IMG/VR virus record: IMGVR_UViG_3300024346_000045
Location: 1-64,000 of that record
DNA from: a virus
Reading direction: 5' to 3' (one strand)
Length of the DNA: 64,000 nucleotides
The notes beneath the pieces were generated by a model. That model worked only from the letters and a program-made list of their open reading frames with translations, was not told the DNA's origin and did not search any database. Below are positions 1 to 64,000 of this stretch, in pieces (the first letter of the stretch is position 1; each line of letters opens with the position of its first letter). A program made the translations under genes and the position numbers.

Positions 1-1400
1 GGAATCACTGTTTCTGGTTGCTGGCCTCTTTCTGCTGCACGTTCAATGTTGCCTGCAAGTGTATTCCCCGGACCTGATAATCGATTCAATGCTTCTCTGC
101 CAGCAGCGCCTGTACGGCGTGCAGCATTGCCAACACTTTCACCTTGTGCGTTTTCTGCTTCAACTGCACCTGCAACTCCTGCTCTAATTTCTTGTGCTGC
201 TCGTTGGCCTGCTATTACACCTTGTGTTGCTCCACTTACTTGTCTACCTCTAGCATCTATTCCCATCCTAGATGATTCAATATCGTTTCTTACTTTAGTA
301 AGTGCTTTGCCAAAATCTTCAGTAGACGTTAACAAACCTGGCTTCATAGATTTTGATACTGCCATAACACTATCGTGAAGAGCCATGTTGTCTTCAACGT
401 TCTTCTTCATAATTGTGCCAGCAGTTCCTGCTGCATCGCCCAATGTTGCAAGTCTTAATAGTGTTGGATCTCGTTGGTTCTTTGCGTTTGCTGCGTCTGC
501 TTGTTTACTAGCAGCTTCTGCGGCTGCAACATTTCCTTTAGACAAATGTTGCATTTGCTCACCGGTTCTCTGTGCAGCTTCTCCTAGCAAAGCATACTGT
601 GTTGCTGCTTCGTTACTAGTTAATGTACCAGTAGCAAACATTTCTTTTGCCATCTGCCCCATTCCGCGAGCTTCTGCTTCTGCAAATTGTTTTTGGAATG
701 CTTCTCTAGCTTTTGCTTCTGCTTCTGCACCTTGTTCAATACCAATCAATCTTAACTTTGCTTCTACCTGCCCGTCGGCTGATCGTTTTTTAGCTTCTTC
801 CACTTGCTGCTCACGATTTTTACCAGTGAGTTTAGCAATCATGTCCATTTCTCTAGCTAGGCTATTTGCACTTTCATAAGCTCTTTTGCGACCTTCTTCA
901 TTATCTCTAAATGTTGACCGCTGCGTTCCTAGCTGTACTGCTAATGTTTCATTTAGGTCTTTAGCAGTAAATCCCATTTCTTGCAAGCGTGTAGTAAAAT
1001 CGCTTTCAAAAAATCCTTTGCTTGCTTTAGCAAAAGCTTCAGATCCTCTAGTAACAGATCCGCCTAAGCCTGCTAAATTTTTTCCGTTTTGTGCAACTAC
1101 ATCTGCAAATTCACCCAGGCTGAGTCTAGATTGTGCAGCAGCAACATTCATTCCAATTATGTCATTACTAAAGTTAGAGCCAGCTTTACTAAGACCTCTA
1201 AATGTTTCAGTACTGTCTTTTGCACCTTCGACAAATTTGCCAACGCCGTCCCCGGCTTTATCAACAGCTTCTTTTAATTTAGAAGTGTCAAGCGTAGGTA
1301 TAGGGGCACCGCCACCGCCCGAGCCACCGCCCGAGCCGCCGCGTGATCTAAAGGCACGCTCCATCGCTGTTTGTAATTTGTCATAATCGATATCTGCCAT
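1..1400 (-). CDS. Ala-rich virion structural protein, possibly tape measure (partial)
   Basis: An open frame runs on the minus strand from ATG at 1400 to the window edge (466 codons visible, no stop). The N-terminus reads MADIDYDKLQTAMERAF and is followed at about residues 19-30 by a glycine/serine run. The rest is Ala-, Lys-, Glu- and Gln-rich with long predicted helices and no enzyme motif. Such composition fits a tape measure or other elongated tail protein. The neighbour gp26 on the other strand belongs to the hub and tape-measure gene group of T4, which supports but does not prove that role. A late-promoter-like GATAAATA box lies about 43 bases upstream. The C-terminal part lies outside the window, so length cannot be compared with gp29. 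No family assignment is certain. Confidence 0.6.
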   Translation of the reverse strand, partial: MADIDYDKLQTAMERAFRSRGGSGGGSGGGGAPIPTLDTSKLKEAVDKAGDGVGKFVEGAKDSTETFRGLSKAGSNFSNDIIGMNVAAAQSRLSLGEFADVVAQNGKNLAGLGGSVTRGSEAFAKASKGFFESDFTTRLQEMGFTAKDLNETLAVQLGTQRSTFRDNEEGRKRAYESANSLAREMDMIAKLTGKNREQQVEEAKKRSADGQVEAKLRLIGIEQGAEAEAKAREAFQKQFAEAEARGMGQMAKEMFATGTLTSNEAATQYALLGEAAQRTGEQMQHLSKGNVAAAEAASKQADAANAKNQRDPTLLRLATLGDAAGTAGTIMKKNVEDNMALHDSVMAVSKSMKPGLLTSTEDFGKALTKVRNDIESSRMGIDARGRQVSGATQGVIAGQRAAQEIRAGVAGAVEAENAQGESVGNAARRTGAAGREALNRLSGPGNTLAGNIERAAERGQQPETVI

Positions 1401-1424
1401 ATTTTTTCACCAAAAAAATGCGTA

Positions 1425-1432
1425 TATAAATA
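1425..1432 (+). promoter_or_regulatory. T4-type late promoter box (TATAAATA), exact match
   Basis: The octamer TATAAATA is the known -10 box recognised by T4 gp55-programmed RNA polymerase. It sits 28 bases before the gp26 start, which would leave a leader of roughly 20 bases. A gp55 homologue is encoded in the same window. Confidence 0.75.
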
Positions 1433-1442
1433 CGTGTAATTA

Positions 1443-1450
1443 TATTTATC
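1443..1450 (-). promoter_or_regulatory. Late promoter-like box GATAAATA
   Basis: Reading the minus strand, GATAAATA differs from the T4 late consensus only in the first base. It lies 43 bases upstream of the minus-strand structural gene starting at 1400. Together with the plus-strand box at 1425 it makes a compact divergent late control region. Confidence 0.5.
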
Positions 1451-1460
1451 GGTATTAAAA

Positions 1461-2282
1461 ATGACTACAAATCCATTACAAAAGTATTTTAGACAACCAA
1501 AAATCTTTATTTCTTTGCCAAGTAAAGGTTTATTCTACAAAGAAGGTTCCTTTGCAGGTGATCACTCAAATGTTCCAATTTTTGCTATGACCGGAATGGA
1601 TGAAATTTTAATGAAAACTCCGGATGCGTTGTTTAACGGCGAAGCTACAATCAAAACTATTGAAAGTTGTTGCTCATATATTAAAGATGCACATACAATT
1701 CCTAGTTTAGATATAGATGTCTTACTAACTGCAATTAGAATTGCTACATTCGGTGAAGAAATGTCTGTATCCCATACCTGTAGACATTGCGGCACTATAA
1801 ACGACTACGACATTAATTTAACTAAAGTAATCGAGCACTATACTGAAAAAACATATAATAATCGAATGCAACTGAACAATGAAATCACCATTAATTTTAG
1901 ACCGTTAAATTATCAAGAGTTAACTGATTTTAATTTAGAAAATTTTAAACTACAACGACTATTAGGCCAGTTGGCTTCAGTAACCGATGAAGAAAAACAG
2001 AAATATGTTGACGAAGTTTACGAAAAATTAGGACAAATTCAAGCACAGTTGTTTATTTCAAGTATTGAATCTGTTGAGATTCCCGATACTATAGTTTCGG
2101 ATAAGGATCATATTCGAGAATGGTTAGCAAATTCTAATCGAAATGACTATGCATTAATAAAATCGCATTTAGAAAAAACAAAAGATGAGTGGGCTATGCC
2201 TAAGTTTAGTGTTAAATGCAATGAATGTGGAACTGAAACACAACTTGAAATAGGGATGGACCAGTCAAATTTTTTCGCATAA
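1461..2282 (+). CDS. 26: Baseplate hub protein gp26
   Basis: This 273-residue protein has the features of the gp26 family of aquatic T4-like phages. The N-terminus is NPLQKYFRQPKIFISLPSKG, followed by MTGMDEILMKTPDALFNG and a conserved ESCC at about residues 68-71. Two CxxC knuckles (Cys107/Cys110 and Cys253/Cys256) form a likely zinc ribbon. In T4, gp26 acts in assembly of the central baseplate hub. The gene is the first of two on the plus strand behind an exact late box, and its stop is followed 5 bases later by the next start. It is longer than T4 gp26 (about 208 residues), as is usual in marine relatives as far as I recall. The assignment comes from remembered family sequences; no search was run. 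Confidence 0.82.
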   Translation: MTTNPLQKYFRQPKIFISLPSKGLFYKEGSFAGDHSNVPIFAMTGMDEILMKTPDALFNGEATIKTIESCCSYIKDAHTIPSLDIDVLLTAIRIATFGEEMSVSHTCRHCGTINDYDINLTKVIEHYTEKTYNNRMQLNNEITINFRPLNYQELTDFNLENFKLQRLLGQLASVTDEEKQKYVDEVYEKLGQIQAQLFISSIESVEIPDTIVSDKDHIREWLANSNRNDYALIKSHLEKTKDEWAMPKFSVKCNECGTETQLEIGMDQSNFFA

Positions 2283-2287
2283 AGCTA

Positions 2288-2509
2288 TTGTCAATCCCAA
2301 ACTCTGACATAGCTGAATATCTTAAATCATTAGATAACGAAATTAAACAGATTAAAGATGAAATTTTTAGATTAAGTTGGTATATGAGAGGAGGAGTTTC
2401 AAGTGAAGCACTCTTTCATGTTTACTCGTACGAAGATCGTAAAATTATGAATGAGATCGTTAAAGAAAATATCGAAACTACAAAAAATTCAAGACTAGCA
2501 TTAATTTAA
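2288..2509 (+). CDS. Small gp51-like baseplate hub assembly protein
   Basis: A 73-residue helical protein with a central SWYMRGGVSSEALF stretch and YEDRKIMNEIVKENIETTK near the C-terminus. Small proteins with this WYMRG pattern follow gp26 in cyanophages and are often labelled as hub assembly catalyst (gp51); T4 gp51 itself is about 250 residues, so only partial equivalence is claimed. The start chosen is TTG, because the frame has no ATG before the conserved region and the TTG falls 5 bases after the gp26 stop, as expected for coupled translation. No strong ribosome binding site is visible. The gene is convergent with the next gene, which ends 10 bases away. Confidence 0.6.
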   Translation: MSIPNSDIAEYLKSLDNEIKQIKDEIFRLSWYMRGGVSSEALFHVYSYEDRKIMNEIVKENIETTKNSRLALI

Positions 2510-2519
2510 TCTAGTATGT

Positions 2520-3602
2520 TTAGTAGTTGTAATCTTTACCAGGTTTCTTAGGTATCCCGGAAGTAGGATCAGCTCTTCCTAATATATTTGCTCTGTTCTT
2601 AATATCTGCTAGTGTAGCGTTACCAACATCTTGGTAACCATCCTTGTCAGTTATGGCTACACGGTCAACATATAATATTTTTGGATTTTTGGGATCTCGT
2701 TGTACCGACATCGCAAGATCATGCTGATAACCTGTAGCAGTATCTCCGGGAGTTGGAGTAGGTGCAGTAATTTTAGTTTTTATCATATCAGGTGCAGTAA
2801 CACCTAGTTTTTCTAAACCCTTGTTTAGTCCGTCTAATGCTATTTCTGCCGTAAGCCCTAGCGCATCTCTTATAATTTTTACCGGAATGTCTAACATCCC
2901 AAATGTTATGTACGATAAAAATTTTTGTGCTTCGGGTGAAGCAATAAATGCAGTCAACGCAGCTTTTTGTGCGGGACCACCTTCGATCAGTTTGGCAATC
3001 TTTTGTGTTACAGAAAATGGTAACGATGCTATAAACTTACCTGCTTCGCCTCCGAGACGCCCGCCGACTACACCACCTACTGCCTTGCCAACTCCGCCCG
3101 ATATGTATCCTAAAAACTTTGATGCAGTACTTAATACACCTAAATTTACCAAGATCACTGCCGAAGCTTCGCCTAATAATTTTCTTCGTCGTTCTTGGGC
3201 TAGTTGAAATCCTTCTTCAGGCGTAGCATCGCCAAAATTAGTTTCTTTATCACCTGCTAAGAATGCTTGGTATTCATTTTCTAATGCAATTAGTTTTGCA
3301 TACCATTCACGTAAAAATTCAGCCGTAAATGCAAGATTAAGTGCATTTAGTGCAACAGATGGTAAGCTAGATAACTTGCCAGCGGCTGCTTTCTTAGCAG
3401 CTTCTAATGCTTTTTCATATTTTAGCTGTGCTGCTGCACGATCTACTTTATTTCTAGAACTAGCTATTTCAGCATCACGTGTTCTTTTTGCAGCACGAGA
3501 TCTATCCTTATATTTTTGAGCAGCTTTTTTTGCCAATGTCTTACCGAGACCTTCATCGATAAAATCGTGATTTTCCTTAAGAACGATATCTTGAACTTTC
3601 AT
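2520..3602 (-). CDS. Virion structural or internal protein with glycine-zipper segment
   Basis: This 360-residue protein is not assigned to a named family. The first 20 residues (MKVQDIVLKENHDFIDEGLG) resemble the capsid-targeting leader of T4 internal head proteins, which begin MKxYQEFIxE. Residues about 20-75 are very basic, Ala/Lys/Arg-rich and likely coiled coil. Residues about 145-215 are hydrophobic and carry GxxxG-type glycine spacing typical of membrane-inserting or tightly packed helices. A Pro/Thr linker lies near 280. One site fitting the T4 gp21 prohead protease rule (LxE before a small residue) occurs at LGE-A near residue 145. An internal or ejected protein is an inference. No clear ribosome binding site precedes the ATG at 3602. 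Confidence 0.6.
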   Translation of the reverse strand: MKVQDIVLKENHDFIDEGLGKTLAKKAAQKYKDRSRAAKRTRDAEIASSRNKVDRAAAQLKYEKALEAAKKAAAGKLSSLPSVALNALNLAFTAEFLREWYAKLIALENEYQAFLAGDKETNFGDATPEEGFQLAQERRRKLLGEASAVILVNLGVLSTASKFLGYISGGVGKAVGGVVGGRLGGEAGKFIASLPFSVTQKIAKLIEGGPAQKAALTAFIASPEAQKFLSYITFGMLDIPVKIIRDALGLTAEIALDGLNKGLEKLGVTAPDMIKTKITAPTPTPGDTATGYQHDLAMSVQRDPKNPKILYVDRVAITDKDGYQDVGNATLADIKNRANILGRADPTSGIPKKPGKDYNY

Positions 3603-3609
3603 AGTAATA

Positions 3610-3617
3610 TATTTATT
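3610..3617 (-). promoter_or_regulatory. Weak late promoter-like box AATAAATA
   Basis: The minus strand reads AATAAATA, one mismatch from the T4 late box. It lies so close to the ATG at 3602 that a transcript begun here would be almost leaderless, so its use for that gene is doubtful. Confidence 0.25.
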
Positions 3618-3619
3618 AA

Positions 3620-3639
3620 AGAAGAACTTACGTTCTTCT
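3620..3639 (-). terminator. Perfect 8-bp hairpin with GTAA loop, possible end of the ncRNA
   Basis: The minus strand forms AGAAGAAC-GTAA-GTTCTTCT, an uninterrupted 8-bp stem capped by a GNRA tetraloop and followed by TTTAATAAATAT. The tail is only moderately U-rich, so this may be a weak intrinsic terminator, the 3' hairpin of the structured RNA, or a hairpin protecting the mRNA of the gene at 3602. Confidence 0.4.
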
Positions 3640-4071
3640 GTTCTTCGCTTTCGCTCGAACTTATCTTAGTTCTTATTTCTATCAATGCGGAGCATTTAAA
3701 TATTATCTAGATTGTGTAGTCACACTTAGCCCTAGCGGGCTAAAAAATGAACATTATCTGAGTTGAGCAGTTCACTTAGCGTTAACACTACAAGCATTTC
3801 TGCTAGCTTAGGCGGTTATCCGGTACCTAATCATGTCGTCTTATTACAACGGCGGGTCTGTTCGTATACGCTAACATACGTCCAGCCGTGGGTTCTTCAC
3901 CCTCTTTTAGCCTTTTTAAATTGTATTAAACAGTAAAACCGGTTGTATGTAGGCATATCCGATCATCGTCCTGTTAAGGATAGTTACTGAGTACTGCTAC
4001 GGCGCAGAATTTCCGTCCCCCTCCACTCCGAGGGTTGTCTCTAGGCACTTGAAATTAGCCAGTGCAAGCCA

Positions 4072-4509
4072 TTAACCGTTGAGTTGTTTGCCTTTAATAT
4101 GGGAGCCGTGTACACGGACTTGAATATGTCCGTTGTAGTAATCGTCTGATTCTAATACCCGTCTTGAGAATTGCTCTCTTGCCTCGATATAACTACATTC
4201 AGCCTTAGATGTGCAGTAATAAAGTATCTCTCTGTGAAAGTTTTCTGTGCCTAGTTCTAGTACGTCTTTGTTTAATTGGTCGTTTGAGCCATAGTATTCA
4301 CGCCAGTCGGATTCAATTTTGCCTCGAATCTTTTTGCGCTTCTTGTTGCCATTTTTAAGTTTTACTGTTTTATAAGTAGTTTTGCTAAACTTTGCTAGTT
4401 TTTTGCCTATATATTTGCGACCAGTGATGTTATTAGTAATAATGTAAACGAATCCTATAATCTCTTCAGGAATTTCTTCTACTAGTTTATTTTGATAATA
4501 CCATGACAT
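4072..4509 (-). CDS. Free-standing GIY-YIG (Seg-like) homing endonuclease
   Basis: A 145-residue protein with the GIY-YIG nuclease signature: GFVYI at residues 19-23 and KYIG at 32-35. A basic Lys-rich insertion follows, then SDWREYYGSN with the expected catalytic Arg and CSYIEAREQF with the expected Glu. The C-terminal YYNGHIQVRVHGSHIK is typical of the short Seg-like nucleases of marine T4 phages. These enzymes cut DNA of related phages and spread their own gene. It lies as the last gene of the minus-strand gp55-gp47-gp46 operon and is directly followed by the structured RNA stretch. No split exon is seen on either side, so it is free-standing and not intron-borne. Confidence 0.85.
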   Translation of the reverse strand: MSWYYQNKLVEEIPEEIIGFVYIITNNITGRKYIGKKLAKFSKTTYKTVKLKNGNKKRKKIRGKIESDWREYYGSNDQLNKDVLELGTENFHREILYYCTSKAECSYIEAREQFSRRVLESDDYYNGHIQVRVHGSHIKGKQLNG

Positions 4510-4513
4510 GCAC

Positions 4514-4765
4514 TTAATTAGTGTCGCTGCCTTGCTCTGCCTGTCTTTTTTGGTTTTCTCTATATTTCGGACTTTTAATTTTCGGTTTCTTTACTCTAAC
4601 ATCTTGTATTTCTTTGCGCCTCTCTGTTGCCAAGTGCCTCATATCGCTTAATGCCTTACGAACACGCATGCCTGCTGCGTGAGTTTCGGTAGATTCCCAT
4701 TCTTGGTTTAATCTAAAGTACTCTCGAAACAAGTCCATCAGGCGATCGTGTGCTGTTTTTATCAT
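4514..4765 (-). CDS. Small basic helical protein of unknown function
   Basis: This 83-residue protein starts MIKTAHDRLMDLFREYF and is mostly charged helix with a Lys/Arg/Gln-rich tail. Its start overlaps the gp46 stop as ATGA, so translation is probably coupled to gp46. Small proteins with similar N-termini and an AAGxR motif occur in aquatic T4-like phages, but I know no function for them. The position between recombination genes suggests, without proof, a role in DNA metabolism. Confidence 0.65.
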   Translation of the reverse strand: MIKTAHDRLMDLFREYFRLNQEWESTETHAAGMRVRKALSDMRHLATERRKEIQDVRVKKPKIKSPKYRENQKRQAEQGSDTN

Positions 4766-6540
4766 TCTGTTATTTCCAAATCATTACTATAGCTAGTAAA
4801 TCCGTTTTCTTTAATAACTTTAAGAACATTGTTTACTCGTCCGATTAATTCATCTTTATGACTAATAAGGAAAATGTTCTTTTTACGTTCTCGACCCATC
4901 TTTTTTAGAATACCTAATGCATTTTCAACACCGCTAGCATCTAGCCCGTTGTCAATTAACTCATCAATAAACAGTAAATTAATGCTCTGGTATAAACTTT
5001 CCCATACATCACGGAACGCCCAAGATAAACCTAATATCAGTCGATTGCGTTCGCCTCGCGACAAGTTGTCGAAATCTAAATCTTGACCTAGTTGAGTAAT
5101 TTCTACAGTCAAGTCATTTTGAAAAACAACGGTATGAGGTAATCCCATTTTATCAAGATAGAAAGTCAATCGGTTATTTAGATACGCTAAGTTCTGATCA
5201 ATAATCTTCTTACGAATAAAACTATCTTTACTTGTTAACAGTTTTAATAAGAATTCTTGATGATCTTTTAATGTAGTTAACGCATTAATGTTATCCCAGC
5301 TGATTTGTTGAATAGCAGTATTTCTAAGCTCGTCAATTTGTTCTTGGTACGGATCAACTTCTTGTTGTCTAACTGCTAATGCACTTTCTAAACTTGCTAA
5401 ATTATTTTGATGTTTTAGTGCTTCGGTAATAGTATCATAATATGTATTAGGTCTACCATTAATGTCCCCGATCACAGCAAGTTCGTCTATAACTTTAGCA
5501 TAGTCTTCTGCAATTTTAGACATATATTTTTCAGCTTCGTCTAAATTAGTTTTTGCAGTAGCCAACATTTCTTCATGTTTGTGAGTATGTAATTCTTGTT
5601 CACATGCATGGCACCGATTGTTTGCTAGGCTTTCTAATTCTTTTTCATATTTTGTTTTTGCTTTGTCTGCCTGAATAACCGCAGTCTCTAATGTTGCCTT
5701 TTCTTTTGTTAAAGATTTAATTTTTGCACTTAGTTCATCGTACATTTTTACCTTAGCATGAATATCAATTTCTTTTTCAATATCCACACTTTGTAATTCT
5801 ACAATAGAAGTTGCAATTTTTTCACAATCTATTTTTTGTTGACTAGTCCATACAGTTTGCTTAGTAATTAAACTATCAATACTTTGTTGTATTTTGTCGT
5901 TAGATTTTTTTGCTGCCTCGATATCAGCATTTTCTTGAGTTATTTTCTCTTTAACTTGTCTAATCTGTTCTTTTAAGGCTTCTGATTTTTCACTTAATAA
6001 CGTAATTCCTAGAAGCTGTTCGATTATTTCTCGTTGCTCATTTGCTTTAGTTGAAAGAAACGGCGGCGTATAAGTGTTTAATGCAATAATATTCTGAAAC
6101 ATTTGATGACTCATACCAAGTATACTGTCGATATCTTTCTGAGTCTCTCGCATATCTCCTTGGCTATCATCAGCTTCTTCAGTACTCTGCTCTAGATCAT
6201 CTACAAAAAACTTCATGATTGACGGTTTTCTACCTCGTTCAATACGATAGTCCTTGCCGTCTTTTGCAAAATGCAACGTAACTAACATGTTCTTATTATT
6301 GATCTTATTAATAAGATTATCTTTTTTAATGCTAGTAAGGGCTTGTCCAAATAACGCATAGCTCAATGCATTTACAATAGTAGTTTTACCTGTACCGTTG
6401 CGTGAGCCACTGTCATCGCCCCCTTGATCTAAATTTTCACCTAGTACAAGAGTTAAGTTTTCTTTGCCAAAATCTACTGCTTGAGTTTGGTTCCCAACAC
6501 TCATGAAGTTTTTAACAGTTAATTGTTTAATTGTAATCAT
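4762..6540 (-). CDS. 46: Recombination endonuclease subunit gp46 (SbcC/Rad50-like ATPase)
   Basis: A 592-residue SMC-like ATPase. The N-terminal Walker A is GTGKTT at residues 49-54, within the T4-typical context of GENLD and GGDD. Long coiled-coil arms follow, with a zinc hook CHAC near residue 310. The ABC signature LSRGERNRL and the Walker B segment LLFIDELIDNGLD lie near the C-terminus. With gp47 it forms the complex that resects DNA ends for recombination-dependent replication and degrades host DNA in T4. Its length is close to T4 gp46 (560 residues). The start overlaps the gp47 stop as ATGA. Confidence 0.96.
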   Translation of the reverse strand: MITIKQLTVKNFMSVGNQTQAVDFGKENLTLVLGENLDQGGDDSGSRNGTGKTTIVNALSYALFGQALTSIKKDNLINKINNKNMLVTLHFAKDGKDYRIERGRKPSIMKFFVDDLEQSTEEADDSQGDMRETQKDIDSILGMSHQMFQNIIALNTYTPPFLSTKANEQREIIEQLLGITLLSEKSEALKEQIRQVKEKITQENADIEAAKKSNDKIQQSIDSLITKQTVWTSQQKIDCEKIATSIVELQSVDIEKEIDIHAKVKMYDELSAKIKSLTKEKATLETAVIQADKAKTKYEKELESLANNRCHACEQELHTHKHEEMLATAKTNLDEAEKYMSKIAEDYAKVIDELAVIGDINGRPNTYYDTITEALKHQNNLASLESALAVRQQEVDPYQEQIDELRNTAIQQISWDNINALTTLKDHQEFLLKLLTSKDSFIRKKIIDQNLAYLNNRLTFYLDKMGLPHTVVFQNDLTVEITQLGQDLDFDNLSRGERNRLILGLSWAFRDVWESLYQSINLLFIDELIDNGLDASGVENALGILKKMGRERKKNIFLISHKDELIGRVNNVLKVIKENGFTSYSNDLEITE

Positions 6541-7550
6541 AAATTATTGTAAATGCTTAACAATACATTTTTGTCATAAGTGTCGCTGTCAATACTAACC
6601 AACTGATTGGTAACAATCTGATCAATACTTTCAAATGCTTGAATATCGATGTCTGTGTTGATTTCTACTTCTTTCTTTTCTGGGATAAGTGTTAGTTCAC
6701 GGATGTTATAATCTGCAATGAACTTTTCTTTAATGAAACTAGCTTCTTCGTAACTGATATCAATATCTAATGATACTCGCAAATGCATTTTAGACGATAA
6801 TAACAAATCTGCATCGTCAATTAGTTGGCTTAATTTAACTGTTCTAAATTTCGGACAGTCATCCCAATTTAGATATTTGGGCTGCTCTCCCCAACTTAAT
6901 ATCATCATGCCACGATCGTCATCCCATGCATCGGCATAATTGTGCGGAAATGCATTACCGATATAATGCATATTTTTTTTACTTTGCCGTTTATGAAAGT
7001 GCCCACTAAAGCCTAACTCATAACCCCCGAACGAATCCAGTTGAATCTCGCCGTGATCGGGCATCTGCACCATAGCATTCATAAAAAAGTTAGGCAGTTC
7101 AAAGTGACCAAATATATACTTGCCGCCCTTCTTACCTATCTTCTTCCATTCGTCACCGACTAACCAAGGACACAACGTAACATCGCCGATAGTAGTGGGC
7201 TCGTGTACTACAGTAATACCTGGAATATACTTGCCAAATTCTACAGAATGGATATCACGTTTATCTTTGTAATACAAATCGTGATTGCCAGGAAAAAAGA
7301 AAAACTGATCAAAGGCCTTGCCCAGCTTTTCAAGTGCGCGAAGACTGAAATCCATGGTAGTAATGTTAAGACTATTACGATTATGATGCCAGTCTCCAAG
7401 AAAGATTCCTGTATCACAACCTTCTTCCTTTGCTTTAGCAATGTACCAATCCACAAATTCTTCACAATCTTGATTGTGAGTTTGGCTATTAGATTTTAAA
7501 CCAAAGTGTATGTCTGTAAAACACGCAGCTTTTTTAAAAAGATTACTCAA
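6537..7550 (-). CDS. 47: Recombination endonuclease subunit gp47 (SbcD/Mre11-like)
   Basis: A 337-residue calcineurin-like phosphoesterase. The metal-binding motifs appear in order: DIH at residues 13-15, GDWHHNR at 52-58, GNHD at 88-91 and GHFHKRQ in the middle of the protein. This is the nuclease partner of gp46, and its length matches T4 gp47 (339 residues). The start is TTG at 7550: a strong GGAGG lies 7 bases upstream and the conserved Mre11 region begins right after. The gene sits between gp55 and gp46 in one minus-strand operon. Confidence 0.95.
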   Translation of the reverse strand: MSNLFKKAACFTDIHFGLKSNSQTHNQDCEEFVDWYIAKAKEEGCDTGIFLGDWHHNRNSLNITTMDFSLRALEKLGKAFDQFFFFPGNHDLYYKDKRDIHSVEFGKYIPGITVVHEPTTIGDVTLCPWLVGDEWKKIGKKGGKYIFGHFELPNFFMNAMVQMPDHGEIQLDSFGGYELGFSGHFHKRQSKKNMHYIGNAFPHNYADAWDDDRGMMILSWGEQPKYLNWDDCPKFRTVKLSQLIDDADLLLSSKMHLRVSLDIDISYEEASFIKEKFIADYNIRELTLIPEKKEVEINTDIDIQAFESIDQIVTNQLVSIDSDTYDKNVLLSIYNNL

Positions 7551-7595
7551 AATTCAACCTCCGTTCTGCTATTGTAACAGTATTACGTTTAAAAA

Positions 7596-8417
7596 TCAAT
7601 CGTCAGTACCTTCAAACCGTTTCATAGCATTTTCGTAATCCCCTTGCCCGGTTCTTGTGTAACTAGGATTCATGCCATTCATTTCTAATAGATCATCTCG
7701 AATGTTTTGGTTGCGTTTTTCTAAATTAATAATTCTTACAAAGCTGTTTGTCACTGCGGCAGTAAAATATGCAAACGGATTGTCAGACTTACTTTCGTCA
7801 AACTGCAAACCGATTTGCGTAAGTTGAAGAATAGCTTGTCCTTTCATTTCGTCGTTATAGGTATAACCACGGACGTTACCACGGGTAGCATAACGTTCGC
7901 ACAACTTGATATACATTTTTGCAAGTGTATTTGTTATTTGCCCGTGCTCTTTAGAAAAGTGCCCCTTTTCTAAACTACCACGCCAATGACTTTTACCGAC
8001 GCACTCTAAAATATCGTTGTCGTTGAATTTCCAATGTTGGAATGGCGGAAAGTTTACTTTATCTCGTCCATCGGCAATAGTTTTTGGATTCTTTTTACGG
8101 GTAGCATTAAGCGGAATATGGTCGAAAGTCATAATTCTAAAAACTAAATCTGTTTTTGGAATTTTTTTGTAATCAACCTCGCAATCGGCTTGTTTAACTT
8201 TTTCGCCAGCTTGTTTTCGCTGATCATACGCAATTAATGTGAGTCTTTTGGCTCTTGCACGTTTAGCTTCGGCTATTGTTCTTATATTGATTTTTTCAAC
8301 ACTAGGTAAAATTAAATCATACCGATGATATATCGGATCTGTAAATGTGCAAAAACTATTTTTACTTTTGTGTATTTCTTCTAATAGATCTTTATTGTTT
8401 AAATAATTTACTTTCAT
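7596..8417 (-). CDS. 55: Sigma factor for late transcription gp55, with central insertion
   Basis: A 273-residue protein with both gp55 landmarks: an N-terminal VNYLNNKDLLEEIHKSK (T4: YNYVNNKELL) and a C-terminal sigma-2-like region GYTYNDEMKGQAILQL through DNPFAYFTAAVTNSFVRII (T4: WKQEMIADGI, NPHAYITQACFNAFV). Between them lie about 100 residues with no T4 counterpart, making the protein longer than T4 gp55 (185). gp55 replaces the host sigma factor and directs polymerase to TATAAATA promoters, several of which occur in this window. It is the first gene behind a strong sigma70-type promoter. I am confident of the family; the role of the insertion is unknown. Confidence 0.88.
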   Translation of the reverse strand: MKVNYLNNKDLLEEIHKSKNSFCTFTDPIYHRYDLILPSVEKINIRTIAEAKRARAKRLTLIAYDQRKQAGEKVKQADCEVDYKKIPKTDLVFRIMTFDHIPLNATRKKNPKTIADGRDKVNFPPFQHWKFNDNDILECVGKSHWRGSLEKGHFSKEHGQITNTLAKMYIKLCERYATRGNVRGYTYNDEMKGQAILQLTQIGLQFDESKSDNPFAYFTAAVTNSFVRIINLEKRNQNIRDDLLEMNGMNPSYTRTGQGDYENAMKRFEGTDD

Positions 8418-8437
8418 ATATCTTCCAAGGATGTACT

Positions 8438-8466
8438 ATTATAATATATGTACATTATTTTGTCAA
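8438..8466 (-). promoter_or_regulatory. Sigma70-type promoter, TTGACA-17-TATAAT
   Basis: On the minus strand, TTGACA (8461-8466) and TATAAT (8438-8443) are both exact consensus and are separated by 17 bases. It would drive gp55, gp47, gp46 and the genes after them as an early operon read by unmodified host polymerase. The -10 box lies inside an inverted repeat, ATGTAC (8431-8436) and GTACAT (8450-8455). Confidence 0.85.
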
Positions 8467-8494
8467 CTAAATAATAGATAAAAAGGAGAGATTG

Positions 8495-9514
8495 ATGCCA
8501 TTATTTGATGTTGGGCCGGGTCTTAATTCAGTTATTGGTGCTGCGTCTAGTGCGTTAAATGTAGCCAGTAATCTTGCTGGTGCGCTTAATAATTTATCTA
8601 ACCCAGCAGCCCTTATCTCTAAATTACGAAGCATAAACTTACCGGCCGGTGGTATGCCTTCGAACACCGCAGCTAATGCACAAGCCCAATTTGGATCTGC
8701 TGACGTTAGTAACGACTGGCGTGTAAGATTGTCAATTCCTTCTGCATTTACAAGCAGTCCAGTTTTACAACCGTTAGTTCAAGCAGGAAATGTTTTAATA
8801 TTTCCGTACACTCCTACAATTCAAATATCTAGTAGTGCTAGTTATGAAGACCAGGCAATAACTCACCAGAATTATGCATATACATTTTATCAAAATAGTC
8901 GTGCTGATCAATTCACCATTAATGGAGCATTCCATGTCGAAGATGGATATCAAGCATTGTATTGGATTGCAGCAGTACACTTTTTAAGAAGTGCTACAAA
9001 AATGTTTACTGGTGAAGGAGACCTACAAGGCAATCCTCCACCTATTTTAAAATTAAATGCATATGGCGATTATGTGTTTAAAAATGTACCAGTAGTTGTT
9101 AAAAGCTTCACGGTTGAGTTACCAAGCGATGTGCATTATATTAATACAAGTGTTTCTTCTGCCCCAACTTTTGGGTCAGGAAGCTCTGCCGGACCTTTAG
9201 CAAACTTATCAAACTTAGCAGGCGCTACTTCAGGCCTTGCAGGCCTTGCAGGCGCATTAGGTGCTAACAAAGTAGCAGGCGCATTAGGAACTATCGGAGC
9301 AATTGGCGGCGCAGTAGCGGGCGTGTCTAAATTACTTAGCGGCCCTTCAAATTTATTAGGCGGCGGCTCGTTTGGCACAGCCGGAAATACATGGGTCCCA
9401 GTTAAGAGTACTATCTCAGTTACCTTACAACCAATTTTCAGTAGAGAAAATATGAAGCAGTTTAGTTTACAAAAATTTGTAAACGGCGGATATGTTACTG
9501 GAGGTTACATTTAA
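8495..9514 (+). CDS. Baseplate tail-tube cap/initiator protein (gp48/gp54-like)
   Basis: A 339-residue late structural protein. The N-terminal 65 residues are Ala/Asn/Leu-rich helix. Residues about 70-215 form a beta-rich domain with phage tube-type features: DWRVRLSIPS, FPYTPTIQIS, HQNYAYTFYQNSRADQFTINGAF and YWIAAVHFLRSATKMFTG. A Gly/Ala-rich linker precedes a short C-terminal beta segment. This matches proteins that start the tail tube on the baseplate in T4-like phages, but I cannot separate gp48 from gp54. ATG at 8495 is preferred to the TTG just before it because GGAG lies 6 bases upstream. The stop overlaps the gp53 start as TAATG. Confidence 0.68.
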   Translation: MPLFDVGPGLNSVIGAASSALNVASNLAGALNNLSNPAALISKLRSINLPAGGMPSNTAANAQAQFGSADVSNDWRVRLSIPSAFTSSPVLQPLVQAGNVLIFPYTPTIQISSSASYEDQAITHQNYAYTFYQNSRADQFTINGAFHVEDGYQALYWIAAVHFLRSATKMFTGEGDLQGNPPPILKLNAYGDYVFKNVPVVVKSFTVELPSDVHYINTSVSSAPTFGSGSSAGPLANLSNLAGATSGLAGLAGALGANKVAGALGTIGAIGGAVAGVSKLLSGPSNLLGGGSFGTAGNTWVPVKSTISVTLQPIFSRENMKQFSLQKFVNGGYVTGGYI

Positions 9515-9813
9515 TGGCAACGTATAGCAATACCAGTCCTTGGTTTACAACCGGCTCAGTACAAAATTATCTTAGCGTATTGTCTATTAGGCCAGTTGCA
9601 GCTGAAGCAGACGACTACCTTTATTCAATAGAGCCGCAGTATACTCATAGACCAGATTTACTTTCTTATGACTTGTATGGAACTTCTAAATTATGGTGGG
9701 TTTTTATTCAACGCAATTTAGATATTTTGCAAGATCCTATCTATGATTTTATTCCTGGAAAACAAATTTATATTCCTAAACGTACCGGCCTCTTTAAAGT
9801 ATTAGGGATCTAA
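9514..9813 (+). CDS. 53: Baseplate wedge protein gp53
   Basis: A 99-residue protein with the gp53 pattern: YLSVLSIRPVAAEADDYLYSIEPQY, a central RPDLLSYDLYGTSKLWWVFIQRN, and a C-terminal LysM-like IYDFIPGKQIYIPKR. gp53 joins the baseplate wedge in T4 and helps tie wedges round the hub. The protein is about half the length of T4 gp53 (196), the short form common in aquatic relatives. The gene is coupled to its upstream neighbour (TAATG) and followed after 1 base by the next gene. Confidence 0.85.
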   Translation: MATYSNTSPWFTTGSVQNYLSVLSIRPVAAEADDYLYSIEPQYTHRPDLLSYDLYGTSKLWWVFIQRNLDILQDPIYDFIPGKQIYIPKRTGLFKVLGI

Positions 9814-9814
9814 T

Positions 9815-12298
9815 ATGCCTTCTTTTGATATTTCTGGCGCAGCAACTACACTGTCTAAAACTATTAACAAAACGCTAACTGATACAGGTATAGCAAAAGG
9901 GTTAAGTTCAGTTAGTTCTGCAATAAATTCAGCTAAGGATTCAATTGCATCTGGTTTAGGAATTAACATTAGCAGTATTACTAGTGCTATTCCCGGAGCT
10001 GCTGAAATACAAACTGCATTAGATCAAGCAAGAAAAAATATAAACAATCTTGGAAACTTAGCGTTAAATGCTGCCGCTGCAACTACACAAGTTCCGTCTG
10101 GTATTTCTGGTCCTGTTCCTAATATATTGCATAGCTATACTTCGTTCAACTACATTTTTACTTTAAGTGTAATGGATGATGCACAAATTAATTTTCCAAA
10201 CGAAACATATCGTAAAGGTATGTTAGGCCCATTAATTTTAAAAAGTGGTAGCGGCAATCCATCTGATAGAGTAAGAACACCATATGCAACTGCTGCGAAT
10301 CCTGCAGGTACGTTTGATTTTTATATCGAAGGTCTGCAAATTAACAGTAGTGTAGGTTTTGAAAAATCCACCGGCAACACAAATGCAACAGGATTTAGAT
10401 TTAAAGTTATTGAGCCTTACTCTATGGGGTTGTTCTTTGAAGTATTGCAATCATCAGCTAAGATTGCAGGTCATAGAAATTATCTTGACATGCCGTTGTT
10501 ATTAACAATTGAATTTAAAGGTCATATTGACGCAGATTTACAAAATGTTCAGATAGATAAAACAACAAAATATTTTCCTATTCGCTTGCGACAGCTTGGA
10601 ATTAAAGTAAGCGGAAAAGGTAGCGAGTATGATGTTGATGCATACCCGTTAAATGAAAAAGCATTAACATCAATTTATAGTCAATTGAAAACTGATGTAT
10701 CTATATCAGGCAAAACTGTTGTTGAAATGTTACAAACAGGTGAAAAAAGTTTACAACGTGTATTAAACGATCGATTGAATGAAGCTGTTAAAAGAAAAGA
10801 TGTTAATGTCGCAGACCAAATACTAATTAGTTTTCCAAAAGATTTAAAGACAGGCGATTACTCCGGTAGTCCTAACGATGATTCAGCAAACCCGTTAGGC
10901 GCAACAATTTTTCCTGCTAGTGCAGGTGCTGACTTTGATTTATTTAAAAAATTAGGTGTAACAACTAGCAGCATTAATAAAACTCAAGTGCAAGAAGAAG
11001 GTACAGTTAATGACATAGGTGCAAGCACAATGGGGTTTAGTTTATTCAACGACGGCGGTACTCCATTTGCAAAAGATAATTTTGCGTACGATCAAGCCAC
11101 AGGCACATATAAACGCGGCGACATTTCTATCAATCCGTCAGAAGGCGAGTTTAAATTTGCACAAGGTAGTGATGTAATTAATGCAATAAATCAAGTAATC
11201 TTAATGAGTGAGTATGGCCGAACAGCGCTTTCACAAATAAGTGATTCTGGAAGCATCCAATGGTGGCGTGTTGAAACACAATTATTTTACGTGCCGACTG
11301 ATGAGAACTTAGCTAAAACGGGTGTGAAACCTAAATTAATAGTTTATAGAGTTGTGCCGTATGCAGTTGATGCAAGTGTATTTTTACCTCCTAATACCCC
11401 AAAACCAGGAACTGAAAAAGCTAAACAAGAAGTAGTTAAAGAATATAATTTTATATACACTGGGCAGAACGTAGATGTTATTGATTGGGACATCGAATTT
11501 AAAAGCGGCTTCTATACAGCAATGATGGCTGATGGTGGTAAGAATAACGGCGATACGAAAATTGCAGAACAATCAAGCGGTGCAGGTGTAGAAGGTAATG
11601 TAGGAGTACAAGGTGATCCTCCAGGCCAAGCCCCTAAAGATGATTCAATCCCTACGTCTGTTATTAAAGATGGAGTTGCTACAAGCACAGCATATAAAGG
11701 CGGCGGTGGGTTTGATGATGCAGCAAGTTTAGCAGCTCGACAATTCCATGATGCATTAACATCTGGTGTTGACATGATTAATCTAAATTTAACAATCTTA
11801 GGAGATCCGTATTATCTAGCAGACAGTGGTATGGGAAATTATACAGCAGTAGCAACAGATAATAAACATATGACTGCTGACGGTTCTATGAATTATCAGA
11901 ATGGAGAAGTTTTAGTAAATTGCAATTTTAGAACTCCTCTGGATGCAAATACCGAAACAGGGTTATATGATTTTAGAAGTAAAGAAGTTAAACAATTTAC
12001 TGGACTTTATAAAGTAATATCCGTCGACAGCAACTTCAACAGAGGAAAGTTCACCCAAGTTTTAAAAATGGTTAGATTAAAAGGTCAAGAAATTAAATCA
12101 ACAGCACCTGTACAATTAGCTTCAACACCTGGACAAACAGCTTCGGATTCTAATATTCAAGTATTCGATGACGGGTCTAGTATACAAACATTTGAAGACG
12201 GATCTACATTAGTAACAGACTCTGAAGGTAACGTTACTGCGACACGATCACCTGCAGAAATTCAAGCAAGTGCAGACCTTGCAGGTTTTGAAGGATAA
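9815..12298 (+). CDS. Large baseplate hub/virion structural protein
   Basis: An 827-residue protein in the position between gp53 and the gp5-like spike. The N-terminal 100 residues are Ala/Ser-rich helix. Beta-rich regions follow (SFNYIFTLSVMDD, FYIEGLQINSSVGFEKSTG, RFKVIEPYSMGLFFEVLQ, then a tube-like YPLNEKALTSIYSQLK). Near residue 690, DMINLNLTILGDPYYLAD resembles domain segments of gp27-type hub proteins (inferred from memory). The C-terminus ends in an acidic repeat of the type VFDDGSSIQTFEDGS. Its location suggests it platforms the spike as gp27 does in T4, but no firm homology is claimed. It is followed after 2 bases by the spike gene. Confidence 0.65.
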   Translation: MPSFDISGAATTLSKTINKTLTDTGIAKGLSSVSSAINSAKDSIASGLGINISSITSAIPGAAEIQTALDQARKNINNLGNLALNAAAATTQVPSGISGPVPNILHSYTSFNYIFTLSVMDDAQINFPNETYRKGMLGPLILKSGSGNPSDRVRTPYATAANPAGTFDFYIEGLQINSSVGFEKSTGNTNATGFRFKVIEPYSMGLFFEVLQSSAKIAGHRNYLDMPLLLTIEFKGHIDADLQNVQIDKTTKYFPIRLRQLGIKVSGKGSEYDVDAYPLNEKALTSIYSQLKTDVSISGKTVVEMLQTGEKSLQRVLNDRLNEAVKRKDVNVADQILISFPKDLKTGDYSGSPNDDSANPLGATIFPASAGADFDLFKKLGVTTSSINKTQVQEEGTVNDIGASTMGFSLFNDGGTPFAKDNFAYDQATGTYKRGDISINPSEGEFKFAQGSDVINAINQVILMSEYGRTALSQISDSGSIQWWRVETQLFYVPTDENLAKTGVKPKLIVYRVVPYAVDASVFLPPNTPKPGTEKAKQEVVKEYNFIYTGQNVDVIDWDIEFKSGFYTAMMADGGKNNGDTKIAEQSSGAGVEGNVGVQGDPPGQAPKDDSIPTSVIKDGVATSTAYKGGGGFDDAASLAARQFHDALTSGVDMINLNLTILGDPYYLADSGMGNYTAVATDNKHMTADGSMNYQNGEVLVNCNFRTPLDANTETGLYDFRSKEVKQFTGLYKVISVDSNFNRGKFTQVLKMVRLKGQEIKSTAPVQLASTPGQTASDSNIQVFDDGSSIQTFEDGSTLVTDSEGNVTATRSPAEIQASADLAGFEG

Positions 12299-12300
12299 TT

Positions 12301-13923
12301 ATGGCAGAAGAAACAAGACCGTCCGGTAGTACAGAAAAATCTAGTCCTGGCCCTTACCTTGCTAAAATTGTTAGCCACCTAGATCCGACATACATGGGAA
12401 CACTAGAAGTACAACTACTTCATGAAGTAGGTAACGACGATGCTAGATCCGGGCAATTGCACCAAGTAAAGTATCTAAGTCCTTTCGCTGGACAAACTAG
12501 TATTGACTATGTTGGCGACGAAGATGATTACGATAATACACAAAAAAGTTACGGATTTTGGATGATACCGCCCGATGTTGGTAGTATTGTAATGGTGGTA
12601 TTTGTAGACGGTGACCCTAGAAAAGGATATTGGATCGGATGTGCTCAAGATAAGTCGATGAATTTTATGACACCTGGAAATGCGTCATCGTCATTTAACA
12701 TAGATGGGTTAGAAGAACGAGTACCAGTTGCTGAATATAACAAAATAACCCAAGCTAACACTGCTGATCCTACAACTATACCAAAACCTCCAACTCCGTT
12801 TCAGGAAGTGTTAAACACTCAAGGTTTATTAAAAGATGACATTCGCGGAATAACTACCTCTAGTGCAAGACGAGAAGTTCCTAGTGCAGTGTTTGGAGTT
12901 AGCACTCCGGGGCCGGTAGATAAACGTTCTGGTGCAAAGCAAGGCCGACAAGGCAAAGCTGAACATAAAGTTGTTGGCGCTTTCGTTAGTCGACTAGGCG
13001 GCAGCACTCTTGTTATGGACGACGGTGATGATAAATTCTTAAGAAGAACATCTGCATCCGAAGGGCCTCCCGACTATGCAGCAGTTGAACAAGATGAAAC
13101 TGACGGACTGCCAGATATTCCGCACAACGAGCTTATTCGACTTAGGACTAGAACAGGCCACCAGATTTTACTACACAATAGTGAAGATTTGATTTATATC
13201 GGTAACAGCAAAGGGACTGCCTGGATTGAATTAACAAGTGACGGAAAGATGGACGTCTATTGCGAAGATAGTATTAGTTTTAGAACAAAGCAAGATTTTA
13301 ATTTTTATGCAGACCGAGATTTTAATATCGAAGTAGGAAGAAATTTTAATTTAAAAGTTGGAGAAAGACACCAAACTGAAGTAGGCACTGACAAAATTGT
13401 AATTGTTGATGCTAATAATTTTATTAAAGTCTTTGGAACACACGACGAAACAATTGCCGGCGCCACAAAAATTAATCTCGAAGCAACACTAGATATAAAT
13501 GCTGCTGAACAAACAAATCTTACTGTTGGTGGCGGATTTGATTTAAACACATCGGGGGCTAATAAATTAACCAGTGGCGGAAATATGGAAATTGCAGCAG
13601 CAAATACTACAATTTCTGGCGGAAATATTAACTTAAACGGTCCAGCAGCAGCTACCGCCGAATCCGCAGCTACAGCAACTCTGCCAGAGTCCTTGTCGAC
13701 TTTTGCAAATCCGGACGAAACTGAAAACACTATTGACAGTATAATGCTTCGAATACCAAGTCATGAACCATGGCCGCATCACGAAAATTTAAACCCAACT
13801 GATTTTAAACCTGAAATGACAGATAGAGAAGCGGGAAGCGATATCCCAGTACCTGATGTGTGGAAAACTTATAGCACGATAACTGATACGTTTGCTAAAA
13901 TTAAGGCATCTGAAGAGGAGTAA
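12301..13923 (+). CDS. 5: gp5-like baseplate central spike protein, no lysozyme domain seen
   Basis: A 540-residue protein. The N-terminal OB-fold-like domain contains PYLAKIVSHLDPTYMGTLEV, KSYGFWMIPPDVGSIVMVVF and DGDPRKGYWIG, the gp5/VgrG signature. After a linker comes a VgrG-type beta-helix: repeats such as FRTKQDFNFYADRDFNIEVG, NFNLKVGE and LTSGGNMEIAAANTTISGG. The C-terminus carries RIPSHEPWPHHENLNP, which I associate with marine phage gp5. T4 gp5 has a lysozyme domain between the OB fold and the helix; no such segment with a catalytic Glu is evident here. The protein would form the membrane-piercing needle at the hub centre. Confidence 0.82.
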   Translation: MAEETRPSGSTEKSSPGPYLAKIVSHLDPTYMGTLEVQLLHEVGNDDARSGQLHQVKYLSPFAGQTSIDYVGDEDDYDNTQKSYGFWMIPPDVGSIVMVVFVDGDPRKGYWIGCAQDKSMNFMTPGNASSSFNIDGLEERVPVAEYNKITQANTADPTTIPKPPTPFQEVLNTQGLLKDDIRGITTSSARREVPSAVFGVSTPGPVDKRSGAKQGRQGKAEHKVVGAFVSRLGGSTLVMDDGDDKFLRRTSASEGPPDYAAVEQDETDGLPDIPHNELIRLRTRTGHQILLHNSEDLIYIGNSKGTAWIELTSDGKMDVYCEDSISFRTKQDFNFYADRDFNIEVGRNFNLKVGERHQTEVGTDKIVIVDANNFIKVFGTHDETIAGATKINLEATLDINAAEQTNLTVGGGFDLNTSGANKLTSGGNMEIAAANTTISGGNINLNGPAAATAESAATATLPESLSTFANPDETENTIDSIMLRIPSHEPWPHHENLNPTDFKPEMTDREAGSDIPVPDVWKTYSTITDTFAKIKASEEE

Positions 13924-13931
13924 ATACTAAC

Positions 13932-14381
13932 ATGAGCGCAAATCAACGTCTTTACGATAAAGTAGTTCTTAAAGGACCTCCTTTAAATTCTACTAATCTT
14001 CCGGGTACAAAAACATATAAGGGTTTTAGTACAGTTAGTAGCGACACTAAAACTTTTTCACTTTACGATTTAGCACTTATTAAACAAGATTTAATAAATC
14101 ATTTTCATATCCGTCAAGGCGAACGCCTAGAAAATCCAACGTTTGGCACTATTATTTGGGATATTTTGTTTGAACCATTAACTGAAGAAATAAAACAAAT
14201 CGTTATAAAAAACGTAGAAGATATTATTAATTACGATCCTAGGGTTACTGCTAAACAAGTTATTGTTACAACCTACGAGTCTGGTATACAGATAGAATGT
14301 GAACTAACATATTTGCCATACAACATTCAAGAAGCTATAAAATTTAGATTTGATCAAGCAAACGGATTGTTAGCTAATTAA
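13932..14381 (+). CDS. 25: Baseplate wedge protein gp25
   Basis: A 149-residue gp25 family protein. The diagnostic region is ALIKQDLINHFHIRQGERLENPTFGTIIWDILFEPL, and the EPR-like core reads NPTFGT. The C-terminal strand has IECELTYLPYNIQE. gp25 starts sheath polymerisation and forms the wedge core with gp6 and gp7. Its length is close to T4 gp25 (132). It lies 8 bases after the spike gene and before gp6, the usual order in this phage group. Confidence 0.93.
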   Translation: MSANQRLYDKVVLKGPPLNSTNLPGTKTYKGFSTVSSDTKTFSLYDLALIKQDLINHFHIRQGERLENPTFGTIIWDILFEPLTEEIKQIVIKNVEDIINYDPRVTAKQVIVTTYESGIQIECELTYLPYNIQEAIKFRFDQANGLLAN

Positions 14382-14401
14382 CATAGCACATAATTATTTC
14401 C

Positions 14402-14409
14402 GATAAATA
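14402..14409 (+). promoter_or_regulatory. Late promoter-like box GATAAATA
   Basis: One mismatch from the T4 late consensus TATAAATA, 20 bases before the gp6 start in a 48-base gene-free gap. An AGGA ribosome binding site follows, so a late transcript starting here would carry a short but complete leader for gp6. Confidence 0.55.
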
Positions 14410-14429
14410 TCTGTATATAGGACGCAGAT

Positions 14430-17400
14430 ATGTCAGCAACTGATAGACAAAATAGACTTTTAGTAGCAGAAGACTGGAAACGAATATACCAGAGCTTCCG
14501 CAATGCCAATTTTCAGAGCTATGACTTTGAAAATTTACGTCGCGTGATGATTAACTACATCCGCGAAAATTACCCTGAAGACTTCAACGATTACACAGAA
14601 TCCAGTGAATATTTGGCACTAATTGATCTAATCGCTTTCTTAGGGCAGAGTATTAGTTTTAGAATTGATTTAAATGCTCGAGAAAACTTCTTAGAGTTAG
14701 CAGAGCGCAGAGAAAGTGTATTACGACTAGCTCGATTATTAAGCTATAAGCCAAAAAGAAACGTATCTGCCAGCGGTCTTTTAAAATTCGTGTCTGTGTC
14801 TACAACTCAATCAACATATGATAGCAACGGCAGAAATTTAGCAAATCAAGTTATAAACTGGAATGACCCTGCAAATAATAATTGGCACGATCAGTTCATT
14901 AAAGTATTAAATTCAGGATTACCTGCGTCACGTCAATATGGAAATCCCGACGACAAAGGTGTTGTATACGGAATTCCAACAGAAAAATACAGGTTTCAGA
15001 GCGCTAACACAGATGTTCCTGTGTATTCTTTTACTAAAACTATTGATGGTAGAAGTATGGGGTTTGAAGTAGTATCAACTACTTTCAGCAATGATAACGT
15101 AATATACGAAGAACCTCCTAGTCTTGGTAATAGATTAGCATTTATATATAGAGACGACGGCAAAGGTAATGGTAGCAGTAACACTGGATTCTTCCTGCAC
15201 TTCAGACAAGGAACACTGAACCAAGGAAGTTTTACATTATCTCAACCTGCTACAGACGAAACAGTTGATATAGATGCTGTTAACATTAACAATTCGGATG
15301 TATGGCTTTATAGATTAGATACAAACGGGGTTGAAAACGAATACTGGGCACAAGTTCCTAGCTTCGAAGGTAACAACATAATTTATAATAGCTTAAACAA
15401 AAGTATTCGAAATATTTACGGCGTAGTCACTCGTGCAAATGACCGTATTAGCTTAGTGTTCAGTGATGGTGTATTTGGTAATTTACCGCAAGGCACTTTT
15501 AGAACTTATTATCGTGTAAGCAACGGGTTAAGTTATACAATTAATCCTAAAGATATTAAAAATATTAGTGTAGATATTCCTTACATTAGTAATGTTGGCC
15601 AAGTAGAAACACTTACATTAACTTTAAGTTTACAAAGTTCTGTTAATAATTCTAGTCCATCAGAGTCTAACGACAGTATTAAGACTAGAGCACCTGCTAC
15701 ATACTATACTCAGAATAGAATGATTACTGCGGAAGATTACAACATTAGTCCCCTAAGTACTAGCCAAGAAGTTGTAAAAGTAAAAGCAGTTAATAGAAGC
15801 AGTAGCGGAATTAGCAGATACTTTGATTTAGTTGACCCAACTGGAAAATATAGTAAAACAAATTTATTTGCAGATGATGGTATCATATACAAAGAAGATT
15901 ACATTGATAGTTTTAGATTTAATTACGTAACTAGAACTGACATTGAAGCAGTTATCTATAATCAATTATCAGAAGTTTTAGCATCACCTAATCTGAAAAA
16001 TTTTTATTACTCTAAATTTAATAAAACAATTTTTTCAGAAGAATTAACTTGGAAAACTGTTACGACAGACACAAACCAATCAACTGGGTATGTACAAGAT
16101 ACATTTAGTACAATTCAGAAACTGAGCAATTACACTACCACAAACTTGAAGTTTTTTAACGTCGGCGCTCTAGTTAAGTTTACTGCACCAGCAGGTCGTT
16201 ATTTTAATAAAAATAACAACAATAATTGGGAATATACTACAATCCCGTCAGTCGGACTATGTGATGCACTTTGGTCTAAAGTTGTTACTATTCGCGGTGA
16301 CGGTACAAATAATTCTACTGGTATTGTAGAAGACGGCACCGGCACAGTTATATTAAACGACCTAATACCCGACGGTGCAATCATAAGCGAAATCATTCCT
16401 GTATGGAGGACTAGTTTAGAAACTAGCCTAATTACTAATATGGTTGATCTTGTATTTTCTAACAAACAGTTTGGATTAAGGTACGACACTGAGTCTAAGA
16501 ATTGGAAAATTATCACTGAAACAAATTTAAACACTACCGATGTGTTTAATACTGGCCGTCAAGGCGATACAACAAATCAGAAAGCTGATGCCAGTTGGTT
16601 ACTGTTATTTTCAACAAACACTGAGTACTATACTGTTACAAGTAGATTAACTCGTTATATCTTTGAAAGTGCTCAACAAATTAGATTCTTCTTCGATTCT
16701 AGCGATAAAATTTATGATACAAGAAATAATACTGTAGTTAAAGATGTTATTAAAGTATTAGGAATTAATGTAGACCCTAGTATTCCTGCAAACACAACAC
16801 CATTTACCTATGATAGAGATTGGGAAATCACTGAAGAATTTAGAGGTCTTGACGGTTATGTAGACAGTAAAAAAATACAAATTGCTTTTGCCGATAGTGA
16901 CGACGACGGTATAGTAGATGATCCTACAATCTTTGAACAAATTGTTGATTCTAACAGTAGAATTATTTTAGAAAGATACACTATTGAACAAGGCCAAGAA
17001 GATTATCGTTACGTAGATAATATTGATAACAAAGTATTAATTTTAAACTCAGAAACAAGTGCTATAGATTTTAATACTTATGTTGACGGTCAATACTTTT
17101 ATTTTATAGATACTAATGTCGTTAAAAAATTCAATAAAGTAACTTCTGTATTTGCAGTTTCTATGGATTACAAAGTTTACATTGGTAGAGACAAAATTAA
17201 ATTTCAATACATACATAATGCAGATTATGAATCAAGGATTGATCCTGGCATTACAAATTTAATTGATGTGTTCTTGTTAACTAAACAGTACGATATTAAT
17301 TATAGACAATGGCTTAATGGTTCAATCAGCAACGAACCATTACCGTCAAGCACTGATGCGTTATATAATTTACTAAGCCCTGAACTTAATAAAATTAAAT

Positions 17401-17867
17401 CAATAAGTGATGAAGTAATTTATCACCCAGTAAAATATAAAGTTTTATTTGGTGCTAAAGCAACAGTAGATGTTCAGGCAACATTTAAAGTTGTTAAAAA
17501 CGCAGAACTAGTTATCAGTGATAACGATGTTAAAACAAGAGTATTATCTGCAATATCAGAATTTTTTGCATTAGAAAATTGGGACTTTGGTGATAATTTT
17601 TACTTTAGTGAATTAGCAGCGTATGTTATGAATAAGGTAAGCCCTTACATTGTAACATTTGTTGTAGTACCAAAACAAAGCGGTCTAAGTTTTGGCGGAC
17701 TATATGAAATTAAAAGCGAAAAAGACCAAATTTTTATTAACGGTGCAACAATTGACGATATTGAAATTATTTCAACCATTACTGCAAGCAAAATTAAGAG
17801 TGCAATTATACAATCTACTCAGACAACAGTCAGTCAACAAGCAATTACCAGTTCAGGGAGTAACTGA
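14430..17867 (+). CDS. 6: Baseplate wedge protein gp6
   Basis: A 1145-residue baseplate J-like protein. The N-terminus contains LVAEDWKRIYQSFRNANFQSYDFENLRRVM and YLALIDLIAFLGQSISFRIDLNARENFLELAERRESVLRLARLLSYKP (quoted only to show the gp6 signature of NAREN and AxRRESVLRLA). A central DRISLVFSDGVFGN follows, then an ITAEDYNISP element. The C-terminal gp6 domain appears as ENWDFGDNFYFSELAAYV. The protein is longer than T4 gp6 (660), with additional inserted domains. gp6 forms the iris ring that expands on contraction. The stop overlaps the next start as TGATG. Confidence 0.9.
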   Translation: MSATDRQNRLLVAEDWKRIYQSFRNANFQSYDFENLRRVMINYIRENYPEDFNDYTESSEYLALIDLIAFLGQSISFRIDLNARENFLELAERRESVLRLARLLSYKPKRNVSASGLLKFVSVSTTQSTYDSNGRNLANQVINWNDPANNNWHDQFIKVLNSGLPASRQYGNPDDKGVVYGIPTEKYRFQSANTDVPVYSFTKTIDGRSMGFEVVSTTFSNDNVIYEEPPSLGNRLAFIYRDDGKGNGSSNTGFFLHFRQGTLNQGSFTLSQPATDETVDIDAVNINNSDVWLYRLDTNGVENEYWAQVPSFEGNNIIYNSLNKSIRNIYGVVTRANDRISLVFSDGVFGNLPQGTFRTYYRVSNGLSYTINPKDIKNISVDIPYISNVGQVETLTLTLSLQSSVNNSSPSESNDSIKTRAPATYYTQNRMITAEDYNISPLSTSQEVVKVKAVNRSSSGISRYFDLVDPTGKYSKTNLFADDGIIYKEDYIDSFRFNYVTRTDIEAVIYNQLSEVLASPNLKNFYYSKFNKTIFSEELTWKTVTTDTNQSTGYVQDTFSTIQKLSNYTTTNLKFFNVGALVKFTAPAGRYFNKNNNNNWEYTTIPSVGLCDALWSKVVTIRGDGTNNSTGIVEDGTGTVILNDLIPDGAIISEIIPVWRTSLETSLITNMVDLVFSNKQFGLRYDTESKNWKIITETNLNTTDVFNTGRQGDTTNQKADASWLLLFSTNTEYYTVTSRLTRYIFESAQQIRFFFDSSDKIYDTRNNTVVKDVIKVLGINVDPSIPANTTPFTYDRDWEITEEFRGLDGYVDSKKIQIAFADSDDDGIVDDPTIFEQIVDSNSRIILERYTIEQGQEDYRYVDNIDNKVLILNSETSAIDFNTYVDGQYFYFIDTNVVKKFNKVTSVFAVSMDYKVYIGRDKIKFQYIHNADYESRIDPGITNLIDVFLLTKQYDINYRQWLNGSISNEPLPSSTDALYNLLSPELNKIKSISDEVIYHPVKYKVLFGAKATVDVQATFKVVKNAELVISDNDVKTRVLSAISEFFALENWDFGDNFYFSELAAYVMNKVSPYIVTFVVVPKQSGLSFGGLYEIKSEKDQIFINGATIDDIEIISTITASKIKSAIIQSTQTTVSQQAITSSGSN

Positions 17868-20800
17868 TGGCATATAATAAAGATCAGAACGAACCAAAAG
17901 TTCCAACATCTAATGTAGAAAAAAGAGAAAGTGCAAATTTATTACCTAGATTTTATAGAACTAAAAGTAATAAAAAGTTTCTACAGGCAACTGTTGATCA
18001 GTTAAATCAACCCGGCACAGTTAAGAAATTAAACGGTTATATTGGCAGACAAAATGCTAAAGCGGTTGCAAATTCTGATATATTTTTATCTGCGGTAGAT
18101 AAGATTAGACAAGATTATCAATTTGAACCGGCAGCACTTGTTCAGGATTACTTAGGTAATACTACTTTCTTTAAAGATTATATCGACCATACTCATCATA
18201 TTGATGTATTTGACGGCATAGCAAATAATCATAATAGAATGAACAAACAAGAATTTTATTCTTGGAATCCACATATTTGTTGGGATAAGTTTGTTAATTA
18301 TCAGCAGTACTATTGGCTACCTTTCGGTCCGTCAGGAATAGAAGTATTAGGACAACAAAAAGAAATTACAAGTACCTACACGGTGCGAGGAGTTGACGAA
18401 TCGGATAACGTTGCTTATTTGTTTACACCGAACGGATTAACACGTAACCCCACCTTGCGATTATTTAGAGGCCAGACTTATATTTTTGATATTGAGGCTG
18501 AAGGGCATCCGTTTAGTATCAAGACTAGCAGAGTTAGTGGGACATTAGATAGATATACCGAAGGCGTTGATGCATTTGCTGTAGAATCAGGAAAAATTAC
18601 TTTTACTATTCCTGTAGATGCTCCTGATATTTTATTTTACGTAAGTGAAAATTCTGCAGACACCGGCGGTGTTTTTTATATTTTAGACATTAAAGAAAAT
18701 ACTGAAATTGATTTAGCAACTGATCTATTAGGTAAAAAAACTTATACTATTCCTAACGGAACAGCTGAAGGCCTTTCAATCAGTAACGGTATGAAATTAC
18801 AGTTCGGCGGCGAAGTTACCCCCGCTCAATATGCAGAAGGATTTTGGTATGTTGAAGGCGTTGGTACAGCAATTACACTTGTAAACGAACGAGATTTAGA
18901 AGTAAGAACAAGTTTTAATCAAGAAACAAATATTTTATTCGACGATGCACCCTTTGACCAATTACCATTTGGCGACTTGAGTTCTTTACCGAGTAAAAAA
19001 GATTATATAACTATTAATCGTGCTAGCCCTGATAAAAATGCATGGAGCCGATATAATAGATGGTTCCACTATGATGTTATTGTTGCTTCTGCAAAAGCAA
19101 ATGGCGTAGAAGCTGAAATAGATCAATCTGCAAGAGCCATTAGACCTATTATAGAATTTGTTGCAGGATTAAAATTATTTAATCAAGGTATTAAATCTAA
19201 AAATAATATTGATGTTATTGATAATTTTACAACTGATGCTTTTTCAATAGTTGAAGGAAGTTTAGGTTACAATGTTGACGGCATCGATTTAGCTCATGGC
19301 ATGAGAATTATTTTTAATTCCGATACTGATTCGTTTGTTAAAGGTAAAATTTTTAAAGTTAATTTTATTGAAATAATTCCTCCGCAGAGAGAAATTCAAT
19401 TTGATGCAACACTTGCAGTAGATATAGCATCAGATGTTTTTACGTTTACAACTGAACATGGTTTAACGACTGGTAATAGAGTTACATATATTGCCAATGA
19501 CACTGGCGCAATTTCTGGTTTAGTTAATCGACAAGTATATTATGTTAGCGTTATTGACACTTTTAGAATTAAGTTATATACTAATCCTAGCTTAACTAAA
19601 CTAGTAGATATCTTTAATACTGGAACAGGAACGCACCGATTTGAATTGTTCACCGGAGTTAGACGTCAGATTAATCTAGTAGAAGAGCCTGATTCGATTC
19701 CAGAAAAGTTTGATACTGTTACAGTGAACTACGGCACATCAGATTATATAACAACAACATTGCAAGGCAACCAGGGTCAGACGTATTGGTTTAATGGAGA
19801 GCAATGGAAATTATCTCAATTAAAAAATAATGTCAATCAACCACCGCTCTTTGATTTATTTGACAGCAAACAGGTAAGTTTTGGTGATAGTTCAGTTAAT
19901 AATTACGAAGGTAGTAGCTTTACGGGTACTAAACTTTTTAGTTATAAAGTTGGAACAGGTTCGGCTGATTCAGAGTTAGGATTTGCACTATCTTATCAGA
20001 ATATTAATAACATTGGCGATATTGTATTTGAATTTAATTTATTAAAAGACACATTTACATATAAAAAAGGTGTTGACATTTTAACACTTAATACTGATAT
20101 TGGGTATTTGCAACTAACAGATGAAAATAATATTTCTACTTTTTCTAATGGGTGGGTGTTAAACTCTTTAGATATAACTCAACCGGTTATTAGAATTTTT
20201 AATGGCATAGATGCTATTCCTAAATCTGCAGACACTTCTAAGAAGTATGTCGGCGATAACGGTGTTGAATATTATTTTAATGCTGCTTTAAATTCTTGGT
20301 ATCCTCGAAACTTTTATATCGACGTGTTCGATAATGTAAATTTGTTAAGTGATTTAGAAGTTAGAGTGTACCTAAATGGAAAACGTTGGAATAAATCTAA
20401 TTTTATAGTTAAGGATGGCACAACTAAGAAATACGTTGAATTTTTAGGAAATGCAAATGTGACTGATGTAGTTACATTGAAATGTTTCTCAGCTCAACCT
20501 AAAAACTCTAATGGCTATTATGAGTTACCAATTAATTTACAAAACAATCCTCTCAACGATAACATTGTACAATTCACGTTGGGAGAAGTAATCGACCACG
20601 TTGATAGTATTATCGATAATATTCAAGAATTTAATGGAATATTTCCCGGCACTGGAAACTTAAGAGATCTCGGAGGGTTATCGAGCAAAGGTGTGAAATT
20701 TGTTCAACACAGCGGTCCTTTAAACCTTAGTTTATATCATTTAGGGTCTAAGGAAGCTAACATTATTAAAGCATTAGATGCTGCAAGGAATGACTACGGG

Positions 20801-23800
20801 CAGTTTAAGAGAGCATTTATAATTGCTGCAACAGAAAGTGGAATTGATACCGATCCTCGACGACACGTCGATGCAGTGTTGCAATCTATGGTAAAGGACA
20901 AACCTAAATCTAGTCCTTACTATCTAAGCGATATGTTTGGTTATACTGCGTATAACCGTATTGCGTATACAGTCCTTGACTATAGAATAAAAACATATCC
21001 GCTAACAACACATTTTGATCTGACATCGTTATCTAATAAATCAGTCAATATCTACTTAAATGGAACACATTTATTATATGGTAGAGACTACATTTTTGGT
21101 GATGATGTATTTGTAGAGTTACTTGTAGAGTTAGCAGAAGGCGACTCGATTGAAGCAATTGAGTACGAATCTACTGACGGTTGCTATTGCCCGCCTACTC
21201 CAACTAAACTCGGATTGTTTCCAAAATTTGAACCTAAAAAATATATCGACGACACATATACCGAACCTCGAGAAGTAATTCAAGGGCACGATGGAAGTAT
21301 AACAGTTGCGTTTGGTGATTATAGGGACGATCTAATATTAGAGTTAGAAACTCGAATTTTTAATAATATTAAAGTTAACTACGATCCTACTATTTTTGAT
21401 ATTTTTAATTTTGTTCCAGGGTATAATAGACAAACTGCATATTCTAAAAGCGAAACGGATCAGATACTTTCTAAGTATTTTTTCCAATGGACTACTAACA
21501 TACAACAAGATTATACAAAGCATTACGGGTACGATCAATTAAATGCTTTTACCTATAACTATCGAGGAAATTATACTCCAGATAAGAAAGATGTCCCTGC
21601 TGCATGGCGAGGAATCTATAAATGGTTACTAGATACAGATAGACCTCACACACATCCTTGGGAATGTTTAGGATTGAGCGTAGAGCCGTTATGGTGGCAA
21701 GAAGTATACGGCCCAGCACCTTATACTAGCGATAACTTAATGTTATGGGATGATTTAAAAGAAGGCATTGTAAGACAGCCAAGTGTACCCGTTCGTAGAA
21801 ATGCTAAGTTTGCAAAACCAATTTTAAATAATGGGTTGCCTGTAGACGATCAAGGTAAGTTATTAAGTCCGTACGACTCGGAAATGGTTACCGGCAACAT
21901 TTTAAGAGGCGATGGCGGCTATTTTGTTTTTGGAGATCACAGTGTAGTTGAAACTGCTTGGAGACGATCTAGTTATTACCCATTTGCTTTAATCACATCT
22001 GCGTTATTAATGCAACCGAGTTATGTTTTAGGTTCTTGCCTGGATAGAAGTAGGATTACAAGAGAAGTAAACGGACATTTAGTTTATTCTGAAACAGGAT
22101 TACGAATTCGATTAGCAGATATTGTCCTGCCTTCTACTTATACTAGAAATAGTACAGAAAGAACTTATACTTGCGGATTAGTAAATTATATTATTGATTA
22201 TTTAACTAGTGAAAATACAACTAGAATTGATACATACGCTACTGAATTAGCAACTTTAACAAATAAAGTTTCAAGTCGACTAGGTGCATTTACAAATAAA
22301 GAAAAATATAAAATTTTATTAGATAGCAAAACTCCTAGTAGTTCTGGCGGTATATTTGTACCTGAAGAAAATTATTTCGTCGACCTAAATTCGAGTAGTG
22401 CAGTTAAAAAAGTAATTTATAGCGGCGTTATAATTACAAAATACGAAGACGGATTTGAAATTAGAGGATACAATTTTGATAATCCTTACTTTGTTTATTT
22501 GCCATCGTTAATGGATAATCGAGTAATCAAGGTTGGCGGAATTAGTGAAAGTTATATTAATTGGAATTCTAATCAAGTTTATGTTGCAGGTAAACTAGTT
22601 AAAGCAAATAATCAATATTACAGAGTAAAAATAAACCACACTTCGGGTCAAGTATTCGATTCTAATTATTATGCAAGACTTCCAGAGTTGCCTACACAAG
22701 GCGGCCGAGAAGTTATGTTAAGAAAAACTTTTGACAATACAGATCCTCGTACACTAGCATACGGAACAAAGTTATATACAATTCAAGATGTTGCAGATTT
22801 TTTACAAGGGTATGGTGCGTATCTTGAAGCTGAAGGATTCGTGTTTGATGACTTTAATAACGAATTAGCAACTATTACAAATTGGGAAACTTCTGTAAAA
22901 GAGTTTATGTTCTGGACGACACAAAATTGGGATCCAGGTGCAGTACTAAGTTTAAGCCCCGCAGCTAACAAGTTAATGTTTAATGCTACTAATTCAGTAG
23001 TCGACGACTTGTTAAACACATTCCACGGATATAGTATTTTTAAAGTTGACGGACAAAAATTAGATCCAGAGTTTATTGAAGTATATCGATCAGGATCTAA
23101 TTTTGTATTAGAGCCTGTTAATACTAATCATGGCATTTACGGTGCAGTATTATATCTTGTACAAAAAGAACATATTGTAGTTATTGATAATAAAACATTA
23201 TTCAATGACACCATTTATGATAAGGAAGCAGGGTACAAACAAGATCGAGTTAAAATTATAGGTTATGTAACTAGTAACTGGAATGGAGGTTTTGAGATTC
23301 CTGGTTTTATTTACGACAGAGCTATTATTTCTGCATGGGAATCTTGGACTGATTATACGTTAGGTACTATCGTTAAACATAAAGAATTTTACTATTCTGC
23401 TAACAAAACTTTAGTAGGTACACAAGACTTTAATAACAACGACTGGGAATTGTTAACATCTAAACCAGTTGCTAAACTTTTACCTAACTTAGATTATCGC
23501 GCAGAGCAGTTTACAGACTTTTATGACTTAGATACTGACAATCTAGATTCAAGTCAACAAAAGATTGCTCAACATTTAATTGGATACCAAAAACGCCAGT
23601 ACCTTGAAAATATTATACAAAATGATGTAAGTCAATATAAATTTTATCAAGGAATGATTATTGAAAAAGGTACACAAAATGTACTTAATAAATTATTCGA
23701 TGTACTAAGTGCAGACGGTAAAGAAAGTTTAACATTTGATGAAGAATGGGCATTTAGGGTAGGTGAATATGGTGCAGTTGATACATTCGACGAAATTGAA

Positions 23801-26800
23801 TTTAAACTAGACGAAAGCCAGTTTAAAGTGAACCCTCAGCCTATAGAATTAGTTGATCGAATTGATCCTAATTTAGTCGACTTTGTATATAGACAACGTC
23901 CTAGCGATGTCTACATTAAGCCTATTAATTATACTAATGACGTATGGCCAACTACAACTAAGCGAAACTTTTTGAGAACACCTGGGTATGTAAGAAAAGA
24001 CAATGTTAATTTAAATTTAAATTCTCTTAGCGACATTCTATCGGTTAGTATTAATTCGTTAACCGAAGGTGACTATATATGGACAACTTCTGAGACGGTA
24101 ATTAACAGCATAGGGGATAATTGGAATGTATATAGATTTACACAATCTGCATGGCTGATAACGAATGTTACCTATGCAGCCGCTGTAGTGACAGTCTCTA
24201 CTACAGGGTCTTTGAATCTTTTAGTTGGTGATATTGTTGCTATTAAAAATAGCAGCCTAATCGAAGGCTTCCATATTGTAACTTCAGTTACGGAAAATAC
24301 ATTTACGTTTACAAAGAAAATTGCAAGCTGGGAAGAGTTCGTTGACCAAGACCTTGTAACATCGTTTGTGTTCACTAGCCAACGAGTTGATAATGTTGAT
24401 AATATGAATTCTGTTATTCCAAACAACATTAAAATTAATGAATTAGTTTGGGCAGATAATGACGGAAACAGCAAATGGACGGTCTACGAGAACCAAGGTG
24501 TGTATCGAAGAGCTCGAATAACAAACCAAGATCCGGCTGTTGATTTAAATTTTGGATTAGCTACTTCAGTTGACGAAACCGGAAATATATCTGTAATTTC
24601 TGATGATAACAAAGTTACAGTTTATGAAAAAGGTAGTTCGGATAATACATGGTATGCTTCAGATAAAATTTACGAACCTACAGGGATTGCAGAATCGTCA
24701 GATTTTGGTTCAGTGGTCAAGTTAAGTTTTGATGCAGCTTGGTTAATTGTAGGTGCTCCGAATGCCAATGGCGTTAAGACTTTAACTTCGGGTACTATAT
24801 TATCTCCAGGCACACTCACATATACAGATATTTCAACTGGTGGTATTGTACAAGTGACATCAACCGCAGTTAGCATTGCGACAGGTACTCCAGTTAGATT
24901 GAGTAATACTACGGGATTAACAGGCGTTAATACATCAACTACATATTATGTATACTCTGCATCTTCAAGCACTTTTAGAATAGCAGCGTCATACAATGAT
25001 GCAATTTTAGGCAATGGTGTTACAGTGTCTGGTACTCTTATTGGGGTAGGAACAGCGTCGTTCTTGACTACTAAAATTACAGGTATTCCTACAACTGCCG
25101 AGTTAGTTTCAGGAATGACACTGTCTAAAAATAGCGGAACTGCTAACTTTGGATCTAATCCAGTCATTATTAGTATAGATTCACTAACACAAATTACTGT
25201 TGGTATAGATGTTGGTTCTAATTTTACTAACGGTACTATAGTATTTACAGCCTCGGGATTCAGCAATCAAGGTTATGTCTCGATGTATAGAAGAAATACT
25301 AATGGAGAATACGAATCGACTAATATAATTAAAAGTCCGCAGCAAGCCGAAAACGAAACATTCGGTTCTAATATTGCAATAGGTAAGAAAGAAAATCCAG
25401 CAGGGGTATATCCTAGCTTAGTAGGCGATTACATAGGTTCCGGGTACGGCGCAACTTGGATGGTTACTCGTATAGGATCTAAGTATTCTTTAAAAATTCA
25501 ATCTAGGGGTTTAGCATACCAACCAGGCGACCAAATTACAATAGTCGGAAGTTCACTTGGCGGCATTGCTGGAATACACGATCTTACTATTACAATAGTT
25601 TCAGTTAATGCAGCATTAGGCACAATAGAAAATTTTGTATTCGAAGGTGTCGGATTAAGTGACAACTATTTTATGGCAGTTTCAGCAACTGGGTATAGTT
25701 CGTCAACTGGCAGAGTTTACATTTATAAATGGGACGAGCAAGACGGTTGGGTATATTTAGAATACTTAACTAGTATATCTGGTGCAGGCGAGTTGTTTGG
25801 ATATGATACCGCAGTTTCCGGGGATGCTACACAACTGATAGTGTCAGCTCCTCAAGCCGACGCAGGATACGGAAAAGTATTTGTTTACCAACTCGGGAAC
25901 GATACGTATGAACTAGTGTCAATAATGACAGAAGATTTTTCTTCTATTGAATTAGAAATGCCTAGCGGATCAACACCATACGATGTTCAATACGGGCAAA
26001 GCATTGCAATTTCTAAATCTGGAACTTACATAGCAGTCGGTGCAAACTTATTAGATGCTAATAATAAAGCAGATTCTGGTAGAGTATTTGTTTATACAAA
26101 CATAAACAACGAAATTACATTACACCAACAAATTACAAGTAGACGTGGAGTGCCTTACGAAAAATTTGGTAGCGATGTTGAATTTATGAATGACGACGAG
26201 ACATTAGTTATCATGTCGGGCATTCATAACGAAACAGGTGATACAACATTTGATAATAACGAAACAACATTCGATAGTTCTGCAACCAGCATCTCTACAA
26301 TGATGAGCGTAATTGATGTGTATGACAAATATAATACTAAATTTATCTATGGAGAAACACCGCCTAACAGCAGTTTAAGAGAAACAGCATTTGGCAATTC
26401 TATTTCTGTCGGTAATAATACTATTTTAATTGCAGCTAAATTAGAAACAGACAGTATGTTTGCCAATTCGGGCGCAGTCTACTCTTATGTAAAAACTGCA
26501 AATACTGTTAGTTGGAAAATTAAGCATCAACAGTTACCTAAGATTGATGTGCAAAAAATTAAAAAAGCATTTTTATACAATTCGGTAACAAATACGATTG
26601 TAAAATATCTAGATGTTGTCAGTCCTATTTTAGGAAATATCCCGGGATTAGCAGACCAAGAGATTAAGTATAAAACATTTTTTGATCCTGCAACCTATTA
26701 CGCAGGTACTGAAATTGTTAACGTCGATGCGGGAATGGCCTGGACATCGAAGCAAGTTGGACACTTATGGTGGGATTTAACTAATGCTAAATTTGTAGAT

Positions 26801-29800
26801 CCTCATAGCGGCGACGTCGTTTACAGATCGTCAGTTTGGAATACATTATACGATACTGCTAGTATCGATGTTTACGAATGGGTTGAGTCTAAGTATCTAC
26901 CGAGCGAATGGAATAAACTTGCAGATACACAAAAAGGCCTTGCATCTAACATCAGCGGACAAACAAAATATGACGATACAGTTTATAGTGTTAAAAAACG
27001 TTATGATTCAATCAGTAAAACTTTTAAAGAAACTTATTATTTCTGGGTTAAGAGTAAAAAAACAGTTCCAAATGTTGAGGGTCGTAGTTTAACTGCATAC
27101 GACATTGCAAATCTAATTGCAGATCCTTTAGGCTACGGATATAGTTGTATAGCATTAACAGGGACTAATAGTTTTAGTTTAGTTAATTGCGAAAAATATT
27201 TAGAAGGCACTAATGTCATTTTAAATGTTGAATACTGGACTAATACTAATACTGCTAATAATTTACACAGACAATGGAAACTATTAAGCACTAATAGAAA
27301 TACTGTAATTCCTTCTGAGCTAGAGAAAAAATGGATTCACAGTTTAGTTGGTAAAGATGATAATGATCGTGTAGTTCCTGATACAGCGCTTCCAGCAAAA
27401 CGTCGATACGGAATTGAATTTAGACCTCGACAAAGTATGTTTGTTAACAGAGTTGAAGCGGTAAAACAATTCATTGAGCGAGTTAATTTAACACTATCAA
27501 CTAAGTTGATTGTTGACGATTATAATTTATCACCGTTAGCTTCGTATGAAGTAGAGCCGTCAACTGTTTCCGGGGCATGGGATACAACAATTGATACTGA
27601 GCTAGAATTAAAATTTGTACCAACTGCAATATTACAACCTGCTGCCTTTACTCCTATTATTGTTGATGGTAGAATCATCGGAGTAACAATTTTACGTTCA
27701 GGCACTGGATATGGTAGACTTCGTGCATATAAAGTAGATGAAGATAACGATCCAATATTATGGTATGGTCCAGACTTGTCAATATACGGTTCTGGAATTA
27801 ATGCACATATTAAAACAGTTATCAATTCGATCGGAGAAGTCGTAGAGTGTGTAATAGAAAATTCCGGCGAAGGATACAACGACGAAACTCGAATCAACAT
27901 TCGAAATTTCTCTGTGCTGGTAAAAAGCGATAGTACAGCATTAGACTCGTGGAGCATCTATGCTTGGGATTTTATTTCGTTAACATGGAATAAAATTAGA
28001 AGTCAGTCGTTTAATGTTACAAGATATTGGAAGTACGTTGATTGGTATGAAGCTGGATATAATCAATTTGTAAAAATTGATCATCTTGTAGAAAACACAT
28101 ACGAGTTAATAACATCAAGCATTGCAGTTGGTAATGTTGCAAAAGTTAAAAATATCGGGTCTGGCGGATGGTTGTTGTTAGAAAAGATAGCCGATGTTCA
28201 GACAATTGATTATACTGTTAATTTTAAAGTTATTGGTAGAGAGAATGGAACAATTGAATTTTTACCTACCTTGTACAATTTTTCCTCTAGTGTGATCGGA
28301 TACGACGGCCCGTTATTTGATTCTGACTTGTTCGATAACAGCCCGTCTAAAGAACTAAGAATTATTATTGATACAGTTAAAAACAACATTCTTGTTGACG
28401 AATACAAAGTTGATTACTTAGGATTATTTTTTGCTAGTATACGATATGCTGTGCAAGAGCAAACACTAATAGACTGGGCATTTAAAACTAGTTTTGTTAA
28501 AGCTCAACACAACGTCGGCGAGTTAAAACAAAAAATAACTTACAATAATGACAATTTGGAATTTTTTGAACAATACATTAAAGAAGTTAAACCTTACAGA
28601 ACTAAGGTTAGAGAATACGTGAGCAATTACAACACATTGGAATATTCTCGTACATCTGTTTCAGACTTTGACTTGTTACCAATCATCGACGATAACTCGC
28701 AAGTTATTCCGTTGTCAGTTAAAGTCAATGACAACGGAGAAATTGTAACAGGGTATACCGAAATTGACAACGATCCTTGGGTAAGTTGGAAAAATGAATT
28801 AGGGTTTACTATTACTTCTTTACAAATTGTCGACGGCGGCTCTGGCTATTTAACAACCCCTGTGGTTGAAATCATCGGAACTCAGTTAGACGGCGGTACA
28901 CCTGCTATAGCTAAAGCATATATTACCAACGGGGTTGTTAATAGGGTGCAGATAGTATCTGGTGGAACACGTTGGGCCTCTGCTCCGACAGTAACAATAA
29001 AAGGCGGATTAGCACCGACAGGCACTCCAGCTCGTGTAGTTGCAATTATTGGTAACTCTGTTCCTCGAACTAATTTTGTAAAAATGAAATTTGATAGAAT
29101 TTCTAAAGTCTATGAGATTTTAAATTTAACAGAAATTGAAAACTTTATAGGTTCTGGATCGAAGACGCAATACGCATTGAAATGGAGCCCTGAGATTGTA
29201 ATTGGTACTAGTTATGTAACAGTTAATGGCGCTGAAATTTTACGAGACGACTATACATTATCAACGATTGTGTCAACTAGTAAAGGATTTACTAGTTATA
29301 CTGGTATGTTAACTTTTAAAGAAGCACCAGCAGCTAACGCATCAATTTTAATTGAGTATAACAAAGATTATAATCACTTGTCTGCAACTGATCGAATTAA
29401 TTTTTATTATGATCCTGTAACAGGACAACTAGGTAAAGATTTATCACAGTTAATGACTGGTATTGATTATGGCGGTGTATCTATAACTGGAATCGGACTT
29501 GGCATTAACGTTGGCTGGGACGCTCTACCTTGGTTTACGGATGCATGGGATAATGTAGATTCTGAGTTTGAAGATTATATTGTGTCGGTATCAGGACCCA
29601 CTACCGATTTTAGAATGCCATACGTTCCTGCATTAGGGCAAAATATTAATGTATATATTTCTAGATATGTTGGTGGAGAATATCAACCTTCTGTTCGAAT
29701 TGACGATCTAAATTTTGCAACCATTAATCAAACTAACAACAACGCATTGATGACAACATTTGTCGGCGACGGTGAAGTTGACATTATCGTATTACCAGCA

Positions 29801-32371
29801 ACAGTTGCATTGAATTTAAATGATAGAGTTATTTTCCGTAAAGACACTAGTGACGGAAGTTATAACTTTACAGAACAATTTGATACACAACTTGTGGGCG
29901 GAACATTCAGTGGAACTACATTAACTAGCGCAACCGGATTTGCTCCTGAAGACATTTTAGTTGACGGTGAAGAATCATTTGTAACACCTATGTCTAGCCA
30001 TGCACCTGAAGAAGTAGTTCCGGGTCAAGTAATGGATACAGTGGCAATTAAAGTTTACCATAGGCCTAGCGGCGGTTGCCCTAATATTATGTTTAATAAT
30101 CATAGGGGCGACAGCGAAACTACATCCTTCTTAATAGGGCAATTGTTTCCAGGAGATCTTCATGTTATTGTAAAAATTAATGATAACATTAAAGAACTTA
30201 GTACTGATTATTCAATTGATTATCAATCTAACAGTATTGTGTTTAATGCTGCTCCTAATCTAGGAGATAAAATTGATATTTTAAGTATAGGTTACAACTC
30301 TGCAACTATGTTAGATACTGACTACTTTGTAGGAGACGGTACTACATTAGAGTTTATTACTAAAGCTCCTTGGTTACCAACTGTATCTTCTACAGTATTT
30401 GTTAACGGGCAAGTTGTTGGATACTTATTGTTTAGCACCGATGACCAATACACTGATTTACAGGGACAAACGTGGAGATCGAGAGTTGGTATTAGATTCG
30501 AAGATGCACCACCGGTAGGTGCAATTATTTCGTATTTAATTGACACTAGCTCATCTGAACAAACTGCAAGTATAATTAAGAAAGAGACAATTGTGTACGA
30601 CGGAGATCCTTCGTACGAGCTGGCTAATCCGATAGGTGTTGATCAGCCGTGGGACTTGAATGTTCTAGTAAAACAAGGACAGACAATTTTAAAACCAAGG
30701 AGTGCAAACTACTTTACACTTGAGTCGGGAGTATATGAATATAACCTAAAAGATTACAAGTATATTGATAGTTCTGTGAGCTTATCTAATATCGTGGTTT
30801 ATAGAGATAGTACTAAACTTCGTTTGGGAACAGATTATACAGCGCTGTTTGATTATTCCGGACCTACATTCGGATTTGATTTCCCTACAATTTCAATTTC
30901 GGGCGGCGCAGGTTATTCAGTTGGCGATGCAATTGAAGTTGTGGGAGGAATTCTTACTACTTCGGGAACTGCAACAAAATTTGAAGTTACGCTAGTTAAC
31001 GGCTCTGGGACTATTCTAAAAGTTGAACTAATTGAAGCTGGAGAATATCAGACACCACCTTCAAGCCCCTTTGCAATTACTGGAGGCCTTGGAGGAGGAG
31101 CAGTTATTTCTGGCGATTATGTTATCACAGAAGATGTTGCAAATATTATTATTGAAGTTAAACCAACTGCACTAGTAGTCGGAAGTAAGTTAATCGCTAT
31201 TATAGATTCTGATGCAGATTATGTAATTAATGATAATGTGATAACATTTAACAACACTTATGCTAACGGAACAGAATTTGAGATTATTAGTTTTTATAAC
31301 CACAATGTTTTAGGTATAGAAAGAACTGTGGATCAATTGGTACCTGCTACCCGTGTAACAAGCGGAACGACAGAATACTATGAACTAGCTGGTAAATTAG
31401 GCGGAACATTTAAATTGAGAAATACAGCAGTATCTGGAAACTTTGTATGGATTATACATAACGGCGAATTGCTAGCTCATGGTAGGGATTACTATCTAGA
31501 AGATGATCTTGTAACGGTTAAAATTGTTGAACCTGTTGCAGCTACGGATACCATCCAAATGATTGCATTTACAAATTCAGTTGTTCGAGAAGATTTTGCA
31601 TATATGCAATTTAAGGATATGTTAAACCGTGTTCATTACAAGAGACTTAATAAAGATAAGTCTACTAGGTTAACGAACGACTTAAATCCTTTTGATAAAG
31701 ATATTACTGTAGACGATGCATCTAAATTGGATAACCCGTCACCTAAAAATAATATTCCGGGAATTATCGAAGTTAACGGCGAACGCATTGAATACTTCAC
31801 CAAAGTTGGAAACGTATTGAGTCAACTTCGTAGGGGTACATTAGGTACAGGTATACCAACATATCACTCCGCTGGCGTAATAGTTCAAGGATTAGGTGCA
31901 AGTGAGACAATACCATATAATGACAACACTATTGTCACTTCCTTTACATCCGACGGCGTTACATTAGACTTTGATCTTCCTTATGTTCCTAAAATTAACG
32001 ACATTGAAGTATTTGTAGGCGGAATTAGATTAAAGAAACATCAATATAGTGTTTATTCTAATTTAGAATACCCTTATAGCCCCGAAGGCGATGTGTCTTA
32101 TCAAGCAGAGTTTTCAATTACTGGAAACGCTAAATTAAGACTTTTAGACACTCCGTCCCTAGGCGTAAAAGTACTAGTAGTTAAAAAGCAGGGTAAATTA
32201 TGGAATGACATAGGCGAAAGATTAGCTGAATCGAACAATCCTGTTGCTAATTTCCTAAAAGAAACTAACACAGTTTGGCCAGAATCGATTCAAGATAAAT
32301 ATGGTAATAGAGTATTATCATCGGACGGCACCCCTTTACAAACAGGTGACGGCCAACCATTGGAGTATTAA
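17867..32371 (+). CDS. Giant baseplate/tail structural protein, 4834 residues
   Basis: One uninterrupted frame of 14.5 kb follows gp6, where T4 has gp7 and gp8. The N-terminus (NLLPRFYRTKSNKKFLQATV, then YSWNPHICWDKFVNYQQYYW) matches large structural proteins I remember from marine T4-like phages. Residues about 195-275 resemble a cupredoxin-type beta sandwich ending DTGGVFYILDI. Residues about 2225-2875 contain several FG-GAP/beta-propeller-like blades (LIVGAPNANGV, LIVSAPQADAGYGKVFVYQL, YIAVGANLLDAN). Repeated GG-x-GY motifs occur near 3270, 3320, 3660 and 4340. A segment with RRGTLGTGIPTYHSAG lies near 4665. The likely role is wedge and peripheral baseplate, possibly joining gp7, gp8 and fibre-attachment functions in one chain; that is inference. 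Confidence 0.75.
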   Translation: MAYNKDQNEPKVPTSNVEKRESANLLPRFYRTKSNKKFLQATVDQLNQPGTVKKLNGYIGRQNAKAVANSDIFLSAVDKIRQDYQFEPAALVQDYLGNTTFFKDYIDHTHHIDVFDGIANNHNRMNKQEFYSWNPHICWDKFVNYQQYYWLPFGPSGIEVLGQQKEITSTYTVRGVDESDNVAYLFTPNGLTRNPTLRLFRGQTYIFDIEAEGHPFSIKTSRVSGTLDRYTEGVDAFAVESGKITFTIPVDAPDILFYVSENSADTGGVFYILDIKENTEIDLATDLLGKKTYTIPNGTAEGLSISNGMKLQFGGEVTPAQYAEGFWYVEGVGTAITLVNERDLEVRTSFNQETNILFDDAPFDQLPFGDLSSLPSKKDYITINRASPDKNAWSRYNRWFHYDVIVASAKANGVEAEIDQSARAIRPIIEFVAGLKLFNQGIKSKNNIDVIDNFTTDAFSIVEGSLGYNVDGIDLAHGMRIIFNSDTDSFVKGKIFKVNFIEIIPPQREIQFDATLAVDIASDVFTFTTEHGLTTGNRVTYIANDTGAISGLVNRQVYYVSVIDTFRIKLYTNPSLTKLVDIFNTGTGTHRFELFTGVRRQINLVEEPDSIPEKFDTVTVNYGTSDYITTTLQGNQGQTYWFNGEQWKLSQLKNNVNQPPLFDLFDSKQVSFGDSSVNNYEGSSFTGTKLFSYKVGTGSADSELGFALSYQNINNIGDIVFEFNLLKDTFTYKKGVDILTLNTDIGYLQLTDENNISTFSNGWVLNSLDITQPVIRIFNGIDAIPKSADTSKKYVGDNGVEYYFNAALNSWYPRNFYIDVFDNVNLLSDLEVRVYLNGKRWNKSNFIVKDGTTKKYVEFLGNANVTDVVTLKCFSAQPKNSNGYYELPINLQNNPLNDNIVQFTLGEVIDHVDSIIDNIQEFNGIFPGTGNLRDLGGLSSKGVKFVQHSGPLNLSLYHLGSKEANIIKALDAARNDYGQFKRAFIIAATESGIDTDPRRHVDAVLQSMVKDKPKSSPYYLSDMFGYTAYNRIAYTVLDYRIKTYPLTTHFDLTSLSNKSVNIYLNGTHLLYGRDYIFGDDVFVELLVELAEGDSIEAIEYESTDGCYCPPTPTKLGLFPKFEPKKYIDDTYTEPREVIQGHDGSITVAFGDYRDDLILELETRIFNNIKVNYDPTIFDIFNFVPGYNRQTAYSKSETDQILSKYFFQWTTNIQQDYTKHYGYDQLNAFTYNYRGNYTPDKKDVPAAWRGIYKWLLDTDRPHTHPWECLGLSVEPLWWQEVYGPAPYTSDNLMLWDDLKEGIVRQPSVPVRRNAKFAKPILNNGLPVDDQGKLLSPYDSEMVTGNILRGDGGYFVFGDHSVVETAWRRSSYYPFALITSALLMQPSYVLGSCLDRSRITREVNGHLVYSETGLRIRLADIVLPSTYTRNSTERTYTCGLVNYIIDYLTSENTTRIDTYATELATLTNKVSSRLGAFTNKEKYKILLDSKTPSSSGGIFVPEENYFVDLNSSSAVKKVIYSGVIITKYEDGFEIRGYNFDNPYFVYLPSLMDNRVIKVGGISESYINWNSNQVYVAGKLVKANNQYYRVKINHTSGQVFDSNYYARLPELPTQGGREVMLRKTFDNTDPRTLAYGTKLYTIQDVADFLQGYGAYLEAEGFVFDDFNNELATITNWETSVKEFMFWTTQNWDPGAVLSLSPAANKLMFNATNSVVDDLLNTFHGYSIFKVDGQKLDPEFIEVYRSGSNFVLEPVNTNHGIYGAVLYLVQKEHIVVIDNKTLFNDTIYDKEAGYKQDRVKIIGYVTSNWNGGFEIPGFIYDRAIISAWESWTDYTLGTIVKHKEFYYSANKTLVGTQDFNNNDWELLTSKPVAKLLPNLDYRAEQFTDFYDLDTDNLDSSQQKIAQHLIGYQKRQYLENIIQNDVSQYKFYQGMIIEKGTQNVLNKLFDVLSADGKESLTFDEEWAFRVGEYGAVDTFDEIEFKLDESQFKVNPQPIELVDRIDPNLVDFVYRQRPSDVYIKPINYTNDVWPTTTKRNFLRTPGYVRKDNVNLNLNSLSDILSVSINSLTEGDYIWTTSETVINSIGDNWNVYRFTQSAWLITNVTYAAAVVTVSTTGSLNLLVGDIVAIKNSSLIEGFHIVTSVTENTFTFTKKIASWEEFVDQDLVTSFVFTSQRVDNVDNMNSVIPNNIKINELVWADNDGNSKWTVYENQGVYRRARITNQDPAVDLNFGLATSVDETGNISVISDDNKVTVYEKGSSDNTWYASDKIYEPTGIAESSDFGSVVKLSFDAAWLIVGAPNANGVKTLTSGTILSPGTLTYTDISTGGIVQVTSTAVSIATGTPVRLSNTTGLTGVNTSTTYYVYSASSSTFRIAASYNDAILGNGVTVSGTLIGVGTASFLTTKITGIPTTAELVSGMTLSKNSGTANFGSNPVIISIDSLTQITVGIDVGSNFTNGTIVFTASGFSNQGYVSMYRRNTNGEYESTNIIKSPQQAENETFGSNIAIGKKENPAGVYPSLVGDYIGSGYGATWMVTRIGSKYSLKIQSRGLAYQPGDQITIVGSSLGGIAGIHDLTITIVSVNAALGTIENFVFEGVGLSDNYFMAVSATGYSSSTGRVYIYKWDEQDGWVYLEYLTSISGAGELFGYDTAVSGDATQLIVSAPQADAGYGKVFVYQLGNDTYELVSIMTEDFSSIELEMPSGSTPYDVQYGQSIAISKSGTYIAVGANLLDANNKADSGRVFVYTNINNEITLHQQITSRRGVPYEKFGSDVEFMNDDETLVIMSGIHNETGDTTFDNNETTFDSSATSISTMMSVIDVYDKYNTKFIYGETPPNSSLRETAFGNSISVGNNTILIAAKLETDSMFANSGAVYSYVKTANTVSWKIKHQQLPKIDVQKIKKAFLYNSVTNTIVKYLDVVSPILGNIPGLADQEIKYKTFFDPATYYAGTEIVNVDAGMAWTSKQVGHLWWDLTNAKFVDPHSGDVVYRSSVWNTLYDTASIDVYEWVESKYLPSEWNKLADTQKGLASNISGQTKYDDTVYSVKKRYDSISKTFKETYYFWVKSKKTVPNVEGRSLTAYDIANLIADPLGYGYSCIALTGTNSFSLVNCEKYLEGTNVILNVEYWTNTNTANNLHRQWKLLSTNRNTVIPSELEKKWIHSLVGKDDNDRVVPDTALPAKRRYGIEFRPRQSMFVNRVEAVKQFIERVNLTLSTKLIVDDYNLSPLASYEVEPSTVSGAWDTTIDTELELKFVPTAILQPAAFTPIIVDGRIIGVTILRSGTGYGRLRAYKVDEDNDPILWYGPDLSIYGSGINAHIKTVINSIGEVVECVIENSGEGYNDETRINIRNFSVLVKSDSTALDSWSIYAWDFISLTWNKIRSQSFNVTRYWKYVDWYEAGYNQFVKIDHLVENTYELITSSIAVGNVAKVKNIGSGGWLLLEKIADVQTIDYTVNFKVIGRENGTIEFLPTLYNFSSSVIGYDGPLFDSDLFDNSPSKELRIIIDTVKNNILVDEYKVDYLGLFFASIRYAVQEQTLIDWAFKTSFVKAQHNVGELKQKITYNNDNLEFFEQYIKEVKPYRTKVREYVSNYNTLEYSRTSVSDFDLLPIIDDNSQVIPLSVKVNDNGEIVTGYTEIDNDPWVSWKNELGFTITSLQIVDGGSGYLTTPVVEIIGTQLDGGTPAIAKAYITNGVVNRVQIVSGGTRWASAPTVTIKGGLAPTGTPARVVAIIGNSVPRTNFVKMKFDRISKVYEILNLTEIENFIGSGSKTQYALKWSPEIVIGTSYVTVNGAEILRDDYTLSTIVSTSKGFTSYTGMLTFKEAPAANASILIEYNKDYNHLSATDRINFYYDPVTGQLGKDLSQLMTGIDYGGVSITGIGLGINVGWDALPWFTDAWDNVDSEFEDYIVSVSGPTTDFRMPYVPALGQNINVYISRYVGGEYQPSVRIDDLNFATINQTNNNALMTTFVGDGEVDIIVLPATVALNLNDRVIFRKDTSDGSYNFTEQFDTQLVGGTFSGTTLTSATGFAPEDILVDGEESFVTPMSSHAPEEVVPGQVMDTVAIKVYHRPSGGCPNIMFNNHRGDSETTSFLIGQLFPGDLHVIVKINDNIKELSTDYSIDYQSNSIVFNAAPNLGDKIDILSIGYNSATMLDTDYFVGDGTTLEFITKAPWLPTVSSTVFVNGQVVGYLLFSTDDQYTDLQGQTWRSRVGIRFEDAPPVGAIISYLIDTSSSEQTASIIKKETIVYDGDPSYELANPIGVDQPWDLNVLVKQGQTILKPRSANYFTLESGVYEYNLKDYKYIDSSVSLSNIVVYRDSTKLRLGTDYTALFDYSGPTFGFDFPTISISGGAGYSVGDAIEVVGGILTTSGTATKFEVTLVNGSGTILKVELIEAGEYQTPPSSPFAITGGLGGGAVISGDYVITEDVANIIIEVKPTALVVGSKLIAIIDSDADYVINDNVITFNNTYANGTEFEIISFYNHNVLGIERTVDQLVPATRVTSGTTEYYELAGKLGGTFKLRNTAVSGNFVWIIHNGELLAHGRDYYLEDDLVTVKIVEPVAATDTIQMIAFTNSVVREDFAYMQFKDMLNRVHYKRLNKDKSTRLTNDLNPFDKDITVDDASKLDNPSPKNNIPGIIEVNGERIEYFTKVGNVLSQLRRGTLGTGIPTYHSAGVIVQGLGASETIPYNDNTIVTSFTSDGVTLDFDLPYVPKINDIEVFVGGIRLKKHQYSVYSNLEYPYSPEGDVSYQAEFSITGNAKLRLLDTPSLGVKVLVVKKQGKLWNDIGERLAESNNPVANFLKETNTVWPESIQDKYGNRVLSSDGTPLQTGDGQPLEY

Positions 32372-32374
32372 TAG

Positions 32375-33211
32375 ATGCCAACAATTATTGAATTGCCGAG
32401 TATTGTAAACCCGCCAGAATCTTCGGTTATTGTAGTTACAGACGACACGTCTTCAAGTAAAATAACCATTTCTGATCTTAGACACACAATGGTAAAAGTT
32501 GCGACACAAGCAACTGCCGGAGTCATTAAAATAGGATCAGGGCTTGCAATCGATTCTAGCGGTGTTGTTTCGGTTCCTAGTGCAACTGGCTATACGTTGC
32601 CAGTTGCTACTAATGTTTCTTTAGGCGGTGTCATAGCTGGATCCGGACTATCGATTAATAATCAAGGCGTGCTAAGTGTGTCTGTTCCGCCTGCTCCTGT
32701 TGCAAGTGCTTATACATTCGGAACTGTAAAAATTGGTGAAGGATTAACTATTGTCGACGGTGTACTTTCGAACCCGGCAACACAGTATGTATTACCTAGT
32801 GCAACGGGATCAATACTTGGCGGTGTCAAAATTGGAAAAGGGTTAATAATTGACAACTCGGTTGTTTCTGTTGAAGCTAACCCGTATGTAGTAGAAAGTG
32901 ATCAGATTATTAACGAAGATTACACAGTCCCGCCCGGGAAAACAGTTTATAGTATAGGCCCAGTATCAATTGGCAGATCTAACACTTTTGTAATTTCTGC
33001 AGATTCAACTTGGACCATTTATACACCGGGCGCAACTGAAAAATATACAGAAGAATCGATAGCATCAACAGTTATCACTGAACAAGATACATTAATTTCG
33101 TCTAATTATACAATTAGAAATGGAGTAACTGCATCTAGTATAGGACCTATTACTATCGGTAATACTGTAACTGTTGAGATTTCACCATTATCTACATGGA
33201 TAATATTTTAA
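32375..33211 (+). CDS. Tail-fibre-like protein with internal repeats
   Basis: A 278-residue beta-rich protein. The middle contains four copies of a fibre module of the type LGGVxxGxGLxIxxxGVLSV. The C-terminus holds a tandem duplication of about 45 residues: the first copy contains NEDYTVPPGKTVYSIGPVSIG and ends STWTIY, the second SNYTIRNGVTASSIGPITIG and ends STWIIF. Such shafts and caps are common in fibres of aquatic T4-like phages. It begins 3 bases after the giant gene and belongs to the same late operon. The receptor or partner is unknown. Confidence 0.7.
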   Translation: MPTIIELPSIVNPPESSVIVVTDDTSSSKITISDLRHTMVKVATQATAGVIKIGSGLAIDSSGVVSVPSATGYTLPVATNVSLGGVIAGSGLSINNQGVLSVSVPPAPVASAYTFGTVKIGEGLTIVDGVLSNPATQYVLPSATGSILGGVKIGKGLIIDNSVVSVEANPYVVESDQIINEDYTVPPGKTVYSIGPVSIGRSNTFVISADSTWTIYTPGATEKYTEESIASTVITEQDTLISSNYTIRNGVTASSIGPITIGNTVTVEISPLSTWIIF

Positions 33212-33218
33212 ATAAATA
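33211..33218 (+). promoter_or_regulatory. Late promoter-like box AATAAATA
   Basis: One mismatch from TATAAATA, in the 32-base gap before the fibre gene at 33244 and overlapping the preceding stop codon. A GGGAG ribosome binding site follows. Confidence 0.45.
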
Positions 33219-33243
33219 AGATATCATTGGGAGTATTTAAAAA

Positions 33244-34155
33244 ATGGCAAACTTAAAACTTTTGGGCTCAGTTTCTGGATATACAGAACTATCAGCAGCC
33301 GCAAATGCCGTTCCGACTGTATTTACATTACCAGCTGCTGACGGAACAACAGGACAGATATTAAGCACTAATGGCCAAGGCCAGCTTCAATTTATCACTA
33401 ATCAAGCAGCTTCGTATACATTACCTATCGCTTCGCAATCTACATTAGGCGGTGTTAGAGTTGATGGAGCAACAATCACAATTAACGGATCTGGTGTAAT
33501 TTCATCAGCATCTGCCTACACACTACCTACAGCTAGTTCTAATACATTAGGCGGTATTAAAGTAGGTTCAGGCTTATCAATTAATGCTGGCGTACTAAGT
33601 GTTGCTTCTGTTGCAGCAACACAAGCTGATGCTCTAAAAGTTGGTACTGCATACCGCACAGCAGCAATCGACGAACCGTATTTTGGAACACCTTACAGTA
33701 TTGCTTGTAGAGACCTCGACGGCAACTTAAATGCTGTGCTTTTCCAAGGTACTGCTACCTCAGCACAGTTTGCTGACTTGGCAGAAAAATATATTGCTGA
33801 TGCATCTTATGAGCCAGGTACAGTTTTAGAATTTGGCGGCAAATTCGAAGTGACAGTTGCCGAAGATGAAACTCGCTGCGTAGCTGGTGTTGTTTCTACT
33901 AATCCAGGATTCATAATGAACAACGCATTAGAAGCAGCGGTTACTGAAGGCGAAAGAACTGTAACATTGGCGCTAATGGGGCGTGTTCCGTGTAAAGTTC
34001 GAGGAAAAATCCGCAAGGGCGATATGCTAGTAAGCGGTAGCGGCGGATTTGCTAGACCAGCAACTGATCCTAAGATTGGTACTATTATTGGTAAAGCACT
34101 CGAAGATTTCGAAGGAGACGAGGGTCTTATCGAAGTTGTCGTAGGACGAATTTAA
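33244..34155 (+). CDS. Tail-fibre protein with DLAEKY C-terminal domain
   Basis: A 303-residue protein. The N-terminal half is made of fibre modules (LPAADGTTGQILSTNGQGQL, TLGGVRVDGATITINGSG, TLGGIKVGSGLSIN). The C-terminal half has QFADLAEKYIADASYEPGTV, VSTNPGFIMN, GRVPCKVRGKIRKGDMLVSG and a final EVVVGRI. The same C-terminal domain ends the protein at 40167-41840. It resembles fibre-tip domains of the peptidase-G2/intramolecular chaperone kind (ADLAE-Y motif), although autocleavage is not established. It is probably an accessory fibre of the baseplate. Confidence 0.75.
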   Translation: MANLKLLGSVSGYTELSAAANAVPTVFTLPAADGTTGQILSTNGQGQLQFITNQAASYTLPIASQSTLGGVRVDGATITINGSGVISSASAYTLPTASSNTLGGIKVGSGLSINAGVLSVASVAATQADALKVGTAYRTAAIDEPYFGTPYSIACRDLDGNLNAVLFQGTATSAQFADLAEKYIADASYEPGTVLEFGGKFEVTVAEDETRCVAGVVSTNPGFIMNNALEAAVTEGERTVTLALMGRVPCKVRGKIRKGDMLVSGSGGFARPATDPKIGTIIGKALEDFEGDEGLIEVVVGRI

Positions 34156-34172
34156 TCAATAAAGAGAATACT

Positions 34173-34784
34173 ATGCAAGGCAAAGATCTATCAGGAATAC
34201 ATGTTGAAGGCCATATAAAAATTTGGTATCCCGAAACTGGCGAAGTTGCAGTTAATAAACGTAATGCAATACATTATGAAAATATGAGTATTGCTTTAGC
34301 AGAAAGTATTGCTGACGCTGGACAAGGCTTTATTAATTCTATGGCGTTTGGCAACGGTGGAACCAGTGTTGACCCAACAGGTATTATTACCTATCTTACT
34401 CCCAACTCCACTGGAACTAATGCAAGTTTATATAACCAGACATATTCCAAAGTGATAAACGATAGATCTAGTTCTAACTTAGATCCTACGAGGAATTATA
34501 TAGAAACTCGACATGTAACAGGCAAGAATTATACAGATGTATTTGTGACATGTTTGTTAGATTACGGTGAACCTAGTGGACAAGAAGCGTTCGATAACAC
34601 AAGTGACAATGATAGTAATTTTGTTTTCGATGAACTAGGGCTTGTATCTTATAGCTTAACAGGCAATTCTAGATTGTTAACCCACGTTATTTTCCATCCA
34701 GTTCAGAAATCTTTAAACAGATTAATTCAAATTGATTACACCGTTCGTATACAAAGTTTAACAGGTTTAAGTGAGGTTGCGTAA
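34173..34784 (+). CDS. Conserved virion structural protein, unnamed
   Basis: A 203-residue protein with HVEGHIKIWYPETGEVAVNK, NAIHYENMSIALAESIAD, FINSMAFGNGGTSVDPTG and ITYLTPN. I remember closely similar proteins between fibre genes of cyanophages, where they are labelled structural or hypothetical. No enzymatic motif is visible. It sits 17 bases after the fibre gene and overlaps the next gene as TAATG, so its product is probably needed in step with the collar fibre. Confidence 0.65.
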   Translation: MQGKDLSGIHVEGHIKIWYPETGEVAVNKRNAIHYENMSIALAESIADAGQGFINSMAFGNGGTSVDPTGIITYLTPNSTGTNASLYNQTYSKVINDRSSSNLDPTRNYIETRHVTGKNYTDVFVTCLLDYGEPSGQEAFDNTSDNDSNFVFDELGLVSYSLTGNSRLLTHVIFHPVQKSLNRLIQIDYTVRIQSLTGLSEVA

Positions 34785-37420
34785 TGGCTTATACAATTCC
34801 GTTCTCAGATACAGCAGCGCACCCAACAGCGATTACAGTAAACGATCAAACTCTTAATACTGAAGATACAAGTTTAACATTTGTAGGTAAAAATTATCCC
34901 GGATATAGTCTAGCAATTGGCTCTAATTTTTTACACTTATTAGAAAATTTTGCCAGTAGTACTGCTCCAAGTAATCCGGTACAGGGGCAGTTATGGTATG
35001 ACACTGGAACATCTTACAGTCCTAGTAGACCTCAATTAAAAATTTATGATGGTACAAATTGGACTGAAGCTGGCAATATTAAAAAAGGCGCATCTCAACC
35101 GTCTTCTGTTAATAGTATTGTTGGTGACTTATGGGTTGATACCAGCGCACAGCAATTGTATCTTTATACAGGAGCAACATGGGTTTTAGTGGGTCCACAA
35201 TTTAATGCAGGTAGTTTAGCAGGTTTAAAAGCTGAAACTGTTATTGATAGAGATTCTAATACTGAAAAAACAATTTTAATTTTTTACACAGGCGGCATTC
35301 CTGTTATTATTATTAGTAAAGATACTTTTACTCCGAAAGTTGCTATTCAAGGATTTGAAATCATTCGTCAGGGCGTTAACATGTCGTCAGACGACTTCGA
35401 CCTTGATGGTACTGTTTTAAACAAGTACTGGGGTGTTAGTGAAAAAGCAAATTCGTTAATTGTTGGAAATAATGTAATTCCAGCAACAAATTTTTTAAGA
35501 AGCGATGCTGTTAGCACCACAAATTATACAATTAATATTAGAAATGGCGGTGGCCTAGTCGTTGGTGCAAGTCTCGAAACTAGTTTAACCACTAGCTCAA
35601 CTGGCGCAATTCTTACACATAAAACGCAAGGTTCGCCGATAATTTTACGTACAACAACCTCCGGTGGCATTACAAATGATGTTATTACAGTAGCAGCAGG
35701 CCCTGGCGCTGATCAAGGTTTAGTTGGAATTAATAAGAATCCGACTACTGCGTTAGATGTAAACGGGGATATTTTAACCAATGGTTCAATTGTAACAACA
35801 GACACAACAGCTAGCACTAGCACAACAACTGGTGCTCTTAAAGTTGCTGGCGGAGTTGGCATCAGTGGATCATTGTATATTGGGAACAATACAAGTGTAT
35901 TAGGTCAAATTACTGTTGGCGGAGCAAGTGCAGGTCAAGCAGTTGTAGCAAGGGCAAACGAGAAACACGACATCGGAACATCTGGTACTAGATTTAGAGC
36001 TGTATACGCAAAAGATTTTGTTGGGCAAACATTTACAGGTAGTTTTGTTGGCTCATTCTCTGGTAGTGTATCAGGAACTGCAAGTAGTTTAGCAACAACT
36101 TCTGCGTTTTCAATGACAGGCGATATTTCTAGTAATGTAATTCCATTTAACGGTGCGGAACCAGTTCCGCCTAGGAGTATAACTTTTGTAGCAAGAAGTG
36201 CGTTAGGTATTGCAACAGTTACTACTTCCGTGGCTCATGGTTATGTTACTGGATATATCGTTGAACTAACATGTTCTAATTCAACTTTTAATACTACACT
36301 CGGCGGTCAAGTAATTACTGTTACTGGATTAACAACATTTACATATCAAAATTCAGGATCAACTTTAACCACAACAGCAGCATCTGGTACTATAACTGTT
36401 AAACCCGGCGGAAGTTTTTATACTGTTCTTAATGATGATGTTATTTCTTCTAAAACTGAAATTTCTAGCACATCAGACAGTGATTATTTTCTAGTATATC
36501 GCGCAACAGCAACACCGGCTTTAAGAAAAATTAGTAAAGCAACACTATTTTCTACAGCAGGCACAGTTCCAACTGGTAGCATTTTTCCATTTGCAGGCGA
36601 TACACCTCCTGTAGGATATTTACTATGCGACGGAAGCGAACAGAGTCAATCAGCATACCCTGAACTATTTTCAGTGCTAGGGTACAAATATAGAGCTGCT
36701 GGATTGCTAACAGGATATGCAACATTTGCAATACCAGATCTTCGAGGAAGATTCGCTCTCGGTAGGGATGATATGGACAACGGCAATAGTGTCAGTGTTC
36801 AAATAACTGCAACGAGCGGAACACGCCTATCTATTGCTGCATTAAGTTCAATTTCTGCAACTTTTGTAATACAAAATAGTTTAACAACAAACGGTCCTTT
36901 CCAGACTGGCAAAGTCTTAACAGGGCACGGATTAGACACTAGCGCTGGACCTGTAACAATTACAGCAGTTACAAATAATACTCCTAGTTCAGGATACACA
37001 ACAATTACAGTTAGTATGCCTCCTCAGCCTACAACATACCCTGCTGCTAGCGGTTTAGTATTAGAATCTGTAGGCACAATTGACGGCGGTGGCGGAACAG
37101 CTAACAGAGTTCCGAGTGCAACAGCAATAGGCAACGTAAGCGGATCTAGGCAGACTACACTAGGTGTTTCAAACCTTCCAGAACACTTGCACGATTTAAA
37201 AGATTCTGCAAATAATCAATATTACGCATTGCGCAATGCTACAGGCACTCCGCCTGATCCTGAAGTAATTGCAAGCAGTGTTCACTTTACTTCATCTGCC
37301 GGACATCTTTTACAAAATAGCGGCGGTATTAAAACAACAGGTAGTTTAGGACAACCGATTGATATAATGAATCCTTATCAAACTATTAACTACATTATCT
37401 TTACTGGTAGGATTATATAA
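34784..37420 (+). CDS. Tail fibre with phage tail-collar domain (gp12-like end)
   Basis: An 878-residue fibre. The N-terminal attachment module (GKNYPGYSLAIGSNFLHLLE, NFASSTAPSNPVQGQLWYDT) is shared with the two following fibres. A second QLW-type module follows, then shaft repeats (ALKVAGGVGISGSLYIGNN). The tail-collar domain has GSIFPFAGDTPPVGYLLCDG, YPELFSVLGYKY and FAIPDLRGRFALGRDDM. The chain ends HDLKDSANNQYYAL through QTINYIIFTGRI, as in short tail fibre and collar proteins. It is probably a receptor-binding baseplate fibre. Start and stop overlap both neighbours as TAATG. Confidence 0.82.
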   Translation: MAYTIPFSDTAAHPTAITVNDQTLNTEDTSLTFVGKNYPGYSLAIGSNFLHLLENFASSTAPSNPVQGQLWYDTGTSYSPSRPQLKIYDGTNWTEAGNIKKGASQPSSVNSIVGDLWVDTSAQQLYLYTGATWVLVGPQFNAGSLAGLKAETVIDRDSNTEKTILIFYTGGIPVIIISKDTFTPKVAIQGFEIIRQGVNMSSDDFDLDGTVLNKYWGVSEKANSLIVGNNVIPATNFLRSDAVSTTNYTINIRNGGGLVVGASLETSLTTSSTGAILTHKTQGSPIILRTTTSGGITNDVITVAAGPGADQGLVGINKNPTTALDVNGDILTNGSIVTTDTTASTSTTTGALKVAGGVGISGSLYIGNNTSVLGQITVGGASAGQAVVARANEKHDIGTSGTRFRAVYAKDFVGQTFTGSFVGSFSGSVSGTASSLATTSAFSMTGDISSNVIPFNGAEPVPPRSITFVARSALGIATVTTSVAHGYVTGYIVELTCSNSTFNTTLGGQVITVTGLTTFTYQNSGSTLTTTAASGTITVKPGGSFYTVLNDDVISSKTEISSTSDSDYFLVYRATATPALRKISKATLFSTAGTVPTGSIFPFAGDTPPVGYLLCDGSEQSQSAYPELFSVLGYKYRAAGLLTGYATFAIPDLRGRFALGRDDMDNGNSVSVQITATSGTRLSIAALSSISATFVIQNSLTTNGPFQTGKVLTGHGLDTSAGPVTITAVTNNTPSSGYTTITVSMPPQPTTYPAASGLVLESVGTIDGGGGTANRVPSATAIGNVSGSRQTTLGVSNLPEHLHDLKDSANNQYYALRNATGTPPDPEVIASSVHFTSSAGHLLQNSGGIKTTGSLGQPIDIMNPYQTINYIIFTGRII

Positions 37421-40125
37421 TGACTTATAAGATTAATAAAACCGATGGTAGCCTATTAACAGAAGTCATTGATAGTGCAATAGATACAACTGCAACTGAT
37501 ATTGCATTAATTGGTAAAAATGTTACAGGGTATGGCGAATTTCTAAATGAAAATTTTATAAAGATATTAGAAAATTTTGCTTCGACTACTGAACCTAATA
37601 ATCCCATAACCGGACAGTTATGGTTCGACACAAGTGAAAATCGATTAAAAGTATACGACGGTAATGGGTTTAGAATTGGCAGTGGTCCAATTGTATCAGG
37701 TTCGGCGCCTTTAAATCCGATTCAAGGAGACTTTTGGATCGACAGTGACGAAAACCAATTGTATTTCTATGACGGAACTGATAGGCAATTAGCCGGCCCT
37801 ATCTATAAAAATAGTCAGGGTATAAGTGGGTTTACTGTAGAAACAATCTCCGATATAGATGGCAATCAAAAAACTATTGTTAAATTATGGGTTGCACAAA
37901 CGCTTATTGGTATTTTTAGCAAGTATACAGAATTCACTCCTGCTGCATTAATTCCTGGATTTAGTGGAACTATTAAACCTGGGTTTACCGCAGGAACACT
38001 TGACGGATTGCAATTCAATGTTACTGCTTCTACTGCTAATGCATTAATTGATAGCTTAGGAAATGTTAAACCTTCTTCTAGCTTTATGCTAACAGATGAA
38101 GATAATACTGCTACTGGAACGCAAACAATTCTCAATGCAATACCGTTAACATTAGGTCCTGGGGGCGAAACATCTGTTAACGTATCAGCCGGAACTTTTC
38201 AGATTAGAAGCGATCAAAACGGCCAAGACATTAAACTTACCACACGTCAATCTAGCTTACACTATGATGCAGTTACTATTAAGTCTGCATCTAACCGTGT
38301 TGGTATTTTTAATAATGCGCCGGATGTAATGCTACACATTGGAACTGTTCTATCGCCTGGCAGTGTAATTATCGAAGGCGACTTAACAGTTAACGGCACA
38401 TCAACAATTATTAATTCAACAACATTAGAAGTTGATGATAAATTAATTGAGTTATCTAAGACTGCAAGCCCGAGTGACACAATTGCCGACGGTGGTGGTA
38501 TTGTACTAAAAGGCGACACAGATCACTCGTTAACTTGGAATAATTCTACCGACGCATGGAATAGTAGTGAACATTTTAATATACCATTCCTTAAAGAATA
38601 TCGAATTAACGGAACTAAAATTTTAGATTCAACAAGTTTAGGTACCAGTGTTGTCTCGTCGAGTTTAACAAGTGTTGGCACATTAACTGAATTACAAGTT
38701 GATAATATTAATATTAATGGCGGTACAATTAGTTCTTCAGCAGGTAATATTACTCTTAGTCCTGCCGGTGCAGGTGTTGTCTCAGTAGCGTCAAGTAAAA
38801 TTACAAATGCATTGTCTCCTGATCCAGGAGACCCCTCGCATTATGTTGCAACTAAAGGTTACGTTGATAGTTTAATTTCTTATCCTTGGCAAGAAATTTT
38901 TGCAGCAGAATATGTTGCAGTAGCTAACGACAGATTATTGGTTGATACATCAAGTGGCCCAGTTCGAGTAGTTCTTCCAGACGATCCTGTAGAAGGCGAT
39001 ACGATTAGATTTTTAGATTTTTCTAGTACATTCGATTCTGATAATTTAACTGTTGCTAGATACAGAACTCCTAATTTAGCAACACTAGGCGGAACATCCG
39101 GAGCAATCGGAACTTATACAGGGTGTGCCACTTCTGCAGTTATAGGTTCGGGAGTAGGACTTGTTGTTAATGTAACTACTACAGTAACTGGTACAACATA
39201 CACTAGCACTAATACTTCTATAACAGTAACACAACACGGAACTGGTTATAAAAACGGTGATACTATTAAAATTTTAGGAACTGCGTTAGGTGGAACAACT
39301 CCGGTCAACGACTTAGTAGTTGACTTATCACTAATTAATATTTTAAGTTTCGATGATGACTTAATAATTAATGATGCTGATGCTGGCTTTGGATTAATTT
39401 ATTTAAATTACACACAAGGTTGGAAATACACTGAAGTTGCAAGTTTGCCTGCATCTATTTCTGCAGATATTGTTGGTAATGTAACAGGTAACGTTACTGG
39501 TAATGTTTTAGGTAACGTTACTGGTAATGTTTTAGGTAACGTTACTGGTAACTTAACAGGTTCAGTATTAACAGCATCTCAGAGTAATATTACTTCTGTA
39601 GGCACGTTAACGTTTTTAGATGTTAGCGGCGGAATTACTGGAGATTTAACTGGCAGTTTATTCTCTACATATGATAGTTCATTGATTTTAGATACCACAA
39701 CTGCGACATCTTTGTTTACTGGCAATGTGTTGGGAAATATTTCTAATGATTCGTTAACTGTTACAGGAACAAGCACCCTTACATTAGAATCTCAATCTAA
39801 TGCAATTTATGTAGTTTCTGGTAATTCAGGATTGCGTGTAAGTGCGTATGATAATACAGGAACTCAAGAGCAATATGCTGTACAAGTAACTCCGGGAGCA
39901 GCTTCGGGTCTACGTTCAACTACGCTACTGTTTGGCGATGTTGTTGTAAGTAACACAAGCACAAGCAACATAAACGGTTCTAGTTTTAGATTACCTAGCT
40001 ATACAGCCGCAGAATTAGCTGCAAGAACACTAACTTTCTTAAATTACGGAGAGCTAATTTATAACAGTGATACTAACAATGTTCAAGCATATATATCGCC
40101 CGGCACTTGGGTTAACATCGCTTAA
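37420..40125 (+). CDS. Tail fibre with repeat-rich shaft
   Basis: A 901-residue paralogue of its neighbours. The N-terminus has IGKNVTGYGEFLNENFIKIL and a NFASTTEPNNPITGQLWFDT module, then a second copy (NPIQGDFWIDSDENQLYFYDG). The shaft includes DVMLHIGTVLSPGSVIIEGD and DLTVNGTSTIINSTTLEVDD, a common trimeric fibre motif. Later come the GNVTGNVLGN repeats encoded by a 24-bp tandem repeat, and a terminal TLTFLNYGELIYNSDTNNVQ head. It is likely a trimeric side or short fibre. The receptor-binding end differs from that of the two paralogues. Confidence 0.78.
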   Translation: MTYKINKTDGSLLTEVIDSAIDTTATDIALIGKNVTGYGEFLNENFIKILENFASTTEPNNPITGQLWFDTSENRLKVYDGNGFRIGSGPIVSGSAPLNPIQGDFWIDSDENQLYFYDGTDRQLAGPIYKNSQGISGFTVETISDIDGNQKTIVKLWVAQTLIGIFSKYTEFTPAALIPGFSGTIKPGFTAGTLDGLQFNVTASTANALIDSLGNVKPSSSFMLTDEDNTATGTQTILNAIPLTLGPGGETSVNVSAGTFQIRSDQNGQDIKLTTRQSSLHYDAVTIKSASNRVGIFNNAPDVMLHIGTVLSPGSVIIEGDLTVNGTSTIINSTTLEVDDKLIELSKTASPSDTIADGGGIVLKGDTDHSLTWNNSTDAWNSSEHFNIPFLKEYRINGTKILDSTSLGTSVVSSSLTSVGTLTELQVDNININGGTISSSAGNITLSPAGAGVVSVASSKITNALSPDPGDPSHYVATKGYVDSLISYPWQEIFAAEYVAVANDRLLVDTSSGPVRVVLPDDPVEGDTIRFLDFSSTFDSDNLTVARYRTPNLATLGGTSGAIGTYTGCATSAVIGSGVGLVVNVTTTVTGTTYTSTNTSITVTQHGTGYKNGDTIKILGTALGGTTPVNDLVVDLSLINILSFDDDLIINDADAGFGLIYLNYTQGWKYTEVASLPASISADIVGNVTGNVTGNVLGNVTGNVLGNVTGNLTGSVLTASQSNITSVGTLTFLDVSGGITGDLTGSLFSTYDSSLILDTTTATSLFTGNVLGNISNDSLTVTGTSTLTLESQSNAIYVVSGNSGLRVSAYDNTGTQEQYAVQVTPGAASGLRSTTLLFGDVVVSNTSTSNINGSSFRLPSYTAAELAARTLTFLNYGELIYNSDTNNVQAYISPGTWVNIA
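39475..39560 (+). repeat. 24-bp in-frame tandem repeat in fibre gene
   Basis: Two exact copies of a 24-base unit begin at 39487 and 39511, with a partial third from 39535 and degenerate flanks. They encode alternating GNVTGNVL. In-frame repeats like this allow shaft length to change by slippage or recombination without loss of the frame. Confidence 0.85.
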
Positions 40126-40137
40126 TAAAAAAATAGA

Positions 40138-40145
40138 CATAAATA
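40138..40145 (+). promoter_or_regulatory. Late promoter-like box CATAAATA
   Basis: One mismatch from TATAAATA in the 41-base gap before the fibre gene at 40167; a TTTAGGAAA ribosome-binding stretch follows. Confidence 0.5.
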
Positions 40146-40166
40146 CACTAGTTTAGGAAATAGAGA

Positions 40167-41840
40167 ATGCCTTATACCATAGATAAATTCAACGGAACAA
40201 CAGTAACAGTAGTCGAAGACGGTACAATTGACAGTACCCTTGACATTAAACTGATTGGTAAAAACTACGCCGGTTACGGTGAAGTACAAAACGAAAACTT
40301 TGTGTTTTTGCTAGAAAATTTTGCAGGTACTAGCGCACCACCTCGCCCAATAGCAGGACAAATTTGGTATGATACAGGTACTAAAAAATTAAAGTTTTAT
40401 GACGGCGCAACTGCTCGTTGGAAAACTACTGGCGGAGCAGAATCTGCGACATCAGCTCCTGCGGGCCTAGCACAAGGCGATCTATGGTATGACTCGGTTA
40501 ACAAGCAAGTTTATGTTTACGATGGCAGCTCTTATATTTTAATTGGCCCGCAAGGTGTAGCCGGGTTAGGTACAACGCAGATGAAGTCTATCAGCGTAAC
40601 TGATAATGCTACAGGCGCAACTCATGGATTGGTACAAGGTATTGTCGACGGTGAAGTAATGTTTGTTGTTTCTAAAGACGAATTTACTTTAAGCACAGCT
40701 AGCGCAGTACTATTACCAAATTTTGGATTAATTAAGCAGGGTATTACATTAGTAAACACTGACAACAGTGATGGCATTACCGACGAACCGTCAGGACGAA
40801 TTTTTTGGGGAACCGTAAGTAATGCAAAAAAACTTAATGGTCTTGATGTTGATTCTTTTATCTTAAAAGAAGTTGGCGGCGTAAATTTCGATACAATTGT
40901 TAGATTCAGTGACGGTGGATATACTGTAGGCGATAGTGATGATTTATCAGTTAGCATTGATGCCGACGGCATAACTCCAGTTATCCAATCAACGATTAAC
41001 ACAACAATTAAGTTCAAAACAATTGCTAACACACCATTAGTGTTATCTGGAGCACACGTTTTACCGGGAGTAGCGTCTACTACTGATTTAGGATCTTCTG
41101 GAACTCCTTTTAGAGCAATTTATGGTAGTACATTTAGCGGAACATCAGCTAAAGCAGATCAGTTAAAAGTTGGTTCAGAATATGCTGATGCTAGTACTCT
41201 TTCTACTGCTGATACTGTAGTAGTTAGAACAAATACCGGCGCAATTAACGCAACATCGTTTTTAGGAAATGCAACATCTGCTACAACAGCTACAACCGCT
41301 ACCCAAGCTAATACACTACAAGTGGCAGTAGGAGTTTATAGAGCTGCATCGGTTGATACACCCGACAGTGGAACCCCAAATACAATTGCAGTTAGGACCG
41401 GCGACGGCGACTTATGTGCTACAGTATTTAGAGGAACAGCTACAGCAGCTTATTTTGCTGACTTAGCAGAAAAATATCTAGCAGATGATGATTATGAAAC
41501 AGGAACAGTGGTTACTGTAGGCGGCGCAGCAGAAGTTACAGCTTGTCAGTTAGGTGACAGAGCGTTTGGCGCAGTATCTGCAAATCCAGCATTTAAAATG
41601 AATGAAGGATTAGAGGGAGGTACTTACATTGCCCTTAAAGGCCGAGTTCCGGTTAAAGTTGTAGGCGCAGTAAGAAAAGGCGATAAATTGATAGCTGCCG
41701 GTAACGGGTGTGCAGGCCCTGCACATGTATTATTAAGAAATGCAATAGCCCGTGCTGATACATTTCCCGATACCTTTGCTATCGCACTAGAAAACAGCGA
41801 CGACGAAGGTGTTAAACTGGTTGAAGCAATTATACTTTAA
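40167..41840 (+). CDS. Tail fibre with DLAEKY C-terminal domain
   Basis: A 557-residue protein. The N-terminus carries the shared module (IGKNYAGYGEVQNENFVFLL, NFAGTSAPPRPIAGQIWYDT), a second QGDLWYDSVNKQVYVYDG copy and a VVSKDEFTLS segment. A shaft with YRAASVDTPDSGTPNTIAVR leads to the C-terminal domain: AYFADLAEKYLADDDYETGT, VSANPAFKMNEGLEGG, GRVPVKVVGAVRKGDKLIAAG. The C-terminal domain is homologous to that of the 33244-34155 fibre. The gene thus combines the N-terminus of one fibre type with the tip of another, evidence of module exchange. It has its own late promoter-like box. Confidence 0.78.
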   Translation: MPYTIDKFNGTTVTVVEDGTIDSTLDIKLIGKNYAGYGEVQNENFVFLLENFAGTSAPPRPIAGQIWYDTGTKKLKFYDGATARWKTTGGAESATSAPAGLAQGDLWYDSVNKQVYVYDGSSYILIGPQGVAGLGTTQMKSISVTDNATGATHGLVQGIVDGEVMFVVSKDEFTLSTASAVLLPNFGLIKQGITLVNTDNSDGITDEPSGRIFWGTVSNAKKLNGLDVDSFILKEVGGVNFDTIVRFSDGGYTVGDSDDLSVSIDADGITPVIQSTINTTIKFKTIANTPLVLSGAHVLPGVASTTDLGSSGTPFRAIYGSTFSGTSAKADQLKVGSEYADASTLSTADTVVVRTNTGAINATSFLGNATSATTATTATQANTLQVAVGVYRAASVDTPDSGTPNTIAVRTGDGDLCATVFRGTATAAYFADLAEKYLADDDYETGTVVTVGGAAEVTACQLGDRAFGAVSANPAFKMNEGLEGGTYIALKGRVPVKVVGAVRKGDKLIAAGNGCAGPAHVLLRNAIARADTFPDTFAIALENSDDEGVKLVEAIIL

Positions 41841-41852
41841 GGAATTACTAAA

Positions 41853-42875
41853 ATGGCAGGAAGAGGAACAAGAGCAACAGCAACGGACTATAATAATATT
41901 CAGGCTACCGTTGCTTCCGTAATGGGACTTGGCTCAACAACGACAGGGTATGGCCAACCGATAACTAGCACACAAGTTGTACCCGGTGCAGTTATTACAG
42001 TGGCTCAATGGACAACCTTAAGAAATGATCTTTCTAAAGCTCGTGTACACCAAACTAATGCTGCGGTAGTTGACGGGCTAGCTAGCATTTCAGCTAATAG
42101 AGGTAGTCCGTGGCAAACATTGCAAATAGTTACGGGCTCAACAACTATTAGTGAAGACATTCGTGATCAGTATAATCAGTTTTCATCCGGCATACAATCA
42201 AATAAAGATGTTATAGCAGCAACGGGTCAGTCCACTTCGGGTATAGCATTAACAAGTTCAACTAGAGTTACTGCATGGGGAACGGGAGCAACTCCTACTA
42301 GAACGCACACTTTTACAGTTACTTTTGCAGGATATACTAGCGGATCGTTAACAGTTCCTGCTGCTGATCATGCACGTTGTTTTTTCAACGCAGGCGGCCA
42401 AATAAATATTACAGCATCAAGAACTGGAACCGCAGCTACTACTAAAGATACTGATTGGACTAACATGCTATCTGGGTTTGGAACTTTTAGTTTTAAAAAC
42501 TCGTCTTGCTCAGTAACAGGATCAATTAATTCTCCAGGCTCGGTATCTGGCACTACTGGATTTAGTACATTAACAGTAGGCGCAGTAAGCCAAACGACAG
42601 TATTTACACAAGCATCTAGCGTATCTGTATATGCAGAAAACCGCTACACAGTTGGTGTAAGAAGACCGACAGCTAACACAATAGAATTTTCAGTAATATT
42701 TAACGATGCTGACACAGGTGATCGCCCAGTTCCAAGTCCTCCGGCACCGTTTGGTCCGCTAGTTGACGAATCAGTTACAGGTACACTAACTAGCACAATT
42801 ACTTGTACTAGGCCGTCTGGTTCGAATGTGGATGTTCCAGCACCGACTGCTGCTACTTCAGTAAATATAACCTAA
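41853..42875 (+). CDS. Virion structural protein, last gene of the late fibre operon
   Basis: A 340-residue protein starting MAGRGTRATATDYNNIQATV. The middle has TQWTTLRNDLSKARVHQ-like sequence (VAQWTTLRNDLSKARVHQTN) and WQTLQIVTGSTTISEDIRDQ. The C-terminal 200 residues are Ser/Thr/Gly-rich beta sequence ending in SNVDVPAPTAATSVNIT. Proteins with this N-terminus occur beside tail fibres in cyanophages and are labelled structural. It could be a fibre tip or decoration. A hairpin with a T run starts 24 bases after its stop. Confidence 0.6.
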   Translation: MAGRGTRATATDYNNIQATVASVMGLGSTTTGYGQPITSTQVVPGAVITVAQWTTLRNDLSKARVHQTNAAVVDGLASISANRGSPWQTLQIVTGSTTISEDIRDQYNQFSSGIQSNKDVIAATGQSTSGIALTSSTRVTAWGTGATPTRTHTFTVTFAGYTSGSLTVPAADHARCFFNAGGQINITASRTGTAATTKDTDWTNMLSGFGTFSFKNSSCSVTGSINSPGSVSGTTGFSTLTVGAVSQTTVFTQASSVSVYAENRYTVGVRRPTANTIEFSVIFNDADTGDRPVPSPPAPFGPLVDESVTGTLTSTITCTRPSGSNVDVPAPTAATSVNIT

Positions 42876-42893
42876 CCACATTCACTTAAAAGT

Positions 42894-42923
42894 TTGACCT
42901 CCTAAGATAAAATAGTATATAAT
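42894..42923 (+). promoter_or_regulatory. Sigma70-type promoter TTGACC-18-TATAAT inside a hairpin
   Basis: TTGACC (42894-42899) and TATAAT (42918-42923) are separated by 18 bases. The -10 box forms the apex of a long inverted repeat. Transcription would start near 42930, inside the right arm, giving a leader of only about 15 bases that contains AGGAG before the GTG at 42945. Confidence 0.8.
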
Positions 42924-42944
42924 ACTATTATCTTAGGAGTTTTT
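42899..42944 (+). terminator. Long hairpin plus T5: terminator and ribosome-site lock
   Basis: The left arm CTCCTAAGATAA (42899-42910), a 2-base bulge and TAGTAT pair with ATACTA and TTATCTTAGGAG (42928-42939) around a 3-base loop, then TTTTT (42940-42944). That is 18 pairs followed by a U run, a good intrinsic terminator for the late fibre operon. The 3' arm contains AGGAG, the ribosome binding site of the next gene, so read-through mRNA would hide it. Confidence 0.8.
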
Positions 42945-43295
42945 GTGGATACAAAATTAGAAAAAGCATTTGAAATTGCCAATTATATGGCATCTCTTGC
43001 AGCCCAAAAATATATTCTCAAGGAAGAATATTGTCAAGCATTAATCTTTTATCATAATGGCGGTACATTTACTGCTACTCGAGAACTGATTAATTTTGTA
43101 AAAACACTAGTTGATTTAACTAATTCTGAGACATCAGTACTAGTTGACAATAATGATATTCCAATTGATATAGAAAACTTATCTCAATTTTTAGAGCTTG
43201 CCTTGTCAAAATATACGTTTGCAGTAAACGGATATTATACTAAGTACTCTCAACTAAGAAAAAGTAAATCTGTTGAAAGTTTAATGAGATTATGA
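42945..43295 (+). CDS. Conserved small protein of unknown function
   Basis: A 116-residue, mostly helical protein with YILKEEYCQALIFYHNGGTF and TRELINFVKTLVDLTN. I recall similar small proteins in aquatic T4-like phages, without a known role. The start is GTG: AGGAG lies 5 bases upstream and no ATG precedes the conserved part. It opens the accessory island and is controlled by the hairpin-embedded promoter. The stop overlaps the next start as ATGA. Confidence 0.65.
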   Translation: MDTKLEKAFEIANYMASLAAQKYILKEEYCQALIFYHNGGTFTATRELINFVKTLVDLTNSETSVLVDNNDIPIDIENLSQFLELALSKYTFAVNGYYTKYSQLRKSKSVESLMRL

Positions 43296-44113
43296 CTAAA
43301 GGAGTAGTGCTGTTTGCACACAATAACGAAGAAGTTGACTATATTAAGATAGCAACATATGCTGCTGATCGAATAAAATTATTTTTAAACGTCCCCGTCA
43401 CGCTAATTACTAACAGCACTGACTCTTCGTTAGCTAATAAATTTGATAATGTTATTGTTGTAAATACTTCGTCCCCATATACAAAATATTTTTATAACGG
43501 TTCACTAGCAGGAAAACATCTAACTTGGAATAATGTTTCTCGTGCCGACGTCTATGAATTAACTCCGTACACTGAAACATTGGTGATCGATGTTGATTAT
43601 ATAATTAACTCTAACATATTAGACTATTGCTGGAACCAACCCAGTGATTTTTTAATTTTCCAACGAAGTGTAGATTTAGCTCCCTGGCGAGATAATAGTG
43701 AATTTCTTAAAGTAAGCGAACATTCAATTCCTTTTTATTGGGCAACTGTTTTCTTTTTCAGAAAAACTTCACTAAACGAATTATTTTTTACATTAATTAA
43801 AGAAATTAGAAAAAACTGGAATTATTATACAACACTATACCAGATTCGTAGCACTAATTTTAGAAACGATTTAGCTTTTAGCATTGCTATTCACATGATG
43901 AACGGATTTAGCAGCGGGGTTTTTGCCAGCCATATTCCTGGTAAGTTGTTTTTTACAACTGATAGAGACTTGTTAATCGAATCGAACAACGGTTCGATGC
44001 ATTTTCTTTTAGAAAATGCAAACTCGACTGGCGGTTACATTTCTGTAAAAACTAATAATACAGACATTCATGTAATGAACAAATATAGTTTGATGGAATT
44101 AGTTAATGAGTAA
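43292..44113 (+). CDS. Glycosyltransferase-like protein (GT-A, DxD)
   Basis: A 273-residue protein. An N-terminal Rossmann-like region (GVVLFAHNNEEVDYIKIATY, VPVTLITNSTDSS) leads to ETLVIDVDYIINSN at about residues 90-103, where DVD fits the metal- and nucleotide-sugar-binding DxD of GT-A glycosyltransferases. A hydrophobic and aromatic C-terminal region includes FYWATVFFFRKTSLNELFF. It is a paralogue of the next gene (same order of motifs). Donor and acceptor are unknown; host-surface or virion glycosylation is the likely context. It overlaps both neighbours by a few bases. Confidence 0.68.
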   Translation: MTKGVVLFAHNNEEVDYIKIATYAADRIKLFLNVPVTLITNSTDSSLANKFDNVIVVNTSSPYTKYFYNGSLAGKHLTWNNVSRADVYELTPYTETLVIDVDYIINSNILDYCWNQPSDFLIFQRSVDLAPWRDNSEFLKVSEHSIPFYWATVFFFRKTSLNELFFTLIKEIRKNWNYYTTLYQIRSTNFRNDLAFSIAIHMMNGFSSGVFASHIPGKLFFTTDRDLLIESNNGSMHFLLENANSTGGYISVKTNNTDIHVMNKYSLMELVNE

Positions 44114-44930
44114 AGGGCATATATTTTTAGCACAAAACGGAAATGTTGATTATGTTCGGCAGGCATGTGCGTTGGCATTAAGTATTAAAAAATTTAATAC
44201 TATTAATGAAACTTGCATTGTTACAAATGATGTAATTCCTAAAGAATACGAACATGCATTTGATTATGTTGTTAATATACCGTGGACTGACTCTGCTAAA
44301 GACTCTTCTTGGAAAATAGAGAATCGTTGGAAGATTATTCATGCTTCGCCATTTAAAGAAAATTTAGTGTATGATACAGATATGCTCTTATTGAATTCTA
44401 ATGATCATTGGTGGCATTCATTTAAAGGTAAAAGTTTATCATTTACTACTAATGTGGTAGATTATAATGGTAAAATTATTACAGATGATTACTATCGAAA
44501 AGTCTTTACAGGAAATAATTTACCTAACATTTATACTGGTTGCTTTTATTTTAAAAAAGATGCAGTAGCATATGAGTTTTTTAAATGGTTGGAAGTAATT
44601 GTAAAAAATTGGACAGAAATTTATAAGAAACATTTAGATGTTAGTCCGCAAAAGTTTTTAAGTATCGATGTTAGTGCAGCATTGGCATACATTTATATGG
44701 ATAATACAGCTGATATTTCCATCAACCATTGCGTACCAACATTTACGCATATGAAACCAGCGATTCAGGGATGGAAAAATATACCATCTCTTTGGTCTAG
44801 TACAATTTATTCGAGTTTTAATAACGAATGTCAGTTAAAGGTTGGCGGAATGATGCAACAAGGGTTATTCCATTATGTTGAAGATGAGTTTTTGCAAGAG
44901 CATATGCTAAAAAAGTTAATGAGAAAATAA
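44106..44930 (+). CDS. Glycosyltransferase-like protein (GT-A, DxD)
   Basis: A 274-residue paralogue of the preceding gene. It has GHIFLAQNGNVDYVRQACAL, ETCIVTNDVIPKEYEHAFDY and ENLVYDTDMLLLNS with DTD as DxD candidate. A YTGCFYFKKDAVAYEFFKWL segment matches the FFFRK-like region of the paralogue, and THMKPAIQGWKN near the end could contribute acceptor or metal contacts. The last base of the stop overlaps the next ATG. It may add a second sugar in the same chain as its neighbour; this is inference. Confidence 0.68.
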   Translation: MSKGHIFLAQNGNVDYVRQACALALSIKKFNTINETCIVTNDVIPKEYEHAFDYVVNIPWTDSAKDSSWKIENRWKIIHASPFKENLVYDTDMLLLNSNDHWWHSFKGKSLSFTTNVVDYNGKIITDDYYRKVFTGNNLPNIYTGCFYFKKDAVAYEFFKWLEVIVKNWTEIYKKHLDVSPQKFLSIDVSAALAYIYMDNTADISINHCVPTFTHMKPAIQGWKNIPSLWSSTIYSSFNNECQLKVGGMMQQGLFHYVEDEFLQEHMLKKLMRK

Positions 44931-45478
44931 TGTCAGCACCTGTTATATATTCTACATCTTTCGTATATTATGATATCAATGGAAAATTGTACGGGTTAGG
45001 CAATGTACCCTCAACTGAATACAAAAATTTTGAAATTGATAACAGTTTAGTCGAAGATTTTTATCTATTAAAGAAGCAATTAACTAATTATAATATAGAA
45101 TATTTTTATAATATAAGTAAAGGCATTGATGAGCCCGAAGAAGAAATTAAATTAATTGATACGTCGTTGTCTTTACATATAATTGGCAGGACTATTGCTT
45201 ATAATAATGAAATAACAATAGAGCATAATTCTAAATGGGTTATACAAGTTAGGGAAGATGTTAAAGAAAAGCTCGATATTATTCCTAATTTAATATTTTT
45301 TGTATGTAAACCCGACGATCCGTACTTTTTATATAGACACTTTTCAGTTGATACGTCTTTATTAAAAGTACAACCGGTTGAAATTGATTTTCAACTTCCC
45401 ATAGAACATAATTTACAAATTATAAGTTTAGCTACAATAAGAAAATTTAACAGCTACGGCATAAAGGAGATAGCATGA
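44930..45478 (+). CDS. Unknown protein of the accessory island
   Basis: A 182-residue acidic protein beginning MSAPVIYSTSFVYYDINGKL. No motif, signal peptide or membrane helix is recognised. The C-terminal half is beta-rich (LIFFVCKPDDPYFLYRHFSV, then VEIDFQLPIEHNLQ). Overlaps with both neighbours (TAATG upstream, ATGA downstream) place it inside the glycosyltransferase operon, so it may be an accessory factor of those enzymes. Confidence 0.55.
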   Translation: MSAPVIYSTSFVYYDINGKLYGLGNVPSTEYKNFEIDNSLVEDFYLLKKQLTNYNIEYFYNISKGIDEPEEEIKLIDTSLSLHIIGRTIAYNNEITIEHNSKWVIQVREDVKEKLDIIPNLIFFVCKPDDPYFLYRHFSVDTSLLKVQPVEIDFQLPIEHNLQIISLATIRKFNSYGIKEIA

Positions 45479-46398
45479 GCCAGAAATTTAAAGTCACGGA
45501 TTGTGATGTAATATACCTAAGTTACGATGAACCCAATGCTGAAGAAAATTATGCAGATTTATTAACAAAGATTCCGTGGGCAAAACGTGTTCATGGTGTA
45601 GAAGGAAGTGACGCTGCTCATAAAGCGTGTGCTAGATTATCAGAAACAGAACGATTAGTGGTAATCGACGGTGACAATAAAATTCGTCCTGAATTTATTA
45701 GTCAAGAAATTGACTTTATCGACGAAGTAGATCTCTCTAAGAGTGTTATTAGTTGGGGCGCTCAGAATGTTATCAATAATCTAATCTACGGTAACGGTGG
45801 AATCAAGTCTTGGCCTAAGCAACTAGTTCTAGAAATGAAAACTCATGAGGCTGCTGAAGCTGACAATGCTAAAACTCAAGTAGATTTTTGTTGGGACATT
45901 AACTATATCCAGATGGATTTTTGTATGAGTTATGTGCATAACAATGCTACTGCTCAACAGGCATGGCGAGCAGGATTCCGCGAAGGTGTCAAGATGGGAT
46001 TACTTGAAGGCAGCAAGGCAGATCCTGCTACGTTTACAAAACAAGTACATTGGAAAAACTATCATAGGCTGCTAACATGGATGAATGTTGGTGCAGATGT
46101 AGTAAATGGTATGTATGCAATGTACGGTGCAAGACTAGGTTGTTTTATGACTAACTGTACTGATTGGGATTATTTGTTAGTTCGTGATTTTACATGGCTA
46201 AACGACCTATGGAACACTAAGGTGCATAAGATGTCTTTAGGTGACGTTGAAAGAGAATGTATCGAGTTAGCTCAGTATATGAATAAACATTTAGGATTAC
46301 CCGTTGGACGTTATCTAGATACTGAACAAAGTAAGTTTTTTAAAGAAGTTTATCGAAGCCCGCCGAGAATGCCTAATAATTTTATTGTTAAAAAATAA
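45475..46398 (+). CDS. Glycosyltransferase-like protein, DGD type
   Basis: A 307-residue protein with VIYLSYDEPNAEENYADLLT, AKRVHGVEGSDAAHKACARL and LVVIDGDNKIRPEF. The order (SYxEPNAEENW, RVHGV, helix, hydrophobic strand then DGD) is that of GT-A-fold nucleotide-sugar enzymes, with DGD as the metal site. A second conserved block is SWGAQNVINNLIYGNGGIKS. It is a paralogue of the next gene. The substrate is unknown. The start overlaps the previous stop as ATGA; a good AAGGAG precedes it. Confidence 0.66.
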   Translation: MSQKFKVTDCDVIYLSYDEPNAEENYADLLTKIPWAKRVHGVEGSDAAHKACARLSETERLVVIDGDNKIRPEFISQEIDFIDEVDLSKSVISWGAQNVINNLIYGNGGIKSWPKQLVLEMKTHEAAEADNAKTQVDFCWDINYIQMDFCMSYVHNNATAQQAWRAGFREGVKMGLLEGSKADPATFTKQVHWKNYHRLLTWMNVGADVVNGMYAMYGARLGCFMTNCTDWDYLLVRDFTWLNDLWNTKVHKMSLGDVERECIELAQYMNKHLGLPVGRYLDTEQSKFFKEVYRSPPRMPNNFIVKK

Positions 46399-47072
46399 TG
46401 TACGATATAGTATTCATTAGTTATCAGGAACCTAACGCAGAAGAAAACTGGATTCGTCTTAAAAGTCGTTTTCCTTTTGCTAAACGTGTGCATGGTGTTA
46501 AGGGAATCCATCAGGCACATATTACAGCAGCAAAAAAATGTTTTACGGATATGATTTGGATAGTCGACGGTGATGCAATTGTTTTAGATGAATTTAATTT
46601 CGATTATAAACCACATGATTTAGATTATGTGTTTGTTTGGCGAAGTCGAAATGCAGTTAACGATCTTGAATATGGAAACGGTGGCGTAAAACTTTTTCCA
46701 AAATTAAAAACAATCAATATGGATGTGTCTAAACCTGATATGACTACTAGTATTAGTACAAAGTTTAAAGCTGTTCAGGAAATTAGTAACATTAACAGTT
46801 TTAACACAGATCCTTTTAATACATGGAAAAGTGCTTTTAGAGAATGCTGTAAATTATCTAGTAAAGTTATTGATCGTCAAAAATCTGATGAAACAGACGA
46901 AAGATTACATGCTTGGTGTACAATTGGTACTGACAAACTATACGGTGAATATGCTATTAAGGGTGCTATTGCAGGCAAGGAATATGGACAATCTAACATT
47001 GGAAACATCGACGCACTAAAAAAGATAAATGATTTCGAATGGCTAAAAAATAAATTTAAGGAAATAACATGA
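46398..47072 (+). CDS. Glycosyltransferase-like protein, DGD type
   Basis: A 224-residue paralogue of the preceding protein, with VFISYQEPNAEENWIRLKSR, AKRVHGVKGIHQAHITAAKK, MIWIVDGDAIVLDEF and VWRSRNAVNDLEYGNGGVKL. It lacks about 80 residues of the C-terminal half of its paralogue but keeps the DGD and NAVNDLEYGNGG blocks, so it is probably functional. It overlaps the previous stop as TAATG and the next start as ATGA. Confidence 0.66.
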   Translation: MYDIVFISYQEPNAEENWIRLKSRFPFAKRVHGVKGIHQAHITAAKKCFTDMIWIVDGDAIVLDEFNFDYKPHDLDYVFVWRSRNAVNDLEYGNGGVKLFPKLKTINMDVSKPDMTTSISTKFKAVQEISNINSFNTDPFNTWKSAFRECCKLSSKVIDRQKSDETDERLHAWCTIGTDKLYGEYAIKGAIAGKEYGQSNIGNIDALKKINDFEWLKNKFKEIT

Positions 47073-47902
47073 GTGAAAATTCGAGTATTCGTGAGGTATT
47101 GTTTGGATTAGAAGAATATTTAAAATTTATTAGCAGTGTCGAAGATGTTGATCTAACTAGAGAAATAATCAAAATTTTAGATAGCGATGATATTCCGTCA
47201 GCATTATTAAATTATTATCTAAAAACAGTAGCAGAAAAAAACAAAGAAGATAAAATTTTTAGAAGTATTAATGATTATCGAAAAACACATGAAGACTATT
47301 CTGTTATTAAAGATGCAATGAGCCGTAGTCAAATTCGTAGCAAAATTTGGTTAATCGAAGAATTAAGTAAAATTAGAACTAAGTACGATAATGTTCTAGT
47401 AATGGCAGGATGGTTCGGTCAAATTAAATCAATTTACGATAAAAAATTAACATATTCTAAAATGAGAATTATTGAATTAGACCGAGTAGCTTGCGAACTA
47501 AGTGATTATTCTTTTAATCTTAGCAGTTTAGAAAATTATAAAGTAAAGAGCGTGAATGCAGATATAAACAATCTAACTTTGCATAAAAATGGATACGAGT
47601 GGCCTGTTGAAAATTTTAAAGAAGGCACAAGTTACGTTGAAAAGTTTTTACCAGATCTTATTATTAACACCAGTGCAGAACACATGTCTGAAGAATGGTT
47701 CCACCAGATTCGATTTAAAGAGATAGAGTCGAATCCAATAGTAGCTGTCCAAAGTAACAATATGTTTGAAGGCGATGGACATATAAATTGTGTATACAGT
47801 GCAGATCATATGAAAAAGAAATTTCCTATGAAGGAAGTTTTATTTGAAGGCGAACTTCAATTAAAAGGATATAAGCGTGTAATGCTTATAGGAAGACCAT
47901 GA
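47069..47902 (+). CDS. Class I SAM-dependent methyltransferase-like protein
   Basis: A 277-residue protein. After a helical N-terminus, NVLVMAGWFGQIKSIYDKK at about residues 109-127 looks like motif I (hydrophobic strand, then A-G-W-F-G). RIIELDRVACELSD gives the acidic residue after strand 2, and LIINTSAEHMSEEWF matches motif IV. This pattern recurs in phage methyltransferases of unknown substrate. Likely a methyl donor step of the island pathway. The gene overlaps both neighbours by 4 bases. Confidence 0.65.
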   Translation: MSENSSIREVLFGLEEYLKFISSVEDVDLTREIIKILDSDDIPSALLNYYLKTVAEKNKEDKIFRSINDYRKTHEDYSVIKDAMSRSQIRSKIWLIEELSKIRTKYDNVLVMAGWFGQIKSIYDKKLTYSKMRIIELDRVACELSDYSFNLSSLENYKVKSVNADINNLTLHKNGYEWPVENFKEGTSYVEKFLPDLIINTSAEHMSEEWFHQIRFKEIESNPIVAVQSNNMFEGDGHINCVYSADHMKKKFPMKEVLFEGELQLKGYKRVMLIGRP

Positions 47903-48120
47903 ATTTAGATGAATTAGATTTACGCACATTACAAAAAGAAGCAGCAAGAGCATTAAGTGTAATGGAAGCTACTAACAATAACATTTATAAGTATAATGTT
48001 CAAGCATACCATAATAGTCAAAATTGGTATAAAGCTGTTATTTTAGATTATGTTAAACAGCACGGTGATTTTCCTAGTAAAGTAGGGCCTGCTGCTAAAA
48101 TTAAATTGGTGCTAGAATAA
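47899..48120 (+). CDS. Small helical protein, unknown
   Basis: A 73-residue protein (MNLDELDLRTLQKEAARALS and WYKAVILDYVKQHGDFPSKV), all helix, no motif. It is squeezed between a methyltransferase-like and a radical-SAM gene with start and stop overlaps on both sides (ATGA, then TAATG), which argues that it is real and part of the operon. It could be a small partner or substrate-presenting protein for the radical-SAM enzymes; no direct evidence. Confidence 0.55.
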   Translation: MNLDELDLRTLQKEAARALSVMEATNNNIYKYNVQAYHNSQNWYKAVILDYVKQHGDFPSKVGPAAKIKLVLE

Positions 48121-49289
48121 TGTTATATCAATATAAAGACATCAGAGTAATTCATTTAGAAGTTACAGATAAATGTAATGCCGCATGTCCAATGTGTGCT
48201 AGAAATATTAACGGTGGAGAAGATAATCCTCAATTACCGAATACCGAATTATCAGTCAATGATGTTAAAAATATTTTTCCTATTGATTTTATAAAACAAC
48301 TAGATAGGTTGTATATGTGTGGTAATTTCGGTGATCCTATTGCTGCAAAAGACACATTAGAAATATTTCAATATTTTAGGCAACATAATCAACAAATGAC
48401 ACTTAGTTTACATACTAACGGAAGTGCCAAAACACCTGAGTGGTGGAAAAAATTAGCTTCGGTAATTGGAAAAAAAGGATATGTTATTTTTGGTATTGAT
48501 GGGTTAGAAGATACCAACCACTTGTATAGGCAAAATACAATATTTTCTAAAATTATAGAAAATGCACAAGCATTTATAGAAGCCGGTGGTAGAGCAAGAT
48601 GGGATTATATTGTCTTTGCACATAACGAACATCAAGTAGATGAAGCCGAGCAGCTAAGTAAAAAAATGAATTTTGAAAAATTTCAGTACAAGAAATCTGC
48701 TCGATTTTTTAGTAATGCAAGCGGCACTACAAAAGAAATGCACCAAGCCTCGAACAGAAAAGGTATAGAAACAACATTGTTGCAAGCACCGACAAATCCA
48801 AAATATAGGAATAATGCACTGCAAGAGATGAGCAAAATTGCTAGTTCGACTACAGTTAAAATGTTACCGAGCAAAGTTTCAGATCTTTCTTCGATACTAG
48901 GAGCCCAAACTTTTCATATTAATGAAAGCGAAAAGTCTCCAATGGAGAAAGTTTGGGATACTGCTGAAATTAAATGTAAAGTTGCAGAAGAAAAAAGTTT
49001 ATATATTTCTGCTGAAGGCGTTGTGCAACCGTGTTGTTGGACAGCTAATCAAATGTATGTATGGTACTGGAAACCTAGGAGTAGCCAAATTTGGAGCTAT
49101 ATTGATCAAGTAGGCATCGATAAATTAAATGCTAAAGTAACTCCGTTGCAAGAAATAGTCGACGGCTTATTTTTTAGCAATCTTATTCCGGATAGCTGGA
49201 ATAAATCAAGCTGTGCAGAAGGAAAACTTTCTGTATGTGCAAAAACTTGCGGAACTAAATATGATGCGTTTAAGGAACAATTCAAATGA
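48120..49289 (+). CDS. Radical SAM protein with C-terminal cysteine cluster
   Basis: A 389-residue radical SAM enzyme. The [4Fe-4S] motif CNAACPMC has Cys19, Cys23 and Cys26 in the CxxxCxxC spacing. The SAM-binding glycine region is represented by LYMCGNFGDPIAAKDTLEIF, where CGNFGDP replaces the usual GGEP. The C-terminal part has ISAEGVVQPCCWTAN and a CAEGKLSVCAKTCG cluster, consistent with a SPASM/twitch-like auxiliary cluster site. It is a paralogue of the next gene. The reaction is unknown; SPASM enzymes often act on peptides or sugars. Confidence 0.85.
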   Translation: MLYQYKDIRVIHLEVTDKCNAACPMCARNINGGEDNPQLPNTELSVNDVKNIFPIDFIKQLDRLYMCGNFGDPIAAKDTLEIFQYFRQHNQQMTLSLHTNGSAKTPEWWKKLASVIGKKGYVIFGIDGLEDTNHLYRQNTIFSKIIENAQAFIEAGGRARWDYIVFAHNEHQVDEAEQLSKKMNFEKFQYKKSARFFSNASGTTKEMHQASNRKGIETTLLQAPTNPKYRNNALQEMSKIASSTTVKMLPSKVSDLSSILGAQTFHINESEKSPMEKVWDTAEIKCKVAEEKSLYISAEGVVQPCCWTANQMYVWYWKPRSSQIWSYIDQVGIDKLNAKVTPLQEIVDGLFFSNLIPDSWNKSSCAEGKLSVCAKTCGTKYDAFKEQFK

Positions 49290-50365
49290 ATATTGAAGAT
49301 TTAAAAACCTTCGAACTTGAAATAACTAGCTTTTGTAATGCAGCATGTCCTGGATGTTTAAGAACACGCCACGAAGGAGGATATGATCTGCTTTCTCTAT
49401 CAATCGATGATGTGAAAAGAATCTTTCCAGATGAAAGGCATATTAAAGATAAACAATTTTTGCTTTGCGGAGCATTAGGTGATCCCGTAGCAAATAAAGA
49501 TTGTTATGCAATCTGTGAATACTTGATTAGTATGGGAGGCTATGCACTAATTAATAGTAATGCAAGTCTAGAAACTGAATCTTGGTGGAGAAAACTTGGA
49601 AAATTAAGTGCCGATACTAACAGATTGCAAGTTTGGTTTTGTGTCGACGGTTACGAAGCAACAAATTACATTTATAGAGTTAACACAAATTTTAATATTA
49701 TTAAAAGAAGCATGGCTGCTTATGCAGAAGGCGGCCAAGGAAAAGCCGGCGCATCTTGGATTTATATTATATTTGATCACAATGAGGGAGAAGTTGAACA
49801 AGCTAGAGCTCATGCAGAAAGTTTAGGATTTAAATTTGCTACTAGAACCGGTGCTGGAAACAGCATGACTAACTGGGTTTCACAAATAAGAAAAAGATCT
49901 AGCCAGACTAGAGAAGTTTATATTGAAAAAAAGGTAATTACTACTACAGGTGATAAAGAACATAGTAAAAAAGATTTAATAATGGAATTGAATAATTTCA
50001 TTAATTTCGATAAAAAAATTCTCGATACTGAAAAAACAGAAAAGATTGTTAAATCTATAAAGTGCAAATTTTATCATGAAGGTGAAATGTTTGTTGCTAG
50101 TAATCAAACATTATGGCCTTGTTGTTTTTTATGGAGTAATTCTATAAGAGCTCCTGAACTTTTTAAAGCCAGATTTTCAAAATACGACGAACACTGGAAT
50201 AGTTTAAAACATCATTCGATTGAAGAAATTATGAACCATCCGTGGTTTATTACTCTTTTAAAAGAAAGTTGGGATCCATTCAACGAAAATCATATTCCTA
50301 AATGTATACAAAACTGTGCTTATGATAAAGCACATCAAAATGAAATTAATTATGTCAACAAATAA
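49286..50365 (+). CDS. Radical SAM protein with C-terminal cysteine cluster
   Basis: A 359-residue paralogue of the preceding gene. CNAACPGC has Cys17, Cys21 and Cys24; LLCGALGDPVANKDCYAICE replaces the canonical GGEP region in the same way as in the paralogue. The C-terminal cluster reads VASNQTLWPCCFLWSN and CIQNCAYDKAH. The start overlaps the previous stop as ATGA. The pair differs from the other radical SAM genes of the island in having the iron-sulphur motif at the extreme N-terminus. Confidence 0.85.
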   Translation: MNIEDLKTFELEITSFCNAACPGCLRTRHEGGYDLLSLSIDDVKRIFPDERHIKDKQFLLCGALGDPVANKDCYAICEYLISMGGYALINSNASLETESWWRKLGKLSADTNRLQVWFCVDGYEATNYIYRVNTNFNIIKRSMAAYAEGGQGKAGASWIYIIFDHNEGEVEQARAHAESLGFKFATRTGAGNSMTNWVSQIRKRSSQTREVYIEKKVITTTGDKEHSKKDLIMELNNFINFDKKILDTEKTEKIVKSIKCKFYHEGEMFVASNQTLWPCCFLWSNSIRAPELFKARFSKYDEHWNSLKHHSIEEIMNHPWFITLLKESWDPFNENHIPKCIQNCAYDKAHQNEINYVNK

Positions 50366-51761
50366 ATCACCTTCGAAAACATTTTGTATTTTACCATGGG
50401 TTCATTTAAGTACAAGACCAGATGGCAGTATGCGTGTATGTTGCACTGCTAATGCAAGTAGTGTTGGACCCACAAACGATAAAGAACATGGTGGAATGGT
50501 CGGCGTATTAAAAGACGATGAAGGTAAACCGAGCAATCTTAATGTGAGCGATTTTTTATCTAGTTGGAATAGCACTTATATGCGAAATGTTCGCAAACAA
50601 ATGTTAAACGGAGAAGAACCGCCTAGTTGTGTCAAGTGCTACAAAGAAGAGCGTGCTGGACACAACAGTAAACGTATGTGGGAAACAGCATATTGGAGTA
50701 AGCGTGTTGATGTTGAACAATTAGTTAATGACACAAATGATGATGGGTCAATCCCTCCACAATTAAGCTATATTGATTTACGTTTCGGAACAAAATGCCA
50801 ATTAGCGTGTGTAATGTGCAGCCCACACGATAGTTCAGGATGGATTAAAGAATGGCAGCAGCTATATCCGACTATTGACAATCCAGTGTTAAAACAAACA
50901 ATGCAATGGAGCAATAAGGGTAGTACTAACGGCAGTAGTTACAATTGGCATAAGGTTAATCCTGTATTTTGGCAACAGTTTTATGAACAGATTCCTAATA
51001 TGCAACAGTTGTATTTTGCAGGCGGAGAAAGTCTAATCATCGAAGAACACTACGAAATACTCGAAGAATGTATTCGTCAGGGACATGCAAAAAATCTCGA
51101 ATTGCGTTATAATAGTAATGGTGTCGAATGGCGTGATGATTTGTTCGAATTATGGAAACATTTTAAGTTAGTAAGATTTCATTACAGTGTTGACAGCATT
51201 GATGAAATGAATGCATACATTCGATATCCGAGTAAGTGGGAACGTACAAAAGAAGTATTTCATATCCTTGATAAACAAACAGGTAATAATGTTGAAATCA
51301 CTGTGGCGTGTGCAGTACAAGCATTAAACATATTTTATATTCCAGATTTCTTAAAATGGAAGTTAGAAGAAGGATTTACAAAAATTAATATGTGGCCTTT
51401 TGGCGCAGGCGGTATTAATTATCATTTTGTATATCACCCACCGCATTTAAATGTTAAAGTTTTACCAAAAGAATTTAAAGAGTTATGTCGTAAAAAATAC
51501 GAAGAATTTTACTCGTGGTGGGAAGCTAATTGGGAAAAGGGTGTACCGTCGTGGCACAAAGGTTTAGTATCATATGATACATGGCGCAATGCTGATTACG
51601 GTATCAGTCGTCTAGAAGGTATGTTAAAATTTATGGAGAGCGAAGATTGGTCAAATCGTTTACCTGAAACTAAACAGTATCTTGAAAATCTTGATAAAGT
51701 TAGGGGAACAAATTTTTATGATACGTTTCCGGAAATGAAGGATATTTTTAATGGAATCTAA
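50352..51761 (+). CDS. Twitch-domain radical SAM protein
   Basis: A 469-residue protein. The N-terminal auxiliary part reads TFCILPWVHLSTRPDGSMRV followed by a CC pair, then SCVKCYKEE. The core motif CQLACVMC lies after DLRFGTK, followed by YFAGGESLIIEEHYEILEEC (GGES for GGEP). The architecture (Cys-rich twitch first, core second) matches the family often named twitch domain-containing radical SAM protein. ATG at 50352 is chosen over an upstream GTG because it starts just before the conserved FCxLPW; it overlaps the previous gene by 14 bases. Three relatives lie in this island. Confidence 0.85.
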   Translation: MSTNKSPSKTFCILPWVHLSTRPDGSMRVCCTANASSVGPTNDKEHGGMVGVLKDDEGKPSNLNVSDFLSSWNSTYMRNVRKQMLNGEEPPSCVKCYKEERAGHNSKRMWETAYWSKRVDVEQLVNDTNDDGSIPPQLSYIDLRFGTKCQLACVMCSPHDSSGWIKEWQQLYPTIDNPVLKQTMQWSNKGSTNGSSYNWHKVNPVFWQQFYEQIPNMQQLYFAGGESLIIEEHYEILEECIRQGHAKNLELRYNSNGVEWRDDLFELWKHFKLVRFHYSVDSIDEMNAYIRYPSKWERTKEVFHILDKQTGNNVEITVACAVQALNIFYIPDFLKWKLEEGFTKINMWPFGAGGINYHFVYHPPHLNVKVLPKEFKELCRKKYEEFYSWWEANWEKGVPSWHKGLVSYDTWRNADYGISRLEGMLKFMESEDWSNRLPETKQYLENLDKVRGTNFYDTFPEMKDIFNGI

Positions 51762-53082
51762 AAAAGCTATCGAATGTTATTTCACCTTAGGTGGAATAAA
51801 TTATAAAAACGGTTTTTCAACAAGTTGCCCTCAACAACCTGAGCAGTTTGTTCCGTTCGAACAAACTCTTAAGCCGAGTGAAATTTTTAACTCTGAACGA
51901 TTTAAGAAACACAGACTAGAAATGATGAACGGTAAGTGGAGCAGAGGTTGCCACTTATGCAGAGATCCTGAGATGATTGGAAGCCATTCTATGCGTCAGG
52001 ATTATGTCCCAGTCACTAACTATTACGATCCTGCAACTGGAGCAGTTGACTTAAAAGGATTAAGACATGTTGAGTTAAGATTTAGTAACAGTTGTAACAT
52101 GGCTTGTAAGCATTGTAGTGTTGTGTATTCAAGCGGGTGGGTTTCTAAACTTAAACATTATCAACCTGATGCAGAAGTAGAAAAACATAACCTATTGCAA
52201 TTATTAAAAATGGAACACCGTCAACATGAGAACGACGAGGGCGAATTAGGATTATCTATTGCAGAAGCAGAATCAATTGTACAAGATTTAATTGATAATT
52301 TTCCCGAGTTAGAAAAAGTTGAATTTGCAGGCGGGGAAGTTTTGTATCAGAAGCAATTTTTTCCTTGCTTGAAAAAATTAGCAGAGCATCCAAATGCTGA
52401 AAATATTTCCATTGGATTTCATACAAATTTTAATGCAAAGTTTGATCCTGTAGAGTTGTCTAAGTTGTTAATACCTTTTAAGTTTACAATTATTCATATG
52501 AGTTTAGATGCAGGAACCAACATATATCCTTATTTTAGGACAGGTAATTGGGAAACATTAAAAGATAATATCAGTAAATTTAGAGCAGTGAACAAGCGAG
52601 CAGTATTGTCTATTGTTTGTACTACTAGCGCATATCAAATAATGGATATTAAAAACGTATTCCAAAGTTTTCTAGAATTAGATGTTGACACTATTAATTC
52701 TGCAATGTGCTATAGCCCGATGTATATTAATCCGTCTATAATGAATATTAAATTCAGAGAAGATGTACTAGCAGACATTGAAGAAACTAGGCAAATGATA
52801 TTAGATGAACAAGAGAAACGATATGCTGATTTTGAAAAATACAAAGAGTTAAGAGCTTGGAAATCTAAATGGAATAGATTTAACGACATACACATGGCTC
52901 TTAATGCCCTAAAAGAGATTGAAATTTATACATTAAACAATGCAATAGATTCGTCGTATTGGGAAGACTTCCAAGTATATGTTAGAAAGACAGACGAGAT
53001 TTGGGGCCAGCAATTTAATGATTACATGACTAATTATAAAATGGTCGACGGCAAAATTGTAAGGGTGAAAAAAAATGTTTAA
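51751..53082 (+). CDS. Twitch-type radical SAM protein
   Basis: A 443-residue relative of the preceding gene. The N-terminal segment has ECYFTLGGINYKNGFSTSCP instead of FCxLPW, so the auxiliary cluster is altered. GCHLCRDPEMIGSHSMR follows. The core motif CNMACKHC comes after VELRFSNS, and VEFAGGEVLYQKQFF gives the SAM-binding GGE. The start lies within the end of the previous gene (11-base overlap). The altered N-terminus suggests a different substrate or a non-redundant role. Product unknown. Confidence 0.83.
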   Translation: MESKKAIECYFTLGGINYKNGFSTSCPQQPEQFVPFEQTLKPSEIFNSERFKKHRLEMMNGKWSRGCHLCRDPEMIGSHSMRQDYVPVTNYYDPATGAVDLKGLRHVELRFSNSCNMACKHCSVVYSSGWVSKLKHYQPDAEVEKHNLLQLLKMEHRQHENDEGELGLSIAEAESIVQDLIDNFPELEKVEFAGGEVLYQKQFFPCLKKLAEHPNAENISIGFHTNFNAKFDPVELSKLLIPFKFTIIHMSLDAGTNIYPYFRTGNWETLKDNISKFRAVNKRAVLSIVCTTSAYQIMDIKNVFQSFLELDVDTINSAMCYSPMYINPSIMNIKFREDVLADIEETRQMILDEQEKRYADFEKYKELRAWKSKWNRFNDIHMALNALKEIEIYTLNNAIDSSYWEDFQVYVRKTDEIWGQQFNDYMTNYKMVDGKIVRVKKNV

Positions 53083-53920
53083 TATTTCTAATAGTTTATA
53101 TAACCAGTTTAATGCAGTTTATCCAAACAAAGCAGGCTTAATACGCCTTCATAGAATTAACGGATTAGATATACCATTTAGCCCTTTATGGAAAAACATT
53201 GGGATTAATTTGTCAGGTGGTGCTGATAGTGGGTGTTTAGCATTTTTGTTGTGTAAAATTATTACAGAACATAATTATGACTGTAAAATACATATTATTA
53301 CATTTACTAGGTGTTGGAATACAAGACCTTGGCAAGGACACATTTCTATGAACGTGTTTAATAAGTTAAACGAAATGTATCCGGGATTAATTGTTAATAG
53401 GCATATCAATTATATTCCTCCAGAATTAGAATGGGGAGCGACGGGAGGTCCTATCCTTGATGGAAGAAGTGGTGATCAGATTGAGGGATCTAGTTTTAAT
53501 TCTTATATTGCTTATACACAAAAATTAAATGCTGTGTTTAATGCTACTAGTAAAAATCCCGGAACCGACGGATTTGATACACGATTGTTAAAACGAGACA
53601 AAGATGCCGAAGATGGTTCGCTTGACGATGTTATGTTTATTAGAAAGGGTACGTTCTTTTGCCATCCTTTTAGATTTGTAAAAAAAGATTGGATCGTCGC
53701 ACAATATTTTATTCATAACGCAGAAGATTTATATAACACTACTAGAAGTTGCGAAGGGGATATAAACGACGGTAAAGCAAAAGAAATATTGCCTAACGGG
53801 TTAGATGATTATAAACCTGGAATGTTCATTCCGTTGTGCGGCGCTTGTTTTTGGTGTTTAGAACGAAGCTGGGCCGAAAGTAAATTAGATGAAACTATTA
53901 CACAATTCGATCATGTCTGA
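53075..53920 (+). CDS. PP-loop ATPase with QueC-like cysteine cluster
   Basis: A 281-residue protein of the adenine-nucleotide alpha-hydrolase (PP-loop) superfamily. NLSGGADSGCLAFLL has the SGGxDS pyrophosphate loop at residues 47-52. The C-terminus has Cys226, then LCGACFWCLER with Cys255, Cys258 and Cys261. CGxCxxCxxR is the zinc site of QueC (7-cyano-7-deazaguanine synthase), although QueC usually has a shorter gap after its first Cys. QueC converts CDG to preQ0. Whether this protein does so, or activates another carboxylate, is open. It sits among radical SAM genes, and the preQ0 pathway also uses one (QueE). Confidence 0.72.
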   Translation: MFNISNSLYNQFNAVYPNKAGLIRLHRINGLDIPFSPLWKNIGINLSGGADSGCLAFLLCKIITEHNYDCKIHIITFTRCWNTRPWQGHISMNVFNKLNEMYPGLIVNRHINYIPPELEWGATGGPILDGRSGDQIEGSSFNSYIAYTQKLNAVFNATSKNPGTDGFDTRLLKRDKDAEDGSLDDVMFIRKGTFFCHPFRFVKKDWIVAQYFIHNAEDLYNTTRSCEGDINDGKAKEILPNGLDDYKPGMFIPLCGACFWCLERSWAESKLDETITQFDHV

Positions 53921-55223
53921 AACATTTTGTCCAATACCTTGGAATTTTCAAGCAATCCGTGCCAACGGCGATGTACGTGTATGCTGTCAAGCTAACGTAA
54001 CTAAAAATCAAGGAGTTATTCGTAAAGATGATGGTAGTGCATATAACGCCGGCCGCGACAATCTAGACGAAGCTCGTAATGCTAACCTAATGAAAGTCAT
54101 TCGCCTCAATATGCTAAATGGTGTATGGAGTGAAGAATGTGGAAGATGCAAAGCTGAAGAAGAAAACGGTTTAGTTAGTCGCCGTAGTTATGAAAACCAG
54201 CAATGGAATATGGATATGTACAAAGTCGTAAACCAAACCGGTGCCGACGGTAGTATAAATTCTATAAATTTTCCTGTAGTTTATTACGATTTACGTTTTG
54301 GAAATTTTTGTAATTTAAAATGTCGTATGTGCGGTCCTACTGATAGCAATGCATGGTATGACGATTGGATTAAATTAACTGGTAGTAATAAATTTAAAGA
54401 TACTTCTGGTGTAATGGAAATTGTTGACAACGATGTCCCTGCGTTTAATTGGCCAGAATATGAACCTTTTTGGCAACAGCTAGAAGCTAATATTCATAAC
54501 ATTGAACATGTATATTTTGCCGGCGGCGAACCGATGCTTATTGAACGTCATTACGATTTTCTCGAAAGATGCGTTGAAGCAGGTGCTTCTAAACACATTG
54601 TAGTGGAATACAACACAAACATGAGCACCTTGCCTAGCAGAGTAACAAAATTGTGGACTCATTTTAAACAAGTTAGAGTCGGTGCAAGTGTTGACGGCAT
54701 GGGTAGTATGCAAGAATATCAACGCAGTCCATCTAAATGGGAAAAGACTTTAGACAATTTGCGTAAGGTTGATGCATTGCCAGGTAATATAATGGCTTGG
54801 CTAGCATTTACTGTTACTGCGTACAATGTTAATCACTTAATAGATTTCATGAAATGGAAATTAAGTGAAAGCGGATTTAACAAAATTAATTCAACTATCC
54901 GACGTCCGATAGTAACTCACCATGTAGCACATCATCCTAAGCATCTTAACATAAGAGTGTTGCCAGCTGCATATAAAAAAGAACTAACAGAAAATTTTAA
55001 AAAATTTGTCCAATGGGTAAAAGAAAATAATTATCCTATTCATGTAATAAAACAAGCAGAAGATATTTCTAACGGCATTATATCTTATATGAACAGCGAA
55101 AGTTATTATAACGAGCATTGGAACGAATTTGTTTCTTATACACAAAAATTAGATGCAATTCGCGGCGAAGAATTAACTTCAGTAGAACCAAAGTTTAAGG
55201 AATTTTATGGAACCAACGTTTGA
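53913..55223 (+). CDS. Twitch-domain radical SAM protein
   Basis: A 436-residue protein. The N-terminus reads ETFCPIPWNFQAIRANGDVR with a CC pair, then ECGRCKAEEENGLVSRRS. The core motif CNLKCRMC follows YYDLRFGNF; VYFAGGEPMLIERHYDFLER carries GGEP, and VGASVDGMGSMQEYQRSPSK matches the shared VDxxxxxxxYxRxPSKW block. The order and length match the 50352 protein, so they are paralogues. Start at ATG 53913, which overlaps the PP-loop stop; an in-frame upstream ATG at 53889 is less likely because conservation begins at FCPIPW. Confidence 0.86.
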   Translation: MSETFCPIPWNFQAIRANGDVRVCCQANVTKNQGVIRKDDGSAYNAGRDNLDEARNANLMKVIRLNMLNGVWSEECGRCKAEEENGLVSRRSYENQQWNMDMYKVVNQTGADGSINSINFPVVYYDLRFGNFCNLKCRMCGPTDSNAWYDDWIKLTGSNKFKDTSGVMEIVDNDVPAFNWPEYEPFWQQLEANIHNIEHVYFAGGEPMLIERHYDFLERCVEAGASKHIVVEYNTNMSTLPSRVTKLWTHFKQVRVGASVDGMGSMQEYQRSPSKWEKTLDNLRKVDALPGNIMAWLAFTVTAYNVNHLIDFMKWKLSESGFNKINSTIRRPIVTHHVAHHPKHLNIRVLPAAYKKELTENFKKFVQWVKENNYPIHVIKQAEDISNGIISYMNSESYYNEHWNEFVSYTQKLDAIRGEELTSVEPKFKEFYGTNV

Positions 55224-55920
55224 TACAGTTGACTTGTTAGACGGAAATATTTTTCAAGTGACATGGGATGTAGGAAGAAGATGCAATTACGATTGCAGCT
55301 ATTGCCCTAGTCACAGGCATGACAATTTTAGCCCACATGCTAGTTTAGAAGATCTTAAAAAGAATAGTGACTTTGTATTAAAGTACATTGACTTGTATAT
55401 GACATACAGAGATTACAAGTGGGCAAGTATAAATTTTACTGGTGGGGAACCGACTGTAAATCCTAATTTTATTGAATTCTCTAAATACATAAAAGAACGT
55501 TATAGTTTAGAGTACGCATATAAATGGCGTTGCATTTTTACCTTAACTAGCAATGGTGCAATGAGTAAAAAAATGGCAGATGCAGTTATGGAAAATTTTA
55601 ATCATATAACTATAAGTTACCATGCAGAAGCTGATAATACTATTAAACAACAAGTAAGGGATAGAATGTTACAAATTAGCAAAAATGGACCGGCTAACGA
55701 CTGTAATTTATCTATCAATGTGATGTTTCATGCACAGTACTTTGACGAATGTAAAGAGTTATGTAATTTTTTAGATGACAATAATGTTGCATATGTTCCT
55801 AGAGTTATCGGAGAAGAACCCGATAGTCGTAGTAATTTTGCACATCAGTATACTGAAGATCAGTTACAGTGGTTTAAAGATTATTGGGAAAATAATACTA
55901 AAAAGGTTCAAGAAGCATGA
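55207..55920 (+). CDS. Radical SAM core protein, split from its C-terminal partner
   Basis: A 237-residue radical SAM core. CNYDCSYC follows FQVTWDVGRR; INFTGGEPTVNPNFIEF carries GGEP; TLTSNGAMSKKM and ITISYHAEAD are later core strands. It ends without the C-terminal cysteine domain that its relative at 59562 has; that part is encoded by the next gene, which overlaps as ATGA. An AAGGA ribosome site lies within the end of the previous gene. The two products probably work together. Confidence 0.82.
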   Translation: MEPTFDTVDLLDGNIFQVTWDVGRRCNYDCSYCPSHRHDNFSPHASLEDLKKNSDFVLKYIDLYMTYRDYKWASINFTGGEPTVNPNFIEFSKYIKERYSLEYAYKWRCIFTLTSNGAMSKKMADAVMENFNHITISYHAEADNTIKQQVRDRMLQISKNGPANDCNLSINVMFHAQYFDECKELCNFLDDNNVAYVPRVIGEEPDSRSNFAHQYTEDQLQWFKDYWENNTKKVQEA

Positions 55921-56393
55921 CCGAACAGAAAAAAGAATTAGGTTTAAAAATCGGAAGACCGTGCTGCGGTAGCAGAACTATGTGTTTAAGTAAAGACGGC
56001 GATGATAGGAAAAGTAAGTTTGTTGATTACAGAGAATTTAAAGGATGGCTTTGTAGTGTAAATTGGTTTTTTATGCATATCGAACAGCAAACTGATACGG
56101 TTTATCACCACCAGACTTGTCAGGCACAGTTCGGAAAAAGTCGTGGACCTATAGGAAAGCTATCGGAGGGTGATAAAATTTTAGCTGAATTAGAAGCTAA
56201 TTTAAAAGCCGGTACTATGCCTACAATCGTGTGTCCTAAACACACTTGTGGATGCGGGCTGTGTGCTCCTAAAAGTATGGACAAAGAAAAGTACAAAACG
56301 GTTTTATTTAATCATGTTGACAAAGATGTTTTTAGAAATAGCATGACCGAAGAAGTTAGTATTCCTAAAAAAATAGTGTGGATTGAAAAATGA
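55917..56393 (+). CDS. SPASM-like cysteine-cluster protein, partner of the preceding radical SAM
   Basis: A 158-residue Cys-rich protein (GRPCCGSRTMCLSKDG, EFKGWLCSVNWFFMHIEQQT, HHQTCQAQF, IVCPKHTCGCGLCAPKS). The FKGWLC block aligns with FKGWECSSGYRGIIIREPDG in the C-terminal half of the radical SAM protein at 59562, so this is the auxiliary-cluster half of a split enzyme. The frame is -1 relative to the core gene. No classical slippery heptamer lies in the short window left after a -1 frame stop at 55899-55901, so coupled re-initiation is preferred to frameshifting. Confidence 0.75.
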   Translation: MTEQKKELGLKIGRPCCGSRTMCLSKDGDDRKSKFVDYREFKGWLCSVNWFFMHIEQQTDTVYHHQTCQAQFGKSRGPIGKLSEGDKILAELEANLKAGTMPTIVCPKHTCGCGLCAPKSMDKEKYKTVLFNHVDKDVFRNSMTEEVSIPKKIVWIEK

Positions 56394-56438
56394 AAATTGA
56401 TAACAAACTTTTAACAAATAATTTAGGAAAACTATAAT

Positions 56439-57554
56439 ATGGAATATAAACATCGTTGTCTGTTGCCATTTCATCATATAGCAATTAGACCAAATAATCA
56501 AGTTTATCCTTGTTGTCAGTTTAGGCACGAACACACTCCTAAAGATTTACATCTAGATTATTCTGATGTGTTTAATCATCCATTCATGGAAGAACTTCGA
56601 GAACATATGATAAAAGATATTCCGCATCCGGGATGTGATATGTGCTATAAGCAAGAAGAAATGAGTAACGGTTCGCACAGTATGCGATTAGATTTTGCAA
56701 AAGATCTAGGATTCGAAATACCTGACAAACCAGTTCTCACGCACGTCGACTTAGCATTAAGCAATGTATGTAATAATAGATGTAGGATGTGCAATCCGGA
56801 ATTAAGCACTAATTGGTACAGCGATGCTAAAAAATTAGGTGCTGAATTTTTTCCTCCTATACAATCAGGTATTATTAACAGCAAAAGAATTCTCGACGAG
56901 TATGATTTAAAGAGTTTGCGTTTTCTAAAATTAATCGGCGGTGAGCCATTAATGGAACAAGACAAATTCATTGATTTATTAAAAAGATGCGATTTACCTA
57001 AATTAAGAATATTACTAGCTACTAATACAACTATTATCCCAAAGCCGGAATTAGTTGAGTTGTTAAAACAATGCAAAGTAGTTTGGGTTAATTTAAGTGT
57101 TGATGCGTTCGGCCCTTTAAATGAATTCTTACGCAAAGGTAGTAAATGGGAAAATGTTACTAATGTAATTGAATGGTTTGGGAACACATTTCCGAGAAAT
57201 ACTAAAATTCACGGTATTATTTCAATATACAACATTAACAATTTTTATCTATTAGAAAATTATATACACACACATCCTACACTATGGAATAAAGTGTCAT
57301 GCGAATGGCAAATGGTAGACGGACCAAATTGGATGCAACCTGCTAATTTGCCTAAACCAGTTAAAGAAAAGATTATGAAAAAAATAGAAACGTTAGCTTC
57401 GCCTCATGCATATAACTTAGTAAGAACAGAATTAGAAAAAGAAGGCGACTTTAAATTGTTTTTAGATAAAGATAAAAAATTAAATGATCTTCGAAACGAG
57501 GATTGGAAAATGCTGAACACAGATCTGTGCGAAATGTTAACGGAGTTTCTTTAA
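56439..57554 (+). CDS. Twitch-domain radical SAM protein
   Basis: A 371-residue member of the twitch type. The N-terminus has HRCLLPFHHIAIRPNNQVYP with a CC pair, then GCDMCYKQEEMSNGSHSMR. The core motif CNNRCRMC follows VDLALSNV; FLKLIGGEPLMEQDKFIDLL carries GGEP; VNLSVDAFGPLNEFLRKGSK is the shared later block. It is shorter than the 50352 and 53913 proteins but complete. AGGAAAA precedes the ATG. It overlaps the next gene as TAATG. Confidence 0.86.
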   Translation: MEYKHRCLLPFHHIAIRPNNQVYPCCQFRHEHTPKDLHLDYSDVFNHPFMEELREHMIKDIPHPGCDMCYKQEEMSNGSHSMRLDFAKDLGFEIPDKPVLTHVDLALSNVCNNRCRMCNPELSTNWYSDAKKLGAEFFPPIQSGIINSKRILDEYDLKSLRFLKLIGGEPLMEQDKFIDLLKRCDLPKLRILLATNTTIIPKPELVELLKQCKVVWVNLSVDAFGPLNEFLRKGSKWENVTNVIEWFGNTFPRNTKIHGIISIYNINNFYLLENYIHTHPTLWNKVSCEWQMVDGPNWMQPANLPKPVKEKIMKKIETLASPHAYNLVRTELEKEGDFKLFLDKDKKLNDLRNEDWKMLNTDLCEMLTEFL

Positions 57555-58231
57555 TGAATATTCTGTGTCTTGGGTGCAGCTGGACTGCTGGCATCAATGC
57601 GCAGCCGTATAATTGGGTAGAAGCGCTGGCTAAAATAACTCCTGAACATACATTTTATAATTTTGCTTTATGCGGTAGTAGCCTACTACATAGTATATGG
57701 ATTCTTGAAACAACGTTAAAACAGCAATGGGATATAATAAAAATTGGAAAGATTGATAAAGTTATTTTTCAAGTCACAAACGAAGGGCGATTAACATATT
57801 ATAAAAATCTCGATAACGTTAGACTAGCAGATTACGTAGAAAAATCAAAAACTATTTCTAATTATAATATATTAAATTTGCCTTGGCAACAAATATGTCA
57901 ACTTAATTACGGAGTTTTACATCCAGAAAATGCGTCTATTCACCACAGTAGTTGGAATGAAATATACAAATTTGCTACAGACTACTATTCTAAATTAACT
58001 AGACATCAGCATTTTGATATTGAACATAAAGCATTAGTAGAATATGCAAGATCACATTCTGATTTTATGTTTTTACATAGACGCGACGATATAGGAATTC
58101 CTCAGATAGATTCTATACAAGATATTTTAGGTGATGACCAATTTAATAATTTTGTTATTGATAACGGCGGCCATTTTAATATTTTAGGAGCAAACTGGCA
58201 AGCTTCTTATATTAAGAGTTTGCTATTATGA
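57554..58231 (+). CDS. SGNH/GDSL-hydrolase-like protein
   Basis: A 225-residue protein. MNILCLGCSWTAGINAQPYN holds block I (GCS in place of GDS). FYNFALCGSSLLHSIW gives the block II Gly, VIFQVTNEGRLTYY resembles block III, and a C-terminal DNGGHFNILGANWQ supplies the Asp-x-x-x-His catalytic pair. SGNH enzymes are esterases or acyltransferases, often acting on sugar acetyl groups. ATG at 57554 overlaps the previous stop and begins directly with block I. It converges with the minus-strand gene that follows. Confidence 0.7.
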   Translation: MNILCLGCSWTAGINAQPYNWVEALAKITPEHTFYNFALCGSSLLHSIWILETTLKQQWDIIKIGKIDKVIFQVTNEGRLTYYKNLDNVRLADYVEKSKTISNYNILNLPWQQICQLNYGVLHPENASIHHSSWNEIYKFATDYYSKLTRHQHFDIEHKALVEYARSHSDFMFLHRRDDIGIPQIDSIQDILGDDQFNNFVIDNGGHFNILGANWQASYIKSLLL

Positions 58232-58945
58232 GTTGTAAATAGTCATATTAAAATACGAGGTTACTGGTTTTGTTGGGTTTACAAACTTCTTTGTATCAAA
58301 AAACATATTTCCAGTTCTTACCCAATCTGCAATCATAGAAGAAAATATTAAATTATTTTCTTGATTTAAATGGCAATGTCTTATATCAGCCCATGGCCAT
58401 TTATCACTTTTTAAATTGTAGTAATCTATATCCATCTGAGAAATGTGACCTAAAGTAAAAGTTGAGTTCCAACCTTCTTCACCTGTAACATAAAAGCAAG
58501 GAATTAACAAAGCATCGGGTCTAATATTTCTTATTTCTTTTATTAATAATTTGTGAAATAATAAGTCTCTTTCTGGACATGCTATGTATTTGTAATAATC
58601 TTCAACAGCGTTATTAACTTTATTTAAATATGCATTTGATTTATACTGCGATTCGACAACATCTCGTATACCATGGTATCCATTTACATGTTGTAGTGGA
58701 GGATCACAATTCATATATTCTTCAGGTAATGGAAGTAAAATTCTTCCAGGACCAGTTACTAAAAAAACAATTTTTTCAAATTTACCATGATGTTTTAAAA
58801 ATTCATTATAGCTGTAGTGCAAAGAGCTTCCATTAACTCCGTAGGAAACTGTTGGATATTGATCGTTTAAGTATTGGTGCCACGGTCTACCTATACCATG
58901 ATCGTGACTTGCTGCGTAGCTATCTCCAAAGACTGCTATTTTCAT
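58226..58945 (-). CDS. SGNH/GDSL-hydrolase-like protein, minus strand
   Basis: A 239-residue protein with block I KIAVFGDSYAASHDHG, GVNGSSLHYSYNEFL (block II), IVFLVTGPGRILLP (block III region) and a C-terminal DIRHCHLNQENN as the Asp/His block. It is the only complete gene of the island on the minus strand and converges with another SGNH-like gene by a 6-base overlap. An AGGGGAG ribosome site lies just upstream of the ATG at 58945. A -10-like TATAAT occurs on the minus strand near 58970 but has no good -35. Confidence 0.7.
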   Translation of the reverse strand: MKIAVFGDSYAASHDHGIGRPWHQYLNDQYPTVSYGVNGSSLHYSYNEFLKHHGKFEKIVFLVTGPGRILLPLPEEYMNCDPPLQHVNGYHGIRDVVESQYKSNAYLNKVNNAVEDYYKYIACPERDLLFHKLLIKEIRNIRPDALLIPCFYVTGEEGWNSTFTLGHISQMDIDYYNLKSDKWPWADIRHCHLNQENNLIFSSMIADWVRTGNMFFDTKKFVNPTKPVTSYFNMTIYNS

Positions 58946-58982
58946 AAGCTCCCCTAATAAATTATATGATAAGATCTCTGTT

Positions 58983-58990
58983 TATAAATA
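58983..58990 (+). promoter_or_regulatory. T4-type late promoter box (TATAAATA), exact match
   Basis: An exact late box in the 63-base divergent gap, 18 bases before ATG 59009, with CGGAG as ribosome site after it. This implies that the last part of the island is made late in infection. Confidence 0.7.
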
Positions 58991-59008
58991 TATCTGTTCG
59001 GAGTATTT

Positions 59009-59569
59009 ATGAAAATTTTAATCACAGGAAATTGTGAATACGGTTTAGCCAAAGAGTTATTTAAAATTTACCCAACTGCTACATTTTTATCTCGTAAAAC
59101 AGGCGTAGATTTAACTTCTATCGACGGACAAATTAAGTGTGCAGAATTAGTGTTAGAACATGATGTATTTGTTAATTCGTCAGCTCTTTGGAAATTTAAC
59201 CAGACAGTATTATTAGATCAAGTGTACAAATTATGTGTTGAAAAAAATCATAGTCCTCATATTATTTCTGTTGGGTCTACTACTGATAGAGTTAAGAACG
59301 GTAAGGCTTGGCTATATAATGCTGAAAAAAAGGCCCTTCGAGACTATTCTAATACACTAGCATTATCGGGTGTTTGGGGAGAAACTCCTAAGGTAACATA
59401 TATTAGTTTTGGAACTCTTACTAATAATCAACATAAACATATAGGTAGAAAGTGCATGGATATTTCCCTAGCAGCTGAATATATTAAATGGGTTATAGAA
59501 CAACCGAGACACATTAATATTAATGAAATAAGTATAGACCCGATGCAAGGAAAAAACTGGAATGAGTGA
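59009..59569 (+). CDS. Short-chain dehydrogenase/epimerase-like protein
   Basis: A 186-residue small Rossmann protein. MKILITGNCEYGLAKELFK carries a degenerate TGxxxGxG. VFVNSSALWKFNQTVLLDQV takes the place of the NAG strand, IISVGSTTD gives the Ser, and WLYNAEKKALRDYSN contains YxxxK. Residues and order fit the short-chain dehydrogenase/reductase superfamily; it is shorter than usual (about 250). It may oxidise or epimerise a sugar or a small molecule of the island pathway. It follows an exact late promoter and overlaps the next gene. Confidence 0.65.
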   Translation: MKILITGNCEYGLAKELFKIYPTATFLSRKTGVDLTSIDGQIKCAELVLEHDVFVNSSALWKFNQTVLLDQVYKLCVEKNHSPHIISVGSTTDRVKNGKAWLYNAEKKALRDYSNTLALSGVWGETPKVTYISFGTLTNNQHKHIGRKCMDISLAAEYIKWVIEQPRHININEISIDPMQGKNWNE

Positions 59570-60734
59570 TTTAAGTTGGAGTGCGTACGATTTTACAAAA
59601 ATACCATATGACGATATTGTGCGTGTAGGGCAACGTACATTGTTGTACAGAGATTTGTTTACTGTAAGTTGGTTACTAGGCAGATTTTGTAATTATAGAT
59701 GTAGTTATTGTTGGCCTTATGCACGTAGTGACAGTAAGGATCATAGACCTACTGAACTATGTTTAAAAACAATTGACGAAATTAAAAGACAGGCTAGAGA
59801 ACGTAATTTTAATAGTTTTCATTTTAGTCTAAGTGGAGGTGAACCGACTTTTCATCCCGGGTACACAGACATTTTAGAATATCTCAATAATGATGTAGAA
59901 AATACAAATTACACTAGTGTTCATATGACAAGCAATATGAGCCGATCATTAAAGTGGTTTGAAGAAAAATATTGTCCTGCGGTTAGTAAATTTCATCGAG
60001 CTAGTATTACTGCAAGTTTACACACCGAGCATGTTGATACAAAAGAAAAAATGCAAGACTTTGCAGATAAACTTATATTGTGTCAGCAACATGATGTTCA
60101 GGTAACGATCAATATGGTTATGGTTCCAGAATGGTTTGATAGAGATTTTGATAATGCATTGTTCTTCCATAATCAAGGAATTAATGTTACATTGAAGCCG
60201 CAAAGCGATCCCACTGCCAGTCGAGTAGTTGATGGTTATACTCCTGAAATGCTAAAGAGGTTGCATAACGGTATGCCTCAACGTGCGTTCACAGAAGACA
60301 AAGCTAAACGTACTATGTTAGTAAAACGTCCTGAGCCTAGATTTTATAAAACACCCGATCCTATCTATCAAGATGCCCAAGCTAAAATTCCTCAACACTT
60401 TCAAGTAGAGTTTAGAGACAAAGAGCACAAGATTTGGTACATGGATCAAGCGGAAAGATTTAATGCATTTAACTTTAACAAGTTTAAAGGATGGGAATGT
60501 TCTAGTGGTTATAGAGGAATAATTATTAGAGAACCTGACGGTAGTGTAAAACGTAGTTACAGTTGTAGTGATGTTCCTCTGGGAAACATCGAAACTGGAT
60601 TTCAACTATTTGACGGTCCTAAACCCTGTATTAGTGAAAGCTGTGTAAGTTCAGCAGACAGTAAGATTCCTAAGAGAGCTCCGGGGACTAAATTACCTTT
60701 ATGGCCAGGAGATAAAACTTTTGAAAAAATTTAA
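59562..60734 (+). CDS. Radical SAM protein with fused C-terminal cysteine domain
   Basis: A 390-residue radical SAM protein. CNYRCSYC follows FTVSWLLGRF; FSLSGGEPTFHPGYTDILE carries GGEP; MTSNMSRSLKWFEEKYCPAV and ASITASLHTEHVDT are later core strands. The C-terminal half has FKGWECSSGYRGIIIREPDG, then cysteines in KRSYSCSDVPLG, PCISESCVSS, fitting a SPASM-like auxiliary site. It is the one-chain form of the split pair at 55207 and 55917. It overlaps its upstream neighbour by 8 bases. Confidence 0.85.
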   Translation: MSDLSWSAYDFTKIPYDDIVRVGQRTLLYRDLFTVSWLLGRFCNYRCSYCWPYARSDSKDHRPTELCLKTIDEIKRQARERNFNSFHFSLSGGEPTFHPGYTDILEYLNNDVENTNYTSVHMTSNMSRSLKWFEEKYCPAVSKFHRASITASLHTEHVDTKEKMQDFADKLILCQQHDVQVTINMVMVPEWFDRDFDNALFFHNQGINVTLKPQSDPTASRVVDGYTPEMLKRLHNGMPQRAFTEDKAKRTMLVKRPEPRFYKTPDPIYQDAQAKIPQHFQVEFRDKEHKIWYMDQAERFNAFNFNKFKGWECSSGYRGIIIREPDGSVKRSYSCSDVPLGNIETGFQLFDGPKPCISESCVSSADSKIPKRAPGTKLPLWPGDKTFEKI

Positions 60735-61371
60735 TAATAGGCTAGATATTCCTGGAATGACTTTTCCTAGGGAGCTCGATATATTATCTAATATTGCAAG
60801 TTTAGTTCCCGAAGGAGGAAAAATATTAGAAATTGGATCTTGCTTTGGCAGAAGCGCTCATGCATTATATACAGGAAAAAAAGAAACTGTAAAACTAACT
60901 TGTTTAGATTTATGGGGAGATACTATACCTTTTCCTGAAAATTCTTATCACGGAAGCAAAGAATTACTTAATGATGCAATTAATATTTCTTTTGAAAGAC
61001 AAAATTCTAGATATGGATTCGAATACATATTAGGTAGCGAAATTATTAATGATATAGAAATAATACAAGATTCCAGTTCTAATTTAAAAGACTTTAATTT
61101 TGATTTAGTTTTTATAGACGGAGATCATAACTATAGTAGTGTATCGACTGATATAAACAACTTTGTTTTTAATTCTAATACTTTAATTTTAGGTGATGAT
61201 GCTAATCAGTCTAATTGGGACGTAATAAAAGCAATATGGGATAATAAAAGAAACAGAACGCTAATAGTTCCTAGCGGACAAGATGTTAAATTTTTTGCAC
61301 TAATACCGCCTAACGGTTATTGGGTTGACCATTCAAACAGCATATTAGAGATATTAAGATATGAATTTTAA
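60721..61371 (+). CDS. Class I SAM-dependent methyltransferase
   Basis: A 216-residue protein. GGKILEIGSCFGRSAHAL is motif I (E-x-G-x-x-x-G), LTCLDLWGDT gives the acidic residue after strand 2, and FDLVFIDGDHNYSSVSTDI is the IDGDHxY block of the CmcI/TylF-like methyltransferases that modify sugars and small molecules. TTG at 60721 is chosen because AGGAGA lies 8 bases upstream; ATG at 60757 is an alternative that would still keep motif I. It overlaps genes at both ends. Confidence 0.8.
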   Translation: MKKFNNRLDIPGMTFPRELDILSNIASLVPEGGKILEIGSCFGRSAHALYTGKKETVKLTCLDLWGDTIPFPENSYHGSKELLNDAINISFERQNSRYGFEYILGSEIINDIEIIQDSSSNLKDFNFDLVFIDGDHNYSSVSTDINNFVFNSNTLILGDDANQSNWDVIKAIWDNKRNRTLIVPSGQDVKFFALIPPNGYWVDHSNSILEILRYEF

Positions 61372-61951
61372 GTTAACTTCTTTTGATCGCCTTCTTAAAA
61401 TAAATGTTGATTTTGATATTGAAAGAAATGAGTTAATATCTCTTATTGAAAAAGAAACGACATGGGAACATCACGGTACTCGGTCTTATTTGCAAACAGT
61501 TCAAAATAACAGTCTTAATTCGATAAGAAATCACTTAATGAGTAATACAATTACATTGATGTTGTTAGAGGAAATTTATAAGTTACACCCTCAATTAAAA
61601 GAGCAATGGGGATTAACATTTACAGAAATGTATAATAAATCTTTAACCAATGTTTATTTTTGTAGAGATATGCCCGGGCACAATACCGGGTTACACTTAG
61701 ATGCACTCAGATTGCCTTTTACAGGAATGATATTTTTAACTGAAAAAGATGATGAATTAATGTCTACTTATTTTTATACAGATAGCAATAAAAATAATTC
61801 ATTTAGAATGACAACAAATTACGGGGACGGATGGTTTCAAGCTAACTCGCACAATTCGTGGCATGAGGGCGGAAACAATACAGATATAGTTAGGTATGCT
61901 ATCATAATAGAAATTAATCCTAATTGGGAAAATAATAATTCTAGGAATTAA
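61361..61951 (+). CDS. 2-oxoglutarate/Fe(II) dioxygenase-like protein
   Basis: A 196-residue protein with HNTGLHLDALRLPFTGMIFL, where His112 and Asp114 form HxD, and NSHNSWHEGGNNTDIVRYAI, where His168 is the distal ligand and Arg178 the likely 2-oxoglutarate anchor. The spacing fits a small double-stranded beta-helix hydroxylase. Such enzymes hydroxylate peptides, lipids or small molecules. It overlaps the methyltransferase gene by 11 bases. The substrate is unknown; the assignment rests on motif pattern alone. Confidence 0.6.
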   Translation: MNFKLTSFDRLLKINVDFDIERNELISLIEKETTWEHHGTRSYLQTVQNNSLNSIRNHLMSNTITLMLLEEIYKLHPQLKEQWGLTFTEMYNKSLTNVYFCRDMPGHNTGLHLDALRLPFTGMIFLTEKDDELMSTYFYTDSNKNNSFRMTTNYGDGWFQANSHNSWHEGGNNTDIVRYAIIIEINPNWENNNSRN

Positions 61952-61953
61952 AA

Positions 61954-62658
61954 ATGAAAATTGATTTTTTCGGTCACAGTATTTGCGGAAGAAGGACTAA
62001 TCTTGACCGTCCTAAAACCTTCGCTGATATAATAGTTGAACAATATCAAGCATCTAATAGATGGTTTGGATTTGGAAACGGTTCAGAAGAAAGAATTTTA
62101 TATTATTTGAAAAAAGCTGAAACTCCTAACATTGCTATTATCTTTCATAGCGATCCTGCATTTTTCTTTACTCCGTCGTTGTCGTGTGACTATCATAGAT
62201 TAAATGAACACGATTTAAAAGAAAAATTTATCTACGCATTACCTAAATTTTATCCTAATCGAAAAATAGATAAAATATTTGTAGAGAATGAAGCTTATGA
62301 AGAAATAGATGCAGAAGTTGCTAGAACAGCATTTTTAAACTATTACGATTTTTTTACAACACCTGAAGTTAATAAAAATAGATTTTATGGTGCGTTAATA
62401 CAGATTGATCAATATTGTACACATAAAAAAATTCCAGTTATACATTGTCCTAAATCTCCGACTCATATACCTTCTTGGTTTAAATTTACTAGCGGAATAG
62501 TTGACTATGAATTAGGATTGAGTCAGAATGATAATCATCCTTTTAGGGCTTCTTATGGAAAATCTGATAATGCTGTAACAAAAGAAGGTAATGAACAAAT
62601 TGCAAAAAAGTTAATCGAATATATTGATCAACTATTAATTTCAAAGGATAAAAAATGA
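61954..62658 (+). CDS. SGNH-hydrolase-like protein
   Basis: A 234-residue protein starting MKIDFFGHSICGRRTNLDRP (GHS in the place of GDS). GFGNGSEERILYYLKK could be block II, IAIIFHSDPAFFFTPS block III, and NDNHPFRASYGKSDNAVTKE a C-terminal Asp/His block. Similar MKIDFFGHS proteins occur in aquatic phages and are usually labelled SGNH/GDSL family (from memory). It is a tandem paralogue of the next gene. It starts 2 bases after the oxygenase stop. Confidence 0.6.
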   Translation: MKIDFFGHSICGRRTNLDRPKTFADIIVEQYQASNRWFGFGNGSEERILYYLKKAETPNIAIIFHSDPAFFFTPSLSCDYHRLNEHDLKEKFIYALPKFYPNRKIDKIFVENEAYEEIDAEVARTAFLNYYDFFTTPEVNKNRFYGALIQIDQYCTHKKIPVIHCPKSPTHIPSWFKFTSGIVDYELGLSQNDNHPFRASYGKSDNAVTKEGNEQIAKKLIEYIDQLLISKDKK

Positions 62659-63362
62659 AAATTGATTTTTTCGGACATAGTATTTGCGGAAAACGATCAG
62701 GTCCTGATCGTCCTAAGACATTTGTCGATATGCTTGTAGAGCATTATCAAGCGGGCAATCAATGGATAGGCTTTGCTAACTGTTCAGAAGAACGTCTCTT
62801 ATATACTATGAAAAAAACTAAAGACATAGACGTTGCAATTATTTTTCATAGCGATCCTTCTTTTATCTACACTCCTAGCTTTGAATGCGATTATCATAGA
62901 CTAAGCGAACAGCAGCTAAATGAAAAATTTATCTATGATGTTCCAAAATTTCATCCAGAATGGAAGAAAGATAATTTGTTTGCACAAAACGACGAGCGAA
63001 TTGAGCTAGATGAGGAAACTGCAAAAAACGCATTCTTGACTTATTACAATTATTTTACAACTCCGGAAGTTAACAGAAATAGGCACTACGGAGCATTAAT
63101 TCAAATTGATCAACTATGTGCAGCAAAAAACATAAAAGTTATACACTGTCCTAAATCAAGAAAAGATATACCTCAATGGTTTAAATTTACTACAGGATTA
63201 GTTGATTGGGACATAGCAAGTATGCAAAATGATGGTAGTAAGTATTCTGTATCTTATAATAAAGTAGACAATGCTATTTCAGAAGAAGGAAACAGAATAA
63301 TTTATGAAAAATTTGTAAAGTATATTGATCAGCTAGTTAACCAATCAACTAACAACGGGTGA
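62655..63362 (+). CDS. SGNH-hydrolase-like protein, tandem paralogue
   Basis: A 235-residue protein with the same order of motifs as its neighbour (MKIDFFGHSICGKRSGPDRP, GFANCSEERLLYTMKK, VAIIFHSDPSFIYTPS, CPKSRKDIPQWFKFTTGLVD). At the C-terminal Asp/His block it has NDGSKYSVSYNKVDNAIS, so the His seen in NDNHPF is missing. If that His is catalytic, this copy would be inactive or have changed activity. AAGGA precedes the ATG. It converges with a minus-strand radical SAM gene and overlaps it by 34 bases. Confidence 0.6.
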   Translation: MKIDFFGHSICGKRSGPDRPKTFVDMLVEHYQAGNQWIGFANCSEERLLYTMKKTKDIDVAIIFHSDPSFIYTPSFECDYHRLSEQQLNEKFIYDVPKFHPEWKKDNLFAQNDERIELDEETAKNAFLTYYNYFTTPEVNRNRHYGALIQIDQLCAAKNIKVIHCPKSRKDIPQWFKFTTGLVDWDIASMQNDGSKYSVSYNKVDNAISEEGNRIIYEKFVKYIDQLVNQSTNNG

Positions 63363-64000
63363 AGATAATCTTTAAAATTTTGATTTCTTGATAAATCAAA
63401 ATAGCCTATCTCTTTTAACATCAACTCTTTGTTTTCTTGATTGTCACTAATAGCGTTATCAATTTGTTGAATTAAATTTTGAATCTTATGATCAACATCG
63501 CCTCGTTCATTATATAAAAATGGTAAAACGTTTTCCTTAGCAACAGATAAAATGCTAATAGGTAAACGTTTTATACTAGTTCCTCGATCTAATCCGTATG
63601 CTTCAGAAAAAGTTATAGAACTTTTATTCCAGATAGATCTTATCCATTTTATATATTCAGGAATAACTAATAGATTTAACGATGTTAATACTAGTGCAAC
63701 TCTAAAAAAATCTACAGATTTTATCTTTGAAAAATAATTCCTTAAGGTTAAATCTAACTCTTCGAAGTTTGCAGGATACCTAATATAATCATAAGTTTTA
63801 CCAAACCCGTCTATACTAAAATTATGAACATTTTTCTTAAAGTGGTTTAATTTTTCAATTATCTCGTCGTTAATTAATGTTCCATTGGTATGGAAAGTTA
63901 ATATGGTATTTTTTGCATTGCCTGTTTCTATGTATCGATCAATTAATTTAACAACTTTTTTATCATAGAATGGCTCGCCACCACTGGCCTTTATAACTTT
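63329..64000 (-). CDS. Radical SAM protein, C-terminal part (partial)
   Basis: The minus strand is open from the window end to a TGA at 63329-63331. The first visible residues, KVIKASGGEPFYDKKVVKLI, contain the SAM-binding GGEP; ILTFHTNGTLINDEIIEKL and NFSIDGFGKTYDYIRYPANF are later core strands, close to the DGxxxxYxYIRxP block of the twitch-type proteins nearby. The iron-sulphur motif lies beyond the window. The 3' end overlaps the plus-strand SGNH-like gene by 34 bases. 223 residues are visible. Confidence 0.75.
   Translation of the reverse strand, partial: KVIKASGGEPFYDKKVVKLIDRYIETGNAKNTILTFHTNGTLINDEIIEKLNHFKKNVHNFSIDGFGKTYDYIRYPANFEELDLTLRNYFSKIKSVDFFRVALVLTSLNLLVIPEYIKWIRSIWNKSSITFSEAYGLDRGTSIKRLPISILSVAKENVLPFLYNERGDVDHKIQNLIQQIDNAISDNQENKELMLKEIGYFDLSRNQNFKDYLHPLLVDWLTS

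What the first reader, a model, noticed from the sequence alone, without database searches (positions are those of the whole stretch)
42945..64000. Island of nine radical-SAM proteins with glycosyltransferase-like, PP-loop, SGNH, methyltransferase and oxygenase genes in a phage
Directly after the tail-fibre operon there are about 21 kb of overlapping genes: radical SAM proteins at 48120, 49286, 50352, 51751, 53913, 55207 (with 55917), 56439, 59562 and 63329 (minus), each with CxxxCxxC and/or GGE motifs. With them are two pairs of DxD glycosyltransferase-like proteins, two methyltransferase-like proteins, a PP-loop ATPase, four SGNH-like proteins, a dehydrogenase-like and a 2OG-oxygenase-like protein. 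Phages normally carry zero to two radical SAM genes; nine from at least three subtypes suggest a dedicated multistep pathway. Position next to the fibres and sugar-type enzymes suggest decoration of fibre proteins or the host envelope; a peptide natural product or a modified nucleobase cannot be excluded.
Basis: partly seen in the sequence, partly recalled or inferred. Interest (0 to 1): 0.78.

Follow-up and report, generated by a model that had tools for sequence, protein, structure and literature searches.

The report
Radical-SAM gene island in giant phages
A 21-kb block beside the tail-fibre genes of an uncultured giant phage encodes nine radical-SAM enzymes; three of them form a fixed core that recurs in hundreds of aquatic virus contigs and on chromosomes of Bdellovibrio-like bacteria, and the block probably builds an unusual sugar-based decoration whose product is unknown.

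Summary
Nine intact radical-SAM genes (eight above Pfam's cut-off, one below) lie in one mostly gene-overlapping, same-strand block directly after the tail fibres of a fragment of a jumbo T4-like phage. They are not nine equal parts of one pathway. Three (RS1 48120, RS3 50352, RS8 59562) form an invariant core. RS1 is in 114 of 117 RS3-bearing virus loci, and exactly one RS8 is in 20 of 20 RS3-bearing virus records tested. The trio also co-occurs on Bdellovibrionota chromosomes (22, 20 and 21 of 369 genomes, nearly the same genomes). Two GT-A-like proteins, an MTase-like protein and a conserved 73-aa protein accompany it. The other rSAMs, a QueC-like PP-loop protein and an SDR are a semi-conserved, shuffled second tier. 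The trailing SGNH, MTase and oxygenase genes are peculiar to this phage. No cultured phage searched has it. On bacterial chromosomes the trio often lies near bona fide glycan genes. With no membrane protein and a late-gene position, I favour a cytoplasmic glycan-type modification of tail proteins (confidence 0.4), ahead of host-envelope glycan change, a small molecule or a DNA base. Earlier papers noted rSAM-rich marine phages; the core, its spread and its cellular counterpart appear new.

The parts
40167..41840 (+). TF6, tail-fibre-like virion protein, left neighbour of the cassette
   Evidence: PHROG tail-fibre / virion structural hits; 34-47% homologues upstream of the cassette in relatives
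41853..42875 (+). TF7, Ser/Thr-rich, probably beta-structured protein next to g01/GT1a; candidate substrate
   Evidence: alignment A11; found in 8 of 9 virus records and 1 of 23 bacterial genomes searched
42945..43295 (+). g01, small conserved partner of TF7
   Evidence: alignment A10
43292..44113 (+). GT1a, GT8/glycogenin-like glycosyltransferase
   Evidence: profile A7 vs PDB, glycogenin E 2e-4
44106..44930 (+). GT1b, GT8-like, paired with GT1a
   Evidence: same profile; phrog_1903
44930..45478 (+). g04, conserved protein of unknown function between the GT pairs
   Evidence: homologues in 8 viral loci; same position in L158
45475..46398 (+). GT2a, GT-A-like protein with invariant D65, D67, N68 (DGDN)
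   Evidence: alignment A3; model pLDDT 87; weak GT-A fold hits, E ~1e-4, TM ~0.3
46398..47072 (+). GT2b, paralogue of GT2a
   Evidence: homologue in 78 of 79 g08-seeded loci
47069..47902 (+). MT1, class I methyltransferase-like protein
   Evidence: alignment A8; no significant PDB hit; 78 of 79 g08-seeded loci
47899..48120 (+). g08, conserved 73-aa protein
   Evidence: alignment A2, conserved over its whole length; 436 viral contigs
48120..49289 (+). RS1, core radical SAM with C-terminal cysteines
   Evidence: PF04055; in 114/117 RS3-bearing loci
49286..50365 (+). RS2, radical SAM, second tier
   Evidence: PF04055 sub-threshold 21.6 bits; CNAACPGC
50352..51761 (+). RS3, core N-terminal-twitch radical SAM
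   Evidence: NF033640 432.7 bits; 197 viral contigs
51751..53082 (+). RS4, N-twitch radical SAM, second tier
   Evidence: NF033640 205.4 bits
53075..53920 (+). QueC-like PP-loop ATPase
   Evidence: AF2 model pLDDT 86; Foldseek top hits QueC 2pg3 and 3bl5; invariant SGGADS and C226, C255, C258, C261
53913..55223 (+). RS5, N-twitch radical SAM, second tier
   Evidence: NF033640 383.1 bits
55207..55920 (+). RS6, radical SAM domain half
   Evidence: PF04055 46.4 bits; fused with RS6b in bacteria
55917..56393 (+). RS6b, detached C-terminal cysteine domain of RS6
56439..57554 (+). RS7, N-twitch radical SAM, second tier
   Evidence: NF033640 220.2 bits
57554..58231 (+). SG1, SGNH-like by motif, accessory
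   Evidence: no SGNH family hit; in 1 of 41 relatives
58226..58945 (-). SG2, SGNH-like by motif, accessory
   Evidence: no family hit; in 2 of 41 relatives
59009..59569 (+). SDR-type oxidoreductase (YNAEK)
   Evidence: profile A9 vs PDB SDR, E 0.0016
59562..60734 (+). RS8, core radical SAM with C-terminal four-cysteine region
   Evidence: PF04055 55 bits; exactly one in 20/20 viral records; 257 viral contigs
60721..61371 (+). MT2, methyltransferase PF13578, accessory
   Evidence: 0 of 41 relatives
61361..61951 (+). OX, 2OG-oxygenase-like by HxD...H motif only, accessory
   Evidence: no family hit; 0 of 41 relatives
61954..63362 (+). SG3 and SG4 (two genes), SGNH-like by motif, accessory
   Evidence: no Pfam hit; 0 of 41 relatives
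63329..64000 (-). RS9, radical SAM (continues to 64570 of the record), accessory
   Evidence: PF04055; whole ORF 413 aa

Best explanation
The island is a late-expressed biosynthetic locus of a clade of aquatic jumbo T4-like phages. An invariant trio of radical-SAM enzymes (RS1, RS3, RS8) makes an unusual building block, most likely a radically modified sugar or sugar-linked unit. The GT-A and GT8-like proteins transfer it, and a shuffled second tier (further rSAMs, QueC-like amide/nitrile-forming enzyme, SDR, methyltransferases, SGNH) gives it strain-specific decorations, much as O-antigen loci vary around constant genes. Because no membrane protein is present and the genes continue the tail-fibre gene series, the acceptor is most likely a cytoplasmic virion protein, TF7 first. 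Shown: the genes, the core, co-inheritance, order, fold classes and glycan neighbours in bacteria. Inferred: late expression, sugar chemistry, the acceptor and TF7 as target.
For: Same cassette order in relatives found with three seeds. RS1 in 114/117 RS3 loci; exactly one RS8 in 20/20 RS3-bearing records. In 369 Bdellovibrionota genomes RS8, RS3, RS1 occur in 22, 20, 21; all RS3 and 20 of 21 RS1 genomes lie in the RS8 set (hypergeometric p < 1e-28 ignoring kinship). Near the bacterial trio: Glycos_transf_2 genes in eight loci, and Polysacc_synt_2, epimerase, GT group 1, asparagine synthase, acyltransferase-3 in two. GT1 matches glycogenin, GT2a a GT-A fold. No transmembrane segment predicted. 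On one bacterial contig with rnhB-rplS-trmD-rimM-pheST-like genes, RS3 and RS8 are followed by TF7-g01-GT1a-GT1b-g04-GT2a in phage order.
Against: No substrate, product or expression is known. The GT2a match is weak (TM ~0.3). Tail adjacency may only mark a hypervariable region where any cargo lands. TF7 is present in only one of 23 bacterial genomes searched. No nucleotide-sugar synthesis genes lie in the cassette. The GT-neighbour frequency in bacteria was not compared with a random background. The late position is inferred from gene order only.
Confidence: 0.4

Rival explanations
1. The locus alters the host surface glycan (LPS/capsule) during infection, for example to exclude other phages, using host lipid carriers and flippases.
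For: Glycan genes beside the trio on Bdellovibrionota chromosomes; GT8 enzymes in pelagimyophage host-recognition clusters were read this way (PMC7029224).
Against: No membrane protein, flippase or polymerase in the island; position within the presumed late tail-gene series rather than among early genes.
Confidence: 0.22
2. The locus makes a small molecule or cofactor, possibly a modified peptide (RiPP-like), with g08 as precursor or carrier.
For: SPASM/twitch rSAMs are typical RiPP and cofactor enzymes (general knowledge); g08 is a conserved 73-aa protein just before RS1 in most loci.
Against: g08 is conserved over its whole length with no variable core and no copy was found at Bdellovibrionota trio loci, where no small ORF is conserved near the trio either; the GT pairs need an acceptor.
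Confidence: 0.17
3. The locus modifies phage DNA bases, for example 7-deazaguanine or hypermodified pyrimidines.
For: QueC-like PP-loop protein, GTs, rSAMs and a nearby ThyX recall DNA-modification gene sets.
Against: No QueD, GTP-cyclohydrolase or DpdA-type gene recognised in the cassette; the PP-loop is not universal (17 of 41 relatives) and no close PP-loop relative lies at Bdellovibrionota trio loci; genes follow tail genes, not replication genes.
Confidence: 0.08
4. Unrelated accessory metabolic genes gathered in a hypervariable region, with no joint function.
For: Second-tier and tail genes vary strongly between relatives.
Against: The trio, GT2, MT1 and g08 are constant in order and presence, and the trio co-occurs across a bacterial phylum.
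Confidence: 0.08

Closest known systems
Host-recognition cluster of pelagimyophages (PMC7029224)
   Different: That paper names the cassettes in passing, with no conserved core or cellular counterpart; this phage's baseplate hub protein is closest to PA5oct-type jumbo phages
T4-like environmental genome TARA_ERS488813_N000010 with 12 radical SAM genes (PMC5332604)
   Same: Many rSAM genes in one marine T4-like virus
   Different: Discussed only as Fe-S protein load; identity with this cassette was not tested
NF033640 N-terminal twitch radical SAM family
   Same: RS3, RS4, RS5, RS7 score above its cut-off
   Different: To my knowledge a family without an assigned reaction; RS1, RS2, RS6, RS8 are outside it
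QueC (7-cyano-7-deazaguanine synthase) and CBASS Cap9
   Same: PP-loop fold, SGGxDS and four invariant cysteines; best PDB fold hits
   Different: No significant QueC profile match (Pfam QueC 1 of 17 members, E 0.24); no deazaguanine pathway genes seen beside it
O-antigen / protein-glycosylation loci
   Same: Constant core with variable sugar-tailoring genes; on bacterial chromosomes the trio adjoins such genes in some genomes
   Different: No nucleotide-sugar dehydratase, flippase or polymerase in the phage copy

Membership tests
Radical SAM superfamily | PF04055 match and CxxxCxxC cluster motif in each of nine proteins | tested here: met
   8 of 9 above the curated cut-off; motif intact in all nine; RS2 is sub-threshold
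NF033640 N-terminal twitch rSAM | score above 170 bits | tested here: met
   RS3 432.7, RS5 383.1, RS7 220.2, RS4 205.4 bits; not met by RS1, RS2, RS6, RS8; RS9 not scanned
QueC | QueC fold with PP-loop and four-cysteine site | tested here: met
QueC | significant QueC profile match | tested here: not met
   Pfam QueC in 1 of 17 members, E 0.24; so QueC-like, not filed as QueC
Glycosyltransferase (GT-A / GT8) | fold or profile match to a nucleotide-sugar transferase and a DxD-type motif | tested here: inconclusive
   GT1: glycogenin E 2e-4, invariant D100, D102; GT2a: weak GT-A fold hits, invariant D65, D67
RiPP biosynthetic cluster | precursor gene with leader and variable core beside the rSAM genes | tested here: not met
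   g08 conserved throughout; no shared small ORF near bacterial trios
7-deazaguanine DNA modification | QueD/FolE/DpdA-type genes with QueC | not tested
   none recognised among island ORFs, but no dedicated search of whole viral genomes was run
O-antigen / glycan locus | bona fide sugar-nucleotide and GT genes in the same locus | tested here: inconclusive
   present beside the trio in several bacterial loci; sugar-nucleotide genes absent in the phage cassette

The most novel reading that the evidence does not exclude
A previously unrecognised pathway, built on an obligate trio of radical-SAM enzymes and shared by Bdellovibrionota and aquatic jumbo phages, makes a new class of glycoconjugate that phages attach to their tail proteins, with interchangeable rSAM tailoring modules acting as a host-range or receptor code.
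Probability: 0.25. Interest if true: 0.88.

Novelty: new variant of a known kind. Interest (0 to 1): 0.7.

Why it matters
Radical-SAM genes are repeatedly reported as abundant in aquatic viruses and listed as miscellaneous or haem-related auxiliary genes without a function. A fixed three-enzyme core with a cellular counterpart turns this into a testable biochemical question. If the product decorates tail proteins, it would be a radical-chemistry virion modification and a plausible source of host-range variation in abundant uncultured giant phages.

Tried and rejected
PDB profile searches of RS3 gave nothing and those of RS1 and RS8 nothing specific; MT1 has no significant PDB hit. Cultured phages: no match for RS8, PP-loop, GT2a, GT1b or g01; only distant rSAM matches (21-28%) for RS3 and RS1. 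g08 as a classical RiPP precursor rejected by its uniform conservation. Treating all nine rSAMs as one pathway rejected: the window tail is not conserved. TF7 as a general bacterial partner of the trio not supported (1 of 23 genomes). Reading some virus-like contigs in MAG bins (L127, L128, L139, L140) as cellular rejected as unsafe. Of RS8-seeded loci only 38 of 80 show RS3 within 10 kb; I ascribe this to the wide RS3-RS8 spacing and contig ends, since whole RS3-bearing records have RS8 in 20 of 20, but the converse was not run on whole records. Four literature searches combining rSAM or virion glycosylation with tail fibre or jumbo phage found nothing relevant.
Full report
WHAT IS THERE. The window is bases 1-64000 of a 71,775-base IMG/VR virus record. 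Its gp46-like and gp5-like proteins match PA5oct-type jumbo phages at 48% and 34%, and its baseplate wedge protein is shared at 39-76% with 15 of 20 other cassette-bearing records; 8 of those 20 have a gp23-type capsid match. This is thus most likely a fragment of an uncultured aquatic jumbo T4-like phage. Directly after the tail-fibre genes (PHROG tail hits) comes a same-strand block in which most genes overlap by 1-17 bases. Eight rSAM proteins pass Pfam's cut-off, a ninth (49286) is sub-threshold but has the cluster motif. Subtypes: four N-terminal twitch rSAMs (NF033640), SPASM-maturase-like RS1/RS2, and viperin/MoaA-like RS6 and RS8. RS6 and RS6b are halves of one protein that is fused in bacteria.

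THE CONSERVED CORE. Searches of viral contigs with the PP-loop protein, RS3, RS8 and g08 found 37, 197, 257 and 436 contigs. The order is constant: [TF6-TF7-g01-GT1a-GT1b-g04]-GT2a-GT2b-MT1-g08-RS1-...-RS3-...-RS8. In 117 RS3- or PP-loop-seeded loci RS1 is in 114, GT2 in 105, g08 in 102 (some contigs are duplicated between the two sets). RS3 and RS8 are highly conserved (about 82% and 80% mean identity among viruses, against 63% for RS1). All 20 RS3-bearing records tested have exactly one RS8. With g08 as an independent seed, RS1 lies downstream in 66 of 70 and GT2b/MT1 are in 78 of 79. Between RS1, RS3 and RS8 the content is shuffled: in 41 well-covered relatives RS2 is in 25, RS6 26, SDR 22, RS5 18, RS4, RS7 and PP-loop 17 each, whereas MT2, OX, SG3 and SG4 are in none. 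Records with the core carry 9-22 rSAM domains.

A CELLULAR COUNTERPART. A genome scan with RS3 found orthologues at about 60% on Bdellovibrionota contigs of up to 936 kb, with RS1 and RS8 beside it in most. In 369 genomes of the phylum RS8, RS3 and RS1 are in 22, 20 and 21; all RS3 genomes and 20 of the 21 RS1 genomes lie within the RS8 set (p < 1e-28 ignoring kinship). In the RS3 tree the viruses form a tight group within the bacterial diversity, with genome G088 the nearest Bdellovibrionota branch (the outgroup is very distant, so direction is unsure). On G088's contig, RS3 and RS8 follow rnhB-rplS-trmD-rimM-pheST-like genes (recognised by eye) and are followed by TF7-g01-GT1a-GT1b-g04-GT2a in phage order. 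Near other bacterial trios lie Glycos_transf_2 genes (eight loci) and, in L136 and L154, epimerases, Polysacc_synt_2, GT group 1, asparagine synthase and acyltransferase-3.

ENZYME CLASSES. GT1a/b: GT8/glycogenin-like. GT2a: model pLDDT 87 with weak GT-A hits. PP-loop: model pLDDT 86, best fold hits QueC, four invariant cysteines, but no QueC profile match; amide or nitrile formation on a carboxylate is inferred from QueC. SDR by profile. No island protein has a convincing membrane segment (hydropathy only, highest 19-residue mean 1.78 in RS9).

MECHANISM. Best reading: a cytoplasmic, late-made pathway whose rSAM trio builds an unusual sugar-type unit that GTs place on a virion protein, varied by interchangeable tailoring enzymes. 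The core and its co-inheritance are shown; sugar chemistry rests on GT classes and bacterial neighbours; the tail-protein target rests on gene position, absence of membrane proteins and TF7 linkage, and is the weakest step. Host-envelope change, a small molecule and DNA modification remain rivals. A classical RiPP is unlikely: g08 has no variable core and bacterial trios share no small ORF.

COMPARISON AND NOVELTY. rSAM-rich marine T4-like phages were noted before (12 genes in one genome, PMC5332604; rSAM cassettes in the pelagimyophage host-recognition cluster, PMC7029224; rSAM enrichment in Tasman Sea viromes, PMC7150976). A Baltic study reports 261 'ahbD' viral genes and calls inferences about their function speculative (PMC9301287); RS1 scores weakly to that model, so some may be of this kind (untested). 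I found no description of the invariant trio, its cellular counterpart or a function. I file it as a new variant of a known kind (phage tail-adjacent decoration loci) until a product is known.

Noticed in passing
window 17867-32371: A single 4834-aa open reading frame upstream of the tail fibres, possibly analogous to the VrlC gene of pelagimyophages.
   Followed up: no
record of L125 (G009), 71.7 kb: 22 radical-SAM domains in one 71.7-kb virus record, far denser than the window.
   Followed up: partly
L158 (G088:C21:120500-139884): Bacterial contig with a phage-ordered TF7-g01-GT1a-GT1b-g04-GT2a segment next to RS3/RS8; possible intermediate between cellular and viral loci, or an old phage insertion.
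   Followed up: partly
window 47069-47902 and alignment A8: Longer MT1 homologues carry N-terminal repeats of a motif like LRKAVxExNLHSIFRL, absent from the window copy.
   Followed up: no
L009:2704-3378 minus (record 64704-65378): Canonical ThyX with RHRx7SxR lies just right of the island; a ThyX homologue is also present in 30 of 80 RS8-seeded loci.
   Followed up: partly
L139, L140 (MAG contigs labelled Acidimicrobiaceae and Chloroflexi): rSAM-dense contigs with RS3 at about 52% and a PP-loop at 28%; they look viral and form a long separate branch in the RS3 tree.
   Followed up: partly
L135 and L138: Minimal trio RS8-RS3-RS1 next to a prepilin-like protein and a Glycos_transf_2-type gene; a pilin-type substrate in bacteria is conceivable.
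   Followed up: no
Baltic Sea study PMC9301287: 261 viral 'ahbD' haem AMGs may include RS1-type proteins misassigned to haem synthesis.
   Followed up: no
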